Of a DNA stretch of 64,000 nucleotides, positions 1 through 64,000 are shown piece by piece. The stretch covers positions 1-64,000 of the forward strand of contig JAFUFJ010000011.1 of assembly GCA_017469955.1 (NCBI GenBank). The letters run 5' to 3'. The position numbers and the translations under genes are program-made. The stretch comes from Prevotella sp. (GTDB lineage Bacteria > Bacteroidota > Bacteroidia > Bacteroidales > Bacteroidaceae). The stretch's first letter is position 1, and each line of letters starts with the position of its first letter. The notes below the pieces were generated by a model. That model saw only the letters and a program-made list of their open reading frames with translations, was not told the DNA's origin and made no database searches.

Positions 1-29
1 ACGTGCCTGTGATGTTCAGACTGCAGTAA
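1..29 (+). CDS. C-terminal end of a TonB-family energy transducer (partial)
   Basis: Reading from base 3, the last eight codons give VPVMFRLQ followed by TAA at 27-29. This is the usual ending of Bacteroidota TonB C-terminal domains (inference from a very short stretch). TonB couples the ExbB/ExbD proton channel in the inner membrane to outer-membrane receptors. The next gene starts 20 bases downstream, and the order TonB, PstS-like lipoprotein, TPR protein is common in this phylum, which supports the reading. The rest of the gene lies outside the window. Confidence 0.55.
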
Positions 30-49
30 ACACCTATTATTGTCTGGAG

Positions 50-1006
50 ATGAACAAGACCCTGTCTTACGCTTTAGTAGGATTAACCCTCTCGGTCACC
101 CTTGTTTCTTCCTGCGGGAAGCCCAACAAGAGTGGCCGAACAGATACTTACTCGTCAGGGGCGATCAGTTTCGCCTCTGACGAAAGTTTTAGCCCTATCG
201 TCGAAGAAGAGCGCTACATCTTCGAGGTTATCTATCCCAATGCCCACGTCAGTCCCGTTTATACCAGTGAGTCGGAGGCCATGAACATGCTGTTGTCAGA
301 CAGCATCATGCTCGTTATCACCGCCCGTGACTTCAAGAAGGAAGAATACGAGAATCTCAAAGCCCGTCGACGTGTGCCCATCTCGCAGAAACTTGCCTAC
401 GACGGCCTTGCGCTCATCCAGAACAACGCCAACCGCGACTCCTGCATTGGCGTGCCTGACTTCAAGCGCATCCTTAACGGCGAAGCCACCAAGTGGAGCG
501 ACATCTATCCCGACTCCCGGCTTGGCGACATCACGTTGGTGTTCGACAATGCCCGTTCGAGTGCCGTTCATTTTGTGGAAGACAGCATTCTTGGCGGACA
601 AGCCATCGCCAGCAAGAACGTCTATGCCACCAACAGTTCGCCCGAAGTCATCGACTATGTCGAGCATACGCCAGGTGCTATCGGCATTATTGGCAGCAAC
701 TGGCTTAATGACAAACGTGACACAACCAACGTCACCTTCAAGAAGAATATCCGAACGATGCGCGTCAGCAGGTTCTCTCCCGCAACACTTGAGAACAGCT
801 GGCTGCCCTATCAGTACTATTTATATAATGACAACTATCCCCTCATCCGCACGGTCTATGCACTTATTAATGATCCTCGCAAGGCCTTACCTTGGGGATT
901 TGCCCAGTTTATTGCCTCGCCCAAAGGACAGCTCATCATCCTTCAGACGGGCTTGTTGCCCATGTATGGCAATATAACGGTAAGAGATGTTAAAGTTTCC
1001 AACTGA
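50..1006 (+). CDS. PstS-like substrate-binding lipoprotein
   Basis: The 318-residue product starts with a lipoprotein signal (hydrophobic core then SSCGK, lipid-acceptor Cys at about residue 22). The body resembles the periplasmic phosphate-binding (PstS, type 2 solute-binding) fold: an early SDES segment, a central stretch on DFKRILNGEATKW, and a late GFAQFIASPKGQ that matches the end of PstS-family proteins. No pstCAB genes follow. It sits between a TonB end and a secreted TPR protein, an arrangement common in Bacteroidota, so a role at the TonB/ExbBD energising system or in ligand sensing is more likely than classical phosphate import (inference). The ATG at 50 is the only start giving the full signal peptide. 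Confidence 0.75.
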   Translation: MNKTLSYALVGLTLSVTLVSSCGKPNKSGRTDTYSSGAISFASDESFSPIVEEERYIFEVIYPNAHVSPVYTSESEAMNMLLSDSIMLVITARDFKKEEYENLKARRRVPISQKLAYDGLALIQNNANRDSCIGVPDFKRILNGEATKWSDIYPDSRLGDITLVFDNARSSAVHFVEDSILGGQAIASKNVYATNSSPEVIDYVEHTPGAIGIIGSNWLNDKRDTTNVTFKKNIRTMRVSRFSPATLENSWLPYQYYLYNDNYPLIRTVYALINDPRKALPWGFAQFIASPKGQLIILQTGLLPMYGNITVRDVKVSN

Positions 1007-1014
1007 CATTAAAC

Positions 1015-1032
1015 CCGCCGTCATGTCGGCGG
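1015..1032 (+). other. Short GC hairpin between the PstS-like and TPR genes
   Basis: CCGCCG (1015-1020) pairs with CGGCGG (1027-1032) around a six-base loop. No T-run follows, so it is not a classical terminator. It may stabilise or partly attenuate the transcript between the two genes. Confidence 0.35.
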
Positions 1033-1083
1033 TCATACCGATAGAGAGAGTCATCAACCGATTGTTTAACTAAAAACGAGATT

Positions 1084-2523
1084 ATGAAAACATTAAAATA
1101 CTTCGTGATTGGAGCTTTGATGATAGGATTCGCAGCTCCAGCAGTGGCTCAAGAAGACCACAGTGCCGTTATTAAGCAGATTACAAACGTCATTAAGAGT
1201 AAGGCTCCCAACGTGGAGTCTGAGGTGAAGAATGTCGTGAAGGCCAACAAGAAGAATGCCGACGTGCTCACAGCCATTGGCCGAGCCTACTTTGATGTGC
1301 GCGACTTAGACAAGGCAGCCACCTATGCTGACATGGCCGTCAAGCGTGATAAAACCTATGGCGACGCCTATGTGCTCATGGGAGACATCCAGGTTCTCAA
1401 GGACGACGGCGGTGCAGCCTCCAGTTGGTTCGAACAAGCCATCTACTTCGACCCCAAGAATCCCGAAGGCTATCGTCGCTATGCTCAGATCAACAGCAAG
1501 ACAAGCCCCTCGGCATCCATTGCCAAGCTGGAGGATCTTCGTGCCCAGCGTCCCGACTATCCCGTCGACATCATAGCTGCCGAGATCTATCATAGTGCTT
1601 CAAAAGACAATCCGAGCCTCATCGACAAGGCCATCCAGTACTATGACAAGGTTGACAAGAGCAAGATGGAAGCCTCTAATCTCGTCAACTACTCGCTCGA
1701 CCATTTCCTGAAGGGAAACTTCGAGAAGAGCCTGTCCATCTCGGAATATGGCAACCAGAAGTTTGCCCGTAACGCAGCGCTCAACCGCCTGACCTTCTTC
1801 AACCACACCAACCTGAAGAACTACGACAAGGCCCTTGAGTATGCCGATCGCCTGTTCAACAAGTCTGACAGTGCCAAGATTTCCTCGAGCGACTACCTCT
1901 ATTATGGCTATGCCTACCTTGGCAACGACCAGTACGACAACGCCATTGAGATGTACACCAAGTCGCTGAATGCCGAAGAAAGCAAGGAGAGCGACCGCAT
2001 CGACGCGCTGAAAAACATCTCGACAGCCTATCAGAAGAAGGGTGACATCAACAATGCCGTGGCCACCTATGACAAGTATCTGAAGGCAAAGCCACAGGTC
2101 ACCGCAGCCGACATGGGCTCTCTGGCCACCATGTGGCAGCAGCATGCCCGCAGCCTTGAAGGCGACGAAAAGGTGGAAGCCCTTGGAAAGGCCGACGCCG
2201 TGTGGGCCGAGATTGCCGAGAAGTTCCCAAGCGTAGCCCATGTGGCCTACAACAACCGGGCACGTATTGCCGTAAGTCTCGATCCCGAGTCGGCCGAAGG
2301 CAAGGCAAAACCCTACTATGAGAAGGTAGCACAACTGCTTGCCGACAAGACAGACCGCAGCGCCAACGAGACGAAGTATCTGGTTGAAGCCTATCACTAC
2401 CTTGGAGCCTACTACACTATCGTGGTCAACGACAAGGAGCAGGGCGACATCTATTGGCGGAAGATGCTCGACATCGATCCCGAAAATGCTACGGCAAAGA
2501 CCGCTCTTGGCCTTGACGAATAG
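1084..2523 (+). CDS. Exported tetratricopeptide-repeat protein
   Basis: A 479-residue protein with a signal peptide (residues 1-22, ending AAPAVAQ). The remainder is helical repeats of TPR type, for example AIGRAYFDVRDLDKAATYA, YVLMGDIQVLKDDGGAASSW, YYGYAYLGNDQYDNAIEMYT and NISTAYQKKGDINNAVATYD. TPR arrays serve as protein-interaction scaffolds. It lies 77 bases after the PstS-like lipoprotein on the same strand and is followed by a strong terminator, so it is probably the last gene of the TonB operon. Its partner is unknown. In related genomes a protein of this kind occupies the same position (family knowledge). Confidence 0.8.
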   Translation: MKTLKYFVIGALMIGFAAPAVAQEDHSAVIKQITNVIKSKAPNVESEVKNVVKANKKNADVLTAIGRAYFDVRDLDKAATYADMAVKRDKTYGDAYVLMGDIQVLKDDGGAASSWFEQAIYFDPKNPEGYRRYAQINSKTSPSASIAKLEDLRAQRPDYPVDIIAAEIYHSASKDNPSLIDKAIQYYDKVDKSKMEASNLVNYSLDHFLKGNFEKSLSISEYGNQKFARNAALNRLTFFNHTNLKNYDKALEYADRLFNKSDSAKISSSDYLYYGYAYLGNDQYDNAIEMYTKSLNAEESKESDRIDALKNISTAYQKKGDINNAVATYDKYLKAKPQVTAADMGSLATMWQQHARSLEGDEKVEALGKADAVWAEIAEKFPSVAHVAYNNRARIAVSLDPESAEGKAKPYYEKVAQLLADKTDRSANETKYLVEAYHYLGAYYTIVVNDKEQGDIYWRKMLDIDPENATAKTALGLDE

Positions 2524-2548
2524 TTAGAAGACAGCCTTGTGGATATCA

Positions 2549-2578
2549 GGGATGCGACCTCGGTCGCGTCCCTTTTTT
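2549..2578 (+). terminator. Rho-independent terminator after the TPR gene
   Basis: GGGATGCGACC (2549-2559) pairs with GGTCGCGTCCC (2562-2572) with one G-T wobble, followed by six Ts. It lies 25 bases after the stop codon of the TPR gene. Confidence 0.85.
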
Positions 2579-2612
2579 GTTTTCTTTCCTCTCGTCCTCA
2601 GCCTTTCCGCCT

Positions 2613-2744
2613 GAGAAAGCTATGGGTTCAAGTCGAGAAAGGGTAGAGTTCTGGGTGAGAAGAGATAGAGTTCTCGCTGAGAAAGCTATGGGTTCAAGTC
2701 GAGAAAGGGTAGACTCCTGAGGCTGAAAGCTTAGCTTTCCCGCC
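2613..2744. repeat. 22-bp dyad array A (6 units)
   Basis: Six direct units of exactly 22 bp start at 2613, 2635, 2657, 2679, 2701 and 2723. Each fits AGAA-NNN-WWW-NNN-TTCT plus a linker. Units 1 and 4 are identical over all 22 bases, suggesting internal duplication. Triplet pairs (left / reverse complement of right): AGC/CCC, AGG/CTC, GAG/CTC, AGC/CCC, AGG/GTC, AGC/AGC. The last unit is nearly a perfect palindrome. The array lies between the TPR-gene terminator and the promoter of the next gene. The 460-base gap also holds the terminator, a second 22-bp tandem (2781-2868) and a promoter. Confidence 0.9.
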
Positions 2745-2780
2745 GTCATGGCCCAGTATACCAGCCTGTACACGTTGCTG

Positions 2781-2868
2781 GTATGCTTGATACCAGGCAC
2801 ATGTATGCCCCGTACATCATAGGTGTATGGGGCATATTCCTTAGGTGTACGAGGCATATTTCTCAGGT
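2781..2868. repeat. Second 22-bp tandem of a different sequence family
   Basis: Four units of 22 bp start at 2781, 2803, 2825 and 2847, and a fifth partial unit starts at 2869. Each begins GTAT or GTAC, and units 2 to 4 end in AGGT. They share no wording with the GAGAAAG family but have the same period. Inverted arms are present: ATACCAGC/GCTGGTAT across 2758-2785 and ATGCCCC/GGGGCAT across 2804-2834. Confidence 0.75.
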
Positions 2869-2905
2869 GTATGGGCGGGAATGGTCAAAAAAGTCGGTTG
2901 TTTTC

Positions 2906-2936
2906 TTTGTTCTTTCGTGCGAAATGCCTATCTTTG
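2906..2936 (+). promoter_or_regulatory. Bacteroidota-type promoter for the TPR/HTH regulator
   Basis: TTTG at 2906-2909 and TATCTTTG at 2929-2936 are separated by 19 bases, matching the phylum's -33/-7 consensus. The coding start follows 47 bases later. Confidence 0.75.
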
Positions 2937-2983
2937 CAACAGCTATACTGAGAACGATTTACGACTAAAAACCGAACAGACCG

Positions 2984-4633
2984 ATGCGCATCCGTCATGC
3001 CCTGCTTCCGCTATTGCTGCTGTTGGCGCTGTCTTGCACTCCGGGCCGCCGCTATGATGCCGAGCTTTCGCTGATAGACAGCCTTCAGCGCCTGGACTCG
3101 ATAGCCGTCGGCGACACCGAGATGGCCGACCTTGTGGACTACTATTCCCGTCACGGCTCGGCCAACCGGCATGCCTTTGCGTGCTATCTCCAGGGCCGTC
3201 TGTACTATCTTCAGGGCCTCTATATCCCGGCTTTGAAGAATTTCAAGGAAGTGCCTTCGCTGGTTGATACGACACGCTCGGACTTTGACTGGCGCTTGCT
3301 GATGAAGGCTTATGCCTGTCAGTCAGACGTCTTTGACCGTCAGCGGATGGGAATGGAGTCGTTGGAGTCCTATCGTCAGATGGGGCATTATGCCCGTTTG
3401 GCAGGCGATACCCTTTCAGACATCAGGAGCCGGTATGGCTTTGCCCACGTCTATCTTCTTCTTGACCGCCGTGACAGTGCGGCCTATTACTTCCGCAGAT
3501 GTGCCGAAGAATACCGTGAGGCAGGCGACTCGATGCTGATGGCCGCCTCCCTTGCGTCTCTGGTTCCAATCTACAATTCCTGGGGGAGGTATGATGAGTC
3601 GGCCCGTTTGATATCCCAGTACGACCGTCTTCCTTCCCGTCTGCTTGACGATTCCCGCGTGCGCAAGGGCCGTGAGATCCACTATTACAACAAGGGCATG
3701 TACTTTTTAGGCACTCACAGGCTCGATTCGGCCGAGTATTATTTCCGCAAGGAAGGCCGCGAGGGTAAGGACTACAACAACCAGCTTGCGTCGTTTGTCG
3801 GCTTGAGCCGTCTGTTCAGGGACCAGTCCCGCTACGACTCGGCCTATAAGTATTCGGTGAAGGCCCATAGCCTTGAAAACAATTCCTATTCAGAATCCTT
3901 GTCGAAGAATCTCCAAGAGCTGTCCGCAGCCTACGACTACGGCAAGTATCGTCAGCAGTCAGAGCGCCTGCTGTCCTCGACGGCCCGCAGCAAAGCCGGG
4001 CAGCTGACGGGCGGTCTCGTGATACTCTTCTTGTCAGGACTGGCCGCCTTCGGCGGTTATTATGCGTGGTACCGTCATCAGTCAATGCAGAAGAAACTGC
4101 AGGATATGCTTGAAGAGAACAGGCGTACGGAGCGCCTTCTTCAGGAATACAACGACAAACGCGACCGTCTTTCTCGCATGCTGGATGATGGAAATCCTGC
4201 AGATACCCCAGACAAGAGCTTGTATGAGCTGCTGCAGATGAAGGTCAGATATGCCAACGAACGTCTGCATCTCGAACAGATAGACCGTTCTCAGTCCGAA
4301 GATGTGCTTCATTCCTCTCCGGCCTATGCCGCTGTTCTGCAAAAGTCTGCCACAGGTGAAAGGCTGGATGATGGCGATTGGGTTGAGATATATAAACTGG
4401 TAGATCTTGCATTTCCCCGCTTTTTCCCGACATTGGACGGTGTAGGGAAGCTGTCTTCCCATCAGCTTCGCGTCAGCATGCTGCTCAAACTGAAGGTGGA
4501 CAAGAAGACAGTATCCTGCCTGACCTTCCGTTCTCCCCAGGCAATATCCAGCACATGTTCCCGTTTGTACGACCGCTATGTTTCCGGAAGGCTTCCGTTC
4601 ACGTCATGGGACGATTTTATAAACTCCCTATAG
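2984..4633 (+). CDS. Membrane-anchored TPR protein with C-terminal helix-turn-helix-like domain
   Basis: A 549-residue protein. It starts with a signal ending LALSC, which looks like a lipobox. TPR-like helices fill about residues 25-330, a transmembrane helix lies near 337-360 (LVILFLSGLAAFGGYYAW), a coiled coil follows to about 400, and a C-terminal segment near 480-535 (LSSHQLRVSMLLKLKVDKKT, then SPQAISSTCSRLYDRY) has the layout of a LuxR-like helix-turn-helix. This plan, with a periplasmic TPR sensor and cytoplasmic DNA-binding end, is known in Bacteroidota TPR regulators. The DNA-binding role is inferred. A cluster of 10-bp direct repeats starts 32 bases after the stop and could be its own target. 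Confidence 0.75.
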   Translation: MRIRHALLPLLLLLALSCTPGRRYDAELSLIDSLQRLDSIAVGDTEMADLVDYYSRHGSANRHAFACYLQGRLYYLQGLYIPALKNFKEVPSLVDTTRSDFDWRLLMKAYACQSDVFDRQRMGMESLESYRQMGHYARLAGDTLSDIRSRYGFAHVYLLLDRRDSAAYYFRRCAEEYREAGDSMLMAASLASLVPIYNSWGRYDESARLISQYDRLPSRLLDDSRVRKGREIHYYNKGMYFLGTHRLDSAEYYFRKEGREGKDYNNQLASFVGLSRLFRDQSRYDSAYKYSVKAHSLENNSYSESLSKNLQELSAAYDYGKYRQQSERLLSSTARSKAGQLTGGLVILFLSGLAAFGGYYAWYRHQSMQKKLQDMLEENRRTERLLQEYNDKRDRLSRMLDDGNPADTPDKSLYELLQMKVRYANERLHLEQIDRSQSEDVLHSSPAYAAVLQKSATGERLDDGDWVEIYKLVDLAFPRFFPTLDGVGKLSSHQLRVSMLLKLKVDKKTVSCLTFRSPQAISSTCSRLYDRYVSGRLPFTSWDDFINSL

Positions 4634-4665
4634 CAGGCGCACCGATTTTGCCCATAAAAAACTGA

Positions 4666-4707
4666 AAATGCGTATCAAATGCGTATAAATGCGTATTAAA
4701 TGCGTAC
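4666..4707 (+). promoter_or_regulatory. Four AAATGCGTA(T/C) direct repeats (candidate operator)
   Basis: Copies at 4666-4675, 4677-4686, 4687-4696 and 4698-4707, with start-to-start spacing of 11, 10 and 11 bases, so every copy faces the same side of the helix. The last copy ends 7 bases before the -33 element of the next promoter. This is the typical position for activator binding. Confidence 0.7.
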
Positions 4708-4714
4708 TGAATTC

Positions 4715-4747
4715 TTTGGAAAATACCCGAATCAGGTGTTATCTTTG
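4715..4747 (+). promoter_or_regulatory. Promoter of the 4764 gene
   Basis: TTTG at 4715-4718 and TATCTTTG at 4740-4747 with a 21-base spacer. The start codon is only 17 bases downstream of the -7 element, so the transcript has a very short leader. Confidence 0.75.
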
Positions 4748-4763
4748 CCCCAAAAATTGAGAT

Positions 4764-5171
4764 ATGAGAAGAATACTTCTGCTTTTGCTGCTATTTTCGG
4801 CATCCGTCTGTTCTTCAGCCCAAGGCGATGCACCGCTGCCGAACGACAGTTTGAAGACAGGCATTGAGGTGACCTTAGAACCGGGAAAGTGGTGTGGTGA
4901 CAGTATGGACACCCCTGTTCCCGAAATCCCTGTTGTGAATCCTCATGCACCTCTGCGTCCCGCAACCGTCATAGTTGCCGGCTCCATGGTCTATACTTAC
5001 GGCCAGTTGGAGGGCTACACCTTCTATTTGCTGCGCGAAGACGAGGTGGTCTATTCCGTTGAAGTTGCCGACGGCGATGTGCCCATCGCACTTCCGCCGG
5101 GCATATCTGGCCTGCTGATGATCGTCTTTGCCGAGGGCTCCCGCTGCTACTACGCCGATATTTACTTATAG
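4764..5171 (+). CDS. Small secreted protein, DUF3244-like
   Basis: A 135-residue protein with a signal peptide (residues 1-19, ending CSSAQG). The mature part has a predicted beta-rich end: an aromatic stretch (MVYTYGQLEGYTFYLLRED) and a final GSRCYYADIYL. Size and pattern recall the small secreted DUF3244-type proteins common in Bacteroidales, but the match is weak. Its promoter carries four direct repeats, and it directly follows the TPR/HTH regulator, so it is a probable regulated target. The function is unknown. Confidence 0.6.
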   Translation: MRRILLLLLLFSASVCSSAQGDAPLPNDSLKTGIEVTLEPGKWCGDSMDTPVPEIPVVNPHAPLRPATVIVAGSMVYTYGQLEGYTFYLLREDEVVYSVEVADGDVPIALPPGISGLLMIVFAEGSRCYYADIYL

Positions 5172-5186
5172 ATGACAGTGTCTCGT

Positions 5187-5272
5187 GGGGAGGTATCGCA
5201 TTTGAATTGATAAATGCAATTCATATACAACATTTAAAAAACTGAATCCTTTCATGATATGCCTACCTCCCC
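5187..5272 (+). ncRNA. Candidate structured RNA leader upstream of the 5330 gene
   Basis: An outer stem pairs GGGGAGGTA (5187-5195) with TACCTCCCC (5264-5272), extended inward after a small bulge by GCAT (5198-5201) with ATGC (5259-5262). Inside is a seven-pair hairpin, TGAATTG (5203-5209) with CAATTCA (5217-5223). A later CTGAAT could compete for ATTCA. No T-run follows, so a simple terminator is unlikely. It could be a leader element or a processed 3' end of the preceding gene. Confidence 0.4.
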
Positions 5273-5329
5273 CTTTAAAGACCGTCTCTTTAGGAAGACA
5301 ATACATATAACTTTAAATATAATAAGGTA

Positions 5330-7675
5330 ATGAATAAGAAAATTCAGATTTTACTGTTTTTCCTGCAGTTCTCCCTTTCCCTTTCGGCACAGGGAATGAT
5401 TGATGACGGAATAGAGGTTCCTTCAATCAATTCAATCCGCTACGAAAAGCCCACGTATTCGATCATCAACAACAAGCCTGTGGCAACATTCACGGTGAAA
5501 GTGGCATCGGGAACACACAAAAGTGTTTTCTGGCTTCAGGGAGTTCGGCATGCTGACGGCACCTATTCTCAATATAAAGTGTGGTTCGACAACTACACAA
5601 GCAGTGCACAGACACTGACTCAGAACAGCGCAGACTGGGATTATACCAACACCGTAAGTGCCTATCTGCCGGCAGGAACCTACCAGCTGCATGTCGGAGG
5701 CGAGAGCCTTGACGATGTTCCAAACGTGGAATTTGTCGAAGTCTATACCTCTTTCATTACAAGCATTGCCGGATTGTATGACGCCATGAAGCAGCATAGC
5801 CAGAATATTCTGTCGCCGGGGACGGGCTACTTGCAGAACTTTCACTTCTCGTCTACGGAGAATGACCCCTCTTATCCGCCCGTCTATTTCACGGCAGAGC
5901 GCGACAAACCAGTCTATTACACTTTCCATCGCCTTGAATACTACACAGCCGGGCAGACCGTCAACTTCAACGTTACGGCCCTTTCGCCTGCCGGTATATC
6001 CAACGTGATCAATGTGTTCTCAGACACAGCACCCAGCGTAAACTGGGTGAGCACGGCCGATCCTTCGACAGGATTCGCCATCCTGGCCGCCACCATCGAC
6101 ATGAGCGGCTTCTATCATGTGCTTGTCCGTACCGATGAAAACAGCCATTGGGGCACATGTTCGCTCTCGATCAATGGTGAGCGATATTTCTCCGATGTGC
6201 CTGTATGCTGCAACAAAACCCTCATCAGTGGAGTAACTCCCGGCGACTTCTATGCAAGTTTTGCCTTAGGATATAGGGGCGACCCGATGTTGATGCTGAT
6301 GAATAGCACGGGCAGCGTCATCGGTTTCAACGACGACTATCCCTATTACAGCAACTTGTCAGACTTTGATTGGGGCAAGAATCCTCGCATCAATTCGCTG
6401 ATGTACGACGAACACTGGATGTATACTTCCCTGTGGAACTCCTATCCCAAGTCGGCATCTGCTGCGACAGTCGATGTCTATACGGGCTGCGACCTTCGCA
6501 TTTGGAACTATTACTCTCAGGTTCAACCCATATATCCCAACTATAAGCGCGATGACATCATCGTGGCTTCACAGCCGTCCGGACAGTATAATGAACTGTC
6601 ATGGGCTGTAGGCGAATGGACTTTTCCTATGGCATATGACTATAATGCTGTACCTCCGGAGGCATCAAATGCGGAACTGGCCGATGCGACATTGAACTCT
6701 TATGGATTTGTTCGTCAAGGAGCTACGGAGGCAAATGCCGTGATTGATCTCTATGATGCGCAGGGTGATGAACCTTCCCATATTGCCGTTAAGTCAAAAG
6801 GCCATTACTATGCGTCGGGCTATGCTTGGGAAAGCAAGTTAGGAGAGCATGAACGCGTGTATCATCCACGCTATGCTTTGGAGAGCAATGCTGCCGGTCA
6901 CGTGGCATATCACTACCGGAGAGACCCCACTTCGGTGGCATCCCAGTCGGAGTTCCTGGCTGATTTCCGCACGATAGAGAATGCCTCGTTCACGGCCGAA
7001 GAAGCGGAAATGGTGGAGAAGGGTGCCGAATCAGTTGCAGAAAGCGTGTCGGCATCGTTCGACAAGCTATGGGCAACCTGTCAGGATGAAGGCCGTTGGC
7101 GTCCGTTCCTGTCGCTGAGTCGCTATGAGACACTCGAGCATTATGCAGCACTACGCGACTTGTGCCTGGAACATCCCGAAACGTTTTATCTCGTGGCACG
7201 TCTGGTGGACAAGGGACATCTGCTTGCAGTCAAGCTGCTTTGCGACATGACTGACGGTCAGCATAAGGAGCTTCGCCGGGCTGTCTATGAGCGGAATGCC
7301 CAACGAAAGAGAAGCGCTGACGGCAAGACGATAGTCCGTCCTACGCGTACCGAGGCCATGCTCTTCATGAAATCCCTTCTGAATGGCGGGCAGACCGGGC
7401 GCAGTGCAGCGGTCAGCTACAGCTCAGATCCGAGGTTTAAGGTCGCTTCGTCGGGCAGAACGCTGAAGGTCTCTTTTGACCTTGACAAGGCTTCACGGGT
7501 GACCGTGGCTGCAGTCAGCCCCTATCAGGCAAACCTTCAGACGGTCTGCGACGGTCAACGCATGGAGGAAGGCCGCCAGTCGTTTGCCATCCATGTGGCA
7601 GAAGCCGGGGTGTACGTGGTGACTGTCGTCATTGACGGCGAAGTGTTTGAGAAGAAAGTATTTGTAGAAAAATAG
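5330..7675 (+). CDS. Large secreted protein with type IX-like C-terminal domain
   Basis: A 781-residue protein with a clear signal peptide (residues 1-20, ending LSLSAQG). I do not recognise the main domain. Residues 25-140 look like a beta-sandwich, and the middle is rich in Tyr, Asp and Asn (GFNDDYPYYSNLSDFDWG). A more helical stretch follows at about 540-680. The last 80 residues form a beta-rich module ending GVYVVTVVIDGEVFEKKV, resembling type A sorting domains of type IX secretion cargo. It is followed 42 bases later by another secreted protein with a similar fate. Probably surface-exposed; substrate unknown. Confidence 0.65.
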   Translation: MNKKIQILLFFLQFSLSLSAQGMIDDGIEVPSINSIRYEKPTYSIINNKPVATFTVKVASGTHKSVFWLQGVRHADGTYSQYKVWFDNYTSSAQTLTQNSADWDYTNTVSAYLPAGTYQLHVGGESLDDVPNVEFVEVYTSFITSIAGLYDAMKQHSQNILSPGTGYLQNFHFSSTENDPSYPPVYFTAERDKPVYYTFHRLEYYTAGQTVNFNVTALSPAGISNVINVFSDTAPSVNWVSTADPSTGFAILAATIDMSGFYHVLVRTDENSHWGTCSLSINGERYFSDVPVCCNKTLISGVTPGDFYASFALGYRGDPMLMLMNSTGSVIGFNDDYPYYSNLSDFDWGKNPRINSLMYDEHWMYTSLWNSYPKSASAATVDVYTGCDLRIWNYYSQVQPIYPNYKRDDIIVASQPSGQYNELSWAVGEWTFPMAYDYNAVPPEASNAELADATLNSYGFVRQGATEANAVIDLYDAQGDEPSHIAVKSKGHYYASGYAWESKLGEHERVYHPRYALESNAAGHVAYHYRRDPTSVASQSEFLADFRTIENASFTAEEAEMVEKGAESVAESVSASFDKLWATCQDEGRWRPFLSLSRYETLEHYAALRDLCLEHPETFYLVARLVDKGHLLAVKLLCDMTDGQHKELRRAVYERNAQRKRSADGKTIVRPTRTEAMLFMKSLLNGGQTGRSAAVSYSSDPRFKVASSGRTLKVSFDLDKASRVTVAAVSPYQANLQTVCDGQRMEEGRQSFAIHVAEAGVYVVTVVIDGEVFEKKVFVEK

Positions 7676-7717
7676 ATTATAGATAATAAAATGTTCAATT
7701 TAAAGAAAGGAAAGATT

Positions 7718-8968
7718 ATGAAGAAGTTTTTATTTGCAGGGTTGCTGGCCCTGTTTGCAGCAGACGCTTGGGCCCAGCTGGCGACTTCTGTCGCAGTAGA
7801 TGACGTCAACATCTACGTAGGTTCTCCCCAGTATACAAGTTTTGTCGTGATTGACAGGAAGTCAGATCAGATGACCTTTTATAATCCGGAAAACAGTAAT
7901 ATGTCCGTAGGTGGCAATAATTTCTTTGGCGGAATTCTTGCCAAGAATGGTGAAGCATGGGTAATGTACGGTGCTGGCAATGTGGGACATTATAAGGATG
8001 GGCGTCTCTATTGGCGCAATGTTCCAGTACAAGGCCAAATTTCCAGGCCTCAGTTCGACTCCAAAGGGCATATCTGGGCTGCTATTGAAGGTGCAAACAG
8101 GTTTGTGCAGCTTTCGTCAGTCAATATGGCTTTTGAGTATGAGTCGGAGAGCTTCGGCCTGCCATATTCCCTTGAACAAGGGCCTTATGATTTGGGAATT
8201 ACCCGTGACGGAACTATTTGGGCCCGGCTTAACCGTGGGATGAGGGGCGATATCGTCAGGCATAAGAAGTATGGCGAGATGGAATTCTTCAAAGAAGCAG
8301 AAGATGCATTTGCTGCCGAGAATAACGGTTTGAAAATTGCCAATATTGCTCTTGACGGCAAAGACCAGCTGTGGACGCTCCTGATGACCAATGAAAAGAA
8401 GAACCTCTGCCTTGCAACATTTGACGGAAAGGCATTCACGAAGGTTAAGGACATTACGGACCAAATGTATCACAGTATTCTTGGAATGGAGTTTGACGAG
8501 CACAACAGACTGTGGATAATGTTCTGGAAATACGTTGAGAAAGCCGGTAATCCTGACGAAAAAACGAAAGTCCTCCTGCCATGCTATTATGAAGAGGGGA
8601 AGATACACCAGATAGCTGAAATAGCTTTGGACTCACCTTATGGTTCAAACCTCTTCTATGCACCCCGTTGGACAGTGTATGACAATACGGTTTATATCTC
8701 ACATAGCGTGTTAAGTGAAGACACTTCGATTGCAGTTAGGGAAAGAACGCACTATCCCCATGTCGTCTTATATACGGCAGACTTGTCGGGACGGGTGACG
8801 GCAAGGGACATTGACCCCGAGGCGGATGCCCAGTTGCCAACGTCAGTCGACCGTCTGTCGGCTGCAGACGGCAGCCATGCCCGGCTCTATGACCTGCAGG
8901 GACGTCAGCTGCAGGCAGAACCCGAGAAGGGAATCTACATCAAGGACGGCAAGAAGTTTGTGAAATAG
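7718..8968 (+). CDS. Secreted beta-propeller-like protein with type IX sorting tail
   Basis: A 416-residue protein. The ATG at 7718 is preferred over the in-frame ATG at 7691 because it directly begins a standard signal peptide (KKFLFAGLLALFAADAWA). The body repeats blades such as WVMYGAGNVGHYKDG, GHIWAAIEGANRFVQL and GTIWARLNRGMRGDIV, as in NHL or two-component-regulator-type propellers. The end, RLYDLQGRQL then KGIYIKDGKKFVK, is the typical C-terminal sorting motif of Prevotella type IX cargo. It forms a pair with the preceding secreted gene and is followed by a strong terminator. The function is unknown. Confidence 0.7.
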   Translation: MKKFLFAGLLALFAADAWAQLATSVAVDDVNIYVGSPQYTSFVVIDRKSDQMTFYNPENSNMSVGGNNFFGGILAKNGEAWVMYGAGNVGHYKDGRLYWRNVPVQGQISRPQFDSKGHIWAAIEGANRFVQLSSVNMAFEYESESFGLPYSLEQGPYDLGITRDGTIWARLNRGMRGDIVRHKKYGEMEFFKEAEDAFAAENNGLKIANIALDGKDQLWTLLMTNEKKNLCLATFDGKAFTKVKDITDQMYHSILGMEFDEHNRLWIMFWKYVEKAGNPDEKTKVLLPCYYEEGKIHQIAEIALDSPYGSNLFYAPRWTVYDNTVYISHSVLSEDTSIAVRERTHYPHVVLYTADLSGRVTARDIDPEADAQLPTSVDRLSAADGSHARLYDLQGRQLQAEPEKGIYIKDGKKFVK

Positions 8969-8995
8969 CACAGGCCAAGACTGTCGCTTAGACTT

Positions 8996-9026
8996 GCAGG
9001 GGCGCGCTTTGCGTCCCTGCTTTTTT
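8996..9026 (+). terminator. Rho-independent terminator
   Basis: GCAGGGGCGC (8996-9005) pairs with GCGTCCCTGC (9011-9020) with one wobble around a five-base loop, followed by six Ts. It ends the unit of the two secreted proteins. Confidence 0.9.
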
Positions 9027-9104
9027 GTGTCTCCGGTGCTGCATGCCGGCAGTCTTATGCGAAAAATCTGCCCCGTCGTTCGGGCAAGAGTGGGGAAACG
9101 TCTT

Positions 9105-9214
9105 GAGAAAGCTATGGGTTCTGGGTGAGAAAGGATAGAGTTCTGGGTGAGAAAGGATAGCGTTCTGGGGCAGAATCCATAGACTTCTGAGGCTGAAAGC
9201 TAAGGTTTCTCGCC
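9105..9214. repeat. 22-bp dyad array B (5 units)
   Basis: Units start at 9105, 9127, 9149, 9171 and 9193 with no change in spacing. Triplet pairs (left / reverse complement of right): AGC/CCC, AGG/CTC, AGG/CGC, TCC/GTC, AGC/ACC. The array opens with GAGAAAGCT and closes with GGTTTCTCGCC. It lies between a terminator and the start of the polysaccharide utilisation locus. Confidence 0.9.
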
Positions 9215-9222
9215 GGGCCGGG

Positions 9223-9495
9223 GCATGCCTGTCGGCCATCTCTCGGGCCTGTTAGTCCGGCAATGGTCCTTAAATCGGCGCTTTTTTGTTAAAAAGGCAG
9301 GAAATTTTGTTGAAAAAGACTGATTTGCTTAATGGGAAGTCACGGGTGGTTCGTCTTTTATATAGAATCGGCAGACTGGGCGAATTTACCGTGAGTGCGG
9401 GCCGTTGATGCCCCGGAGACGGTCTTTTGCCGAAAGAACCATGCGCGGAAGACAATAACTAAGAACAGATATAAAATTTTAAACGTTTAAGATTT
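9223..9495. other. Leader region of the utilisation locus
   Basis: Between array B and the 9496 start there is no coding sequence I can support. A TTTG occurs at 9324-9327, but no matching TAnnTTTG lies at the right distance, so the promoter of the locus is not identified. The stretch just before the start codon is A/T-rich. Confidence 0.4.
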
Positions 9496-10932
9496 ATGAA
9501 AAGATTCAAATTCACAATGCTGATGCAGGGCTTTGTTTTAGCCTTGGCATTGGGTCTTGGCATGACGTCGTGCAGCGACGATGACGATCAGAAGGGCACG
9601 CCCTACGATCCATCGCAGCCCGTCGTGATCGAGTCGTTTGCACCGACTGAGGGCATGCTTGCTACGCAAGTGATCCTTACCGGCAGCAACTTCGGTACTG
9701 ACAAGGAGCGCATCCACGTCTACTTCAACGACAAGGAGGCTCCGGTAATCTCTTCGTCCGGCAACAAGATTCTGGTGCTGGCCCCGAAGCTTCCCGGCAA
9801 ATATGTCAACGGCGACCTTGACAACAACTGCGTGATCCGCGTGGTGGTCGACGACAAGGAGGCTACGGCAAGCGAGACTTTCTTCTACAACGTGCAGACC
9901 AACGTGACCACGGTGATCGGCGGTGACAAGAGTGCCACGACTAATCCCGTAGGCGGAGAAGACTTGGCCGAGGTGCAGTTCAGCGTGAACATGAACCGTC
10001 CGTTGGTGATTGACTCGGAAAACAACATCTACTTCATCCTTGCTACGGGCAGCGACAGCAACCAGGATGCCGTCTATGTCATCAATGAGGAGAGCGGAAA
10101 GCTTCGCGTCTTGGACAGCGACATCACCACTTGGCTCAATGTGAGCTATCTGTCGTACGACCCGATTCACGACCGTTGCTACCGATATTTCGGCAACTCT
10201 GGCTCCAACGAGACCTACTATTACGACCGCTATAACGACTTTGCCCAGACACGTGGCGTGACGATGAGCTGGATACAGGACGACGGAGTGAACGACGTTC
10301 CGAGCTATGACGGTCTTGGATTTGTGAATACCAAGGAGCAATGGGCCGTGCGCCCGTCGGACGGCATGTGGTATTGCCGCATGAACGGAGGCTATCTCGT
10401 GCAGCTGAACCCAGAGACGGGCAGGATGACCGATGTCTCTGGCCGCTACGACCGTCGTCATGGCGTCAATGGTTCGGGCTTCGGCGGTACCGATGGCGAC
10501 TGCTATGGCATGGCCTTTGACCCGACTGACGACTCTAAACTCTACTTCACGCTGACGAGCACCAACTCGGTCTTGGTCTACGACTTCAATACAGGCACCC
10601 TGAACAGCTATGCAGGCTCGTCGTCAGGTACGGCCGGATGGCTCGACGGACGTCGTTCGGAAGCCCTGTTTAACAGCCCCCGACAGATCTGTATCGACGA
10701 GGACCACAACATGTATGTGGCCGACTACGGCAACCATTGCATCCGCAAGATCGTGATGGGAACGGGCTATGTGTCGACCATGGCAGGCATTCCGCAGTCG
10801 GCAGGCTATACAAACGGCACGGGAGACGTGGCCCAGTTTGACAATCCTGTCGGCCTTGTACTGGCTAAGGACGGCTCGCTTTATGTAGGCGACCAGAACA
10901 ATCGTGCCATCCGCCGTATTGCAATGGAATAG
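9496..10932 (+). CDS. Surface lipoprotein with IPT/TIG domain and NHL repeats
   Basis: A 478-residue protein with a lipoprotein signal (lipobox GMTSC, followed by acidic SDDDD, which favours surface export in Bacteroidota). Residues about 40-130 form an IPT/TIG immunoglobulin-like domain (SFAPTEGMLATQVILTGSNF). The rest is a propeller, with NHL-type blades near the end (SPRQICIDEDHNMYVADYGN and NPVGLVLAKDGSLYVGDQNN). Proteins of this plan in utilisation loci act as surface glycan-binding proteins (family knowledge). It lies 105 bases upstream of susC on the same strand and is probably the first gene of that operon. Confidence 0.85.
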   Translation: MKRFKFTMLMQGFVLALALGLGMTSCSDDDDQKGTPYDPSQPVVIESFAPTEGMLATQVILTGSNFGTDKERIHVYFNDKEAPVISSSGNKILVLAPKLPGKYVNGDLDNNCVIRVVVDDKEATASETFFYNVQTNVTTVIGGDKSATTNPVGGEDLAEVQFSVNMNRPLVIDSENNIYFILATGSDSNQDAVYVINEESGKLRVLDSDITTWLNVSYLSYDPIHDRCYRYFGNSGSNETYYYDRYNDFAQTRGVTMSWIQDDGVNDVPSYDGLGFVNTKEQWAVRPSDGMWYCRMNGGYLVQLNPETGRMTDVSGRYDRRHGVNGSGFGGTDGDCYGMAFDPTDDSKLYFTLTSTNSVLVYDFNTGTLNSYAGSSSGTAGWLDGRRSEALFNSPRQICIDEDHNMYVADYGNHCIRKIVMGTGYVSTMAGIPQSAGYTNGTGDVAQFDNPVGLVLAKDGSLYVGDQNNRAIRRIAME

Positions 10933-11037
10933 AAAATGCACCGCCTTCGAGCCCGAACACATCGGGAAACGGGAGACTCAGGCCTCTCACGAGGCGGGCA
11001 ACCAAGAAAGTAAAATATTAAATCAGAAAAAGAATAT

Positions 11038-14000
11038 ATGAATCGATTAATCAGTCTACTGTTTGTGCTCTTGCTCTCTATCCCGAGCATGCAGGCACAA
11101 GACGAGAATGCTGTTACGCTTCGAGGAACAGTTTTCGACGAGACCGGCGAGTCAGTAATCGGTGCAAGCGTCTTTGTTAAAGACCAACCCGGTGTGGGAA
11201 CGGTGACCAATCTCGACGGCGAGTTCCAGCTGAAAGTGAAACGCTACGACGTGGTCGTGGTGTCGTTTCTGGGATACAAGAAACAGGAAACCCGTATCAC
11301 CGAAGCCAATCCGCAGCCGATGAAAATCACCCTTCAGCCCGACGACAACCAAGTCGACGAGGTGGTTGTGGTAGGTCAGGGCACTCAGCGCAAGATAAGC
11401 GTGGCAGGTGCCATCTCGACCATTGACCCCAAAGAGCTGGAAGTGCCTTCGACCAACATCCAAAACACGCTCGCTGGCCGCGTGCCGGGCATCATTGCCG
11501 TGCAACGTTCTGGCGAACCTGGCAAAAACATCTCGGAGTTCTGGGTACGTGGTATCGGTACTTTCGGATATAATAGCGGAGCACTCGTGCTCATCGACGG
11601 CATCGAAGGAACGCTGAGCTCTATCGATGCTGCCGATATTGAGAACTTCTCGGTGCTGAAAGATGCTGCCGCAACGGCCATCTATGGTAACCGAGGTGCT
11701 AACGGTGTGGTCATCATCACCACGAAACACGGTGCTGAAAACAAGCTCCAGATTCGCGGACGTGCCAACTTTACCATCTCTCAGCTGAAGAGAATGCCCG
11801 AGTTTGTGGGCGGTTATGAGTATGCAACACTGGCCAATGAGGCTGCTGCGGCATCGGGCATGGATCCCATTTACAACCCGACAGAGCTGGATATCATCAA
11901 ATATGGACTTGATCCCGACCTCTATCCGGATATCGATTGGCGCGATGCTATCTTGAATAATACCTCCTTCCAGCGTACCTATTACGTCAGCGCACAGGGC
12001 GGTAGCTCAATAGCCCGCTACTTCGCGTCGCTCGGAATGTCCAACGAGTCGTCGGCCTATAAGGCTTCCGACGACAGCAAATACAACCGTGGCGTAGGCT
12101 ACAATACCTACAACTACCGCTTGAACCTGGATGTCAACCTCACTAAGACCACGAAAGTCTACATCGGTGCAACGGGCTTCATGTCGATCAATACCCGCCC
12201 GTCAATGGGTAGCAGCGCACTCGGTACGAGCTTGACCGACTGGCTTTGGAGCTCGCAGGCTAAGACAACTCCGCTGAAATACCCGCTCAGATACTCCAAC
12301 GGATACCTCCCTGCAGTGGGCTCGGGCGACCAGATTTCGCCTTATGTGCTGCTGAACTATACGGGAAACGCCAAAGATCGCAACAGCGACAATCTCATTA
12401 CCCTGAGTATTGAGCAAGACCTCTCGATGATCACCAAAGGCCTGACGGCCAAGCTGCAGGGCACCTACAACAATCAAGGCTACTTCCGCGAGAGCCGTTA
12501 CAAGATGCCTGCCCTCTATATCGCTACGGGACGTACCGCAACAGGCGACCTTCGTCTGGCACAACGTGTCAACGAAACACAGATGAACTATACCAGTGGA
12601 GCATGGTGGTGGAGAAAACTCTTGCTCGATGCCACCGTCAACTACGACCGCGCATTTGGCATTCATCGCTTTGGAGGACTGCTTTACTACCGCATGGAAG
12701 ACTCGGTTGGTTCGGGTGCAGGAAGCAGTATGGACGCTATTCCACGACGCTACCAGAGTCTTTCAGGACGCTTCACCTATGGCTTGCAGGACACTTACTT
12801 CCTTGATCTCAACTTCGGTTACACCGGATCAGAGAACTTCCAGCCCGGAAGACAGTTCGGTTTCTTCCCTGCTGCAGCCGTGGCATGGGTGCCGACTCAA
12901 TACAAATTCATGAAAGACAACCTGCCTTGGTTGAATTTCTTGAAGTTCAGAGCCTCCTATGGTCTTGTAGGTAACGACCAGATCTCTGCCAAACGCTACC
13001 CATATCTGACCCTGATCAGACAAAGCGACGAAGGAGTTGGACGCTGGGGCGGACGTGGAGCTATCACAGAATCGCAAGTAGGCGCCGACAACTTGGAATG
13101 GGAAAAGGCCAAGAAGTTTGACCTCGGACTCGATATGCACTTGTTCAACGACAAGTTCACCATGACCGTTGACTACTTCCTTGACCGTCGTGACAACATT
13201 TTCCAGCAACGAACTCAGATACCAGATTATGTCGGAGCCATCGACATGCCTTACGGAAATGTCGGTAGTATGAAAAGTTGGGGAGGCGATGGAAACTTCG
13301 CTTTCAACCATGCTTTTAACAAAGACTGGCAAATGACCTTGCGTGGCAACTTCACACTGGCCAAGAATAAGATCGAGAACTGGGAGCAAGCCGAACAGCC
13401 TTACCCATATTTGCGAGAGGCAGGTTATGGCAATAGCGTGCAGAGAGGCTACATAGCTCTGGGACTTTTCAAAGATGAGCAGGACGTAGAGATGAGCCCT
13501 TCTCAGTTTGGAACTGTTCGTCCTGGTGACATTAAGTATAAGGATGTCAATGGCGACGGAAGGATAACTTCTGACGACAAGGTACCTCTCTTTGCCAATT
13601 CAGGCTCGCCTCAGATGATGTATGGTCTGGGTGGCGAACTGCATTACAAAGACTTCACGCTGAATATCCTCTTCAAAGGCACCGGTACAAACAAGTTCCT
13701 TTATGGTGGACAGAATGGAGATCGTTTCGACGGATATATCGCATTTAACCAGGGACCCGTAGGAAACGTCATCACAACGGCAGCCGATCCCGCCAACAGG
13801 TGGATCTCTGCAGACTATAGTGGCGACCCTTCAACGGAGAATCCCAATGCCCGTTTCCCCCGTCTCTACTACGGATATAACACTAACAACGACCAGCCGT
13901 CGACCTTCTGGATGGGTAATGCCCGCTATTTGCGTTTGCAGGAAGTGAGTCTGAACTATCGTTTGAAGAACAATATCTTGCGCAAGTATGCTGCAATTCA

Positions 14001-14142
14001 GAGCATAGACATTCAGCTTATGGCCGAGAACCTGCACGTCTGGGATTCTGTCAAGATATTTGATCCTGAGCAAGCTATCTCATGCGGACAAGCTTATCCG
14101 ATACCAGGACGTTATTCTCTGCAGCTTTACTTCACCTTCTAA
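11038..14142 (+). CDS. SusC/RagA-family TonB-dependent outer-membrane transporter
   Basis: A 1034-residue protein with a signal peptide (residues 1-20), a carboxypeptidase-regulatory-like domain at about 24-105 (GTVFDETGESVIGASVFVKD), a TonB box and plug beginning near 112 (VDEVVVVGQGTQRK), the plug landmarks VRGIGTFGYNSGALVLIDG and AATAIYGNRGANGVVIITTK, and a long barrel ending in YSLQLYFTF. SusC proteins import oligosaccharides through the outer membrane, with SusD as lid. Length and features are standard. It is followed by susD 59 bases later. The substrate is not predictable from the sequence. Confidence 0.97.
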   Translation: MNRLISLLFVLLLSIPSMQAQDENAVTLRGTVFDETGESVIGASVFVKDQPGVGTVTNLDGEFQLKVKRYDVVVVSFLGYKKQETRITEANPQPMKITLQPDDNQVDEVVVVGQGTQRKISVAGAISTIDPKELEVPSTNIQNTLAGRVPGIIAVQRSGEPGKNISEFWVRGIGTFGYNSGALVLIDGIEGTLSSIDAADIENFSVLKDAAATAIYGNRGANGVVIITTKHGAENKLQIRGRANFTISQLKRMPEFVGGYEYATLANEAAAASGMDPIYNPTELDIIKYGLDPDLYPDIDWRDAILNNTSFQRTYYVSAQGGSSIARYFASLGMSNESSAYKASDDSKYNRGVGYNTYNYRLNLDVNLTKTTKVYIGATGFMSINTRPSMGSSALGTSLTDWLWSSQAKTTPLKYPLRYSNGYLPAVGSGDQISPYVLLNYTGNAKDRNSDNLITLSIEQDLSMITKGLTAKLQGTYNNQGYFRESRYKMPALYIATGRTATGDLRLAQRVNETQMNYTSGAWWWRKLLLDATVNYDRAFGIHRFGGLLYYRMEDSVGSGAGSSMDAIPRRYQSLSGRFTYGLQDTYFLDLNFGYTGSENFQPGRQFGFFPAAAVAWVPTQYKFMKDNLPWLNFLKFRASYGLVGNDQISAKRYPYLTLIRQSDEGVGRWGGRGAITESQVGADNLEWEKAKKFDLGLDMHLFNDKFTMTVDYFLDRRDNIFQQRTQIPDYVGAIDMPYGNVGSMKSWGGDGNFAFNHAFNKDWQMTLRGNFTLAKNKIENWEQAEQPYPYLREAGYGNSVQRGYIALGLFKDEQDVEMSPSQFGTVRPGDIKYKDVNGDGRITSDDKVPLFANSGSPQMMYGLGGELHYKDFTLNILFKGTGTNKFLYGGQNGDRFDGYIAFNQGPVGNVITTAADPANRWISADYSGDPSTENPNARFPRLYYGYNTNNDQPSTFWMGNARYLRLQEVSLNYRLKNNILRKYAAIQSIDIQLMAENLHVWDSVKIFDPEQAISCGQAYPIPGRYSLQLYFTF

Positions 14143-14162
14143 GGTTGAGATATGAGCGTTGA

Positions 14163-14194
14163 AAGTTTATAAGTCTTTAAGTTTATAAGTTTTT
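14163..14194 (+). repeat. Two 16-bp direct repeats between susC and susD
   Basis: AAGTTTATAAGT(C/T)TTT occurs at 14163-14178 and, with one change, at 14179-14194, directly before the susD start. It could be a slippage product or an A/T-rich translation enhancer. Confidence 0.6.
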
Positions 14195-14201
14195 AATTGA
14201 T

Positions 14202-16205
14202 ATGAAGAAGAATATTATATATTTGTGTCTGCTGCTGATATCGCCTTTAGCCTTTACGGCTTGCGACTATCTGAACGTAGATGAATACTTTGAAGACACC
14301 TTCAAGGAGGACTCTATCTTCTCAAGTGAGACACATGTCAAGCAATATTATAATGGTGCAGTGAATCTGTTGCCTAACGAAGCAGAGATTTATGAGCACA
14401 ACTACTACGACTGTGCTCTGCCAGGTGTCACTGGCTCAGATGAGGCAATTGCTCCAGGATACACATGGGGAGGCCTTGCTCCGATTCGCTATGCCGGCAC
14501 GATGCTTACCACAGGTGAGATTGATTTCACAAGTGGCGAGTTCAATATCTGGGGAGCTTGCTACAAGGTGATTCGTAAATGCAACACTATTTTCTCCCGT
14601 CTTAACGAGGTGCCGATGAATTCTTTCGACAAGATTGAGTTCCGTGCCCAAGTACGTTTCTTGCGTGCCTATGCTTATTTCTGGCTCTTTAGAAACTACG
14701 GCCCGCTGCTTTTGCTTGGTGATGACATCATGGAAGTGAACGGAGATGCCAGCACTTACCGTCTTTATCGCAGTACATTTGACGAGACTGTTGACTATAT
14801 CTGCAGTGAACTGGAGACTGCCGCAGCCGACCTTCCTGTGAAGAACTCGTCAGACATGGTGTATGCCCCCACAAGAGGTGCTGCCCTTGCACTGGCCTCT
14901 CGTGTCCGTCTTCAGGCAGCCAGTCCACTGTTCAACGGCGGAGATGTGGCCCGTCGCTATTACAGTGACTTCACTCGCTCGTCGGATGGCGTATATTACA
15001 TCTCGCAAACCTATGACGAAGAGAAGTGGGCCGTTGCTGCAAATGCCGCAAAGAAGGTAATTGACATGGGCGTCTACAGTCTTTATACCGTTGAGGATCA
15101 GGGCGAATATGCAGGCAAGTTCTTGCCGGAGGATGTGAAAGACTATCCGGAAGGCCCTGGTGGCATCGATCCTTTCCGTTCATATATCGACCAGTTCAAC
15201 GGTGAGGCCTTGGCCTATACCAACCCGGAACTTATCTGGGGTACTGATCGCAACGTAGGCGGATTCTCAGGAAACACGTTCCCTCTTCAGTATGGTGGCA
15301 ACGGAACCGTGTGTGTTCCCCAGCGCATGGTCGACATGTACTATATGGTCGACGGTCGCGACATCAACAATTCCAGCCAACAATATCCCTATGAGAACCG
15401 TCCATACGACAATAACTGCATCACGACGGCTGACAAGATTATCTCGCCTGACAACTATATCATCAAGTCAGGCACATTCAAAGCCTATGACAATCGTGAG
15501 CCCCGTTTCTATGCCAATATTGCGTTCTCTCACTCTTATTGGTTTATGAACTCCTGCACAGAGACCAGTAGAAAGAACATTACGGCCGACTACTTCAGCG
15601 GAGGCAACAGCGGAAAGAGCCGTGCAGCTTATTCGGGTGTCTATTATGTGACGGGATACACCTGTCGCAAGTGGGTTCATCCGCGTGATGCCCGTACGGG
15701 TTCCGGTGCGCTGATCGTGCCGAAGGTCTATCCTATCCTGCGCTATGCCGAGGTGTTGCTCAACTATGCTGAGGCACTCAACAACCTTACGGGCAGCTAT
15801 ACCGTTGACGGTAAGACCTATACCCGCGACACAGAAGAGATTGCCAAGGCGTTCAATCTCGTGCGCTATCGTGCCGGTTTGCCCGGTTTGACAGAGGCCG
15901 AACTTGCATCTCGCGACCGGGTCAACGAGCTGATTCAGCGTGAACGTTGCGTGGAATTCTTCCATGAAGGCCTTCGTTTCTATGATGTACGCCGTTGGGG
16001 CATCGTCGAAGACCTCGAGCGCGAGCCTTTGACAGGCTGTAACGCAGATGCAACTCAGTGGGCAGGATTCTATGCTCCCACCATTGTCCAGTATGCAAGC
16101 GTCCGTGAGCGCTCGTTCTCTTCCAAGATGATTCTCATGCCTATCCGCAAGGATGAGCTGCGTAAAGTGCCTACACTTGACCAGAACCCGGGATGGGAGA
16201 AGTAA
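14202..16205 (+). CDS. SusD/RagB-family glycan-binding outer-membrane lipoprotein
   Basis: A 667-residue lipoprotein (lipobox LAFTAC, then DYLNVDEYF). Family landmarks are visible: RAQVRFLRAYAYFWLFRNYG near residue 147 (TPR region), ALALASRVRLQAASPLF near 227, LRYAEVLLNYAEALNN near 515, and RERCVEFFHEGLRFYDVRRW near 577. SusD caps the SusC barrel and hands over the glycan. It is somewhat longer than the usual 500-600 residues. It is co-transcribed with susC and the two downstream lipoproteins. Confidence 0.97.
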   Translation: MKKNIIYLCLLLISPLAFTACDYLNVDEYFEDTFKEDSIFSSETHVKQYYNGAVNLLPNEAEIYEHNYYDCALPGVTGSDEAIAPGYTWGGLAPIRYAGTMLTTGEIDFTSGEFNIWGACYKVIRKCNTIFSRLNEVPMNSFDKIEFRAQVRFLRAYAYFWLFRNYGPLLLLGDDIMEVNGDASTYRLYRSTFDETVDYICSELETAAADLPVKNSSDMVYAPTRGAALALASRVRLQAASPLFNGGDVARRYYSDFTRSSDGVYYISQTYDEEKWAVAANAAKKVIDMGVYSLYTVEDQGEYAGKFLPEDVKDYPEGPGGIDPFRSYIDQFNGEALAYTNPELIWGTDRNVGGFSGNTFPLQYGGNGTVCVPQRMVDMYYMVDGRDINNSSQQYPYENRPYDNNCITTADKIISPDNYIIKSGTFKAYDNREPRFYANIAFSHSYWFMNSCTETSRKNITADYFSGGNSGKSRAAYSGVYYVTGYTCRKWVHPRDARTGSGALIVPKVYPILRYAEVLLNYAEALNNLTGSYTVDGKTYTRDTEEIAKAFNLVRYRAGLPGLTEAELASRDRVNELIQRERCVEFFHEGLRFYDVRRWGIVEDLEREPLTGCNADATQWAGFYAPTIVQYASVRERSFSSKMILMPIRKDELRKVPTLDQNPGWEK

Positions 16206-16236
16206 AAAAGACAGAAATACAAAGATTGAATTACAT

Positions 16237-17274
16237 ATGAAAAAGAATATCCTAAATATCATCACTGGTCTGGCCGGCGCATCAATGCTACTGGTCATGA
16301 CCGCCTGTGGCGAGAAAGAGTTCTACGACGACGAGCAATATCGCAAAGAATGCTATATCGTCAGTGGCGACAACAACATCTTCGGACAGGAATATGTGTT
16401 CGGTGAAAATTCGGTAGGCTATCTCTCTGTCTATATGTCGGGTTCTACTCCTGTTGATCATGACGTCACTGTCACGCTGCGTCCGGCCAGCCATCTGCTC
16501 AAGGAATACAACCAGCGTGTCAACGGATCGGTCTATGCCAACTATGCAGAGCTGCTTCCCGAGTCGGCCTATACTGTGCCTGACGGATGGACAACGACAA
16601 TTACGCCGGCCAACAGCTATACGATGTTCCCCATCTCGGTGAATGTTGATCAGCTTGATCTCTCAAAGACCTACTACTTGCCCATCGAGATAGCAAGTGT
16701 TAGTGACTATCAGTACTCGGCCACCAAGAACTATGTGCTCTTCCGCATCTACGTGAAGAACGCCTATGCCACGACAAAGAGCAGCACCTACTATCAGATG
16801 TACGGTACTACGCTTGACCTGAAAGCCGACGGTGAATCGCTGGTCAAGGTTGACGAAGAGGCCGTGCCGACGGTGTTCAATGCCACGAAGCTTACGGTGC
16901 CCCTTTCGGAGAATGACGTGCGAATCCTTCCCGGTTCGACGCAGTCTTCTGAAGTGGCCGTGGTCAATCAGCGCAGCATCCGCGTGACTGTCACCGATGA
17001 AGTCTACCAGAACCCAGTCCTTGGCGACGACGGTCTTCCTACAGGTCAGACCATACCGGTCCTGATTGTGAAGGTTGAACCATTGAATGTCGGCAGTGGA
17101 TGTGTGCAAGTCCGCACTGCTTACGACATCGTGACAGGTGAGGAACAGGTTTCTTTCTACAATCCTGCCGACAACACTTTCACGCTGAACTACACCTATC
17201 GCATGCCGTCAGAGAAGTCGGGAAGTGCCGACTTGTGGCATAAGGTTCACGAGGAATTGTCCCGTCTGAATTGA
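16237..17274 (+). CDS. DUF1735-domain lipoprotein of the utilisation locus
   Basis: A 345-residue product from the ATG at 16237; the longer reading that starts inside susD is less likely because this ATG begins a lipoprotein signal (lipobox MTACG). The segment SVGYLSVYMSGSTPVDHDVT, then the alternating pattern through YFLPIEIASVSDYQYSATKN-like sequence, matches DUF1735 (BT_3987-type N-terminal domain). The second half resembles the domain that usually follows it. Such proteins occupy the SusE/SusF position and bind glycan at the surface (family knowledge). The start lies 31 bases after the susD stop. Confidence 0.8.
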   Translation: MKKNILNIITGLAGASMLLVMTACGEKEFYDDEQYRKECYIVSGDNNIFGQEYVFGENSVGYLSVYMSGSTPVDHDVTVTLRPASHLLKEYNQRVNGSVYANYAELLPESAYTVPDGWTTTITPANSYTMFPISVNVDQLDLSKTYYLPIEIASVSDYQYSATKNYVLFRIYVKNAYATTKSSTYYQMYGTTLDLKADGESLVKVDEEAVPTVFNATKLTVPLSENDVRILPGSTQSSEVAVVNQRSIRVTVTDEVYQNPVLGDDGLPTGQTIPVLIVKVEPLNVGSGCVQVRTAYDIVTGEEQVSFYNPADNTFTLNYTYRMPSEKSGSADLWHKVHEELSRLN

Positions 17275-17308
17275 GGTTAACGATTAACGACTTTAATATA
17301 GATTGAAT

Positions 17309-18688
17309 ATGAAAAAATATATTTTCTGCGTCATCTGCGCAATCTGTGGTTGGACGTTCACGTCCTGTGATGACTACGACATCGTGGAGACCGACTATGA
17401 CGAGAACATGCAGGTCAATCCAGAACAGGATAGCCAGACTCCGCCGTCCATCGATGCAGCCTGGGAGCTGGAGGTTATTCCCGATGTAGGCCGTCAGGCC
17501 GACAATATCTTCGTCTATAAAGACCTGAAGTATAACAAGATTTTCAGCCGTACCTTGGGATGGACCGGTGGAGAAGGGGGCGTCAGCACGCTGCTTCCCG
17601 ACGGAAGTGTGCTGTGGGCTTTCAATCAAAGTTTCTTCGGAACGGTCGATCCTGTCACCCGTGCCCGCCTGAATGGTAACGAACCAGCCAATGCCCTCTT
17701 GGTACAACGTGCCGTCGATGGCAAGCTTGGCGAGACACAAGACGACCTTATCTGCCTTGCAGACTATGTGAATTGGACCGATCCCTCTTCAGAGAAGTAC
17801 CTCTGGGGACGCACCTATCTGCGCCATCCGCAGGGCAACCGTACGGCTGAACAGATTGAGAACGGCGAGATCGACAACACCCGTGTCTATCGCATCGGTG
17901 CTGCTTCTGCAGCAAGTGGCAAGCTTCAGATGCTCTGGCGCACTCTCCAGATGCCTATGAACACGTCTACGGGCGTCTCAGTAACCACCCATAGCCTCTC
18001 GGGAAGCATTCCCAAGGGACGCTATATCAGCCAGACCGACGACTATCTTCCACAAGAAGGCGACTTCTTGTATCAGGAGAAAGTCAGCCACGTGCTGTTC
18101 CCGACAAGTTCATTCTTCGGCCAGACGCTCTTCACCGACGACAACGATTCCACTTACCTCTATGCCGTTTCTGGCACCAATCTCTTGGTTGCCCGCGTGC
18201 ATAAGAGCGACCTTGAGGGCGCCAGAGAGTACTATGTCCGCGATGCTACGACAGGTGTGATGGCCTGGCAGGCTACTGCTCCGTCGACGTCCAATGAGAT
18301 TGCCCGTTCAGGAATCATGGAAAACGGCTACGTAGTGTTGCAGCCTTGGGTGTTCAAAGAGGGCAATACTTACTACATGCTGTCGCAAGAGTCGGCAGGA
18401 AGCACGTCGGTCTACCTCTATAAGAGTAACGCTCCCGAGGGACCTTTCACCAGCCAGAAGCTGCTCTTCAACCTGCCTTCCTATCTTGACAAGACAGGCA
18501 TCACGAGCTACAACCAGTCGACTCAGGTCAACCTGCACCCCGAACTCTCGCGAGCAGGCGAGCTGGTTGTCTCGGCATGTACCAACGTAAGCAACACGGC
18601 CGACAACTATACCTATCCGGGTTCGGCCGACTTCACGCGTCCATGGTTCTTCCGCATCTTCAACTGGAAGAACGTCTATGCGGAATAA
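17309..18688 (+). CDS. DUF5005/DUF4185-like five-bladed propeller lipoprotein
   Basis: A 459-residue lipoprotein from the ATG at 17309 (lipobox FTSCD, then DYDIVETDYDE). The motif RTLGWTGGEGGVSTLLPDGS followed by VLWAFNQSFFGTVDPVTR is diagnostic of the DUF4185/DUF5005 propellers, which share the fold of five-bladed glycoside hydrolases. In those families the motif normally reads W-x-F-x-D-T-F; here it is WAFNQSF, so the acidic residue is missing (from memory of the family). It may therefore bind rather than cut, or use another residue. It is the last gene of the locus; a terminator follows. Confidence 0.7.
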   Translation: MKKYIFCVICAICGWTFTSCDDYDIVETDYDENMQVNPEQDSQTPPSIDAAWELEVIPDVGRQADNIFVYKDLKYNKIFSRTLGWTGGEGGVSTLLPDGSVLWAFNQSFFGTVDPVTRARLNGNEPANALLVQRAVDGKLGETQDDLICLADYVNWTDPSSEKYLWGRTYLRHPQGNRTAEQIENGEIDNTRVYRIGAASAASGKLQMLWRTLQMPMNTSTGVSVTTHSLSGSIPKGRYISQTDDYLPQEGDFLYQEKVSHVLFPTSSFFGQTLFTDDNDSTYLYAVSGTNLLVARVHKSDLEGAREYYVRDATTGVMAWQATAPSTSNEIARSGIMENGYVVLQPWVFKEGNTYYMLSQESAGSTSVYLYKSNAPEGPFTSQKLLFNLPSYLDKTGITSYNQSTQVNLHPELSRAGELVVSACTNVSNTADNYTYPGSADFTRPWFFRIFNWKNVYAE

Positions 18689-18711
18689 TCCCATCTCTCC
18701 CTATCCATAGC

Positions 18712-18745
18712 AAAAGGGCTGGCAGCACAGACTGTCAGCCCTTTT
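18712..18745 (+). terminator. Terminator of the utilisation locus
   Basis: AAAAGGGCTGGCAG (18712-18725) pairs with CTGTCAGCCCTTTT (18732-18745) with one bulge. The A-run and T-run make it usable in both directions. Confidence 0.85.
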
Positions 18746-18793
18746 CTGCAATGACAGGCTGCCCCATCGCAGACCGGCGGGAGCCTTCCCGCC

Positions 18794-18903
18794 GAGAAAG
18801 CTAAGACTTTAGCCCCAGAATCCTTAGCTTTCTTGCCAATAACCCTTAGCTTTCTCATCCATAATCCATAGACTTCTCACCTTAAACTCATAGCTTTCTC
18901 GCC
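18794..18903. repeat. 22-bp dyad array C (5 units)
   Basis: Units start at 18794, 18816, 18838, 18860 and 18882. Triplet pairs: AGC/GTC, TCC/AGC, CCC/AGC, TCC/GTC, CTC/AGC. The outer edges are inverted copies of each other (CCGAGAAAGCTA on the left, TAGCTTTCTCGCC on the right). The 540-base gap around it also holds the locus terminator and the rplS promoter; 18904-19109 shows nothing else I can support. Confidence 0.9.
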
Positions 18904-19109
18904 GGGAAGGGATGGACACGTGGAGATGAAAGGCCTCATGCGAGGGGCAGAGTCCAGCCGGAAGCAGTCGTCAATCCGCTGTGCTGCAGGAGTGGCAGAG
19001 CAGGCATCATGAGTTGACGGCAAGGCAAATGTGCCGTATCGCACCATAGTCTTGACGCACGAAAGCACCGCATTTTTTCTGGAGTTTTTGAAAATAAGTC
19101 CGTAAATAT

Positions 19110-19140
19110 TTTGCCGTTCCCTTGATTTTCATTACCTTTG
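19110..19140 (+). promoter_or_regulatory. rplS promoter
   Basis: TTTG at 19110-19113 and TACCTTTG at 19133-19140 with a 19-base spacer. The leader to the start codon is about 85 bases, which leaves room for ribosomal-protein control. Confidence 0.75.
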
Positions 19141-19229
19141 CACCCGCTTTTCGTCGTAACCGCTGGCAGCTGAAGTGTGGTTGGCCATGTTGCGAACGGG
19201 CAATCAAATTTTTAAAATGAAAGCAAACA

Positions 19230-19601
19230 ATGGATTTGATTAAAGTTGCCGAACAGGCATTTGCTACAGGCAAGCAGTTCCCAGAGTTCAAAGCTGGCGA
19301 TACTATCACCGTAGCCTACAAGATTATCGAAGGTTCAAAGGAGCGCATCCAGCTCTATCGTGGCGTAGTTATCAAAATCAACGGGCACGGAGAGAAGAAG
19401 CGTTTCACCGTTCGCAAGATGTCTGGTACCGTAGGTGTGGAGCGTATCTTCCCCATCGAGTCGCCCAACATCGAGTCGATTGAAGTCAACAAACGCGGTA
19501 AGGTGCGCCGTGCCAAGCTCTACTACCTGCGCAAGCTCACTGGTAAGGCTGCCCGCATCAAGGAGAAGAGAACCGGCGTCAAGAAAGTCGAGGAGGCATA
19601 A
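19230..19601 (+). CDS. rplS: 50S ribosomal protein L19
   Basis: A 123-residue protein. Landmarks of L19 are plain: [60 protein letters not shown], and [21 protein letters not shown]19 lies at the 30S-50S interface. Length is normal for the family in this phylum, with a short Lys/Glu-rich end. It is transcribed alone from its own promoter and ends in a two-way terminator shared with the small gene on the other strand. Confidence 0.98.
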
Positions 19602-19623
19602 ATTCGGCATCAAGGAAAAAGAA

Positions 19624-19654
19624 AAAGGTGTAGCACGCCGTGTGCCACACCTTT
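19624..19654. terminator. Two-way terminator between rplS and a minus-strand gene
   Basis: AAAAGGTGT (19624-19632 region) pairs with ACACCTTTT (19646-19654 region), with an inner GCAC/GTGC-type stem. A-rich and T-rich flanks serve both converging genes. Confidence 0.8.
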
Positions 19655-19661
19655 TCCTTTT

Positions 19662-19922
19662 CTATTCGTCGACGTCAGAGACCGGGTGTTCCGTGAAGTT
19701 TGTGCTCGCATCAGCATTGCCATGCAGCGCATCCCGGAACGACTGCCAGTCCTGGAAGCCCACAAAGAGCGACAGCTTGTCGAGCATTTCCTGGCTCGGC
19801 TTCTCAATGCCGTGCAGATAGTTCGTCACCTTTTCGATGGCCACCGGCTTCAAAGGCTTCCAGTTCCACTCGTGTTCGATGGCCTCGCGCAGCTTGCGAA
19901 GCTCCCAATGCTTTCTTTCCAT
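19662..19922 (-). CDS. Small protein of unknown function (86 residues)
   Basis: The protein starts MERKHWELRKLREAIEHEW and continues with a helix-rich pattern (EKVTNYLHGIEKPSQEMLDK, LSLFVGFQDWQSFRDALHG). Codon usage looks like that of real genes here, and a TATCTTTG element at 19948-19941 lies about 20 bases upstream of this start, leaving the in-frame ATG at 19943 outside the transcript. The layout recalls small Bacteroidota helical proteins sometimes fused to helix-turn-helix domains, but I cannot name the family. It is transcribed towards rplS and away from the AICAR transformylase gene. Confidence 0.6.
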   Translation of the reverse strand: MERKHWELRKLREAIEHEWNWKPLKPVAIEKVTNYLHGIEKPSQEMLDKLSLFVGFQDWQSFRDALHGNADASTNFTEHPVSDVDE

Positions 19923-19940
19923 ACCACGAATTATTTGCTG

Positions 19941-19978
19941 CAAAGATACGCATTTTCAGCTGTTTTTTAGTAATTTTG
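19941..19978. promoter_or_regulatory. Divergent -7 elements for the 19922 and 20008 genes
   Basis: On the minus strand TATCTTTG runs from 19948 to 19941. On the plus strand TAATTTTG lies at 19971-19978. Neither has a clear TTTG at the standard distance, so these are partial promoter matches. Confidence 0.45.
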
Positions 19979-20007
19979 TACCCAGAATTTAACCCGTCAC
20001 ACACACA

Positions 20008-21210
20008 ATGAAAGAATTAGCACTCAAGTACGGATGCAATCCCAACCAAAAACCGTCGCGCATCTTCATCGAGGAAGGTGAGCTTCCTATCGAAGTAATC
20101 AACGGCCGGCCGGGCTATATCAACTTCCTTGACGCCCTGAACGCCTGGCAACTCGTCAGAGAACTCAAGTCGGCAACAGGACTTCCCGCAGCCGCTTCGT
20201 TCAAGCATGTTAGCCCTGCAGGAGCAGCCGTGGGCCTTCCCTTGAGCGACACGCTGAGGAAAATCTACTTCGTCGACGACATCATACCCTCGCTTCAGGC
20301 CGAGAACAGTACGCAATCGCCATTGGCTTGTGCCTATGCACGTGCCCGTGGAGCCGACCGAATGTCGTCATACGGCGACTTCATAGCCTTGAGCGACACC
20401 TGCGATGCTGACACTGCACGCCTTATCAAGCGCGAAGTCAGCGACGGAGTGATTGCCCCTGACTACAGCCAGGAGGCTCTTGATATCCTCAAAGACAAGC
20501 GAAAGGGCACCTACAACATCATCAAGATCGATCCTGACTATAAGCCTCAATCCATAGAGCGCAAGCAAGTCTTCGGCATCACCTTCGAGCAGGGACGCAA
20601 CGAAATCAGCCTCAACGACCCCGCTTTGTTTGAGAACATTCCCACCAAGAACAAGCATTTCAGCGAAGAAGCCCGACGCGACCTCGTCATCGCCCTCATC
20701 ATCCTGAAGTACACTCAGTCGAATTCAGTGTGTTATGTCAAAGACGGACAGGCCATAGGTATCGGTGCAGGACAGCAAAGTCGCATACATTGTACGCGCT
20801 TGGCAGGCAGCAAAGCCGACATCTGGTGGCTGCGTCAACACCCTAAAGTGATGGAACTCCCGTTCATAGACGGCATCCGTCGTGCCGACCGCGACAACAC
20901 AATAGACCTGTATATCTCGGACGATCATGACGACGTGCTGGCCGAAGGACAGTGGCAACAGTTCTTCAAGCAGCGACCGGAGGTGCTCACTCAGGAGGAG
21001 AAGCGTGAGTGGATAGCCCGGAATACGGGCGTGAGCCTCGGCTCAGATGCCTTCTTCCCCTTTGGCGACAATGTGGAACGTGCCCGTCGCAGCGGAGTGG
21101 AATTCATCGCACAGGCCGGAGGTTCGGTGCGCGACGACCATGTTATCATGACAGCCGACAAGTATAACATCGCCATGGCCTTTACGGGTGTGCGCCTGTT
21201 CCACCACTAA
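20008..21210 (+). CDS. Stand-alone AICAR transformylase
   Basis: A 400-residue protein homologous to the C-terminal half of PurH. The catalytic Lys-His pair appears in SFKHVSPAGAAVG near residue 70; other landmarks are GDFIALSDTCDADTARLI, LKYTQSNSVCYVKDGQAIG, GAGQQSRIHCTRLAGSKAD, and DAFFPFGDNVERARRSGV. It transfers the formyl group from 10-formyltetrahydrofolate to AICAR in purine synthesis. The cyclohydrolase half is missing here and is found separately at 52289. Such a separate transformylase of about 390-400 residues exists in some bacteria. It is probably monocistronic or paired with the DUF1349 gene 45 bases downstream. Confidence 0.9.
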   Translation: MKELALKYGCNPNQKPSRIFIEEGELPIEVINGRPGYINFLDALNAWQLVRELKSATGLPAAASFKHVSPAGAAVGLPLSDTLRKIYFVDDIIPSLQAENSTQSPLACAYARARGADRMSSYGDFIALSDTCDADTARLIKREVSDGVIAPDYSQEALDILKDKRKGTYNIIKIDPDYKPQSIERKQVFGITFEQGRNEISLNDPALFENIPTKNKHFSEEARRDLVIALIILKYTQSNSVCYVKDGQAIGIGAGQQSRIHCTRLAGSKADIWWLRQHPKVMELPFIDGIRRADRDNTIDLYISDDHDDVLAEGQWQQFFKQRPEVLTQEEKREWIARNTGVSLGSDAFFPFGDNVERARRSGVEFIAQAGGSVRDDHVIMTADKYNIAMAFTGVRLFHH

Positions 21211-21255
21211 TCAAGGGGCAGACATCTGCTTACTAACCTGATAGACAAGAAAAAG

Positions 21256-21903
21256 ATGAAACATTTGATACTGACAGCAGCGGCACTGCTCTCGTCAATG
21301 GCCTCGTTCGGGCAGACGCTTGAGAAGATGACATGGTTCAACGAACCGGAAGAATGGGCCGTCGACAATGGCACATTGACCATGCAAGTGACGCCCCAGA
21401 GCGACTATTGGCGCATCTCCCATTATGGGTTTACGGTCGACGATGCCCCGTTTCTCTACACCACACGTGGCGGGGAATTTGAGGTCAAGGCCAAAATCTC
21501 GGGCGACTACAAGGTTCGTTTCGACCAGGCAGGCCTGATGTTGCGCATTGACAAGGAAAACTATATCAAGACGGGCATCGAGTATGTCGACGGGAAATAC
21601 AACCTCAGCGTTGTCGTTACCCATCACACAAGCGACTGGTCGGTCATCACTCTCGACCGCCCCGTTCCCTATATATGGATTAAAGCCGTCAGAAGGTTGG
21701 ACGCAGTCGAGATATTCTATTCGTTTGACGACAAGGAATATACCATGATGCGCAACTGTTGGCTGGCCGACAACACGCCGGTCATGGTGGGCTTGGTGGC
21801 TGCAAGTCCTGACGGACAGGGCTTTAAGGCCCGGTTTGAGCATTTCAAGATCAGCCATCTTCCTGACCAGCGCCGGCTGGAATGGCTGGAGAAACACCAG
21901 TAG
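21256..21903 (+). CDS. Secreted DUF1349-domain protein
   Basis: A 215-residue protein with a signal peptide (residues 1-19, ending MASFGQ). Features of DUF1349 (concanavalin/LamG-like fold): WFNEPEEWAVDNGTLTM, FEVKAKISGDYKVRFDQAGL, MLRIDKENYIKTGIEYVDG, WIKAVRRLDAVEIFYSFDDK, and VMVGLVAASPDGQGF. These proteins are usually periplasmic or surface carbohydrate-associated proteins of unknown activity. It lies 45 bases after the transformylase gene and is followed after 31 bases by a very small basic protein. Confidence 0.85.
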   Translation: MKHLILTAAALLSSMASFGQTLEKMTWFNEPEEWAVDNGTLTMQVTPQSDYWRISHYGFTVDDAPFLYTTRGGEFEVKAKISGDYKVRFDQAGLMLRIDKENYIKTGIEYVDGKYNLSVVVTHHTSDWSVITLDRPVPYIWIKAVRRLDAVEIFYSFDDKEYTMMRNCWLADNTPVMVGLVAASPDGQGFKARFEHFKISHLPDQRRLEWLEKHQ

Positions 21904-21934
21904 CAGAGACGTTTTACTTAAGCGAAAGGATATT

Positions 21935-22123
21935 ATGAGCGACATTGACGACATCATTGCCGGTGGAGGAATGGTGTTCAAGAGCGGGGGCGGACCCCGC
22001 AAAGACGACGGCAAGGTGAAGACCAAAGCCAAGAAAAAGAAGTATATCACCGGTGCACACGGCTCCGGTTCGGCCCGCCAGAAGGCCAAATACCGGGAAC
22101 AACGGGCCAACAGGCACAAGTGA
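21935..22123 (+). CDS. Small basic protein (62 residues)
   Basis: Starts MSDIDDIIAGGGMVFKSGGG and continues with a Lys/Arg-rich half (KTKAKKKKYITGAHGSGSAR) that could bind nucleic acid or the ribosome. The ATG at 21935 is preferred over an in-frame start inside the DUF1349 gene. It is glycine- and lysine-rich with no hydrophobic segment, so it is cytoplasmic. I cannot assign a function. Array D begins 19 bases after its stop codon. Confidence 0.6.
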   Translation: MSDIDDIIAGGGMVFKSGGGPRKDDGKVKTKAKKKKYITGAHGSGSARQKAKYREQRANRHK

Positions 22124-22141
22124 CTGGGCAGGAAGCACCTC

Positions 22142-22251
22142 GAGAAAGCTATGGGTTTAGCCTGAGAAGTCTTAGGGTTATGACCGAGAAAGCTATCCTT
22201 TCTCACCCATAAGTCTATGGATTATGGGGCAGAAAGGATAGCTTTCTTGCC
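22142..22251. repeat. 22-bp dyad array D (5 units)
   Basis: Units start at 22142, 22164, 22186, 22208 and 22230. Triplet pairs: AGC/CCC, GTC/CCC, AGC/AGG, GTC/TCC, AGG/AGC. This array sits between two converging genes, so the family is not tied to promoters only. Confidence 0.9.
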
Positions 22252-22325
22252 GGGATGTGCCAAGCTTTGTCAGTTGTTCTGCCAGTTTGCTTGTTTAGAA
22301 AACCGTGTTTTTTCGGCAAAAAGGG

Positions 22326-22366
22326 AAATCCCCGTCAAAGGCAATGATGCCTGTTGACGGGGATTT
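22326..22366. terminator. Two-way terminator between converging genes
   Basis: AAATCCCCGTCAA (22326-22338) pairs perfectly with TTGACGGGGATTT (22354-22366), with an inner AGGC/GCCT stem. A and T runs flank both sides. Confidence 0.9.
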
Positions 22367-22403
22367 TCGTATGAAGTCAGGCTCTCCCTGACCGTTTCTT
22401 TGG

Positions 22404-22426
22404 CCGTGAAGGCCGTGCCTTCACGG
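22404..22426. other. Perfect 10-bp hairpin at the 3' end of the phosphodiesterase gene
   Basis: CCGTGAAGGC (22404-22413) and GCCTTCACGG (22417-22426) around a three-base loop, 15 bases beyond the minus-strand stop codon. No T-run; it may protect the 3' end of the message. Confidence 0.55.
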
Positions 22427-22440
22427 AGAGAACGGACGGC

Positions 22441-24015
22441 TTACTCGTAGTAAAGCATCGTGTAAGGAATGGGGTCTTCGGCGTAGTCAGGTCCGCCAAG
22501 GTCGATGTTGAAGGTCTGACCTTCATAGTCTTCGAAGTATTTCACTTCCAGACGATGGTAGCCTTGGTCAAGATCGGCATAGATTTCCATCGGGTTGGTA
22601 CCGTGACTTCCGTCGTTGTCGATGACGAGTTTTCCGTCGATCCATACCTTTGAACCGTCGTCAGACGTGCAGGTAAGGTTATACTTCCCGCTCTTCGGGA
22701 TCTTCAGCAAGGTCTTGAAGATGAAGCCGAAATGGTCTTCCTGCAGGGCACTGTTGATGGAGAAGTTTTTGAGTATTCCGCTATGAACCACCTTGCCCTT
22801 GTCGAGTTCGTCGACACTTTGGAAGTTGCCTTCATAGTATTGATAGCGCACTCCCTGGCCTTTCGGCGTGGCATTGATGGCGGGAAAGTGGCCCATCTCG
22901 GTCTTCGGTTCGGCGTCTTCGATAGGCTCGCCCTTGAAGTGCGGGTCGAAAGGCGGCTGCTTCACTCCGTTGTCAGGCTTGAAGTCGATGCCCAGCACGG
23001 CGGCTATCGTGGCAGCAAGCTGCTGGTTGTAGAAGGGTCCGTTGGCAGAAGTCTCGCCCAGACGCTCTACGCCCTTTCCGAAAGCCATCAGCCATGTTTG
23101 GTTTGAACCGTATACACCCTGTCCGTGGCTGCCGAAAGCCTTGTACTTTCCGCGCCCGTGGTCGCAGGTAATAAGATAGGTGGTCTTGCCCTTGTAGTAG
23201 GGATCGGCCTCGCATGTCTCCACGATGCGTCGAATGAAGTAGTCGGTCTTGCGGATGGCTTCGATGTAGAAGTCATACTTGTCGCTGTGTGCCCAGTGGT
23301 CGGTCTCGCAGAAAGAGATCCACATCACCTTCGGGTGGTCTCGCTTTAGTGTCTCGACAGCATAGGCATAGTTGAAGGCATCATACCGGTTCTCGGGACG
23401 TATGCGTGGCATGCCCTGCAGCATTTCGTCAAGCAGCTGCATGGTTTCGTCCTGATGACTGGAGAGGTTGGCTTCGTAGGCAACACTGCCAGGGAACCCT
23501 CCGCGGTCGTTGTTCACAGCAAATCGCGTGGAAAGCCATCCGCCATACATCATCACTTTGCCCTTGTAGCGCGGGTCACGGTTGGCCACTTCGAGAACGC
23601 TTGTGTTGGGATTTGGCACGGCATCGTTGCTCTCTATATGCTCGTTGTCGGCATATCCGCAGAAGTCTTCGCTGTAGCCAGGGTAGGAGAACCACTTCTC
23701 GTTGGCCACCTGCATCTGGCTTCCAATGGTTCTGTTGCCCAGCAGATAGCCGTGTTTCACAATGTAGCTCCACGTGAACGGCATGAGAATTTCCCGGCGT
23801 TCCTCAGGCGTGTCGCGCCAATAGGTCGCCGTAAGTGTGTCAGGACGGGTAACAAACGTAGGATGACCCACCAGCAAAGAGTCGGCGCCGGTGAAGACTT
23901 CTTGCCAGCGCAGACCGTCAAAGGTGATGACGATCAGGCGTGGATCGTCGTCACCTTTGTTACAAGAGACCATTGCCAAGAGAAGGGCAATGGCCGGAAT
24001 AAACACTCTCTTCAT
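22441..24015 (-). CDS. Phosphodiesterase/alkaline-phosphatase-superfamily lipoprotein with PA14-like domain (copy 2)
   Basis: A 524-residue lipoprotein from the ATG at 24015 (lipobox AMVSCNKG). That start gives exactly the length of its neighbour. The catalytic half has the superfamily metal sites: VITFDGLRWQEVFTGAD at the start, CETDHWAHSDKYDF in the middle, and LITCDHGRGKYKAFGSHG. A SYPGYSEDFCG motif lies where the nucleophile region is expected. The C-terminal 140 residues are PA14-like (NLTCTSDDGSKVWIDGKLV), a carbohydrate-binding module. It presumably hydrolyses a phosphoester on a glycan or nucleotide in the periplasm or at the surface. It is a paralogue of the gene directly upstream. 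Confidence 0.8.
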   Translation of the reverse strand: MKRVFIPAIALLLAMVSCNKGDDDPRLIVITFDGLRWQEVFTGADSLLVGHPTFVTRPDTLTATYWRDTPEERREILMPFTWSYIVKHGYLLGNRTIGSQMQVANEKWFSYPGYSEDFCGYADNEHIESNDAVPNPNTSVLEVANRDPRYKGKVMMYGGWLSTRFAVNNDRGGFPGSVAYEANLSSHQDETMQLLDEMLQGMPRIRPENRYDAFNYAYAVETLKRDHPKVMWISFCETDHWAHSDKYDFYIEAIRKTDYFIRRIVETCEADPYYKGKTTYLITCDHGRGKYKAFGSHGQGVYGSNQTWLMAFGKGVERLGETSANGPFYNQQLAATIAAVLGIDFKPDNGVKQPPFDPHFKGEPIEDAEPKTEMGHFPAINATPKGQGVRYQYYEGNFQSVDELDKGKVVHSGILKNFSINSALQEDHFGFIFKTLLKIPKSGKYNLTCTSDDGSKVWIDGKLVIDNDGSHGTNPMEIYADLDQGYHRLEVKYFEDYEGQTFNIDLGGPDYAEDPIPYTMLYYE

Positions 24016-24016
24016 C

Positions 24017-25591
24017 TTATTCATAGTAGAGCATTGAGGCTGGAAGCTCCTGAGCGTTGACGCCTTGTCCCTCGAGATCGAAGTCAAGAACTTCGCCTGC
24101 ATAGTCTTCAAAGTATTTAACGAGCAGGCGATGGTAGCCGCTTTGCAGGTCGACTCTTGCCATCACACTGCCGGCACCATGGCTGCCGTCGTTGTCGATG
24201 ATGAGCTTTCCGTCGAGCCACACTTTCGATCCGTCGTCAGAAGTGCAGGTGAGGGTGTAGATACCGCCCTTCTCAATATTCAGCAATGTCTGGAACTCAT
24301 AGCCGAAATGGTCTTCAGCCTTGGCCCCTTCAAGCATGATGGTCGGCATGATGCCGCTCTCCTTCACCTTGCTTGCAGCAAGTTGGTCGACACTTGTAAA
24401 TGCGCCTTCGTAGTATTTATAGCGCACTCCGTGACCCTTAGGACTGGCCGAAACGGCAGGAAAATAGCCGTAGTCAGTGCAAAGATCCTGATCAACGATG
24501 GTCTCACCCTTGAAATGTGGGTCGAAGGGTTCTTTCTTTACATTGTCGCCAGGAGTAAAGTCGATGCCGAGCACCTTGGCAATAGTCGCTGCCATCTGCT
24601 GGTTGTAGAACGGACCGTTCTCTGTGGTCTCGCCGAGTTTCTCAATACCTTTTCCGAAGGCCATCATCCATGTATTCTCAGAACCTCTTGTTCCGCTGCC
24701 GTGACTGGTGAATGAACCGCGGTAGCCTCGGCCGTGGTCACAAGTGAGAAGATAAGTGGTCTTCCCCTTGTAGAACGGGTCGGATTCGCAAGCTTCGACA
24801 ATGCGCTGGATGTAATAGTCGGTTCCGTTGGCTGCCTCAAGATACCTGTCATACTGACCATCGTGAGCCCACTCGTCGGTATCGCCGAACGAAATGTACA
24901 TCACTTTGGGGTGATCAGCCAGTAAAGTTGAAACAGCATAGCCGAAAGTGAAGGCGTCGAAGCGCTCAGAGTCCCACTTGCGATACATGCCTTTGTGCAT
25001 GTCGTCGACAAGCTGGGTCATCGGAGTCTTGTTCTTGGCAATGCCTGGTTCATAAGCTACGCTACCGGGAAATTCTCCACGGATATTGTTTACGGCATAT
25101 CTGATGGACTCCCATGAGCCATAACAGTACACACTGCCCTTGTAACGCGGATCCTTATTGGCCGCCTCAAACACGCTTACGTTGGGATTTGGCACAGGGT
25201 CGTTGCTGTCAATGCGCTCGTCATCGGGCCATCCGCAGAAGTTCTCACTGTAGCCAGGATAAGAAAAGTTCATCTTATTAGCCACCTGCATTTGGCTGCC
25301 TTTGGTACGGTTGCCGATGAGAAAACCATTCTCTGCAATGTAGCTCCATGTGAAAGGCATCAAGACTTGACGACGTTCCTCGGGGGTCTCGCGCCAGTAT
25401 TTTGCCTTGAGTGAGTCGGGATCTTTCACAAATCTGGGATTCTGTACAAGGAAAGAGTCAGCACCTAAGAACAATTCTTGCCAGCGCAATCCGTCTAAGG
25501 TGATTACAATCAGTCGTGGGTCATTGCCCCCTTTGTTGCACGATGACAGCAGCAATAATATTGTCATCGCGGCAAATAGAACTTTTTTCAT
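24017..25591 (-). CDS. Phosphodiesterase/alkaline-phosphatase-superfamily lipoprotein with PA14-like domain (copy 1)
   Basis: A 524-residue lipoprotein (lipobox LLSSCNKGG). Metal-site motifs: VITLDGLRWQELFLGAD, GDTDEWAHDGQYDRY, and LLTCDHGRGYRGSFTSHG. A nucleophile-region SYPGYSENFCG is also present. The C-terminal PA14-like module contains TLTCTSDDGSKVWLDGKLI. It is the same length as the next gene, with strong similarity along the whole length, so this is a recent tandem duplication. The two stop and start within two bases of each other. It follows the M23 peptidase gene by 94 bases and may belong to the same transcript. Confidence 0.8.
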   Translation of the reverse strand: MKKVLFAAMTILLLLSSCNKGGNDPRLIVITLDGLRWQELFLGADSFLVQNPRFVKDPDSLKAKYWRETPEERRQVLMPFTWSYIAENGFLIGNRTKGSQMQVANKMNFSYPGYSENFCGWPDDERIDSNDPVPNPNVSVFEAANKDPRYKGSVYCYGSWESIRYAVNNIRGEFPGSVAYEPGIAKNKTPMTQLVDDMHKGMYRKWDSERFDAFTFGYAVSTLLADHPKVMYISFGDTDEWAHDGQYDRYLEAANGTDYYIQRIVEACESDPFYKGKTTYLLTCDHGRGYRGSFTSHGSGTRGSENTWMMAFGKGIEKLGETTENGPFYNQQMAATIAKVLGIDFTPGDNVKKEPFDPHFKGETIVDQDLCTDYGYFPAVSASPKGHGVRYKYYEGAFTSVDQLAASKVKESGIMPTIMLEGAKAEDHFGYEFQTLLNIEKGGIYTLTCTSDDGSKVWLDGKLIIDNDGSHGAGSVMARVDLQSGYHRLLVKYFEDYAGEVLDFDLEGQGVNAQELPASMLYYE

Positions 25592-25685
25592 TTTGTTGAT
25601 GATTTTAAAAGGTTAATAAAAAGGTTATATAAGGTTGTGTGATAAGATGGGTATCGGCAGACCTATGGTCGCATCTGGGCAGCCT

Positions 25686-26813
25686 TTACCTCTTTTTAGT
25701 AGTCACACTGCCGTTTTTATTGATGACCAACGTCACGAGTCTCAGCCCCCGGGTCGTGTGGTCAAAGATGATATTAGGATTGTATCGGCGCCCACAGAAG
25801 AAGACTTCGAAGTGGACATGTTCTGTTGTAGCGTGCCCTGTACGTCCGGCAAGGCCAATTATCTGTCCCGCCTTCACACGGTCTCCTGCCTTGACAAGAT
25901 TCTTTGATTGATGGCCATAGAGAGTGACAAGCCCGTTGCCGTGCTTGATTTTGATGCAGTTTCCATAGCCGGAATTCGGACCAGACAGAATAACTTCGCC
26001 GTCAAAGGCAGCCCTGACATTGTCATTAGGCTTGGTTTTCAGGTCGACTCCGCTATGTATATGCGAACCTCTGTTGTTCCCATATGGGCTGATCACCTTG
26101 GCATCTGGCAGAGGATAGCACCATTCGTCACCCTCCATCTCCGAGAGATTCCACTCAACAGTGTTGCTTTTCTCAAAAGGATCGATATCAGGTGAGAAGG
26201 TCGAACGTTTCCTTTCTTCCCGTTCTACACTGATATTTATGCGCTCATTCTCTTTCTTACATAGCAATACTTGGCGTTTTAATCGATGGCTTTTCACATC
26301 GATAATGGTCTCAGGATTGATGCGTCTGCCGTTGATCATGATGGCAAAAGTGCAGAAGATACGATCCTCTTTTCCCCCGACAATCGCTATTGTCTGGCCG
26401 GCTTTTACCTTGTCTCCCACTTTAACACGGTTCTCGGCATTGTCTCCATACACTGTTTCAAGGCCATTATTATGCCTGATGACGATGATGTTTCCAAAGA
26501 TACTATGCTTATAAGAGAGGCGAACCGTGCCGTCGAACATAGCCTTTACGGCGTCACCTTTCGTAGTGTTTATCTCAAGATTGCCATTGGTTATGATACC
26601 AGATTTGCCCACAGGAAGGGGAAAAGAGTATTCGTCGTTCTTGAGATACCTGAAGTCTATGCGGAAGGCATCAGAGCGTTCAAAGAGTCCAGGGGTTTCG
26701 ATACTGATGGATTGTTGCTCTGCTCCTGTGAAGGATTGGGCAGCAGTCTTCCCCATGTTCATAAGGCATAACATGAGGAAAATCAGGCGATATGTGTGAC
26801 GATGCTTGTTCAT
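25686..26813 (-). CDS. M23-family peptidase with two tandem peptidase domains
   Basis: A 375-residue exported protein (signal peptide to about residue 25). It carries two LytM/M23 domains. The second, about 235-345, has the zinc ligands H-x-x-x-D in SHIHSGVDL and H-x-H in EHVHFEVFF. The first, about 60-160, keeps the beta-scaffold (AMFDGTVRLSYKHSIFGNII, VGDKVKAGQTIAIVGG) but has no HxxxD and has CTFAIMI in place of the HxH strand, so it is probably inactive. Likely a cell-wall endopeptidase or amidase activator. The start lies 14 bases after the obgE stop. Confidence 0.9.
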   Translation of the reverse strand: MNKHRHTYRLIFLMLCLMNMGKTAAQSFTGAEQQSISIETPGLFERSDAFRIDFRYLKNDEYSFPLPVGKSGIITNGNLEINTTKGDAVKAMFDGTVRLSYKHSIFGNIIVIRHNNGLETVYGDNAENRVKVGDKVKAGQTIAIVGGKEDRIFCTFAIMINGRRINPETIIDVKSHRLKRQVLLCKKENERINISVEREERKRSTFSPDIDPFEKSNTVEWNLSEMEGDEWCYPLPDAKVISPYGNNRGSHIHSGVDLKTKPNDNVRAAFDGEVILSGPNSGYGNCIKIKHGNGLVTLYGHQSKNLVKAGDRVKAGQIIGLAGRTGHATTEHVHFEVFFCGRRYNPNIIFDHTTRGLRLVTLVINKNGSVTTKKR

Positions 26814-26827
26814 TTATGGGTGGAGGA

Positions 26828-27985
26828 CTATTCGTCTTCCCATTCTTCTTCGTCAATGTACTCGATTTCGCTTTCGTCGAGGAATTCGAGTTCTTCGTCT
26901 TCACCTTCTTCTTCGAGTTCTTTGGTGAAGTAAGACATGTCTTTGTCGCGGTGGACAAGGTTCTCTTCTGCTATAATTCCTTCGATTTTGTTGCTTTCAG
27001 AGTTCAGTTCTTTCCAGAGGATGTCTTTCAGTTCAGCCAGTCCATAGCCAGTTACGGCCGAGATAAATACGACGGGCAAGTCGGTCGGTAGTGTCTCTTG
27101 CAGCATTTCTATGAGTTCTTCGTCAAGCAGATCGCATTTTGTTATGGCCAAGACCCGGTGTTTTGAAAGCATGTCAGGATTGAACTTTCTCAGTTCGTTC
27201 AGTAGTATTTCATACTCGTGTTTGATGTCATTCGTGTCGCCAGGAACCATGAAAAGCAGTAGTGAATTGCGCTCAATGTGGCGCAGAAATCTCAATCCCA
27301 GTCCTCGTCCTTCAGAAGCTCCCTCGATGATACCTGGTATGTCTGCCATGACGAATGATTTGTTATCACGGTATCCAACGATGCCAAGTGAGGGTTCCAT
27401 TGTTGTGAAAGGATAGTTAGCTATCTTAGGTTTCGCGTTTGAAAGTGCCGACACTAATGTTGATTTTCCTGCGTTAGGAAACCCTACAAGTCCTACGTCT
27501 GCCAGTAGTTTTAGCTCAAGGATGACGGTCATTTCCTGCATGGGTTCGCCCGGCTGTGCATATCTTGGTGCCTGATTTGTGGCGCTTCTGAACTGGAAGT
27601 TTCCTAATCCTCCTCGTCCTCCTTTCAACAAGATTACCTCCTGCCCGTCATAGGTTACGTCGCAGACATATTTGCCGTTTTCGGCGTTATAGACTACGGT
27701 TCCGCAGGGCACTTCTACGTAAAGGTCCTTGCCATCGGTACCGTGGCATTTGTCTTTTCCTCCGTTTCCTCCGTGTTCGGCAAAGAGATGCCGCTGATAT
27801 TTCAGGTGGAGCAGCGTCCAGTAGTTGTGGTTTCCGCGCAGGATGATGTTGCCTCCTCGTCCGCCATCGCCCCCGTCGGGGCCACCGTTGGGATTGTATT
27901 TCACGCGCTTCAGGTGCATGCTTCCCCGTCCTCCCTTACCGGAGCGGCAGAGAATTTTCACGTAGTCTACGAAATTGCTTTCCAT
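26828..27985 (-). CDS. obgE: GTPase Obg/CgtA
   Basis: A 385-residue product from the ATG at 27985 ([18 protein letters not shown]). A 32-residue upstream extension is possible from an ATG at 28081 but looks like translated non-coding sequence and is absent in homologues. It has the glycine-rich Obg domain ([19 protein letters not shown]), G1 [10 protein letters not shown]3 DIPGI, G4 TKCD, and an acidic C-terminal tail ([16 protein letters not shown]). Obg acts in 50S maturation and the stringent response. It lies downstream of adk, in the conserved hpt-adk-obgE order. Confidence 0.97.
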
Positions 27986-28088
27986 TCTTTTCTGGCGTTC
28001 AGGAGTTATGAAGGGTGGGGAGCCCAGAGATTGCGAGGGGAGGGGTGTCGGTTGTGGATGCCGCGCGGTCTCTGAACTCATTTTGTTG

Positions 28089-28661
28089 CTAAATGTTGTC
28101 GATCACGTTGCAGATGTCTGTGAAGATGCGGTCAAGCTCTCCAAGTCCGTCAATGTGGTTGTGTATGCCTTCGTTCTTGTACCAGTCGATGAGCGGGCTT
28201 GTCTGGTTATGGTATACGTCGAGGCGTTTCTTGATGGTTTCTGCATTGTCATCGGAGCGTCCGCTTTCTTTTCCACGCTTGACAAGGCGAGTCATCAGCT
28301 CGTCTTCGGGCACGTCGAGCTCGATCATTGCTGCTACTTTGTGTCCGCGTTCGTCGAGCATTTTCTTCAAGGCTTCTGCCTGTGGAATGGTGCGTGGGAA
28401 TCCATCGAAGATCACACCCTTGTGTTCTTTGCCGAAGGAGTCATAGACAGATGCCAGGATATCGATCATCAACTCGTCGGGAATGAGTTGTCCCTGGTCG
28501 ATGTACTGCTTGGCAGTGCGTCCGAGTTCGGTGTCGTTTTTGATTTCGCTGCGCAGCACATCGCCGGTTGAAATGTGCTCAAAGCCGTACTTGGCAATCA
28601 TCTTGTCGCTTTGAGTTCCCTTGCCGGAGCCTGGGGCTCCAAAGATTACTATGTTCTTCAT
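28089..28661 (-). CDS. adk: Adenylate kinase
   Basis: A 190-residue protein from the ATG at 28661 ([20 protein letters not shown]). It has the P-loop GAPGSGKGT, the NMP-binding [18 protein letters not shown], and [13 protein letters not shown]. The LID is of the short, zinc-free type ([19 protein letters not shown]). It interconverts ATP, ADP and AMP. An in-frame ATG 15 codons further upstream adds residues unlike the family. It lies between hpt and obgE on the same strand, with a 103-base gap to obgE. Confidence 0.98.
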
Positions 28662-28792
28662 ATCAGTCGTTTTGGCCCGCGACGGCGGACCGTTGAGCCT
28701 GAGCAAACGTTCTCTTTCAGGCGTTGTTACTTGGTTGTTATTCTTTCAGGGGCTCTGCGTTTGCCCAGGGTCCCTTTGTTTTCTTCTCGGGC

Positions 28793-29329
28793 TCAGGGCA
28801 CGATGGTGTAGATGTCCTTCAGGTTTCGTCCCTGCTGGTCGTAGTCAAGTCCGTAGCCTACGATAAAGTCGTTGGGTATTTCCATCGCGGCATATTCTAT
28901 GTTGATGGGCACTTTCAGCTTCTCGGGCTTGACGAGTAAGGTGCAGATATGTACCGATTCCGGGTTGCGAGTGCCGAGCGATTCGATCATCTGTTGTATC
29001 GTAAGACCTGTTTCTACGATATCTTCCACGATGATGATCGTGCGTCCTGTAAGGTCTTCATTGATGCCGATCACTTCCTTAACCTTGCCGGTTGAGGTGG
29101 TACCTTGGTAGGAAGCAAGCTTCACAAACGATATCTCACAGGGGATGTCAAGCATGCGCATCAGGTCGGCAGCAAACATGAACGAGCCGTTGAGTACGGC
29201 CAGAAGCAGCGGATTTTTGCCGGCCATGTCGCGGTTGATGCGTTCGGCCACAGCCTTGATTCTTTCTTGGATGACGGCTTCGGGGATGGATGTTTCGAAG
29301 GTCTTGTCTTTGATAGTAATTCTGCTCAT
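28793..29329 (-). CDS. hpt: Hypoxanthine phosphoribosyltransferase
   Basis: A 178-residue protein from the ATG at 29329. The PRPP-binding motif is IIIVEDIVETGLTI; other family landmarks are LLLAVLNGSFMFAADLMRML and EIPNDFIVGYGLDYDQQGRN. It salvages hypoxanthine (and guanine) to the nucleotide, fitting the purine theme of adk next door. It is the first gene of the minus-strand unit that continues through adk and obgE. Confidence 0.95.
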   Translation of the reverse strand: MSRITIKDKTFETSIPEAVIQERIKAVAERINRDMAGKNPLLLAVLNGSFMFAADLMRMLDIPCEISFVKLASYQGTTSTGKVKEVIGINEDLTGRTIIIVEDIVETGLTIQQMIESLGTRNPESVHICTLLVKPEKLKVPINIEYAAMEIPNDFIVGYGLDYDQQGRNLKDIYTIVP

Positions 29330-29425
29330 AGCAAATGTCAATAGATGTTTGTCGGCCGTCATTGCGGTAAAGGAAAGGCCTCCTGCCCCTCATTGCCCGG
29401 CATGGCGTCAGATGAAAATATGCTG

Positions 29426-29433
29426 CAAAGATA
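29426..29433 (-). promoter_or_regulatory. -7 element upstream of hpt
   Basis: TATCTTTG reads on the minus strand from 29433 to 29426, about 97 bases before the hpt start. No TTTG is found at the standard distance, so this is a partial match. Confidence 0.45.
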
Positions 29434-29498
29434 GCAAAAATATGCCGAAAACGGTACACTTTGCAAGGGAATTATCCAAAAAAATCATTCTCTTCGCC

Positions 29499-29608
29499 GA
29501 GAAAGCTTAGGTTTCAGGGTGAGAAGTCTATGGGTTGTGGGGCAGAAAGCTAAGAGTTATTGGTCAGAACCCATAGACTTCTGAGGCTGAAAGGATAGCT
29601 TTCTCGCC
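29499..29608. repeat. 22-bp dyad array E (5 units)
   Basis: Units start at 29499, 29521, 29543, 29565 and 29587. Triplet pairs: AGC/ACC, GTC/CCC, AGC/CTC, CCC/GTC, AGG/AGC. Edges are inverted (GCCGAGAAAGCT and AGCTTTCTCGCC region). It lies between the divergent hpt and nnr genes, outside both promoters. Confidence 0.9.
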
Positions 29609-29800
29609 AAGCTATATGCCGGCTGCCGGAGACAAGGCTGTGGAGTCTTCCCGCGAATGCTTCTCTTCCCCTGCAGGCAGTGGGCCCGGAGAGGTTTTCT
29701 TGCCTCAGGCTTCGTCAGGGCGCAACTGCCGGCTTATGGGCAGACAACCGGCTTGTAAACAGGATTATTCCGGCAGAAAATGCAGAAAAAGAAAGAAATA
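29609..29800. other. Non-coding stretch between array E and the nnr promoter
   Basis: About 190 bases, GC-rich at first and A-rich at the end. No reading frame, clear hairpin or repeat unit that I can support. Confidence 0.4.
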
Positions 29801-29832
29801 ATTGCGCCGTTGAAAGTTTTTTTTTATCTTTG
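29801..29832 (+). promoter_or_regulatory. Promoter of the NAD(P)HX repair gene
   Basis: ATTG (29801-29804, one change from TTTG), a 20-base spacer containing a long T-run, then TATCTTTG at 29825-29832. Confidence 0.65.
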
Positions 29833-29860
29833 TGCCAATTATATGGCTACATAGACGGAT

Positions 29861-31378
29861 ATGAAGATATTCACCAGTGCACAGATACGCGAGCTTGACA
29901 GGTATACAACCGAGCACGAACGCACGACCTCGCTCGACCTGATGGAACGGTCAGCAAGGGCCATAACCCATGTCATTACCACGACGTGGAACGCCCAGAC
30001 TCCCATAGTAGTCTTTGCCGGACCGGGCAATAACGGTGGAGATGCGCTGGCCGTGGCACGCCTGTTGAGCGAGCAGAACTATCAGGTGTCGGTCTATCTC
30101 TTCAACGTCCACAACAAGCTTTCTGAAGACTGTGCGGCCAACAAGCGCCGTCTGCAAGAGGGAAAGCGCGTGAAAGCCTTCGTCGAAGTGACCGTCAATT
30201 TCGATCCTCCGCAGCTCACGTCGGGCACACTGGTGGTCGACGGACTCTTCGGGTCGGGCCTCAACAAGCCGCTTTCGGGAGGATTCGCCTCGTTGGTGAA
30301 GTACGTCAACCAGTCGATGGCCTATGTCGTAAGCATTGACATGCCCTCGGGCCTCATGGCAGAAGATAACACTTACAACATCAGGACAAACATCATCAAG
30401 GCTGATCTCACGCTCACCCTCCAGCAAAAGAAGCTCGCCATGCTGCTGGCCGACAACCAATCATACCTGGGAGAGGTGCGCGTGCTTGACATCAGGCTGT
30501 CGCAAGACTACATACAAAAGGCAGACACGCAATACAGAATCGTCGAGGAAGACGACGTGAGACGCATCATCCGCCGTCGGGATGAGTTTGCCCATAAAGG
30601 CTCAATGGGCCATGCCCTCATCGTGGCAGGCAGCTATGGCATGGCAGGAGCCTCCGTACTCACCACCAAAGCCTGCCTCCGTTCGGGCGTGGGAAAGGCC
30701 ACAATCCACCTGCCAAGGCGCAACTACGACATCTTGCAGACCACTGTTCCCGAAGCCATTGTGCAGATCGACCGCGAAGAATACATATTCTCCGAGGCCG
30801 TCCCCACCGAAGATTTCGATGCAATGGCTATCGGTCCGGGGCTGGGAAAGCATGAGACGACAGCCATCGCCATGATCGCTCAGCTCAGAAGAGCTACCTG
30901 TCCAACTGTTGTCGACGCCGATGCGCTCAACATATTGGCCAACCATCGCGCCTGGATGCAGCAGCTTCCAAGGGAAATCATCATGACCCCTCATCCCGCC
31001 GAACTTGACCGTTTAACCGGTACTTCCAGCAACGGATGCTACGAACGCCTGAGCAAAGCCCGCGAGCTGGCCGAGCATATCAACGGATATGTCATACTGA
31101 AGGGCCGCTACAGCGCCCTCTGCATGCCCGACGGACACGTGCTCTTCAATCCTACAGGCAATGCCGGCATGGCCACTGCAGGCAGCGGCGACGTGCTCAC
31201 AGGCATCATAACAGGCCTGCTCGCCCGCGGATACTCGCAGGCCAATGCCTGCCTTCTGGGCATGTATCTGCACGGACTTGCCGGAGACCTGGCGGTAAAA
31301 GACCTCGGCACAGAGAGCCTGATAGCCTCAGACATCATAAGATACCTGCCCAGGGCATTCCGCAAACTCGAAGACTAA
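29861..31378 (+). CDS. nnrD/nnrE: Bifunctional NAD(P)HX epimerase / ADP-dependent dehydratase
   Basis: A 505-residue fusion. The N-terminal YjeF epimerase domain, about 1-215, contains VFAGPGNNGGDALAVARLL and DGLFGSGLNKPLSGGF. The C-terminal ribokinase-like dehydratase, about 230-500, contains GSYGMAGASVLTTKACLRSG, AIGPGLGKHETTAIAMIAQL, VDADALNILANH, TPHPAELDRL, and NAGMATAGSGDVLTGIITGL. The enzyme repairs hydrated NADH and NADPH. Length and order match the usual fused form. The next gene starts 28 bases downstream. Confidence 0.96.
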   Translation: MKIFTSAQIRELDRYTTEHERTTSLDLMERSARAITHVITTTWNAQTPIVVFAGPGNNGGDALAVARLLSEQNYQVSVYLFNVHNKLSEDCAANKRRLQEGKRVKAFVEVTVNFDPPQLTSGTLVVDGLFGSGLNKPLSGGFASLVKYVNQSMAYVVSIDMPSGLMAEDNTYNIRTNIIKADLTLTLQQKKLAMLLADNQSYLGEVRVLDIRLSQDYIQKADTQYRIVEEDDVRRIIRRRDEFAHKGSMGHALIVAGSYGMAGASVLTTKACLRSGVGKATIHLPRRNYDILQTTVPEAIVQIDREEYIFSEAVPTEDFDAMAIGPGLGKHETTAIAMIAQLRRATCPTVVDADALNILANHRAWMQQLPREIIMTPHPAELDRLTGTSSNGCYERLSKARELAEHINGYVILKGRYSALCMPDGHVLFNPTGNAGMATAGSGDVLTGIITGLLARGYSQANACLLGMYLHGLAGDLAVKDLGTESLIASDIIRYLPRAFRKLED

Positions 31379-31406
31379 ACATACCGACATCGAATCAACT
31401 ACCGAT

Positions 31407-32453
31407 ATGAAAAGAATACTCGCAATACTATTCCTCGCAGCCTTGACAGCCCATGTCGGCGCGCAACAGCCCGTTGAAGGCACAACCTACTATCTTCCGC
31501 AGACCTGTTTGCGATTCTCTGTGCTGGTCGAGAAGACCACTTTCCAGCCAGGAGAGCTTGCCAGGTACGCCGAACGCTATATGAAACTGCCCGTCAACGA
31601 TGCTCCCGACACCAACTATCGCATTGTAGGCATCAGCATGTCTCTATATGCTATGCCCGACACTTCCCGACAGTTCCAGGCCATCATCGACAGGAAACAC
31701 ACCGTGATCAGCCTCGAACGCGACGAAAATGGAGTGCTGAAGGCAGTCAATGCAAAGGGCAGAAGCGTGGCTCAACCCGAACCTTTCAGGCCCGCAAGAA
31801 AGCCCCATGCGCTCAATCCGCGCGACTATATGACCGAAGATATCCTTGCTTCGGGCAGCTCAGCAAAGATGGCTGAGCTCATCGCCCGTGAGATTTACGA
31901 CATTCGCGACAGCCGGAACATGCTCTCAAGGGGCGAGGCTGACTTCATGCCCAAGGACGGCGAACAGCTGAAAATCATGCTTGACAACCTCAATACGCAG
32001 GAACATGCGCTGCTGCAAGAGTTCGCAGGCACGACTGAAACCGACACCACACAGCACTTCATCGACTTCGTTCCCGCCAAGGAGGTGCAGGACCAAGTGC
32101 TGTTCCGCTTCTCAAAGAAACTCGGAATGGTCGACTCCGACGACCTTGCCGGCATACCTTATTATATTAATATAAAAGACCTGCATGCCATACCCGAGCT
32201 GAAATACGACAACGAAGAGGCTGCTAAAAAGTCAAAAGAGGACATCGGCATCAACGTAACCCTGCCGGGAAAGATACAGATCACGGTTTCTGACGGCCGT
32301 CATCCGGTAGCCTCGTTCGAGACATATGCAGCCCAGTTCGGTCGGGTGGAACCGCTTAGTGCCAACCTTTGGAGCAAGAAGTTCATCACACGCCTCGTGC
32401 TCAATCCCGTGACAGGCACCGTGGAAAGCCTGCAGACCGAGCCTCTTGAATAG
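31407..32453 (+). CDS. Exported DUF4831-family protein
   Basis: A 348-residue protein with a signal peptide (residues 1-20, ending AHVGAQ). The sequence YYLPQTCLRFSVLVEKTTF, then PGELARYAERYM, and the later DYMTEDILASGSSAKMAELI and AREIYDIRDSRNMLSRGEAD are typical of DUF4831 proteins of Bacteroidota, whose function is unknown. It follows the nnr gene by 28 bases and ends in a perfect terminator shared with the ferredoxin gene on the other strand. Confidence 0.85.
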   Translation: MKRILAILFLAALTAHVGAQQPVEGTTYYLPQTCLRFSVLVEKTTFQPGELARYAERYMKLPVNDAPDTNYRIVGISMSLYAMPDTSRQFQAIIDRKHTVISLERDENGVLKAVNAKGRSVAQPEPFRPARKPHALNPRDYMTEDILASGSSAKMAELIAREIYDIRDSRNMLSRGEADFMPKDGEQLKIMLDNLNTQEHALLQEFAGTTETDTTQHFIDFVPAKEVQDQVLFRFSKKLGMVDSDDLAGIPYYINIKDLHAIPELKYDNEEAAKKSKEDIGINVTLPGKIQITVSDGRHPVASFETYAAQFGRVEPLSANLWSKKFITRLVLNPVTGTVESLQTEPLE

Positions 32454-32477
32454 AGTTACCTGACAATAGAAAACGAA

Positions 32478-32512
32478 AGAGCCCTTGCATCTTGCGTGCA
32501 AGGGCTCTTTTC
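32478..32512. terminator. Perfect 12-bp terminator between the DUF4831 and ferredoxin genes
   Basis: AGAGCCCTTGCA (32478-32489) pairs perfectly with TGCAAGGGCTCT (32497-32508) around a seven-base loop, then TTTTC. A-rich bases on the other side let it serve the minus-strand ferredoxin gene as well. Confidence 0.92.
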
Positions 32513-32530
32513 ATGCATTGCAGATGTACC

Positions 32531-32698
32531 TTATGGAAGGCTGATAGCTTCGTTAGGACATACACTTGCGCATGTTCCGCACTCAGTACAGAGGTCTGGA
32601 TCAATTGAATAAATGTCGCCTTCTGAAATAGCTTCCATGGGGCACTCACCGATACATGTACCGCAAGCAATGCAGTCTTCACCAATTACGTAAGCCAT
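32531..32698 (-). CDS. Two-cluster 4Fe-4S ferredoxin (55 residues)
   Basis: A short gene that starts MAYVIGEDCIACGTCIGECP and ends PNEAISLP. Two C-x2-C-x2-C-x3-C-P motifs (Cys 9, 12, 15, 19 and 37, 40, 43, 47) bind two 4Fe-4S clusters, as in clostridial-type ferredoxins. It carries low-potential electrons for enzymes such as pyruvate:ferredoxin oxidoreductase. Length is exactly that of the family. It is transcribed alone from its own promoter. Confidence 0.97.
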   Translation of the reverse strand: MAYVIGEDCIACGTCIGECPMEAISEGDIYSIDPDLCTECGTCASVCPNEAISLP

Positions 32699-32754
32699 AA
32701 TGTTTCCTTTGTTTTTATTGTTAATAATTCTTTAGTACCTACTTTTGTACGCTG

Positions 32755-32788
32755 CAAAGATACAAAACTTATTTGTAATACCTACAAA
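32755..32788 (-). promoter_or_regulatory. Ferredoxin promoter
   Basis: On the minus strand TTTG at 32788-32785 and TATCTTTG at 32762-32755, with a 22-base spacer, slightly longer than usual. Confidence 0.6.
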
Positions 32789-32892
32789 TGATGATGTTTT
32801 TTTACATAATTTATCACACAAACAGGCTGAAACCTCATGGTCGTGCCCCTTTCCGCCCATGGTGATTCTCCTCATGGAGCACGGAAAACAGG

Positions 32893-33002
32893 CAGAAAGG
32901 CCAGCCTTTACGGAGCAAAAGATGATGTTTTGGCAGGGAAAAGATCATGTTTTGGCCGGCAATACATCATCTTTTGCCCTGAAAAGGGCATGCCCTGTTG
33001 CC
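32893..33002. repeat. 22-bp dyad array I (5 units, variant vocabulary)
   Basis: Units start at 32893, 32915, 32937, 32959 and 32981. The period and central dyad are those of the GAGAAAG arrays, but the wording differs: central units read (C/G)AAA-AGA-TSA-TGT-TTTG. Triplet pairs are AGG/GGC, AGA/ACA, AGA/ACA, ACA/AGA, GGG/GGC, so left and reverse-complemented right words again share one set. It lies between the divergent ferredoxin and porT genes; no clear porT promoter is visible in 33003-33089. Confidence 0.75.
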
Positions 33003-33089
33003 GGTATGGCTGACGTTCCCTGCCGTTAAATAGGCAACATGTCGGGGACGGACACAATAAGTAAGTGAAAATTCCGTTAGAATACTGAT

Positions 33090-33839
33090 ATGAATCGCAG
33101 AAGACTATTGACATTGGCCCTGACGCTGCTGACGCTGACGCAGGCTTTTTCACAGGAGCGAAAGGTGCAGAACAAGCCCTATATGGACCTCCGTCCGTTC
33201 CATTTCGGCGTGATCGTAGGCACTCATCTGCAAGACCTCGAGATGGTAAACGTGGGTCCGCAGGTGCTGACTGCTGACGATGGCACGCCTTACGAATCGA
33301 TGGTTTCGGTCGACCAAGACCGTTGGGACGGTGGATTTACGGTTGGTGTATTGGGCGAATTCCGCCTGAATGAGTACTTTCAGTTTCGAGTGGCGCCGGC
33401 CATGTTTTTCGGCACTCGTCACCTCGTCTTCCGCAACTATGCTCCTCAAGAAAGAGATGTGCGCGTGACAGAGGAGGTGCAGGGACTGAAGAATGCTTAC
33501 GTCTCGTGTGCAGGCGACTTGATATTTGCAGGTCCGAGATTCAACAATCATCGCCCATATCTGGTAGCTGGCATCAATCCGATGCTGAACCTTTCGGGCG
33601 GGAAAAACGACTATATCAAGCTGAAACGCCACGACATCTTCCTCGAAGTGGGTATGGGTTGCGACTTCTATCTGCCTTATTTCAAGCTGCGTCCCGAACT
33701 GAAGTTCATGTTCGGACTGACCAACAGTCTCGACGCCAAGCATGCCGACGAGCTGCGCAACCGGTCAATGCTCCGCTATACCAATGCCGTCAGCGAGGCA
33801 CATACAAAGATGATTGCCCTTAGTTTCTATTTCGAGTAG
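33090..33839 (+). CDS. porT: PorT-family outer-membrane protein of type IX secretion
   Basis: A 249-residue protein with a signal peptide (residues 1-21). The mature part begins NKPYMDLRPFHFGVIVGTHL, the family hallmark near the N-terminus of PorT, and continues as an eight-stranded barrel (EFRLNEYFQFRVAPAMFFGT; DIFLEVGMGCDFYLPYFKLR; PELKFMFGLTNSL). PorT is needed for type IX secretion and, where present, gliding. It fits the two cargo-like proteins at 5.3-9 kb and gldH at 59 kb. It converges on the metallophosphatase gene with only 22 bases between. Confidence 0.88.
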   Translation: MNRRRLLTLALTLLTLTQAFSQERKVQNKPYMDLRPFHFGVIVGTHLQDLEMVNVGPQVLTADDGTPYESMVSVDQDRWDGGFTVGVLGEFRLNEYFQFRVAPAMFFGTRHLVFRNYAPQERDVRVTEEVQGLKNAYVSCAGDLIFAGPRFNNHRPYLVAGINPMLNLSGGKNDYIKLKRHDIFLEVGMGCDFYLPYFKLRPELKFMFGLTNSLDAKHADELRNRSMLRYTNAVSEAHTKMIALSFYFE

Positions 33840-33861
33840 GGGTGTTCTCTGAGCTTTCCCG

Positions 33862-34710
33862 CTATTTTCTTTTCAGGTCGACCTTCATTTTGCCGACGAA
33901 GATGGCGTGTTTGCCGTTCTGGTCGACGGGGATGAGCCTGCCTTCAGCGTCGGGTGTGTAGCGCAGGTCCTCGAAATAGGTGTGCGAATGGCCTCCCAAC
34001 ACAAGGTCAATATCGTGGCTTCCGGCCACCATCACCTGGTCGCCCATGCCCCTTTCCTGCCATCCGAGGTGGGAAACACAGATGACCATGTCGCATTTCT
34101 TCTTCTTTTTCAGCATTGTTGCCATGCGGTTGGCTGTCTCTGCAGGGTCGAGATACTTCACTCCGACGCACTTGGTCTCGTCGACTAATCCCTTCATCTC
34201 TGGTGCAAGTCCGAAGACACCGATCTTGATGCCCTTGCGCTTGATGATGATATAGGGCTTGACAAGTCCTTCAACAGGTGTGCCGGTGAAGTCATAGTTG
34301 GCACAAATGATGGGGAATTTGGCCAATTTGAACAGTCTTGCCATGTTGTCAAGACCGAAGTCAAACTCGTGGTTTCCGATGGTTGCTGCGTCATAGTGCA
34401 TGCGGTTCATGAGCTCAACCTCCACGTCTCCCTTGTACATGGTATAGTAAGGCGACCCTTGAGAGAAGTCTCCGCTGTCGAAAAGCAGCAGGTCGGGGTC
34501 TTTCTTCCGTTCGTCTTCAATCATGGCTATACGGCGTACGAACCCGCCACGGCCGGCCTTTAACGTGTCGGCAAGGTTGGGATTAAGCGGATAGATGGTG
34601 CTATGGGTGTCGTTGGTGTGCAGGATGGTGAGCTGCTTTTGTGCCAGGACGGGCTGTGAAAAGGCGGCGACGAAGCAGATGACGATGCCTGTGACGATTG
34701 ACTTTTTCAT
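33862..34710 (-). CDS. Metallophosphatase half of a split 5'-nucleotidase
   Basis: A 282-residue exported protein (signal peptide, then QKQLTILHTNDTHSTIYPL). Metal-site motifs of the calcineurin-like 5'-nucleotidase N-domain: HTNDTHS, FDSGDFSQGS, IGNHEFDFG, CVSHLGW, VLGGHSHTYF. The usual C-terminal substrate-binding domain is absent from this product and is encoded by the gene directly upstream (34739-35536). Together they would dephosphorylate nucleotides in the periplasm. The gap between the two genes is 28 bases. Confidence 0.92.
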   Translation of the reverse strand: MKKSIVTGIVICFVAAFSQPVLAQKQLTILHTNDTHSTIYPLNPNLADTLKAGRGGFVRRIAMIEDERKKDPDLLLFDSGDFSQGSPYYTMYKGDVEVELMNRMHYDAATIGNHEFDFGLDNMARLFKLAKFPIICANYDFTGTPVEGLVKPYIIIKRKGIKIGVFGLAPEMKGLVDETKCVGVKYLDPAETANRMATMLKKKKKCDMVICVSHLGWQERGMGDQVMVAGSHDIDLVLGGHSHTYFEDLRYTPDAEGRLIPVDQNGKHAIFVGKMKVDLKRK

Positions 34711-34738
34711 ATCTGTATTCTTTCTTTGTGATTTGTTG

Positions 34739-35536
34739 TTAGTGCATTAGCTCGCGTGAGTCGGCGTCGTTGAGGCCTTGCATGACGATGCGTCCTTCCA
34801 CTTGTGCGTCGACGGCCTGTCCCTTGGCGGCCTGTTCGCGGAAGTAGTCCATGATGATGTATCGGGTGTTGTTCTCTTCTTCCTGTGGCGACACGACGTC
34901 GGTCTTGGCCTTGAAGGCCTCCATCTTGTCGTTTCCTTGGGCTAAATAGTCGAGGGTGGCGATGCGATAGGTCTTCTTCGGGTCGATGGGTTGTCCGTTG
35001 AATAGGGCTGAAACGAGCTTTCCGTCGGCGGTGATCACGAGCTGTACGCCATGGCTGACGCCCTCTCCTCGCGTGGAAGCGATCTGTTCGAAGAGCTCTG
35101 TGACCTTTTCTCCCGTGAGCGTGAGGAAGCATATCTTGTTTTCGAAGGGAGCCACGTCGAGCACATCTCCATAGGTTACGTTGCCTTCAGAGAAGGCTGC
35201 TCGTATGCCTCCCACGTTGTAGACCCCGAAATCGGGCGTCTCGCTGTATTTCTTTCCGCCCCATACCATGATGTCGGCCAGCAGGTTTGAGAGGTTGCTC
35301 TCGGGCTTTTGCGCCCATAGATAGCGTGCTGCCCGCCCTACAACGGGGCTCATGACGCTGTCGACCTGCTGCTTGTAGGGCTGCATGAAGGCTTCGGCTT
35401 CGGCATTTGGCAGGGCGTCGTAGCGGTTGTCGACGAGGATTCTGGTGCGCTGAACGCCGGTAACTTGATATTGATGTACGCAACCGGTGCATAGGATGAG
35501 TATGGCTGTCAGCGTGAGTAATGTCTTTCGGTTCAT
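34739..35536 (-). CDS. 5'-nucleotidase C-terminal-domain lipoprotein
   Basis: A 265-residue lipoprotein from the ATG at 35536 (lipobox LILCTGC); a longer reading that begins upstream has no family similarity and crosses the promoter. The domain contains SNLLADIMVWGGKKYSETPD, GVYNVGGIRAAFSEGNVTYG, and IATLDYLAQGNDKMEAF, typical of the substrate-binding half of 5'-nucleotidases. It is encoded before, not after, the metal-binding half, so the domain order of the usual fused enzyme is reversed at the gene level. Confidence 0.9.
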   Translation of the reverse strand: MNRKTLLTLTAILILCTGCVHQYQVTGVQRTRILVDNRYDALPNAEAEAFMQPYKQQVDSVMSPVVGRAARYLWAQKPESNLSNLLADIMVWGGKKYSETPDFGVYNVGGIRAAFSEGNVTYGDVLDVAPFENKICFLTLTGEKVTELFEQIASTRGEGVSHGVQLVITADGKLVSALFNGQPIDPKKTYRIATLDYLAQGNDKMEAFKAKTDVVSPQEEENNTRYIIMDYFREQAAKGQAVDAQVEGRIVMQGLNDADSRELMH

Positions 35537-35575
35537 GTCTTGAATAGATTGCTGTTCGGGAATAAAAAGTTTTTG

Positions 35576-35607
35576 CAAAGATAATGAAAACAATCTGAAC
35601 GGCCAAA
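35576..35607 (-). promoter_or_regulatory. Promoter of the 5'-nucleotidase pair
   Basis: On the minus strand TTTG at 35607-35604 and TATCTTTG at 35583-35576, with a 20-base spacer. Confidence 0.75.
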
Positions 35608-35821
35608 AAATAGGCGAAAAAGCTTGAACGGGGAGACTTGACGCCGGGAGTGAGGCGGGTCGACGAGGAGAAACGGGTGGCAGCCGGCTGTGGAAAGTGT
35701 AAAGAAAGTGGCTCGTTTTTAACATTTCAGGACGTGGAAAACAGACGAAATGGAGCATGAAAAAGGCGGTTTCGGAGGTGAATGGCATGGGTTTCCGGCG
35801 AAATTCCGGGCTGAAGGTGCC

Positions 35822-35931
35822 GAGAAAGCTATGGGTTCTCAGCCATAGAGCATAGGATTGCCGGGCAGAACGCTATGGTGTCATGCCGAGAACCCTTAGC
35901 CTTCATCCCGAGAAAGCACATCTTTCTTGAG
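35822..35931. repeat. 22-bp dyad array F (5 units, partly decayed)
   Basis: Units start at 35822, 35844, 35866, 35888 and 35910. Triplet pairs: AGC/CCC, AGC/TCC, CGC/ACC, CCC/GGC, AGC/AGA. The last units depart from consensus, but the 22-base register is kept. It lies between the divergent 5'-nucleotidase and ABC-exporter genes. Confidence 0.85.
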
Positions 35932-36212
35932 TTGAAGGATTTGGGAATCAGACAAAGTTCGTGGGGAATCAAGGAGAAAATTCTCGTATCTGATTGTCAT
36001 TCAATATGTTTTAGATGTGCAGGAGCTTCTTCGGTGATTTTGGGCAAAAGCAGGGCTTGCAGGAAGTACGATAAGCCTTCTGTCGGCGGTTTGTCCTTCT
36101 TTTTCTGAATTTTTAACACTTCTTCCAGCCTGATTTCGGCGTGTTTTCCATGAGAAAACGCCGTGGAATTCATGTCAACGCAAACGTTTTCGTTGAAAAT
36201 AGCAGGTGAAGT
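35932..36212. other. Unassigned intergenic stretch before the exporter operon
   Basis: About 280 bases between array F and the exporter promoter. It contains a possible eight-pair hairpin (GATAAGCC with GGTTTGTC, region 36069-36095) followed on the plus strand by a T-rich run. Weak reading frames on both strands (about 75 codons) show no recognisable family and are probably chance. Confidence 0.35.
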
Positions 36213-36244
36213 GTTGCGAGGTAGCATATTTTTTTGTAATTTTG
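36213..36244 (+). promoter_or_regulatory. Promoter of the exporter/glucuronate operon
   Basis: GTTG at 36213-36216 (one change from TTTG), a 20-base spacer, then TAATTTTG at 36237-36244. It lies 57 bases before the first exporter gene and is the only good match before the thirteen-gene run. Confidence 0.65.
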
Positions 36245-36300
36245 AACGCTAATTATACGAGCATACCCTTTGTGTATTAAAATATTCGCTCTAACTGTTT

Positions 36301-38055
36301 ATGCTAAAAACCTTATATCGTCAGATAGGAGAATATAAGACAGCCTCGCTGCTCACGCCCGTGTTTACGGCGTTGGAAGTGGTGACCGACGTGCTGATTC
36401 CCTATGTGACAGCGCTGCTTATCGACCGAGGCATCTCGGCAGGCGATATGGAAAATGTCTATCGATACGGAGCAATCATGATGGGACTGGCCTGCCTTAG
36501 CCTGCTGCTTGGCATCCTTGCAGGGCGTTGTTCGGCCTATGCGTCGACGGGATTCGCCTCCAATCTGCGGCTGGCAATGTACCGAAACGTGCAGACTTTT
36601 GCCTTCAGTGACATCGACAAGTTTTCGACAAGCGGGCTGGTAACACGCATGACAACCGACGTGAACAACCTGCAAAATGCCTACCAACAGATACTGCGGG
36701 TGACCGTGAGGGCGCCCTTTCGTCTGCTGCTTTCCATAGCAATGTGCCTCTTCATCGATGCACGTCTGTCGGTCATCTTCATCGTGGCCATGGCGGTATT
36801 GTCGTTCTCTCTGTACCATATCATTACCCGTGTAGCACGGCTTTTCTCGCAAGTGTTCGAGCGATATGACGCCCTGAACCAGAGCGTTCAGGAGAATGTA
36901 CAGGCTATTCGCGTAGTGAAGTCGTTCGTCCGCGAGAAATATGAGAGCGAGAAGTTTGCCCGCGCAGCCGAAGCCCTCTACCGGCTCTACGTGAAAGCCG
37001 AGAGTCTGATGGCCCTGAACCATCCCATTATGAACATGGTTGTCTATGGATGCATCATCGCTTTGTCGTGGTGGGGCGCCCACTTCATTGTGGGAGGCAC
37101 GCTGACAACGGGCGAGTTGACGTCGCTTTTCACCTATGTGATGTCGATACTTCAGGCACTGATGATGCTCTCAATGATCTTCGTGATGCTCACCCAGAGT
37201 GCTGCTTCTGGCCGGCGAGTGGCAGAAGTCATCGACGAAACGGCCGACATACAAAACCCGGAAAACCCACTGATGACGGTGGAAGACGGCAGCGTTGAGT
37301 TCCGACACGTGACCTTTTCCTACGGGAAGAGCGATGCCATACGCGACATCAACTTCAGGATTGAGAGCGGACAGACTGTCGGTGTCATCGGAGGAACGGG
37401 CTCGGGCAAGTCGACCCTCGTCAACCTTATCTCGCGCCTTTACGACGTTCGCGAGGGCGAAGTGTCGGTGGGAGGTCACGACGTTCGTGAGTATGATCTC
37501 GGACAACTGCGTACAGCGGTGTCGGTAGTGCTGCAGCAAAACACGCTCTTTACAGGCACAATACTCGATAATCTGCGCTGGGGCAACCCCACAGCAACCG
37601 AGGAAGAATGTCGTGAAGCCTGCCGAGTGGCCTGCGCAGACGAGTTCATTGAGCAGATGCCGGAAGGCTATCATACACATATAGAACAAGGAGGTACGAA
37701 CGTGTCGGGCGGACAAAAGCAGCGCTTGTGTATCGCTCGTGCCCTGTTGAAGCAGCCGAAAATACTGGTTCTTGACGACTCAACTTCGGCATGTGACACG
37801 GCCACTGACGCCAAGATACAGAAGGCTTTTCGCGAACAGTTGCCGGCAATGACGAAGGTGATTATTGCCCAACGTATCAGTAGTGTGTGCCGATGCGACC
37901 GCATAATTGTCATGGATAAAGGCCGCGTCACAAGCTTTGATACCCATGAAAACCTGCTCCGCGACAACGAGCTTTACCGTGAAATCAATGCACTGCAGAG
38001 CCAAGAGCAGGGCGACTTCGACGCAAAGGCAAGAAAGGAGGTGCAGCATGGCTAA
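36301..38055 (+). CDS. ABC exporter half-subunit with degenerate ATP site
   Basis: A 584-residue protein: six transmembrane helices (about 1-300), then an ATPase domain. Walker A GGTGSGKST and signature NVSGGQKQRL are normal, but Walker B ends VLDDSTSA with Asp in place of the catalytic Glu, and the switch residue is Gln (IIAQRISSV) where His is usual. This is the classic degenerate member of a heterodimeric exporter (as in TM287/288 or LmrCD). Its partner overlaps it by 8 bases. It probably exports a drug, lipid or peptide; substrate unknown. Confidence 0.92.
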   Translation: MLKTLYRQIGEYKTASLLTPVFTALEVVTDVLIPYVTALLIDRGISAGDMENVYRYGAIMMGLACLSLLLGILAGRCSAYASTGFASNLRLAMYRNVQTFAFSDIDKFSTSGLVTRMTTDVNNLQNAYQQILRVTVRAPFRLLLSIAMCLFIDARLSVIFIVAMAVLSFSLYHIITRVARLFSQVFERYDALNQSVQENVQAIRVVKSFVREKYESEKFARAAEALYRLYVKAESLMALNHPIMNMVVYGCIIALSWWGAHFIVGGTLTTGELTSLFTYVMSILQALMMLSMIFVMLTQSAASGRRVAEVIDETADIQNPENPLMTVEDGSVEFRHVTFSYGKSDAIRDINFRIESGQTVGVIGGTGSGKSTLVNLISRLYDVREGEVSVGGHDVREYDLGQLRTAVSVVLQQNTLFTGTILDNLRWGNPTATEEECREACRVACADEFIEQMPEGYHTHIEQGGTNVSGGQKQRLCIARALLKQPKILVLDDSTSACDTATDAKIQKAFREQLPAMTKVIIAQRISSVCRCDRIIVMDKGRVTSFDTHENLLRDNELYREINALQSQEQGDFDAKARKEVQHG

Positions 38056-39880
38056 GAACATGGGCTTCGGACCTCGCGGAGAAAGGACGCAGGCAGGATT
38101 CCAAAAGGCCACGAAAGAGCAGAAGACTACGCTGCTTCGCCTGACGGCTTACGTATGGAAATACTACAAGTGGGCACTTGTCACCGTGCTCGTCTGCATA
38201 TTGGTATCATCAGTAACGTCGCTGGCCTCGACGCTTTTCACCAAGACCCTTATCGACGACTATGTCATTCCACTGACACAAGTCGACAACCCAAATTACA
38301 ATTCCCTTTGGCAGACGCTCTACAAACTGGGTCTTATCCTGATGCTTGGCGTCGTGTGCTCATACAGTTACAACCGCCTGATGATCTATGTCAGCCAGGG
38401 AACCATGCTGCGTTTGCGCAAGCGCATCTTTGAAAACATGGAGAAACTGCCCGTGAGCTATTTCGATTCTCATTCGCATGGCGAAATCATGTCGGTCTAT
38501 ACGAATGACGTCGATTCGCTCAGACAGATGATTTCCACGGCAATGGCGCAAGTGTTCAACTCGCTGATCACCATCGCCGTGACCTTCACCTCGATGATAG
38601 TCCTCAGTGTTCCGCTCACTTTCGTGGGGTTGACGATGGCTGCCGTCATGATGATTACCACGACACGGCTCGGAACATGGTCGAGAGGATACTTCAAGAT
38701 TCAGCAGGAAAGTCTGGCACGTGTGAACGGGTTTATCGAGGAAATGATGACAGGTCAGAAGGTGGTGAAGGTGTTCTGTCATGAACAACAGGCCATCAAA
38801 GAGTTCGAAGAAATCAACGAACAACTGCGCAGCAGTGCCTGCAATGCCAATAAAATTGCCAATATCGTGATGCCGATCAACGGCAATCTGGGCAATCTGG
38901 CATATGTGCTTATCGGTGTTGTCGGGGCAACAATCGCATTGAGCGACGGCAATTGGCTCGGGATGCATGTCACTCTTACCCTTGGAACGCTTGTCAGCTT
39001 CCTGCAACTCAACAAGAGTTTCACCCAGCCCATTACCCATGTCAGCCAGCAGATCAACTCTGTGCTCAACGCTTCTGTGGGTGCTGAGCGCGTGTTCAGG
39101 CTGATGGATGCCGAACCAGAGGCAGACGAAGGCGACATCATCCTTGAGAATCCTCTTGGAGATGTTGACTTTACCGATGTAGATTTCGGCTATGTCCCAG
39201 AGAAACAAGTGCTCTTTGATATTGACATTAACACCAATCCCGGGCAGAAAATAGCCTTTGTCGGCGGAACAGGTGCCGGCAAAACGACCATTATCAACCT
39301 CATTAACCGCTTTTATGACATACAACACGGAAGCATCTTGTATGACGGTGTGCCCGTGACTCGTGTCAAGAAAGACTCGCTTCGGCAGTCGATGGGAGTG
39401 GTATTGCAGGAGACTCACCTCTTTACGGCAACGGTATTAGAGAATATCCGATATGGAAGATTGTCGGCAACCGATGAAGATTGCATGGAAGCTGCTCGTC
39501 TTGTCGGGGCAGATGACTTCATCAGGCGTCTGCCACATGGCTATGATACGATGCTGAATGGTGACGGAGGCAATCTGTCGCAAGGAGAAAGACAGCTGTT
39601 GGCCATTGCGAGGACGGCCGTTGCCAACCCTCCTGTACTGGTGCTTGACGAAGCAACGTCGAGCATAGACACCCGTACTGAGCAGCTCGTTCAGCAGGGA
39701 ATGGACTCGCTGATGCAAGGGAGGACGACCTTTGTCATAGCCCATCGTCTCTCGACTGTGCGCAATGCTGACCAGATTATCGTGCTTGAGCACGGACGAA
39801 TCATCGAGAACGGCACCCACGACGAGTTGCTTTCACAGAAAGGAAAATACTATCAACTTTATACAGGAAATGGGATTTAA
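38048..39880 (+). CDS. ABC exporter half-subunit with consensus ATP site
   Basis: A 610-residue protein from the ATG at 38048, which overlaps the end of the previous gene (ATGGCTAA). It has an N-terminal cytoplasmic extension of about 45 residues, six transmembrane helices, and an ATPase domain with GGTGAGKTT, VLDEATSSID (catalytic Glu present), VIAHRLSTV (His present) and a slightly altered signature (NLSQGERQL). It completes the heterodimer with the preceding gene. Its stop codon lies inside the start of kdgK, so exporter and sugar genes are translationally linked. Confidence 0.93.
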   Translation: MAKNMGFGPRGERTQAGFQKATKEQKTTLLRLTAYVWKYYKWALVTVLVCILVSSVTSLASTLFTKTLIDDYVIPLTQVDNPNYNSLWQTLYKLGLILMLGVVCSYSYNRLMIYVSQGTMLRLRKRIFENMEKLPVSYFDSHSHGEIMSVYTNDVDSLRQMISTAMAQVFNSLITIAVTFTSMIVLSVPLTFVGLTMAAVMMITTTRLGTWSRGYFKIQQESLARVNGFIEEMMTGQKVVKVFCHEQQAIKEFEEINEQLRSSACNANKIANIVMPINGNLGNLAYVLIGVVGATIALSDGNWLGMHVTLTLGTLVSFLQLNKSFTQPITHVSQQINSVLNASVGAERVFRLMDAEPEADEGDIILENPLGDVDFTDVDFGYVPEKQVLFDIDINTNPGQKIAFVGGTGAGKTTIINLINRFYDIQHGSILYDGVPVTRVKKDSLRQSMGVVLQETHLFTATVLENIRYGRLSATDEDCMEAARLVGADDFIRRLPHGYDTMLNGDGGNLSQGERQLLAIARTAVANPPVLVLDEATSSIDTRTEQLVQQGMDSLMQGRTTFVIAHRLSTVRNADQIIVLEHGRIIENGTHDELLSQKGKYYQLYTGNGI

Positions 39881-40895
39881 GATCGTAACACTCGGAGAAA
39901 TCATGCTAAGACTTTCTCCTCCTCGGCAACAAAGGTTTGTGCAAGCCACGCAGTTTGACGTGGTATATGGCGGGGGAGAGGCCAATGTGGCCGTCAGTTT
40001 GGCAAACTATGGACATGAGGCATGTTTCGTAACAAAGCTGCCAGGGAATGAGATCGGACAGGCAGCCGTTAACTCTCTGCGGCAGTATGGTGTCGATACT
40101 CGGCATGTTTCGCGTGGGGGAAGCCGCATCGGCATCTACTATTTAGAGACAGGATCGGCCATGAGACCGTCGAAAGTGGTTTATGATCGTTCGCATTCTG
40201 CGATGGCTGAAGCAGAAGTTTCAGACTTTGACTTCGATGCCATCATGCAAGATGCACGCTGGTTTCATTGGACTGGTATCACACCTGCGATATCCAGCAG
40301 GGCCGCAGAACTGGTGAAGGAGGCCTGCAAAGCTGCCCGACGCCATGGAGTAACGGTGTCTTGCGACCTGAATTTCCGTAGGAAGCTCTGGACGAGTGAG
40401 CAGGCTCAACGGGTTATGAAGCCCTTGATGCAGTATGTAGATGTATGCATTGGCAACGAGGAAGATGCAAAACTCTGCCTGGGATTCGTTCCGGAAGCCG
40501 ATGTGGAGGGTGGCCATACTGATGCAGAAGGCTATAAGAAGATTTTCAAAGGCATGGCCGAGACGTTCGGCTTTAGGTATGTGGCATCCACGCTTCGCGA
40601 GTCGTTCTCGGCCTCGCACAATGGCTGGAAGGCCCTGATATATGACGGTTCAGCGTTTTATGAGAGCCGTAGATACGACATCAAGCCCATCGTTGACAGG
40701 GTAGGAGGCGGAGACTCCTTTGCCGCAGGTCTTATCCATGGGCTGCTGACCAAGGAGACCCAAGCCGAAGCTTTGGAGTTTGCGGTGGCCGCATCGGCAT
40801 TGAAGCATACCATAGAGGGTGATGTCAACCATGTGTCAGAGGAAGAAGTTGAGACATTAATGGGCGGTGATGGCACTGGCCGAGTACAGCGATGA
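39870..40895 (+). CDS. kdgK: 2-keto-3-deoxygluconate kinase (PfkB family)
   Basis: A 341-residue protein from the ATG at 39870, 11 bases inside the exporter gene. PfkB features: VYGGGEANVAVSLANYGHEA near the start and DRVGGGDSFAAGLIHGLL near residue 275, with catalytic Asp in GGGDSFAAG. It phosphorylates KDG to KDPG. The assignment as KDG kinase rather than another sugar kinase follows from its place before an SDR reductase, uxuA, kdgA and uxaC, and from the RSHSAMAEAE region typical of KdgK. Confidence 0.9.
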   Translation: MGFKIVTLGEIMLRLSPPRQQRFVQATQFDVVYGGGEANVAVSLANYGHEACFVTKLPGNEIGQAAVNSLRQYGVDTRHVSRGGSRIGIYYLETGSAMRPSKVVYDRSHSAMAEAEVSDFDFDAIMQDARWFHWTGITPAISSRAAELVKEACKAARRHGVTVSCDLNFRRKLWTSEQAQRVMKPLMQYVDVCIGNEEDAKLCLGFVPEADVEGGHTDAEGYKKIFKGMAETFGFRYVASTLRESFSASHNGWKALIYDGSAFYESRRYDIKPIVDRVGGGDSFAAGLIHGLLTKETQAEALEFAVAASALKHTIEGDVNHVSEEEVETLMGGDGTGRVQR

Positions 40896-40896
40896 T

Positions 40897-41709
40897 ATGA
40901 AGAATCTATTTGACATAACAGGAAAAGTGGTCGTGATGACGGGTGCAACGGGCGTCCTTGGCACGGCCATCTCTAAGTATCTGGCTCGTGAGGGAGTCCG
41001 TATGGTATTGCTCGGTCGCAATGTTGCGAAGGGGAATGCCATTGTCTCTGAGATAGAAAAGGCAGGCGGGGAAGCCATGTTTCTTGCGACTGACGTGCTC
41101 AATCGTGAGGTGTTGGAGGATAATCTGCAGACTGTTTTGCAGACTTACGGCAGTGTTGACGTGCTGCTCAATGCTGCCGGTGGCAATATGCCGGGAGCAA
41201 CCATAGCTCCCGACAAGACCTTTTTCGACCTCAGCACTGAGGCAATAGAGCAGGTGATGCAGCTGAACCTCGTGGGAACCATCCTTCCTACGCAGGTGTT
41301 TCTCAAGCCAATGGCCGAAAAGGGGCAAGGCGTGGTGGTGAACTTCTCGTCGATGTCGGCTTTCAGACCGTTGACAAGAGTGGCAGGATATGGCGTGGCA
41401 AAGGCCGGGGTGAGCAACTTCACGGCCTATATGGCTACGGAAGTAGCCCGTAAGTTCTCGCCGGCTATCCGCGTGAACGCCATTGCTCCAGGCTTTTTCC
41501 TGACCGAACAGAACCGCACGTTGCTCACCAATGCCGACGGCTCTTTTACCGATCGCGGGCGAGACATCATACGACAGACGCCCATGGGTCGCATGGGCGA
41601 ACCTGAGGAACTCTGCGGAACGATTCACTACCTCATCAGCGAAGCCTCGTGCTTTGTCACGGGAACAGTGGCAGTTGTCGACGGCGGGTTCAACGTGTTT
41701 TCAATATAA
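40897..41709 (+). CDS. SDR-family oxidoreductase, probable fructuronate reductase
   Basis: A 270-residue protein from the ATG at 40897, one base after the kdgK stop. NAD(P)-binding TGATGVLG near residue 14, NAAGG, the catalytic Ser in FSSMSAF (about 149) and Y-x3-K in YGVAKAG (about 165-169) are all present. In this operon the only unassigned pathway step is fructuronate to mannonate, normally done by the unrelated UxuB; an SDR enzyme fills that slot in many Bacteroidota. The role is inferred from context; a gluconate-type SDR is the alternative. Confidence 0.85.
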   Translation: MKNLFDITGKVVVMTGATGVLGTAISKYLAREGVRMVLLGRNVAKGNAIVSEIEKAGGEAMFLATDVLNREVLEDNLQTVLQTYGSVDVLLNAAGGNMPGATIAPDKTFFDLSTEAIEQVMQLNLVGTILPTQVFLKPMAEKGQGVVVNFSSMSAFRPLTRVAGYGVAKAGVSNFTAYMATEVARKFSPAIRVNAIAPGFFLTEQNRTLLTNADGSFTDRGRDIIRQTPMGRMGEPEELCGTIHYLISEASCFVTGTVAVVDGGFNVFSI

Positions 41710-41721
41710 GAGACAGAGAAG

Positions 41722-42897
41722 ATGATACTTTGCGAGCAGTCATTCAGATGGTATGGTCCCAGCGACCCCGTGTCGCTGCAGGACATCCGGCAGACTGGTG
41801 CCACAGGAGTGGTGACAGCCTTGCACCATATTGCCAACGGTGAGGTGTGGACAGTTGAGGAAATCATGAAGCGAAAGCAAGAAGTCGAGGCTGCAGGGCT
41901 TAGGTGGTCGGCCGTAGAGAGTGTGCCGGTACACGAGCATATCAAAACCCAGACGGGCGACTTCCGGCGCTATATCGACAACTATAAGGAGAGTCTCCGC
42001 AATCTTGGGCGGTGTGGCGTCACGATAGTGACCTACAATTTCATGCCCGTACTTGACTGGACACGCACTGATCTGGCCTATGAGCTGCCCGACGGGAGCA
42101 GGGCTCTGCGGTTCGAACGGGCAGCCTACGTGGCATTCGACTTGTTCATCCTGCGACGACCCGGTGCAGAAGGCGACTATACGGCGGACGAAATAGCCCG
42201 TGCCAAGGAGCGTTACAGTCAGATGGACGAGGCCGAACGCCGGCAAATCACGCGCAACATGATTGCAGGACTGCCCGGGTCGGAGGAGAGCTTCACGCTG
42301 GAGCAGTTCCAGAAAGAGCTCGACCGTTACCGCGACATCGATGCCGAACGGCTCAGAAGCAACCTGATCTACTTCCTGAAGAAGGTGTGTCCTGTGGCAG
42401 AAGAGGCAGGTGTGCGTCTCGTCATCCATCCCGACGACCCGCCGATGTCTATCCTTGGACTGCCGAGAATCATGAGTACATCCGAGGACTTCCAGCGCAT
42501 CATCGATGCCGTTCCAAGTCCTTCCAACGGCCTTTGCTTCTGTACAGGGTCATTATCTGCCGTTGGTACGAACGATATACGTAAGATGTATGCTCAATAC
42601 AAGCACCGTGTACACTTCATACATCTAAGGAATATAAAACGCGACGATGAGGGCAATTTCTATGAAGCCAACCACTTGGAGGGCGACGTGCCGATGGCTG
42701 ACATCATGAAGGAGCTGCTGCTTGAGCAGCAATGGCGAGGAGAGAGCATCGTGATGAGGCCCGATCACGGCCATCAGATGATCGATGATCTTCATAAAAC
42801 GACCAATCCGGGCTATTCGTGCATCGGCCGTCTGCGCGGGCTGGCTGAGCTGCGCGGGCTGGAACTGGGCCTCGCCTCTCAGATGGAGCAGCAATAG
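41722..42897 (+). CDS. uxuA: Mannonate dehydratase
   Basis: A 391-residue protein of normal length. Family landmarks: [20 protein letters not shown] at the start, [56 protein letters not shown], and [16 protein letters not shown] near the end. It dehydrates D-mannonate to 2-keto-3-deoxygluconate with a divalent metal. It begins 12 bases after the SDR gene and is followed by kdgA. Confidence 0.97.
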
Positions 42898-42941
42898 TCC
42901 GGCGCCGGTCGTCAGTTTTCACCCTATGAAAAGAATGGAAT

Positions 42942-43604
42942 ATGAGTAAGTTTGACAAGATAGCAGTATTGCAGAAAATGGCACAAACGGGCGTGATACC
43001 TGTGTTCTATCATGCTGATGCCGAAGTGGCGCGACAGGTAGTCAAGGCCTGTTACGCCGGCGGAGTCCGTGTTTTTGAGTTTACCAACCGTGGAGACTTT
43101 GCCCAAGAAGTGTTTGCCGACGTGATGAAGTATGCCCGAAAGTCATGTCCCGAGCTGGCCATTGGTGTCGGATCGGTGGTCGATGCTCCCACGGCAGCCC
43201 TGTATATACAGCAAGGAGCCGACTTTGTCGTAGGGCCTTTGCTCAATGAAGACGTGGCCAAGGTGTGCAATCGCCGGTCGGTTCCCTATGTGCCGGGCTG
43301 CGGAACGGTCAGCGAAGTGGGCAAGGCACAAGAGCTTGGCTGCGACCTCGTGAAAGCCTTTCCGGGCGAAGTGCTCGGCCCCAAGTTCGTGAAAGGCATC
43401 ATGGCTCCCATGCCTTGGACAAGAATCATGGTGACAGGAGGCGTGGAACCCTCTGGGGAAAACCTGAAAGCATGGCGGGAAGCAGGAGCCTTCTGCGTGG
43501 GTATGGGCTCAAAACTCTTCCCCAAAGACCGCGTTGCCGACGGCGACTGGGGCTATATCACCGAGAAATGCCGTGTCAGCATCTCAAGATTTCTTAACCC
43601 CTGA
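42942..43604 (+). CDS. kdgA: KDPG / 4-hydroxy-2-oxoglutarate aldolase
   Basis: A 220-residue class I aldolase. Schiff-base Lys lies in [14 protein letters not shown] (near residue 137); other signs are [55 protein letters not shown], and [16 protein letters not shown]. It splits KDPG to pyruvate and glyceraldehyde 3-phosphate, the last step of the pathway. It sits between uxuA and uxaC with 44- and 24-base gaps. Confidence 0.95.
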
Positions 43605-43628
43605 ACCACTAAAAAAGGAGTAACGACG

Positions 43629-45074
43629 ATGAAGACATTCATGGACGACAACTTCCTCTTGCAGACAACAACTGCTCAACGGCTCTATCATGAGCACGCA
43701 AAACACCTGCCCATCATCGACTATCATTGCCATCTCAGCCCGCAAGAGGTAGCCGACGACCACCGTTTCCGCTCGATTACCGAGCTTTGGCTGGGCGGCG
43801 ATCACTATAAGTGGCGTGCAATGAGAGCCAACGGCGTGGCCGAACGGTTCATCACCGGCGATACCACAGACTGGGAAAAGTTTGAGAAATGGGCCGAGAC
43901 CATGCCCTATGCCATGCGCAATCCGCTCTATCATTGGACACATCTCGAACTGCGCACGGCCTTCGGCATCGACAAAATACTCTCTCCGGCTACGGCTCGT
44001 GAGATATACGACGAGTGTAACGAGAAGTTGAAGTCGCCCGAATACTCGGCAAGAGGGCTCATGCGACGCTATCAAGTGGAAGTGGTCTGTACGACCGACG
44101 ACCCCGTCGACTCGCTTGAATACCACCGGAAACTGGCACAAGAAACAGCCGGCCAGCCAGCAGAAGGTCCAAAAGACAACAACCCGCCAGGCACATTAAA
44201 AATGTTTCCGGCATGGCGGCCCGACAAAGCAATGGCCATCGAGAACCCGAAAACCTATCAAGAATACATAGGAAAACTCTCCGTGGCCAGCGGAATACAG
44301 ATAAAAACCTATCAGGACCTTATCGAAGCCCTGGCATTGCGCCATGACTTCTTTGCCGAACAAGGCTGCAGCATCTCCGATCATGGCATCGACCGTTTCT
44401 ATTCAGACGACTATCGTCCGCAAGATCCCTGCGACATCTTCGACAGAGTGATGGACGGAGAGCAGCCCGATGATGAGGATATCAGCCTGTTTCGCTCGGC
44501 AATGCTCTACGAACAGGCCGTCAGTGACGCCCGTGCAGGATGGGTTCAGCAATATCACTATGGCCCCATACGCAACAACAACACCAAGATGTTCAGGTTG
44601 ATAGGGCCCGATACCGGCTACGACTCGATGGGTGACGTCAATACAGCAAGACCCATGGCGTGCTTCTTTGACAACCTTGCCCAGGAAGATCTCTTGGCAA
44701 AGACCATCATCTATAACATCAATCCCAAGGACAACGACATGGTGGCAACCATGATAGGCAACTATCAGGACGGCTCAATGCCTGGCAAAATGCAGTGGGG
44801 AAGTGGCTGGTGGTTTGCTGATCAGAAAGACGGCATCGAGAAACAGCTCAACACCCTCTCGCTGCAAGGCCTGCTAAGTCGCTTCGTAGGCATGCTCACC
44901 GACTCCCGTTCGTTCCTCTCTTATCCTCGCCATGAATACTTCCGTCGGGTTCTTTGCAACCTGATCGGCAACGATATCGAACAAGGTCTGTTGCCCATGT
45001 CAGAAATTTCACGCATAGAACAGATGGTGGAAGACATCTGCTATTATAATGCCAAACGATATTTCAACTTCTAA
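43629..45074 (+). CDS. uxaC: Glucuronate isomerase
   Basis: A 481-residue amidohydrolase-fold protein, normal for UxaC. It has the N-terminal metal motif IDYHCHLSPQEVADD, ELWLGGDHYKWRAMRANGV, TTDDPVDSLEYH, QYHYGPIRNNNTKMF, and GSGWWFADQKDGIEKQLNTL, then SYPRHEYFRRVLCN. It converts D-glucuronate to D-fructuronate (or galacturonate to tagaturonate). No tagaturonate-branch genes (uxaA, uxaB) are present, so glucuronate is the likely substrate. The transporter gene starts directly at the next base. Confidence 0.97.
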   Translation: MKTFMDDNFLLQTTTAQRLYHEHAKHLPIIDYHCHLSPQEVADDHRFRSITELWLGGDHYKWRAMRANGVAERFITGDTTDWEKFEKWAETMPYAMRNPLYHWTHLELRTAFGIDKILSPATAREIYDECNEKLKSPEYSARGLMRRYQVEVVCTTDDPVDSLEYHRKLAQETAGQPAEGPKDNNPPGTLKMFPAWRPDKAMAIENPKTYQEYIGKLSVASGIQIKTYQDLIEALALRHDFFAEQGCSISDHGIDRFYSDDYRPQDPCDIFDRVMDGEQPDDEDISLFRSAMLYEQAVSDARAGWVQQYHYGPIRNNNTKMFRLIGPDTGYDSMGDVNTARPMACFFDNLAQEDLLAKTIIYNINPKDNDMVATMIGNYQDGSMPGKMQWGSGWWFADQKDGIEKQLNTLSLQGLLSRFVGMLTDSRSFLSYPRHEYFRRVLCNLIGNDIEQGLLPMSEISRIEQMVEDICYYNAKRYFNF

Positions 45075-46553
45075 ATGTCTATGGGAAACAATAAGGTTCA
45101 ACAGCAAATGACTAACTTCCGATGGGTTATCTGCGGAATGCTTTTCTTGGCAACCACCGTGAACTACATGGATCGGCAGGTGCTTTCTCTGACGTGGAAA
45201 GACTTCATCTCACCGGAATTTCATTGGAGTGATGCCGACTATGGCAATGTGGCAGGCATTTTTGCCTTGGTATATGCCATCGCAAACCTGTTTGCTGGTC
45301 GGTTGATTGACTGGTTGGGCACCAAGAAAGGCTACCTGTGGGCCATCGGAATATGGTCGGGTGGTGCCTGCCTTCATGCCCTTTGCGGTTGGGCAACACG
45401 CCAATATACCGGTCTGGAAAGCACGGTTGACATGATAGGCGCTACGGGAGAAGTGGCATCGCTGGTAGCAATGACGAGCGTATATTTCTTCATGGCTGCA
45501 CGCATCGTACTCGCTGTTGGCGAATCAGGCAACTTTCCTGCTGCCATAAAAGTTACGGCCGAATACTTTCCGAAGCGCGATCGTGCATTTGCAACGGCCA
45601 TATTCAATGCAGGATCGACCATTGGAGCCCTGATAGCTCCATTGTGTATTCCCACGCTGGCACGCTATTTCAAGAATATAGGTGTCGGCAATGGCTGGGA
45701 GATGGCTTTCATCATTATCGGCGGACTGGGCTTCTTGTGGATGGGATTATGGATGTTTGTCTATCAGCCAGTGAAGGAAAATCGGCACGTAAATGAGGCA
45801 GAACGGGCCTATATCCAGCAGGAAGAACTGGCAGAAACGGCAGAAGTGCCCGTCGCAAATGATGCGAAAGAGGCTGACGGAGGCCGTAAACTACCGTTGG
45901 CAGAGTGCTTGAAACTGCGCCAGACATGGGCCATTGTACTGGGGAAGTTCCTGACAGACGGTGTATGGTGGTTCTTCCTCTTCTGGACACCAGCCTACAT
46001 CAGCGACGTCTATGGGTACACATCAGACACGCCAATGGCCCAGATGCTCATCTTTGTACTCTATGCCATCACGATGCTTTCGCTCTATGGAGGAAAGCTT
46101 CCGACTGTTTTCATCAATCGGACAGGCAAGGATGCCTATACGTGTCGTATGCGTGCTATGCTTATTTTCGCCCTGTTCCCGCTGATAGGCCTGCTGGCAC
46201 AGCCCTTGGGACGCTACTCTTGTTGGCTTACTATTATAATAATAGGTATAGTAGGGGCTGCCCATCAGTCGTGGTCGGCAAACCTTTTCTCCGTAGGAAG
46301 CGACCTCTTCCCGCGCAATACGGTAGCCACCATCACCGGCATCAACGGCATGGCAGGCGGACTTAGCTCGTTCCTCATCAACGTAGGTTCGGGCAGACTG
46401 CTCGACTATGTTGACCAGACTCAGCTTGTCTTCTTGGGATTCCAGGGCAAAGAGGCGGGCTATTTCATCATCTTCTGTTTCTGCTCTGTGGCCTATCTGT
46501 TAGGATGGACGGTGATGAAGACGCTGGTTCCCCGCTATATGCCGGTAAGATAA
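45075..46553 (+). CDS. Hexuronate transporter (MFS, anion:cation symporter type)
   Basis: A 492-residue protein with about twelve transmembrane helices. The early motif NYMDRQVLSLTWKDF is typical of ExuT-type symporters, followed by FFMAARIVLAVGESGNFPAA. It takes up glucuronate or related acids by proton symport (inferred from family and location). Two in-frame ATGs (45075, 45081) are possible; the first immediately follows the uxaC stop. It is slightly longer than E. coli ExuT, with an extra loop after helix 6. Confidence 0.92.
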   Translation: MSMGNNKVQQQMTNFRWVICGMLFLATTVNYMDRQVLSLTWKDFISPEFHWSDADYGNVAGIFALVYAIANLFAGRLIDWLGTKKGYLWAIGIWSGGACLHALCGWATRQYTGLESTVDMIGATGEVASLVAMTSVYFFMAARIVLAVGESGNFPAAIKVTAEYFPKRDRAFATAIFNAGSTIGALIAPLCIPTLARYFKNIGVGNGWEMAFIIIGGLGFLWMGLWMFVYQPVKENRHVNEAERAYIQQEELAETAEVPVANDAKEADGGRKLPLAECLKLRQTWAIVLGKFLTDGVWWFFLFWTPAYISDVYGYTSDTPMAQMLIFVLYAITMLSLYGGKLPTVFINRTGKDAYTCRMRAMLIFALFPLIGLLAQPLGRYSCWLTIIIIGIVGAAHQSWSANLFSVGSDLFPRNTVATITGINGMAGGLSSFLINVGSGRLLDYVDQTQLVFLGFQGKEAGYFIIFCFCSVAYLLGWTVMKTLVPRYMPVR

Positions 46554-46579
46554 ATGATTAAAGAATAAGGAACATACAT

Positions 46580-47872
46580 ATGAACAACAATCAAATCAAC
46601 CGAAGAGAGTTCCTTCGCGACCTCGGAATGCTGGGTGCAGGTGTGCTTGCGGCTACCAGTCCTTGGCTGAAAACCTTCGCCGATGTGAATGAAACGGCAA
46701 GAGAACGTGTGCGCATCGGAATGATAGGACCGGGATCGCGCGGACAATTTCTTTTGAGCTTCCTATCGAAAAACCCCAAGGCCGAAATCGTAGCTTTTGC
46801 CGATCTCTATGAACCATCTCTTGTAGCAGCTCTGGAGATGGTACCGACTGCAAAGGCTTATAACGATTACAGGAAACTTTTGGAAGACAAAAATGTTGAG
46901 GCTGTAGTCGTTGCCACGCCCCTTGCTGCCCATTATCAGATAGTGATGGATGCCTTTGATGCCGGTAAACATGTCTATTGTGAGAAGACTATCGGCTATA
47001 CAATGGAACAATGCTACAACATGTATCAGAAACATCTGGAGACAGGCTGCTTGTTCTTTACAGGTCAGCAGCGACTGTTTGACCCTCGTTATATCAAGGC
47101 CATGGATCTGGTGCATCAGGGCTTGTTCGGAGAAATCACGGCTGTACACTCCTTCTGGAACAGAAATGGCGACTGGAGACGTGAGATTCCTAATCCGCGA
47201 TGGGAACGCTATATCAACTGGCGCCTGTATAAAGACACGTCGAAAGGCCTGATGACCGAACTGGCTTGCCATCAGTTGCAGGTCGGAACGTGGGCATTAG
47301 GCAAGCTTCCACAAAAGGTAATGGGGCATGGAGCCATCACATTCTGGAAGGATGGGCGTGAGGTTTATGACAACATCAATACCATTTATGTCTTTGATGA
47401 CGGTAAAAAGATGACTTGGGGATCGGACATTGCCAACAAGTTTTATGGACTGGAGGAACAGATACTTGGCAGCAAAGGCACCGTGGAGCCTGAGCGTGGC
47501 AAGTATTACTTCGAAGACATCGACCCGGCTCCGGCCTTCATGCAGATGCTCAATGACTGGGAAAACCGGCTGTTCGGCTCGTTACCTTTCGCAGGAACGT
47601 CATGGGCTGCAGAGACCGCCAACGTGAATCATGGAGAATATATCTTGGGAAAACAGCCTGACAACGATGGGACTTCATTGTTGACAGAAGCCTTTGTTGA
47701 AGCATGTATCACAGGAAAACAGCCCGAACGTATCGCAGAAGAAGGCTACTATGCTTCTCTTTTGTGCCTGTGGGGACACGAAGCCTTGGAAAGAGGGGAA
47801 ATCATTGACTTCCCGAATGAGTATCAAATTGACTATGATGTCTATGGAACCAAGCGGCAAACAACAGCATAG
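46580..47872 (+). CDS. Tat-exported Gfo/Idh/MocA oxidoreductase (copy 1)
   Basis: A 430-residue protein. The twin-arginine signal is NRREFLRDLGMLGAGVLA. The Rossmann motif GMIGPGSRGQF lies near residue 46 and the conserved EK in YCEKTIGYT near 134. The C-terminal half is the alpha/beta substrate domain. Enzymes of this type act on sugar hydroxyls; several Tat-exported members oxidise glycosides at C3. It starts 26 bases after the transporter and belongs to the same transcript. The usual EKP motif is EKT here. Confidence 0.9.
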   Translation: MNNNQINRREFLRDLGMLGAGVLAATSPWLKTFADVNETARERVRIGMIGPGSRGQFLLSFLSKNPKAEIVAFADLYEPSLVAALEMVPTAKAYNDYRKLLEDKNVEAVVVATPLAAHYQIVMDAFDAGKHVYCEKTIGYTMEQCYNMYQKHLETGCLFFTGQQRLFDPRYIKAMDLVHQGLFGEITAVHSFWNRNGDWRREIPNPRWERYINWRLYKDTSKGLMTELACHQLQVGTWALGKLPQKVMGHGAITFWKDGREVYDNINTIYVFDDGKKMTWGSDIANKFYGLEEQILGSKGTVEPERGKYYFEDIDPAPAFMQMLNDWENRLFGSLPFAGTSWAAETANVNHGEYILGKQPDNDGTSLLTEAFVEACITGKQPERIAEEGYYASLLCLWGHEALERGEIIDFPNEYQIDYDVYGTKRQTTA

Positions 47873-47917
47873 GTGCTACAGAAATCCCTTAGACCTTTTA
47901 AATTTTTATAAGCAAGA

Positions 47918-48154
47918 ATGAAAGATATCATCATCAATCGCCGACGCCAGCGCCTTGAACTTCTCGCTCTTCTCGTGTGCTTCGTCATAGCCTTCGGGCT
48001 TAATGTCTATGCCATCATTGCCTATGATGGCAAATGGAGCGAACTGTTCTGGTCGTTAGGTTTTGTCGTAGCAACGACGATTGTCCTATACATCGCATGG
48101 ACCATCCTGCGCCTTCTGTTCTGGTTTTGCAGGCAATTTATCAAGAAAGACTAA
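47918..48154 (+). CDS. Small membrane protein (78 residues)
   Basis: Two transmembrane helices (LLALLVCFVIAFGLNVYAII and FWSLGFVVATTIVLYIAWTI) with a short polar loop and basic ends (IINRRRQRLE; RQFIKKD). It lies between the two oxidoreductase genes with gaps of 45 and 17 bases, and may anchor them or pass electrons to the membrane (inference). The family is not recognised. Confidence 0.75.
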   Translation: MKDIIINRRRQRLELLALLVCFVIAFGLNVYAIIAYDGKWSELFWSLGFVVATTIVLYIAWTILRLLFWFCRQFIKKD

Positions 48155-48171
48155 GTAATGAAATAAATATT

Positions 48172-49599
48172 ATGGCAACACGAAGACAATTTCTAAAGCA
48201 AATGGGCTTGGCCTCAGCAGGCTTAGCCGTTGGCAACGTGAGTAATGTATTCGCTCATCCGATGACCTCAAAGGAGTGGAGCGGTGTGAAAGCCGACAAG
48301 GTTAAGATTGCCTACATCGGTATTGGCAACCAAGGTGCCTTCGATATTGAGCAGTTTGAGAAGACGGGTCTTGTCGAAGTAGTGGCGCTTTGCGACGTAG
48401 ACCTTGAGGGAAAGCATGTGCAGAAGGTGCTGAACCGGTATCCGAAAGCCAAGCGTTTTCACGACTTCCGCGAGATGTTCGAGAAGGCTGGCTCCGAGTT
48501 TGACGCCGTTTTGGCTGCTGTTCCCGACCATATCCACTTTCCCATCTGTATGCTTGCGCTCAACGAGGGCAAGCATGTATATATTGAAAAGCCCATGACG
48601 CGTACGTTCAATGAGGCCGAACTGCTGATGGAGAATGCCCGCCGCCATCCGAATCTCGCCACTCAAGTGGGCAATCAAGGGCACTCTGAAGCCAACTATT
48701 TCCAGTTCAAAGCTTGGCAAGAGGCTGGCATCATCAAAGACGTCACGGCCGTTACGGCCCACATGAACAACTCTCGCCGCTGGCATAAACTTGATCCGAA
48801 CATGTATAGGTTCCCGAGTGAGCAGCCCTTGCCTAAGGGAATGGACTGGGATACATGGCTTGGAGCAGCACAGTGGCACGACTATAACGATCTCTATCAT
48901 CAGGGTGAATGGCGTTGTTGGTATGACTTTGGCATGGGAGCCCTTGGCGATTGGGGAGCACATATCCTTGACACCGTGCATGAATTCCTTGACCTTGGCC
49001 TGCCCTATGAGGTGACTCTTCTTCATCAAGAAGGCCACAACGACTTCTTCTATCCCATGACATCGACCATTCTTTTCCGTTTTGCTGCCCGTAATGGCAT
49101 GCCTCCCGTGGACATTACTTGGTATGACGGCATCAACAATCAGCCCCCATTGCCGAAGGGATACGGGCAAAGTGAGTACAATGCCAACATCCCTGCCACC
49201 AATCAGGGCGAGACACCTCGGGCGCAACTCAATCCAGGCAAGATCATCTATTCGAAGGATCTCATCTTCAAGGGTGGTTCTCATGGTTCTACTTTGCAGA
49301 TCATTCCCGAGGAGAAAGCCCGCGAAATGGCTTCAAAACTGCCAGAGGTGCCGAAGAGTCCGTCCAACCATTACGAGAATTTCCTTCGTGCTTGTCAGGG
49401 ACTTGAGAAGACACGTTCGCCGTTTGAAGTCAACGGAGTACTGAGCCAAGTCTTCTGTCTTGGCGTGATAGCCCAGCGTCTGAACGCCCAGCTTTTCTTC
49501 GATCCCCGCAATAAGGTCTTCACCAACAACCAGTTTGCCAATGCCCTTCTCACGGGAGTTCCCCCACGTAAAGGCTGGGAAGAGTTCTACAGGCTGTGA
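48172..49599 (+). CDS. Tat-exported Gfo/Idh/MocA oxidoreductase (copy 2)
   Basis: A 475-residue protein from the ATG at 48172; the longer frame runs through the small membrane-protein gene and is not credible. Tat signal TRRQFLKQMGLASAGLAVG; Rossmann motif AYIGIGNQGAF; EKP motif in YIEKPMTRT near residue 138. The C-terminal half contains WRCWYDFGMGALGDWGAHIL, typical of the larger secreted members. It is diverged from copy 1, so the pair likely acts on different substrates or steps. Confidence 0.92.
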   Translation: MATRRQFLKQMGLASAGLAVGNVSNVFAHPMTSKEWSGVKADKVKIAYIGIGNQGAFDIEQFEKTGLVEVVALCDVDLEGKHVQKVLNRYPKAKRFHDFREMFEKAGSEFDAVLAAVPDHIHFPICMLALNEGKHVYIEKPMTRTFNEAELLMENARRHPNLATQVGNQGHSEANYFQFKAWQEAGIIKDVTAVTAHMNNSRRWHKLDPNMYRFPSEQPLPKGMDWDTWLGAAQWHDYNDLYHQGEWRCWYDFGMGALGDWGAHILDTVHEFLDLGLPYEVTLLHQEGHNDFFYPMTSTILFRFAARNGMPPVDITWYDGINNQPPLPKGYGQSEYNANIPATNQGETPRAQLNPGKIIYSKDLIFKGGSHGSTLQIIPEEKAREMASKLPEVPKSPSNHYENFLRACQGLEKTRSPFEVNGVLSQVFCLGVIAQRLNAQLFFDPRNKVFTNNQFANALLTGVPPRKGWEEFYRL

Positions 49600-49646
49600 T
49601 AAAGTGCTAATTAACGGATTGACAAATCAGAAAATTCTCGCGACAT

Positions 49647-51074
49647 ATGAAAAAGATTTTAGCAATAGTTTGTCTGGCAGGCTGCTTTCTGACGGCATCT
49701 GCCCAGAACTGGAAGCCATTGTTCAATGGCAAGAACCTTAAGGGCTGGACCCGTCTTAACGGCAAAGCCGAGTATAAAGTCGTTGATGATGCGATCGTCG
49801 GACGTCCCGTTTACGGACAGCCCAACACCTTTCTTGCCACGAAAGCCGAGTATGGTGACTTCATCCTGGAGTTCGACTTCAAGGTTGAAGGCAACCTGAA
49901 CTCGGGCGTCCAGCTGCGCTCTCACAGCGACAAGAAGGTCATGAATGGCCGTGTTCACGGCTATCAGTTCGAGATCGACCCTTCCGATCGTGCCTGGAGT
50001 GGTGGCATCTACGACGAAGCAGGGCGCCTTTGGCTCTATCCTTTGACCAAGAATCCTGCCGCTAAAAGGGCTTTTCTCAAGGGCGAATGGAATAGAACTC
50101 GCGTCGAGGCTTGTGGCAAAAGTATCCGTACTTGGATAAACGGAGTGGCCTGCGCCAACCTCTGGGATGACGTTGATGCGTCAGGGTTCATTGCCCTGCA
50201 GGTCCATCAGATAGGGTCAAAGGCTGAGGAAAGCCAGACTGTTTCGTGGCGAAACATCCGCATTGCAACCGACGATGTGGAGCAGTATCTTACCCGGGAA
50301 GGCCGTGCTCCGTTGGTCAATATGGTAGACAACTCTATCGCTCCTGAAGAAGAAAGGGAAGGCTGGAAGCTGCTATGGGACGGCAAAACCACCGACGGCT
50401 GGCGCGGAGCCAAGCTTGATGAGTTCCCCAGGAAGGGATGGACCATCGGCAATGGCGTCTTGAAGGTAGAGAAGGGCAATGGAGGCGAGGCGTCCAACGG
50501 TGGCGACATCGTGACCACTCGCACGTACAAGAACTTCATTCTCAAGGTAGACTTCAAGATTACCGAGGGTGCAAACAGTGGCATCAAGTATTTCGTCAAG
50601 CCCGATATGAACAAGGGAGAAGGCTCTGCCATCGGCTGCGAGTTCCAGATTCTTGACGACTTGCGCCATCCTGATGCCAAGCTTGGAGTAAACGGCAACC
50701 GCACATTGGGCTCGCTTTACGACCTGATACCTGCCCCAACCGACAAGCCTTTCGACATCAAAGCCTGGAACACGGCAATGGTCATCGTGCGTGGAAACCA
50801 TGTGGAGCACTGGCTCAACGGCGTGAAGCTCATCGAGTATGAGCGCAACAACCAGGAATGGAACGCCCTTGTTGCCTACAGCAAATACAAGAACTGGCCC
50901 AACTTCGGCAATCATGCAGAGGGTAATATCTTGCTGCAAGACCACGGAGACGAGGTCTGGTTCAAGAACGTCAAGATACTTGAACTGCCCGATCGGCCAG
51001 CCTTCCAGCGCAGAGACGGACAGAACGGCCCGCGCCAGAACGGCGGACGCGGCCAGCGTCCGCGCCGGCAGTAG
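49647..51074 (+). CDS. Secreted protein with two DUF1080 (3-keto-disaccharide hydrolase-type) domains
   Basis: A 475-residue protein with a signal peptide (residues 1-19, ending LTASAQ). Two DUF1080 modules are visible: about 23-205 ([18 protein letters not shown], then [14 protein letters not shown]) and about 240-450 ([17 protein letters not shown], then [18 protein letters not shown], and [20 protein letters not shown]). DUF1080 enzymes cleave 3-keto-glycosides. A Gln/Gly/Arg-rich tail ends the protein. Next to two Gfo/Idh/MocA enzymes it matches the oxidise-then-cleave route reported in Bacteroides. Confidence 0.92.
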
Positions 51075-51095
51075 GGCTGAAAGGCAGGCAAGCAG

Positions 51096-51821
51096 ATGGT
51101 CAGCCATTATCATCGAGGTCCGCTCTTCTATGCGTGGTTTGCAGCCATGCATAGCAGGGTGGACTTGTTGTTTGTCGACAGCCGTCCTGAAGACCGTCTT
51201 CTTGCGGTTGCCGAGGAGATTCTTGTCAGGGTGAAAGAGCTCGAACGCATGGGCAACTGCCATGACCCGGCGAGCGACCTGGCACGGCTCAATGCCGATC
51301 CCTCGCATGAGATTCCCGACGAGCTGCGCCTTGTCTTGGACGCATGCGGCAGCTATCGCGAGCAGACTCTTGGCCTTTTCGACCCATGGTTTGAGGGACG
51401 CTGCAATCTTTCCGGCTTTCTCAAGGGCTATGCCCTCGACCAGATTGCCCCGATGGTGAAGGAACATGGCATCAAAGACGCGCTTGTCAACATGGGAAAC
51501 AGCTCGGTGATGGCCGTAGGATGCCAGCCCGGATGCACTGACGGCTGGCTGGTCAGCCGGGCATTGCCTGCCGTCGACGGCCATGAGGGAGTGCTTCTCT
51601 GCGACGAATGCCTGTCGACTTCGGGCAACGACAGTCCCTCTCGCCGTCACATCGTCAACCCTTTGACGCACGAACTGATAGGAGGGCAGCGCACGGTAAG
51701 CGTCGTTACGCCTCGGGGAGCTCTCGGAGAAGTGCTTTCGACGGCTCTGTTCGTGGCTACAGACGGGCAGCGCGAGCAATTGCTCCGGCGCTTTTCTGAA
51801 GCGCGGTTGATTGATTTGTAG
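51096..51821 (+). CDS. ApbE-like FAD:protein FMN transferase, short form
   Basis: A 241-residue protein, shorter than the usual 300-350 residues of ApbE. The family's core appears as LSGFLKGYALDQIAPMVKEH, then ALVNMGNSSVMAVG, and SRRHIVNPLTHELIGG (equivalent of the H-x-D-P-x-T-G site, with Asn for Asp). No lipoprotein signal is seen, so it would act in the cytoplasm. ApbE proteins attach FMN to redox proteins, so it may flavinylate a partner linked to the neighbouring oxidoreductases (inference). It starts 21 bases after the DUF1080 gene. Confidence 0.75.
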   Translation: MVSHYHRGPLFYAWFAAMHSRVDLLFVDSRPEDRLLAVAEEILVRVKELERMGNCHDPASDLARLNADPSHEIPDELRLVLDACGSYREQTLGLFDPWFEGRCNLSGFLKGYALDQIAPMVKEHGIKDALVNMGNSSVMAVGCQPGCTDGWLVSRALPAVDGHEGVLLCDECLSTSGNDSPSRRHIVNPLTHELIGGQRTVSVVTPRGALGEVLSTALFVATDGQREQLLRRFSEARLIDL

Positions 51822-51889
51822 GTTGTTGATACACAATGTTTTGCGTTGACTTCTACGGTTTATGGAAGCCAATGTTTTCGGTTCGTCCT

Positions 51890-51999
51890 GAGAAAGCTTA
51901 GGGTTCAGCCCGAGAAGTCATAGCTTTCTTGTCAATAACACTATCCTTTCTCACCCAGAACCCTAAGACTTCTCGGGCTGAAACCTTAGCTTTCTCGGC
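51890..51999. repeat. 22-bp dyad array G (5 units)
   Basis: Units start at 51890, 51912, 51934, 51956 and 51978. Triplet pairs: AGC/CCC, GTC/AGC, CAC/AGG, CCC/GTC, ACC/AGC. It lies between the end of the 13-gene run and the IMP cyclohydrolase promoter. The rest of that 467-base gap (52000-52161) shows nothing I can support. Confidence 0.9.
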
Positions 52000-52161
52000 A
52001 GGAACGGGCTGCGGTGCAGGCCGGAAACGGCAGGAAAGCCGTTATGAAGCCAGTCATTACGACAGTCTGTAGCATGCCTTTCGGACGTTTTCAGTGGCAG
52101 TTGATGTATGGCAAGAAAATAGAATTATTTTCTGTTTTTTCAAAAAAAACATGATTCGGCG

Positions 52162-52192
52162 TTTGCCATATCGGATTAATTACCTAACTTTG
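52162..52192 (+). promoter_or_regulatory. Promoter of the IMP cyclohydrolase / mre operon
   Basis: TTTG at 52162-52165 and TAACTTTG at 52185-52192 with a 19-base spacer. The leader of about 90 bases contains a small hairpin (GCCAG 52205-52209 with CTGGC 52216-52220) and later a run of six Ts. Confidence 0.75.
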
Positions 52193-52288
52193 CATCGAGT
52201 ATCCGCCAGCGGCAACTGGCTTTCGGGTCGGTTGTTTTTTGCCAATATGCCCGATACCTATCCATCAAAGCTTTTCAATCATCAGAAC

Positions 52289-52888
52289 ATGGCTGACAAA
52301 AGACAGATCAAGACAGCGCTCATCTCAGTCTTCCACAAGGACGGACTGGAGGACATCCTCGCCAAGCTGAACGAAGAAAGAGTGAAATTTCTCTCGACAG
52401 GCGGTACGTGGCAGTTCATCGAAAGCCTCGGCTACGAGTGTCAGAAAGTAGAAGACCTGACGGGCTATCCCTCCATACTCGGTGGCAGGGTGAAGACCTT
52501 ACACCCGAAAGTGTTCGGAGGCATCCTCTCACGTCGCGACAATGCAGGCGACCGCGAACAGACGGCCCAGTATGAAATACCCGACATCGACCTCGTAGTC
52601 GTCGACCTCTATCCCTTCGAACAGACCGTGGAAAGCGGAGCGTCAGAGGCCGAAATCATCGAGAAAATCGACATCGGCGGTATTTCCCTGATACGTGCAG
52701 CAGCCAAAAACTTCAACGACGTGGCCATCGTTCCCTCGAAAGCCGAGTATGCTATGTTGCTTGACCTGCTCAGAAAGCAAGGGGCAGCGACCACCCTGGA
52801 CGAGCGTCGCGAACTGGCCAAACGGGCTTTCAGCGTGAGCAGCCATTACGATACGGCCATCCACGCATACTTTGCAAAGGGTGAATGA
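52289..52888 (+). CDS. Stand-alone IMP cyclohydrolase (N-terminal half of PurH)
   Basis: A 199-residue protein from the ATG at 52289. Landmarks of the MGS-like cyclohydrolase domain: TALISVFHKDGLEDILAKL, FLSTGGTWQFIESLGYE, GGRVKTLHPKVFGGILSRRD, DLVVVDLYPFEQTV, and IDIGGISLIRAAAKNFNDV. It closes FAICAR to IMP. In most bacteria it is fused to AICAR transformylase; here that activity is encoded at 20008-21210. The stop is followed by a gap and then mreB, the place where full-length purH sits in related genomes (family knowledge). Confidence 0.93.
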   Translation: MADKRQIKTALISVFHKDGLEDILAKLNEERVKFLSTGGTWQFIESLGYECQKVEDLTGYPSILGGRVKTLHPKVFGGILSRRDNAGDREQTAQYEIPDIDLVVVDLYPFEQTVESGASEAEIIEKIDIGGISLIRAAAKNFNDVAIVPSKAEYAMLLDLLRKQGAATTLDERRELAKRAFSVSSHYDTAIHAYFAKGE

Positions 52889-53075
52889 CAACAGCCAGAA
52901 GACAAGAGGCAAGGAATAGGCGAGGATGCCAAGCGGCAGCCTCCCGAGAAAGAATGGCGAAGAAGATGCTTCGCAAGCCATGAAAAGCTGTCGCCGGCTG
53001 CCGGAAGCGGGCACGCTCGAGCAGCATGGAGAACCGTCTCCTGCCTGAGAATTTAAAACGTAAAACATATATAAC

Positions 53076-54095
53076 ATGGGATTCTTTAGCTTTATCCAAG
53101 AAATTGCAATGGACCTTGGCACCGCCAACACCATCATTATCAGCAACGACAAAATCGTTGTCGACCAGCCTTCGGTAGTGGCGCTCGACAGAAACAACAA
53201 GATGATAGCCGTCGGAGAGGCTGCAAAAATGATGCATGAGAAGACAAACCCGAACATTCGCACCATACGTCCGCTGAAGGATGGCGTGATAGCCGACTTT
53301 TCAGCCTGCGAACAGATGATGAGAGGACTTATCAAGATGGTGCATTCAGGCAGCCGTCTCTTCTCGCCTTCACTGCGAATGGTCATCGGAGTGCCGTCGG
53401 GCTCGACCGAAGTTGAGCTGCGTGCCGTGCGCGACTCGGCAGAACACGCCGACGGACGCGACGTCTATCTCATCTTCGAACCAATGGCAGCAGCCATAGG
53501 TATCGGCCTTGACGTCGAGGCTCCCGAAGGCAATATGATCGTCGACATCGGCGGAGGCTCGACAGAAATCGCAGTCATCTCGCTCGGAGGCATCGTCTCC
53601 AACAACTCGATCCGTACTGCCGGCGACGATCTCACCGCCGACATCCAGGACTATATGTTCCGCCAGCACAACGTGAAAGTCAGCGAACGCATGGCCGAAC
53701 GCATCAAGATCAACGTCGGATCGGCCATCACCGATCTCGGCGACGAGGCTCCGGAAGACTTTGTTGTCGACGGTCCTAACCGCATAACAGCCCTGCCGAT
53801 GCACGTGCCAGTGTGCTATCAAGAGATTGCTCACTGCATCGACAAGACCATTGCAAAGATTGAAAGTGCCGTGCTTTCGGCACTTGAGAACACCCCCCCC
53901 GAGCTCTATGCCGACATCGTTAAGAACGGAATATACCTGTCAGGCGGAGGTGCATTGCTGAGAGGACTGGCAAAACGCCTGACCGAAAAGTTCAATATCA
54001 CCTTCCATGTGCCGGAAGATCCGCTGCACAGCGTGGCAAAAGGTGCCGGCATTGCACTGAAAAACGTCGACCGGTTCTCGTTCCTCATGCGATAA
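53076..54095 (+). CDS. mreB: Rod-shape-determining protein MreB
   Basis: A 339-residue actin-like protein. Phosphate-1 motif MDLGTANTIIISNDKIV, GVPSGSTEVELRAVRDSAEH, phosphate-2 IVDIGGGSTEIAVISLGGIV, and YLSGGGALLRGLAKRLTEKF are clear. The N-terminal GFFSFIQEIA helix should bind the membrane. It organises lateral wall synthesis together with the mreC, mreD, mrdA and rodA genes downstream. Length is normal. Confidence 0.98.
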   Translation: MGFFSFIQEIAMDLGTANTIIISNDKIVVDQPSVVALDRNNKMIAVGEAAKMMHEKTNPNIRTIRPLKDGVIADFSACEQMMRGLIKMVHSGSRLFSPSLRMVIGVPSGSTEVELRAVRDSAEHADGRDVYLIFEPMAAAIGIGLDVEAPEGNMIVDIGGGSTEIAVISLGGIVSNNSIRTAGDDLTADIQDYMFRQHNVKVSERMAERIKINVGSAITDLGDEAPEDFVVDGPNRITALPMHVPVCYQEIAHCIDKTIAKIESAVLSALENTPPELYADIVKNGIYLSGGGALLRGLAKRLTEKFNITFHVPEDPLHSVAKGAGIALKNVDRFSFLMR

Positions 54096-54175
54096 GCAAC
54101 GGCGCATCGCAAAGCGTGATGTGTGAAGCGCAGGGCTCAACGTGAAGCAGGAAACGCGGCAAGCGACAAAAGCAA

Positions 54176-54272
54176 AGAGGTGAGAAGCAAGCGGAAAGAG
54201 ACTGAAGCACGGGCTTGTCAACAGACAATCCTGGCCAGACATCAGTAATCTCCTGTCACTTGCCTCTCACCT
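54176..54272 (+). other. Long-range complementary arms between mreB and mreC
   Basis: GAGGTGAGAAGCAAG (54176-54190) pairs with CTTGCCTCTCACCTC (54258-54272), 14 of 15 positions, enclosing 67 bases that include a smaller TTGTC/GACAA hairpin. There is no T-run. It could moderate mreC translation or stabilise the mreB message. Confidence 0.5.
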
Positions 54273-54296
54273 CTCATCTCAAAAACACAAACACCG

Positions 54297-55154
54297 ATGA
54301 AGGCACTGATCGAGTTTATCGTCCGTCACAACCACTGGTTCTTGTTCGTATTGCTCGAGGTTGTGAGCGTCGTGCTGCTCTTCCGCTACAACAGCTATCA
54401 GGGCAGCGCATGGTTTACTACGGCAAATACCGTGGCAGGCAAGATGTATGAGCTCGACTCAAAGATCGGTTCCTATTTCTCGCTGGCACGACTCAACGAA
54501 CAGCTGACCCGTGAAAATGCCGAACTCGAACTGAAGATGGGGCAGATGTCGCAGCAACTGGCCGACCTTACCCACGACTCCACCTACCTTCATCCCTCAG
54601 CACAGAAAGCACTCTCAGGATACAAGCTGATCGATGCGAAGGTGATCACCAACTCTCTCGACAAGACAGACAACCTGATGACCATCGACAAGGGACTGGC
54701 TGACGGCGTGAAGAAAGACATGGGCGTGGTAAGCGGAAAAGGAATCGTCGGAATAGTCTATCAGACAACCGCCCACTATGCCGTCGTCATGTCGGTATTG
54801 AACTCACGGAGCAATATCAGTTGCGCCATACAAGACTGCGGATATTTCGGCACATTAAGATGGAATGGGCAAAATCCCAGCGTGGCAAGTGTCGACGATA
54901 TTCCGCGCCATGCCAAGTTCAGAACGGGCGAAAACGTCGTGACGAGCGGCTACTCTTCCATCTTTCCTCCGGGAGTAAAAGTAGGGACGATACAGAGTTT
55001 CTCCAACTCTGCCAATGGGCTTGCCTATGAACTGAAGGTCAGACTGGCCACCGATTTCGGCAATCTGCGTGACGTCTGTGTCATTGACAACGCACCGATG
55101 CAGGAAAGACTCCAGCTGCTTCGCGCAGCCCAAGACTCCCTTATAGTAAAATAA
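54297..55154 (+). CDS. mreC: Rod-shape-determining protein MreC
   Basis: A 285-residue protein with an N-terminal transmembrane helix (WFLFVLLEVVSVVLLFRY), a coiled coil (RLNEQLTRENAELELKMGQM), and the beta-rich MreC domain (GVVSGKGIVGIVYQTTAHYA; GENVVTSGYSSIFPPGVKVG). It links MreB and the penicillin-binding proteins in the periplasm. It is preceded by a 200-base structured gap after mreB and followed by mreD. Confidence 0.95.
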   Translation: MKALIEFIVRHNHWFLFVLLEVVSVVLLFRYNSYQGSAWFTTANTVAGKMYELDSKIGSYFSLARLNEQLTRENAELELKMGQMSQQLADLTHDSTYLHPSAQKALSGYKLIDAKVITNSLDKTDNLMTIDKGLADGVKKDMGVVSGKGIVGIVYQTTAHYAVVMSVLNSRSNISCAIQDCGYFGTLRWNGQNPSVASVDDIPRHAKFRTGENVVTSGYSSIFPPGVKVGTIQSFSNSANGLAYELKVRLATDFGNLRDVCVIDNAPMQERLQLLRAAQDSLIVK

Positions 55155-55227
55155 CCCGGCGACTCGTCTCCCAGAGGCGCGTCTCCCGGCAAGCAACGAT
55201 ACATCTGCTGACAACCATCTGAAGAAT

Positions 55228-55722
55228 ATGGATTTTCTGAAAAAACTTGCACTCTTGGCAACACTGCTGCTCCTTCAGACATTGGTGTTTAACCATATTC
55301 GGCTGTTTGGAGTGGCAACACCGCTGATGTATCTCTACTTCGTCATGCTCTTCCGGCGCAACTATCCCCGGTGGGCCATTCTCTTATGGAGCTTTGCCAT
55401 GGGCGTCATGGTGGACATCCTGTCAAATACTCCGGGACTTGCAGCCATGTCGGCCACACTCATCGGCTTTATCCAGCCCTACATCCTGTCCATCTTTCTT
55501 TCAAGAGAGGCTCCAGAAGACCTGCAACCCTCAATGAAGACATTGGGAGTGGCCAATTTTGCCTACTATACACTGCTCCTTTTGCTCATCTATACACTAT
55601 TGCTGTATGGCATAGAAGCATTTAGCTTCGTCAACTGGGCACAGTGGATTAGCTGTGTCGCAGGCTCAACACTCCTCACTGCTGTATTGATTCTTGTCGT
55701 TGAAAACCTGAGAAAAGCGTGA
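55228..55722 (+). CDS. mreD: Rod-shape-determining protein MreD
   Basis: A 164-residue membrane protein with about five helices (for example LATLLLLQTLVFNHIRLFGV; AILLWSFAMGVMVDILSNTP; LIYTLLLYGIEAFSFVNW). Sequence conservation in MreD is low; the call rests on size, topology and position between mreC and mrdA. Its TGA stop overlaps the GTG start of mrdA. Confidence 0.9.
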   Translation: MDFLKKLALLATLLLLQTLVFNHIRLFGVATPLMYLYFVMLFRRNYPRWAILLWSFAMGVMVDILSNTPGLAAMSATLIGFIQPYILSIFLSREAPEDLQPSMKTLGVANFAYYTLLLLLIYTLLLYGIEAFSFVNWAQWISCVAGSTLLTAVLILVVENLRKA

Positions 55723-57560
55723 AAGATCCAGAGAAAGACAGTCGCAGATACGTGATAGGCGGGGTGGCAACGCTCATAGTTGTCGTCTACGTCGTTCGTC
55801 TTTTCATGCTCCAACTCATGAGTGACGACTATAAAAAGAATGCCGACTCGAATGCCTTTCTCAAGAAAATAGAGTTTCCTTCGCGAGGTGTCATTTCCGA
55901 CAGGAATGGAAAACTTCTTGTCTACAACCAGCCAATCTACAACCTGATGGTCGTAATGAATGAGGCAAAGGACAGAATTGACACCCTGGAATTTTGTGAA
56001 AGCCTGGGAATAACCAAGGAGTTCTTCATCAAGCGGATGGAGGAAGTAAAGGCTCGTCAGGGATATTCCCGATTCACACAGCAACTCTTTATGAGCCAGA
56101 TAAGCGACAAGGAATTCAGCGTCTTCCATGAAAAGATGTACAGATTCCCCGGCTTTTATATCCAGAACCGTAGCGTCCGACAATATGAATACCCCTATGC
56201 GGCTCATGTCTTGGGCGATGTTGCAGAGGTGTCACAGGGCGATATAGAGGAAGATGACTACTATCAGCCGGGTGATTACATCGGAAAACAGGGGGTGGAA
56301 CGTTCCTATGAAAAGCAGCTTAGAGGGGAAAAAGGTGTCGAGATATTGCTGCGTGATGCCCATGGACGCATACAGGGAAGGTACCAAGATGGGATCTATG
56401 ACCACAAGCCTGTTCCGGGAAGAAACCTGACTTTGAGCATTGATCTCGACCTGCAGGCTCTCGGAGAAAGGCTCATGGAAGGAAAGATTGGCAGCATTGT
56501 AGCTATCGAACCTGCTACAGGAGAGGTACTTTGCATGGTGTCTTCTCCTACCTATGACCCCCGACTAATGGTAGGAAAGCAGAGGGGAAAGAACCATCAG
56601 GAACTGGCACAAAACACATGGAAGCCGTTGTTGAACAGAAGCATCATGGGGCAGTATCCTCCCGGTTCAACATTTAAAACCTCTCAGGCATTGACCTTCA
56701 TGACAGAGGGAATTATCACACCGGGCACTGCTTACCCATGCTACCGAGGCTTCATTTACAAGGGTTTAAGGGTGGGATGTCACGGACATGGCTCACCGCT
56801 GCCACTCATACCGGCCTTGTCTACGTCGTGCAACGGATATTTCTGCTGGGGACTTTACTATATGATGGGCAACCGCAAAAAGTACCCAACAGTGCAAGAT
56901 GCCATGAATACGTGGCGCGACTATATGGTGTCGATGGGGTTTGGATATAAGCTCGGTATCGATCTTCCGGGAGAAAAGAGGGGGTTGATTCCTAATGCAG
57001 ATTTCTATGATAAGGCATATAAGGGCTCGTGGAACGGGCTGACTATCATCAGCATCTCTATCGGACAAGGTGAAGTAAACTTAACTCCGTTGCAGATAGC
57101 CAATCTCGGAGCGACCATCGCCAATCGAGGATTCTTCTACACACCTCATGTCGTTAAGAGAATTGAAGGTGAACATTTAGACACACTATACACAACCCGG
57201 CATGCGACAATGGCAAGCCGTTCGGCCTACGATTATGTCGTAAACGGCATGCGTTCGGCTGCTCTTGGAGGCACATGTAAGGCTCTTGCGAAGTATGACT
57301 TTATGGCTTGTGGCAAAACAGGAACGGCACAAAACCGCGGGCAAGACCACTCTGTTTTCATGGGATTCGCACCAATGGACGACCCAAAGATAGCCATTGC
57401 CGTCTATGTGGAGAACGGTGGTTTTGGAGCCCACTTTGGTGTTCCCATCGGAGGACTGATGATGGAGCAGTATCTTAAGGGTGGATTGTCGCCAGCTTCA
57501 GAAGCAGAGGCCTCGGCATTCCAGCATAAACGTATTTACTATGGATCGCATAGCAGATAG
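55719..57560 (+). CDS. mrdA: Penicillin-binding protein 2 (elongation transpeptidase)
   Basis: A 613-residue protein starting at a GTG (55719) that overlaps the mreD stop, with the usual transmembrane anchor (VIGGVATLIVVVYVVRLFML). The dimerisation domain precedes the transpeptidase, whose active-site motifs are S-x2-K in PPGSTFKTSQA (Ser about 316), S-x-N in STSCNGYF and K-T-G in ACGKTGTAQN. It cross-links peptidoglycan during elongation with RodA. Standard length. Confidence 0.96.
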   Translation: MKDPEKDSRRYVIGGVATLIVVVYVVRLFMLQLMSDDYKKNADSNAFLKKIEFPSRGVISDRNGKLLVYNQPIYNLMVVMNEAKDRIDTLEFCESLGITKEFFIKRMEEVKARQGYSRFTQQLFMSQISDKEFSVFHEKMYRFPGFYIQNRSVRQYEYPYAAHVLGDVAEVSQGDIEEDDYYQPGDYIGKQGVERSYEKQLRGEKGVEILLRDAHGRIQGRYQDGIYDHKPVPGRNLTLSIDLDLQALGERLMEGKIGSIVAIEPATGEVLCMVSSPTYDPRLMVGKQRGKNHQELAQNTWKPLLNRSIMGQYPPGSTFKTSQALTFMTEGIITPGTAYPCYRGFIYKGLRVGCHGHGSPLPLIPALSTSCNGYFCWGLYYMMGNRKKYPTVQDAMNTWRDYMVSMGFGYKLGIDLPGEKRGLIPNADFYDKAYKGSWNGLTIISISIGQGEVNLTPLQIANLGATIANRGFFYTPHVVKRIEGEHLDTLYTTRHATMASRSAYDYVVNGMRSAALGGTCKALAKYDFMACGKTGTAQNRGQDHSVFMGFAPMDDPKIAIAVYVENGGFGAHFGVPIGGLMMEQYLKGGLSPASEAEASAFQHKRIYYGSHSR

Positions 57561-59010
57561 ACAACCAAGCGTTTTCCGCTCACTTGACTGGTGGACGATC
57601 GGCATCTATCTTGCCTTGCTCACCTTTGGATGGCTCAGTGTATGCGGAGCAAGCTATACTTATGGAGAGACAGAGATATTCAGTCTTGCGACGAACTCAG
57701 GCAAGCAAATCCTATGGATAGGCACATCTATCGTGTTAGGCTTTGTGATACTGATGCTTGACGATCGCCTTTATGACAGCTATGCCTATATCATATATAT
57801 GGTATTGGTGGTCTTGCTCTTTGCAACTATTTTCAATCCTGTCAGTACAAAGGGCTCTCATTCATGGTTGGTGCTTGGACCTGTGAAGATACAGCCTGCC
57901 GAATTTGCGAAATTTGCGACTGCATTGGCTGTCGCAAAGTTTATGGGAGGCTATGATTTTGATATCCATCGATGGAAAGACTTTTCCATAGCCTGTGCGA
58001 TAGTCTTTGTCCCGATGCTTTGCATTGTTGGTCAAAGCGAGACAGGATCGGCGCTTGTCTACCTTTCCTTCTTTCTTATGTTCTACCGAGAAGGCATGAC
58101 TGGAAGCTTTCTTTTTACCGGTGTGGCTTTGGTAGTTTACTTTGTTGTCGGTATCAAATATGAAGATGTGATACTATGGGCTACTCCTACTTCTGTAGGA
58201 AAGTTTGCAGTGATGCTCTTGGTGCAGCTGTTCACTTTAGGTATGGTCTGGGTGTTCTGTCATGATAAGAAGGGCGCTTTGACGTTGTTTTCCTATTCTG
58301 TCTTGATCACCGTCGGAGCCCTTTTCCTGTCACATTATTGGCTTTCGTTCAACGTATTCTGGGTTCAGCTGGCTCTTAACGTTGTTCTCATCGGGTGGCT
58401 TTGCTATCAGTGGCTGCGACGACGCATGGTCCGTTATCTGTTCATTGCTGGCTTTGCAGTCGGTTCAATGGTGTTTTTCAATTTGGCCGACTATGTGTTG
58501 AACAATGTGATGCAGCAGCATCAACGCACTCGAATCAATGTGTTGCTGGGCTTGGATGAAGACCTTCGTGGAGCAGGATACAATGTCCATCAGAGCGAGA
58601 TTGCCATTGGTTCGGGTGGCTTACGTGGCAAAGGTTTTCTTAATGGCACTCAGACGAAGCTGAAATACGTGCCCGAACAGGATACTGACTTCATCTTTTG
58701 TACCGTAGGAGAGGAGGAAGGTTTCGTGGGTTCTGCGGGCGTTCTACTGTTGTTTTTAGCCTTGATCTTGCGCTTGATCCATCTTGCTGAGCGCCAGCCT
58801 TTTGCTTTTGGTCGGATATATGGCTATTGTGTGTTGAGCATATTCCTATTCCATGTGTTCATCAATGTGGGCATGGTATTGGGATTGACGCCTGTCATTG
58901 GCATCCCGTTGCCTTTCTTTAGCTATGGAGGATCGTCGTTGTGGGGCTTCACTTTGCTGCTTTTCATTTTCTTGCGCATTGATGCAAGTCGCGAGATGAC
59001 ACGCTCTTAA
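57541..59010 (+). CDS. rodA: Peptidoglycan glycosyltransferase RodA
   Basis: A 489-residue SEDS-family protein from the ATG at 57541, which overlaps the end of mrdA by 20 bases. Family motifs: SWLVLGPVKIQPAEFAKFA, VGQSETGSALVYLSFFLMFY, and the end GIPLPFFSYGGSSLWGFTLL. Ten or more membrane helices. It polymerises lipid II with PBP2. It is somewhat longer than E. coli RodA because of an extra loop region with helices near residues 225-310, as seen in other Bacteroidota. Last gene of the mre operon. Confidence 0.96.
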   Translation: MDRIADRQPSVFRSLDWWTIGIYLALLTFGWLSVCGASYTYGETEIFSLATNSGKQILWIGTSIVLGFVILMLDDRLYDSYAYIIYMVLVVLLFATIFNPVSTKGSHSWLVLGPVKIQPAEFAKFATALAVAKFMGGYDFDIHRWKDFSIACAIVFVPMLCIVGQSETGSALVYLSFFLMFYREGMTGSFLFTGVALVVYFVVGIKYEDVILWATPTSVGKFAVMLLVQLFTLGMVWVFCHDKKGALTLFSYSVLITVGALFLSHYWLSFNVFWVQLALNVVLIGWLCYQWLRRRMVRYLFIAGFAVGSMVFFNLADYVLNNVMQQHQRTRINVLLGLDEDLRGAGYNVHQSEIAIGSGGLRGKGFLNGTQTKLKYVPEQDTDFIFCTVGEEEGFVGSAGVLLLFLALILRLIHLAERQPFAFGRIYGYCVLSIFLFHVFINVGMVLGLTPVIGIPLPFFSYGGSSLWGFTLLLFIFLRIDASREMTRS

Positions 59011-59080
59011 TCAATGACAAAGGTGCAGCGTCAGCCACATCTTTATATGATTTTCCGTCGATATTCTTTTCGTTTCCTCT

Positions 59081-59524
59081 TTAGAAGCGTTTCTCCAACC
59101 GCCATCCTACGTCGCTGATACCGGGCAAAATCTCACGTTTCATGTTGTGCTGGATGCTGATGTGCAGCGAGTCTTCTGCAGCGAGTTCCTGTATTTTCAG
59201 GGGGAAAAGGTATTGATAGTAGGTCAGTCCTCGCCCTTCAGCCTTTCCGTTCTCGTTGACGAGCCGGCAGTTGATGGTGTCTCTTGAGCAGACAGGTTGC
59301 GGTTTTCCCTTTGCGAACTTTTCTTGTTCTATGATGAGTGTCACCGACATAAAAGGGTAGTCGCCGTTGATTCTCAGTCCCACTGTGCTTTGGTAAGGTC
59401 CTCCTTCTTTCAGGGGTGGAATGCTAAACTCGGCGTGAATGTTCTTTTCCCATCCTGTCAAGGATGTATGCTGGTAGGAGTCATACACCTTTCTCTGGTT
59501 GCATGACGTGAGCAGAAAAGCCAT
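59081..59524 (-). CDS. gldH: Gliding-motility/type IX lipoprotein GldH (start uncertain)
   Basis: The product contains CNQRKVYDSYQHTSLTGWE, EFSIPPLKEGGPYQSTVGLR, and YYQYLFPLKIQELAAEDSLH, typical of GldH. With the ATG at 59524 the signal is only MAFLLTSC, too short. In the same frame an RRNRH n-region and hydrophobic ATLVTTLFMAFLL lie upstream, but no ATG, GTG or TTG falls between the ricT stop and 59524. The next ATG is at 59659, inside ricT, giving a product of 192 residues. A non-standard start or a sequence error is also possible. GldH belongs to the type IX secretion/gliding set. Convergent with rodA. Confidence 0.75.
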   Translation of the reverse strand: MAFLLTSCNQRKVYDSYQHTSLTGWEKNIHAEFSIPPLKEGGPYQSTVGLRINGDYPFMSVTLIIEQEKFAKGKPQPVCSRDTINCRLVNENGKAEGRGLTYYQYLFPLKIQELAAEDSLHISIQHNMKREILPGISDVGWRLEKRF

Positions 59525-59552
59525 GAAAAGAGTTGTGACGAGAGTCGCGTGT

Positions 59553-60731
59553 CTATTTCTTCTCGTCTTGACGGCCTTCTCTTCTGCGGTTGTTGTTGCG
59601 ATGGTGGTGACTGTTTCCGTTGTTGTTTCTGTTTTTGTTGCGTTTCTTTTTCTTGGCATTGTCGAAACGGCTGATGTCGGCATCGGCCAGCAGGTCCACC
59701 GGTTTGTTGTCCTGTTTGTCGCTGCTGTTCTCGTCTTGCAGGCTTTCAGGCTTGATGCCTTGCTTGTTCATCTCGATGATCTGCCGTGCTCGTTGGGCTG
59801 TGATGGTCTCAAGATTGGCAGCGATTCGCTTGTCAGTAGAGTAGGTCACCTGCCCTGCAAGGATGTCTCCTTTGAAGAAATAATAGTCGCTGTCAGCCGT
59901 TTGCAGCATGATTTCCCGGCTTGGCATACGGCGTCCGGCCTCCACATAGTTGTCCACTTCGTAGTTCAGGCAGCACTTTAGCTTTGCACACATGCCAGCC
60001 AGCTTCTGCGGATTGAGCGATATGTCTTGGAAACGTGCGGCATTGGTGCCCACGCTTACGAAGTTCTTCATCCACGTTGCGCAGCAGAGTTCTCGTCCGC
60101 AAGGCCCGGTACCTCCGATGCGTCCGGCTTCTTGTCGTGCTCCTATTTGCTTCATTTCGATGCGCACATGGAATGCTGCTGCGAGGTCTTTTATTAATTG
60201 TCTAAAGTCTACACGCTCGTCGGCAATGTAGTAGAAGATGGCCTTGTTGCCGTCGCCTTGGTACTCGACGTCTCCGATTTTCATGTCCAGTCCCAGTCCC
60301 TTGGCTATCTGTCGGCTCTCTATCATGGTGTCGTGCTCGCGTGCTTTTGCCTCGTAGTATTTCTCCATGTCTACCGGTTTAGCGATGCGATAGATGCGCC
60401 GGATGTCGTCAGGCGATTTGATGTTAGCCTTTCTCAGCTGCAGTTCTACGAGTTTTCCTGTGAGTGTCACGATTCCGATGTCATGTCCGGGATTGGCTTC
60501 TACGGCCACGATGTCGCCCTTTTTCAGGTCGAGTTTGTTGATGTTGTGGTAGTATCCTTTTCGGGTATTCTTGAATTGTACCTCCACGAGGTCGGTGGTA
60601 TCGAAGTTTCCTGGTACGTCAGCCAGCCAGTCATAGGTGTTGAGCTGCTTGTTCTGGCGTCCGCATGCCTGTCGGCAGAAGCCCCGTTCACATCCTCGTG
60701 ATATCTTGAATTTCATGTCTTTGTAGTCCAT
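59553..60731 (-). CDS. ricT: PSP1-domain protein RicT (YaaT)
   Basis: A 392-residue protein. PSP1 domain cysteines: CERGFCRQACG near the start, GPCGRELCCATW near residue 210 and GMCAKLKCCLNYE near 246; such Cys clusters bind Fe-S in the RicA/F/T complex of Bacillus. The C-terminal 50 residues are low-complexity Lys, Arg, Asn and His (KKKRNKNRNNNGNSHHHR). RicT affects RNA processing in Bacillus; the role in this phylum is unclear. It sits between holB and gldH, as is common in Bacteroidota. Confidence 0.92.
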   Translation of the reverse strand: MDYKDMKFKISRGCERGFCRQACGRQNKQLNTYDWLADVPGNFDTTDLVEVQFKNTRKGYYHNINKLDLKKGDIVAVEANPGHDIGIVTLTGKLVELQLRKANIKSPDDIRRIYRIAKPVDMEKYYEAKAREHDTMIESRQIAKGLGLDMKIGDVEYQGDGNKAIFYYIADERVDFRQLIKDLAAAFHVRIEMKQIGARQEAGRIGGTGPCGRELCCATWMKNFVSVGTNAARFQDISLNPQKLAGMCAKLKCCLNYEVDNYVEAGRRMPSREIMLQTADSDYYFFKGDILAGQVTYSTDKRIAANLETITAQRARQIIEMNKQGIKPESLQDENSSDKQDNKPVDLLADADISRFDNAKKKKRNKNRNNNGNSHHHRNNNRRREGRQDEKK

Positions 60732-60774
60732 TTCTATATTGGGTTGATTGGGTTCTTGTCCTGTTTTCCTCCGT

Positions 60775-61983
60775 TTATTTCTTGATGAGCAGCACGATCA
60801 TCTGCAGTGCGAGGTCGTAGAACACGATCTTGGCATTGGCATTTTGTGCGATGTCGCGCTGGGCCCGTGCCAGCAGCTCGCTGATTTCGATGACGTTGGC
60901 TTCGTTGATATACTTGGCAAAGTTGCGTGAGAACTGCTCTTCCTCCTCGGTCATGTAGTTGAGTTCTGGCTTTCGGAAGTTGAAAATGAAGTTTTCGCGG
61001 ATCATATGTCCGAAGTATGTGAGCATTCTTTTTTGGCGTTCACGGCCGTAGGAGGCTGTCTCTTCGCTCCAGTGTTTCATCTCTTTCACGTCTCGTGTGT
61101 AGGCTTTGCGCATGAGTTGGATGAACATTTCGAGGAACAGGTGTCGCTCGTTGTTGCTGTCAAGTGCTTCCAAAGCCTTGTCCCAGCTGCCGTTTGCTGC
61201 CCGTGCTATGCGGTGTGCATTGTCACGGTCGATGCCCCTTTTCTCGACGAGTGCTTCTTCAATGGCATCATTGTCGATGCGTTTGATGTCGATTCGCTGC
61301 GTGCGGCTGCGTATGGTTTCCAAGAGTCGTTCGGGTTCTTCGCTGACCATGATGAACACAGTCTTTGCCGGTGGCTCTTCGAGTAGCTTGAGAATTTTGT
61401 TGCTGCACTCCTGGTTCATGCGTTCGGGCAGCCAGATGATGCTCACCTTGTAGCCTCCTTGGCTTGATTTCAGGCTGAGCTTGCGCGTCAGTTCGTCGCT
61501 CTCTCCCGCGCCGATTTGTGCCTGTTGGTTGGCAGCATCCATGCGTTCGAGCCACTGATCGATGGTGAAGTAGGGGCTTTCGAGTATCATTTCGTTCCAT
61601 TGACGGGCAAAGTCACTGCTCACCATCTTGTGCTCTGATGACGTGCCTGTGGGACGAATCACGGGGTAAGTGAAGTGCAAGTCGGGGTGTTCCATCTTGT
61701 CGAGCATGGCCTCGATGTTGGCGGTTGAAGGCTTGGGAGCTGCCACGGGCATCATCATAAAGTTGTCCGGGCCGGCCTCTTGGGGCGTGTCTTTGCCCTG
61801 TTCCTGGCGTCCTGTTCCGCGTCTTTCGCCCAGCATATAGGAGGCAAAGGCCATGGCCAGTGCCATTTTTCCGCAGCCTTGCGGGCCGCATAGCATGACA
61901 GCATGGGGCAGATGTCCGTCGTCGACCATCTGCAGCAGTCTGTCGCGTGCCGTTTCTTGTCCTATGACTTCACTGAATTTCAT
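60775..61983 (-). CDS. holB: DNA polymerase III subunit delta'
   Basis: A 402-residue protein from the ATG at 61983 (KFSEVIGQETARDRLLQMVD). P-loop GPQGCGKMALA has Met where Ser or Thr normally follows the Lys, a frequent state in the non-hydrolysing delta' subunit. ILKLLEEPPAKTVFIMVSEE and LETIRSRTQRIDIKR are the typical sensor region. It is part of the clamp loader at the replication fork. An ATG ten codons upstream is possible but lies over the promoter. Confidence 0.94.
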   Translation of the reverse strand: MKFSEVIGQETARDRLLQMVDDGHLPHAVMLCGPQGCGKMALAMAFASYMLGERRGTGRQEQGKDTPQEAGPDNFMMMPVAAPKPSTANIEAMLDKMEHPDLHFTYPVIRPTGTSSEHKMVSSDFARQWNEMILESPYFTIDQWLERMDAANQQAQIGAGESDELTRKLSLKSSQGGYKVSIIWLPERMNQECSNKILKLLEEPPAKTVFIMVSEEPERLLETIRSRTQRIDIKRIDNDAIEEALVEKRGIDRDNAHRIARAANGSWDKALEALDSNNERHLFLEMFIQLMRKAYTRDVKEMKHWSEETASYGRERQKRMLTYFGHMIRENFIFNFRKPELNYMTEEEEQFSRNFAKYINEANVIEISELLARAQRDIAQNANAKIVFYDLALQMIVLLIKK

Positions 61984-62010
61984 CGTGCGTGCACGTACAT
62001 TATCTGACTG

Positions 62011-62018
62011 CAAAGTTA
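62011..62018 (-). promoter_or_regulatory. -7 element of holB
   Basis: TAACTTTG on the minus strand from 62018 to 62011. A CTTG 20 bases upstream (about 62042-62039) is a weak -33 match. The start codon lies 28 bases downstream. Confidence 0.55.
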
Positions 62019-62260
62019 CGCATTATTTGTTGAAACAGCAAGTTTTTCTTCTCTTATATCGGTTGGAGAAATGTTAATTTTTATGATTTTTCTTTACAAT
62101 CTTTCGCTCGCTTCTTTTCTTTTTCCAGAAGAGTGTCGGCTTTTGCGCGAATGCGCAGGTTTTTCTCTTCTTAAAGTAATTGGATGAGGCTCAGAGAGTT
62201 TGTCTTGCAGGTTGCCGGCCGTCCCGTTTTCTTATGTCGTGAATGCTATGCTTTCAGGTC

Positions 62261-62370
62261 GAGAAAGCTGATGTTTCTTGCCGGAAGGTCAAAGTATTCA
62301 TGGCGTGTATCCTTAGGTCTGTGGCTGAGAAAAGACAGCTTTCTCGGCGGGAAGGCTATAGACGGCTGCC
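62261..62370. repeat. 22-bp dyad array H (5 units, decayed)
   Basis: Units start at 62261, 62283, 62305, 62327 and 62349; a possible extra unit lies at 62239-62260. Units 1 and 4 keep the GAGAAA edge and the TTTCT half; the others have drifted, though the 22-base register is recognisable. It lies between the divergent holB and GH125 genes. The flanks (62043-62238, 62371-62540) show no gene. Confidence 0.7.
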
Positions 62371-62543
62371 GAAAAGGCTGTTCCTTCTGCGAGTAAAGGC
62401 TTGTTTTTGAGCCGAAGAAGTGTTTTTGTGTTCATTCTGAAGTGTTAATTTTATGATTCTATTTTTACAGAATTTATGCTGTCCCCGGAAAATGTTTTTC
62501 GCTATATTTTTTGCCAAACATCTCGGTTTAATGAAAAATTTAC

Positions 62544-62551
62544 TACCTTTG
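62544..62551 (+). promoter_or_regulatory. -7 element upstream of the GH125 gene
   Basis: TACCTTTG at 62544-62551, about 50 bases before the start codon. No TTTG at the standard distance upstream, so activation by a regulator is possible. Confidence 0.5.
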
Positions 62552-62600
62552 CAAGGCTAAACGCCTTTCGCAAGCAAAACATTCGATAACAACAACTGAT

Positions 62601-64000
62601 ATGAAGACAACCAAAAAACTACTGACAACGGCAGCACTTCTGCTGACCGTCACGGTCGCTCAGGCCGGCATTGCCGGCGGGAATGCCGACAATCGGCTGC
62701 CGCTTGTGGCGAAACAAGACAAGACGGTGATGAAGACAAATCGTCCGGCTTCGGCCGACAGGCTGTTTGTCTCTGATGCCATCGAGAAGAAAATCAAGGA
62801 GGTAAAAAAGCTGCTGAAGGACAATCAGTACCTCGCTTGGATGTTTGAAAACTGTTTTCCCAACACCCTTGACACCACAGTTCACTGGGATGGCAGCGAC
62901 GACACCTTCGTCTATACGGGCGACATCCACGCCATGTGGCTGCGTGACTCGGGAGCCCAGGTGTGGCCTTACGTGCAGTTCGCCAACGACGACCCGAAGC
63001 TGAAACAGATGCTCAAGGGCGTCATCCTGCGCCAACTGAAGTGCATCAACCTCGATCCCTATGCCAATGCTTTCAATAAAGAACCGCTGCCCAACGGCGA
63101 CTGGATGAAAGACATGACCGACATGAACCCCATGCTTCACGAACGTAAGTATGAGATTGACTCCCTCTGCTATCCCCTTCGTCTGGCATATCACTATTGG
63201 AAGGTGACGGGCGACACGTCGATTTTCGGCGACGAATGGATTGCTGCCGTGAAGAATGTCTTGAAGACCTTCCGCGAACAGCAGCGCAAAGACGGCGTCG
63301 GACCCTACCGCTTCCAGCGTGTTACCGAACGCCAGCTCGACACAGTGTGCTGTGACGGCAAGGGCAATCCGGCCAAGCCTTGCGGGCTCATCTGCTCGTT
63401 CTTCCGTCCTTCCGACGATGCTACGACCTTCCTCTACCTCGTTCCATCCAACTTTATGGCAGTGAGCAACCTCAGGAAGGCTGCCGAGATACTGCAGAAG
63501 GTAAACGGTTGCGAAGACCTTTCGGCCCAGTGCACGAGCTTGGCCGACGAGGTTGCAGAGGCATTGCAGCAGTATGCAGTGGTAGAACACCCGAAGTATG
63601 GCAAGATCTATGCCTTCGAAGTCGACGGCTATGGCAACCACTTGCTCATGGACGACGCCAATGTTCCCTCGCTGTTGGCTATGGCTTATCTGGGAGATGT
63701 CGACGTTAACGACCCCGTCTATCAGAACACTCGCCGCTTCGTATGGAGCGAAGACAACCCTTACTTCTTCCGCGGAACGGCAGGAGAGGGCATCGGCGGT
63801 CCCCACGTGGGCTACGATATGGTATGGCCGATGTCAATCATGATGAAGGCTTTCACTTCGCAAGACGACGACGAAATCAAGTGGTGCGTGGAAACATTGC
63901 AACGTACCGACGCCGATACGGGCTTCATGCACGAGTCGTTCAACAAAAACGATCCGGCCAACTTCACCCGCTCGTGGTTCGCATGGCAGAACACTCTCTT
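62601..64000 (+). CDS. GH125 exo-alpha-1,6-mannosidase (3' end outside the window)
   Basis: At least 466 residues with no stop before the window ends. Signal peptide about 1-22 (ending TVAQA). GH125 (formerly DUF1237) hallmarks: FVYTGDIHAMWLRDSGAQVW near residue 105, ERKYEIDSLCYPLRLAYHYW near 181, FFRPSDDATTFLYLVPSNFM near 267, and GTAGEGIGGPHVGYDMVWPM near 395. Family members remove terminal alpha-1,6-mannose from N-glycans or mannan without a metal ion. It lies apart from the susCD locus, so its partner genes may follow beyond the window. Confidence 0.93.
   Translation, partial: MKTTKKLLTTAALLLTVTVAQAGIAGGNADNRLPLVAKQDKTVMKTNRPASADRLFVSDAIEKKIKEVKKLLKDNQYLAWMFENCFPNTLDTTVHWDGSDDTFVYTGDIHAMWLRDSGAQVWPYVQFANDDPKLKQMLKGVILRQLKCINLDPYANAFNKEPLPNGDWMKDMTDMNPMLHERKYEIDSLCYPLRLAYHYWKVTGDTSIFGDEWIAAVKNVLKTFREQQRKDGVGPYRFQRVTERQLDTVCCDGKGNPAKPCGLICSFFRPSDDATTFLYLVPSNFMAVSNLRKAAEILQKVNGCEDLSAQCTSLADEVAEALQQYAVVEHPKYGKIYAFEVDGYGNHLLMDDANVPSLLAMAYLGDVDVNDPVYQNTRRFVWSEDNPYFFRGTAGEGIGGPHVGYDMVWPMSIMMKAFTSQDDDEIKWCVETLQRTDADTGFMHESFNKNDPANFTRSWFAWQNTL

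Follow-up and report, generated by a model that had tools for sequence, protein, structure and literature searches.

Intergenic arrays of imperfect palindromes at a 22-bp period in a Prevotella genome, and arrays of the same period in related species

We identified in a Prevotella genome a species-typical class of high-copy repetitive extragenic elements that recurs across the genus and is BIME- or MITE-like in its distribution; this is our best reading of the data. Each element is an array of short dyads placed 22 bp apart. Many related species carry arrays with the same spacing and other sequences, which suggests that conservation acts on the spacing along the double helix. The window referred to below is the whole 64-kb stretch of DNA that was analyzed.

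A scan of the window for six AGAA-N3-W3-N3-TTCT units at 22 bp placed all 60 top-scoring positions at eight AGAA/TTCT array loci (Table 1). Their scores, in window order, were 51.0, 50.0, 46.5, 47.0, 49.5, 44.5, 51.0, and 41.5, against maxima of 29–32 in 20 first-order Markov simulations, and the eight dispersed loci of the original prediction are thus real. Each of the starts given for them is one base early, and at 62261 one further unit can be read leftward. When periods of 10–59 were tried, matches at the threshold appeared for 22 and 44 only, and several of the arrays are also visible in TRF output. No Rfam match at the gathering score was obtained in the window, so that a known RNA family is not indicated, and no tRNA was found in the 64 kb. 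The window also holds 22-bp arrays of other sequence classes and larger repeats that enclose arrays; these, together with the recurrence of the period in relatives with other sequences, were missing from the picture first drawn. Of note, a hybrid array at L026 (15147) joins GTAC-type units with AGAA units.

Table 1 Arrays and larger repeats located in the 64-kb window
Feature	Position	Strand	Context or source
Six-unit AGAA/TTCT dyad array, 22 bp	2614..2740	.	Window scan
Second 22-bp array, GTAC-type dyads, other sequence class	2745..2880 (ends approximate)	.	Same gene gap as the 2614 array
Five-unit array	9106..9210	.	Window scan
Five-unit array	18795..18899	.	Upstream of ribosomal protein L19 gene
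Five-unit array	22143..22247	.	Between convergent genes
Five-unit array	29500..29604	.	Between divergent phosphoribosyltransferase and NAD(P)H-hydrate dehydratase genes
Three-unit 22-bp array, CAAAAG-N5-CTTTTG kind	32914..32979	.	Resembles arrays at several G010 loci
Larger dispersed element, one of six found	35698..36118 (ends approximate)	.	Encloses degenerate array 35823-35927
Degenerate five-unit array	35823..35927	.	Within larger repeat
Five-unit array	51891..51995	.	Between ApbE-family and purH-like genes
Larger dispersed element	62072..62469 (ends approximate)	.	Encloses degenerate array 62240-62344
Degenerate five-unit array	62240..62344	.	Within larger repeat

In the 2.26-Mb genome, the strict two-unit pattern occurs 73 times, and 0 times when the sequence is read backwards; a looser pattern gives 791 matches on both strands versus 35 backwards. 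At 4.33 matches per element, a ratio taken from 63 elements on stretches picked for holding strict matches, about 175 arrays are estimated genome-wide. Other arithmetic (spacing-scan pairs, window density) would bring the number nearer 110 or 280, and the genome probably carries well over a hundred arrays. The sample studied comprised the window and 20 further stretches (464 kb in total). Separately, 150 matches were scored out of 1699 candidates on both strands. Among the 65 candidate elements listed, 61 pass at no more than seven differences (the window array at 62240 is outside this set), and 63, 61, 57, 55, or 49 elements were used depending on the analysis.

The usual element consists of five units (U1–U5) spanning 105 bp, each unit being a 17-bp imperfect palindrome. 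The left and right triplets of 275 units (55 elements) were tabulated, as had been proposed with the original prediction, and both proved to be concentrated in the same seven words: AGC, GTC, AGG, CCC, ACC, CTC, and TCC make up 521 of the 550 half-sites (256/275 left words and 265/275 right words). The shared vocabulary claimed from the window therefore holds for these words, with the amendment that CGC hardly occurs (2 left, 1 right) and that TCC is lopsided (12 left, 1 right). The two halves of a unit are indeed usually different words, as left and right match in just 14 of the 275 units. The centre is not a free WWW, since six five-letter cores (CTTAG, CTAAG, CATAG, CTATG, CTATC, and GATAG) account for 266 of 285 units. 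As had been said, the arrays are unlike CRISPR: a comparison of the repeats alone shows no constant long repeat, and the words come from a small shared set.

The idea of a combinatorial set of half-sites did not survive, as the words are specific to their position. Counted column by column, the 61 elements have position-specific letters that are palindromic as a set; the commonest words are AGC at U1 left, GTC at U2 left, GAC at U4 right, and GCT at U5 right, and U1 mostly ends in TTCA and U5 mostly begins with TGAA. Facing half-sites, moreover, avoid carrying the same word. Across the ten half-sites, the same-word association is negative for all nine adjacent pairs and mixed for non-adjacent ones, and within units identical facing words were observed versus expected from shuffling as follows: U1, 2 versus 3.3; U2, 0 versus 4.5; U3, 0 versus 12.9; U4, 1 versus 5.4; U5, 11 versus 13.3. 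The array ends (AGAAAGCT/AGCTTTCT) are mutually inverted, as are the arms of every unit. A single polarity masked by inverted copies was considered and rejected: orientation fitting reached 134.1 bits versus 130.7–133.1 in eight symmetric controls, which is just above all of them and allows a weak polarity at most. The flanks add about half a unit (a half-site) of signal and little beyond. Words enriched there are A-rich words, TATCTTTGCA, which we take to be promoter-like, and TGTTAAAA-like words, the last of which led to the larger repeat described below.

The spacing is rigid. Under a relaxed unit pattern that left distances of 14–60 open, neighbouring units were 22 bp apart in 171/171 pairs and next neighbours 44 bp apart in 124/124, so that the exact 22-bp spacing reported for the window extends to the sampled copies. 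The copies have diverged (mean pair identity 0.725, best pair 0.895, 57 copies), and the lack of any 1-bp shift would therefore not simply be a matter of youth. Twenty-two base pairs correspond to about two turns of B-DNA. AA/TT steps show strong power at 11 and 5.5 bp and little at 22. We infer from this rigidity that a dimeric protein recognises each array in its double-stranded form, and the suggestion that a protein may read half-sites every two helical turns is compatible with these data. The ten inverted half-sites of an element, about 11 bp from one to the next, would all face the same side of the helix, where the putative protein would sit in a side-by-side row with one dimer per unit. 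As a tentative proposal, to which we give slightly less than an even chance, the arrays may be bound in this way on one face of the helix and have an architectural or insulating role. Gene conversion at the level of single units could also partly account for the rigid spacing.

The position of the arrays relative to genes, which were called here and in the relatives with a simple codon-model caller, bears on this role. None of the 61 elements lies inside a called gene, in agreement with the intergenic location first described. Among the 60 elements with both neighbours, 32 lie between co-directional, 17 between convergent, and 11 between divergent genes, while gaps of at least 150 bp in the sampled DNA number 84, 25, and 34, respectively. 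Convergent gaps are thus the most occupied class (17 arrays/25 gaps), followed by co-directional (32/84) and divergent ones (11/34). Co-directional arrays have a median distance of 107 bp to the upstream stop and 216.5 bp to the next start, and 25 of the 32 are nearer the stop. No strand asymmetry relative to transcription was detected among these 32 (p 0.23). The genes beside the window arrays are ordinary ones, encoding L19, a PurH-like protein, MreB, PSP1, GldH, and an ABC transporter, among others. It can be noted that the PurH-like frame (52094-52888, 264 aa) contains the MGS domain and the first 59 of the 311 positions of the AICARFT model only, and that the next gene begins less than 200 bp on.

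The siting near gene ends and between convergent genes suggests that the arrays would act as a bidirectional road-block and insulator, or architecturally, rather than in promoter control. In a different reading, they would be operators at which a single transcription factor controls a regulon of more than 100 genes. Dyads at helical spacing do resemble operator arrays, and three-unit arrays of this shape are found in methanogenic archaea at four loci, each close to a gene start of similar appearance; however, convergent gaps are the most occupied here and the commonest context in relatives, and the distances from arrays to gene starts vary widely. Promoter operators are accordingly disfavoured for the main class, and we regard a single large regulon as highly improbable.

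Folding was examined on both strands of 40 of 57 arrays. Compared with dinucleotide shuffles, the folds had a mean z of -5.8, with 95% of 80 folds below -2, and 10-base inverted flanks were present in 2 of 57 arrays versus 0.1 expected. These values, with the position of the arrays nearer gene ends, would be expected if the array acted as RNA or as a cruciform, forming on transcription or extrusion a long hairpin by which an mRNA is terminated or protected. Tandem dyads, however, fold by construction, which accounts for the strong z-scores, and natural arrays are less stable than chimeras built by shuffling units of the same positions between copies (-39.7 versus -43.6 ± 0.85, z +4.6). This control reverses the sign, and the long hairpin was rejected as a selected structure. 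Nor was there positive covariation across the array itself, the signal of a first scan lying chiefly inside unit centres. An intrinsic terminator did not seem to be present either, as a T run after the hairpin is rare, with TTTTT within 20 nt in only 3 of 122 array flanks. With 11 of 60 arrays between divergent genes in addition, we consider an RNA or cruciform role improbable. Taken with the avoidance of identical facing words, the poorer folding of natural arrays indicates that visible selection is against extended pairing, not for it. Purging of stable palindromes and hairpins would explain why facing half-sites avoid the same word.

The history of the copies was analyzed with the 57-element set. 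Nearest-neighbour identity was 0.828 on average, versus 0.813 ± 0.003 after shuffling of units among the copies and 0.780 ± 0.003 after shuffling of columns. Units of different copies are therefore near linkage equilibrium, with little linkage, yet more than none; this would be compatible with the shuffling by recombination that had been suggested as a cause, while free combination is not supported. No near-identical recent copies were present among the 57, and no target-site duplication signal was detected, the largest excess identity being 0.083 among 1280 offset and length choices. On these two grounds, recent transposition was rejected.

Larger repeats leave an older mobile origin as a possibility. 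Six degenerate arrays of this genome, two of them in the window and four at L018, L023, L032, and L035, share larger flanks, with TGTTAA words in one orientation at about -98 and +190 relative to the array. Eight arrays of the related genome G108 can be aligned along about 205 bp and have inverted TGTAAA-like ends (mean identity 0.77, maximum 0.84). The gap holding the 29500 array points the same way, as it measures 499 bp; in the nine relatives that retain the two flanking genes as a pair, the corresponding gap is about 130 bp or less in eight and 737 bp in one. Of the 29 other loci retrieved, these nine have the phosphoribosyltransferase/hydrate-dehydratase pair, and period 22 was among the three best periods in none of them, so that positional conservation was rejected at the one locus tested. 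In G108, a period-22 array lies upstream of the same gene, without the pair. Separately, G030 (L178, ~1290-1410) has a 23-bp dyad array (GAAACGGTCGTTTC) upstream of the hydrate-dehydratase gene.

The arrays might accordingly be a non-autonomous, MITE- or REPIN-like family upheld by transposition, with the array as the transposase-binding part and no host function. Besides these larger repeats and the expanded gap, its high copy number, intergenic location, mutually inverted array ends, and the lack of a close copy in any of 397 other genomes of the genus would fit such a family. Against it stand the absence of near-identical copies both here and in G108, the missing target-site duplications, units near linkage equilibrium, and the complete lack of spacing indels at the mean identity observed. 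A search for the Y1 transposase (RAYT, PF01797), the type covered, gave no match at E ≤ 0.001 in the genome of the window (G000, 75.6% complete), while 25 of the 36 genomes searched had one. A mobile family is the main rival to the binding platform, and we view an element kept up by transposition alone as rather unlikely; an old BIME- or MITE-like process, on the other hand, probably spread the arrays.

The sequence of the family was sought in other genomes. The exact two-unit AGAA pattern was found in one of 60 genomes (35 others from the same genus; the closest protein match among the 60 was 72–73% identical), and the core version in one of 398 same-genus genomes; both times the one found was the genome of the window itself. 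When 84,980 species genomes were searched, 36 stretches carried the two-unit pattern. Eight came from one Candidatus Physcousia equi MAG, mostly with four or five units and other cores, e.g., AGAAACCAAAAGTTTCT; six were from Prevotella- or Prevotellaceae-named records, two each from Anaerolineae, Anaerophaga, and Bacteroides, and four from methanogenic archaea, among others. Many of the 36 are true 22-bp arrays, others two units only. Viral contigs gave three matches, each of two units only. The methanogen loci (L114, L115, L138, and L139) all have three dyads at 22 bp close to a gene start that looks similar among them. A model of the window's family, R1, gave E values of 1e-10 to 1e-7 at some of the stretches (L104, L120, L123, L128, and L133) and of 6e-8 at an array of the same-genus genome G006. 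The AGAA family is not wholly private: close copies were not found, looser relatives exist, and arrays of the same shape occur in distant groups.

The period is far more widespread in the genus than the sequence. A sequence-free autocorrelation survey, in which 44-bp matches were counted as 22 and two very short G012 contigs and two outgroup scraps were omitted, revealed 57 period-22 arrays in 1.12 Mb of 19 other same-genus species; the next commonest period was 14, with 8 arrays. Fifteen of the 19 species have such arrays, the other four having none in the DNA sampled, and G026 alone contributes 17. The outgroups, all drawn from other families within the order, gave one period-22 array in 0.67 Mb, and the rank at which the period is shared is thus the genus at least. 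The relatives' arrays are intergenic in 56 of 57 cases and lie in 22 convergent, 20 co-directional, and 8 divergent contexts (50 with both neighbours called). Their sequences vary, e.g., TAAAAGATGACCTTTTA, CAAAAGCGGCTGTTTTG, TTGGACAAACGTGTCCA, and TGTATAACTGATTATAC, with the cores CTATG/CATAG recurring across species (G000, G006, and G100). The relaxed AGAA-family unit pattern finds a single pair in the relatives, at 18; in G108, 30 pairs of units stand at a distance of 22 and 2 at a distance of 28, and in G010 the distance is 22 for 10/10 neighbouring pairs. Period-14 arrays are common in G009 (L042 and L043), which also has period 7, and in the outgroup G059.

Some of these observations weaken the proposed binding platform. 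The several sequence classes found side by side in G026 would not be explained by one sequence-reading protein. Four of the 19 relatives show no period-22 array in the DNA sampled, and the dyad signal exceeds z = 2 in just 34 of the 57 arrays (it is 2 or below in 23). Array positions are not conserved at the locus tested, and the wide sequence difference between species would be unusual for a host architectural site. We also considered a genus-common chromosome-organising or insulating system, whose putative protein would read the spacing (a half-site every 11 bp, a dyad every 22 bp) more than the sequence, and in which each species would keep in its gene gaps well over 100 functional arrays with a sequence of its own that turns over fast; it seems doubtful to us.

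If the spacing is selected in each copy, these arrays would form a large class of Prevotella intergenic DNA with a function, of which we found no description in titles and abstracts under mostly open-access coverage. They would also be a natural collection of phased DNA scaffolds, repeatedly altered in sequence while obeying a single geometric rule, on which one could test directly whether it is spacing or letters that a nucleoid or insulator protein reads. If the arrays are mobile instead, they would be a repeat class with a fixed period and a replaced sequence, for which simple slippage or transposition are not ready explanations.

Among known systems, iteron-type and multi-operator arrays for dimeric DNA-binding proteins consist of dyads or repeats at about two helical turns. 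The arrays described here differ in being dispersed in gene gaps genome-wide rather than confined to one origin or promoter. Short tandem repeats inside dispersed elements are also reported for BrickBuilt of Porphyromonas gingivalis, a MITE minisatellite with a 23-nt unit (AGAYCATARTATCCTCTCRTRTG) whose leader and tail carry inverted ends; among the 19 elements of one strain, one has 18 full repeats and another has none (PMC4596501). Here, in contrast, the period is 22 bp, there are about five diverged units at about 175 loci, and the main class has no leader or tail. REPs and BIMEs, as these are described (PMC2817692, PMC3733652), resemble the arrays in having more than 100 copies, an intergenic location mostly between co-directional and convergent genes, and imperfect palindromes grouped at regular spacing; strong binding of DNA gyrase is reported for BIME-2 (PMC2817692). 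REPs are given as 20–40 bp (PMC2817692, PMC3733652), whereas the arrays have a 17-bp unit at exactly 22 bp. In the column counts and printed flanks, the GTAG/CGTC foot is not conserved and the unit starts with AGAA, and complementarity is avoided rather than kept by compensatory change. The high-copy and extragenic character of REPs and BIMEs is shared by the arrays, with about 175 estimated and none of the 61 elements in called genes.
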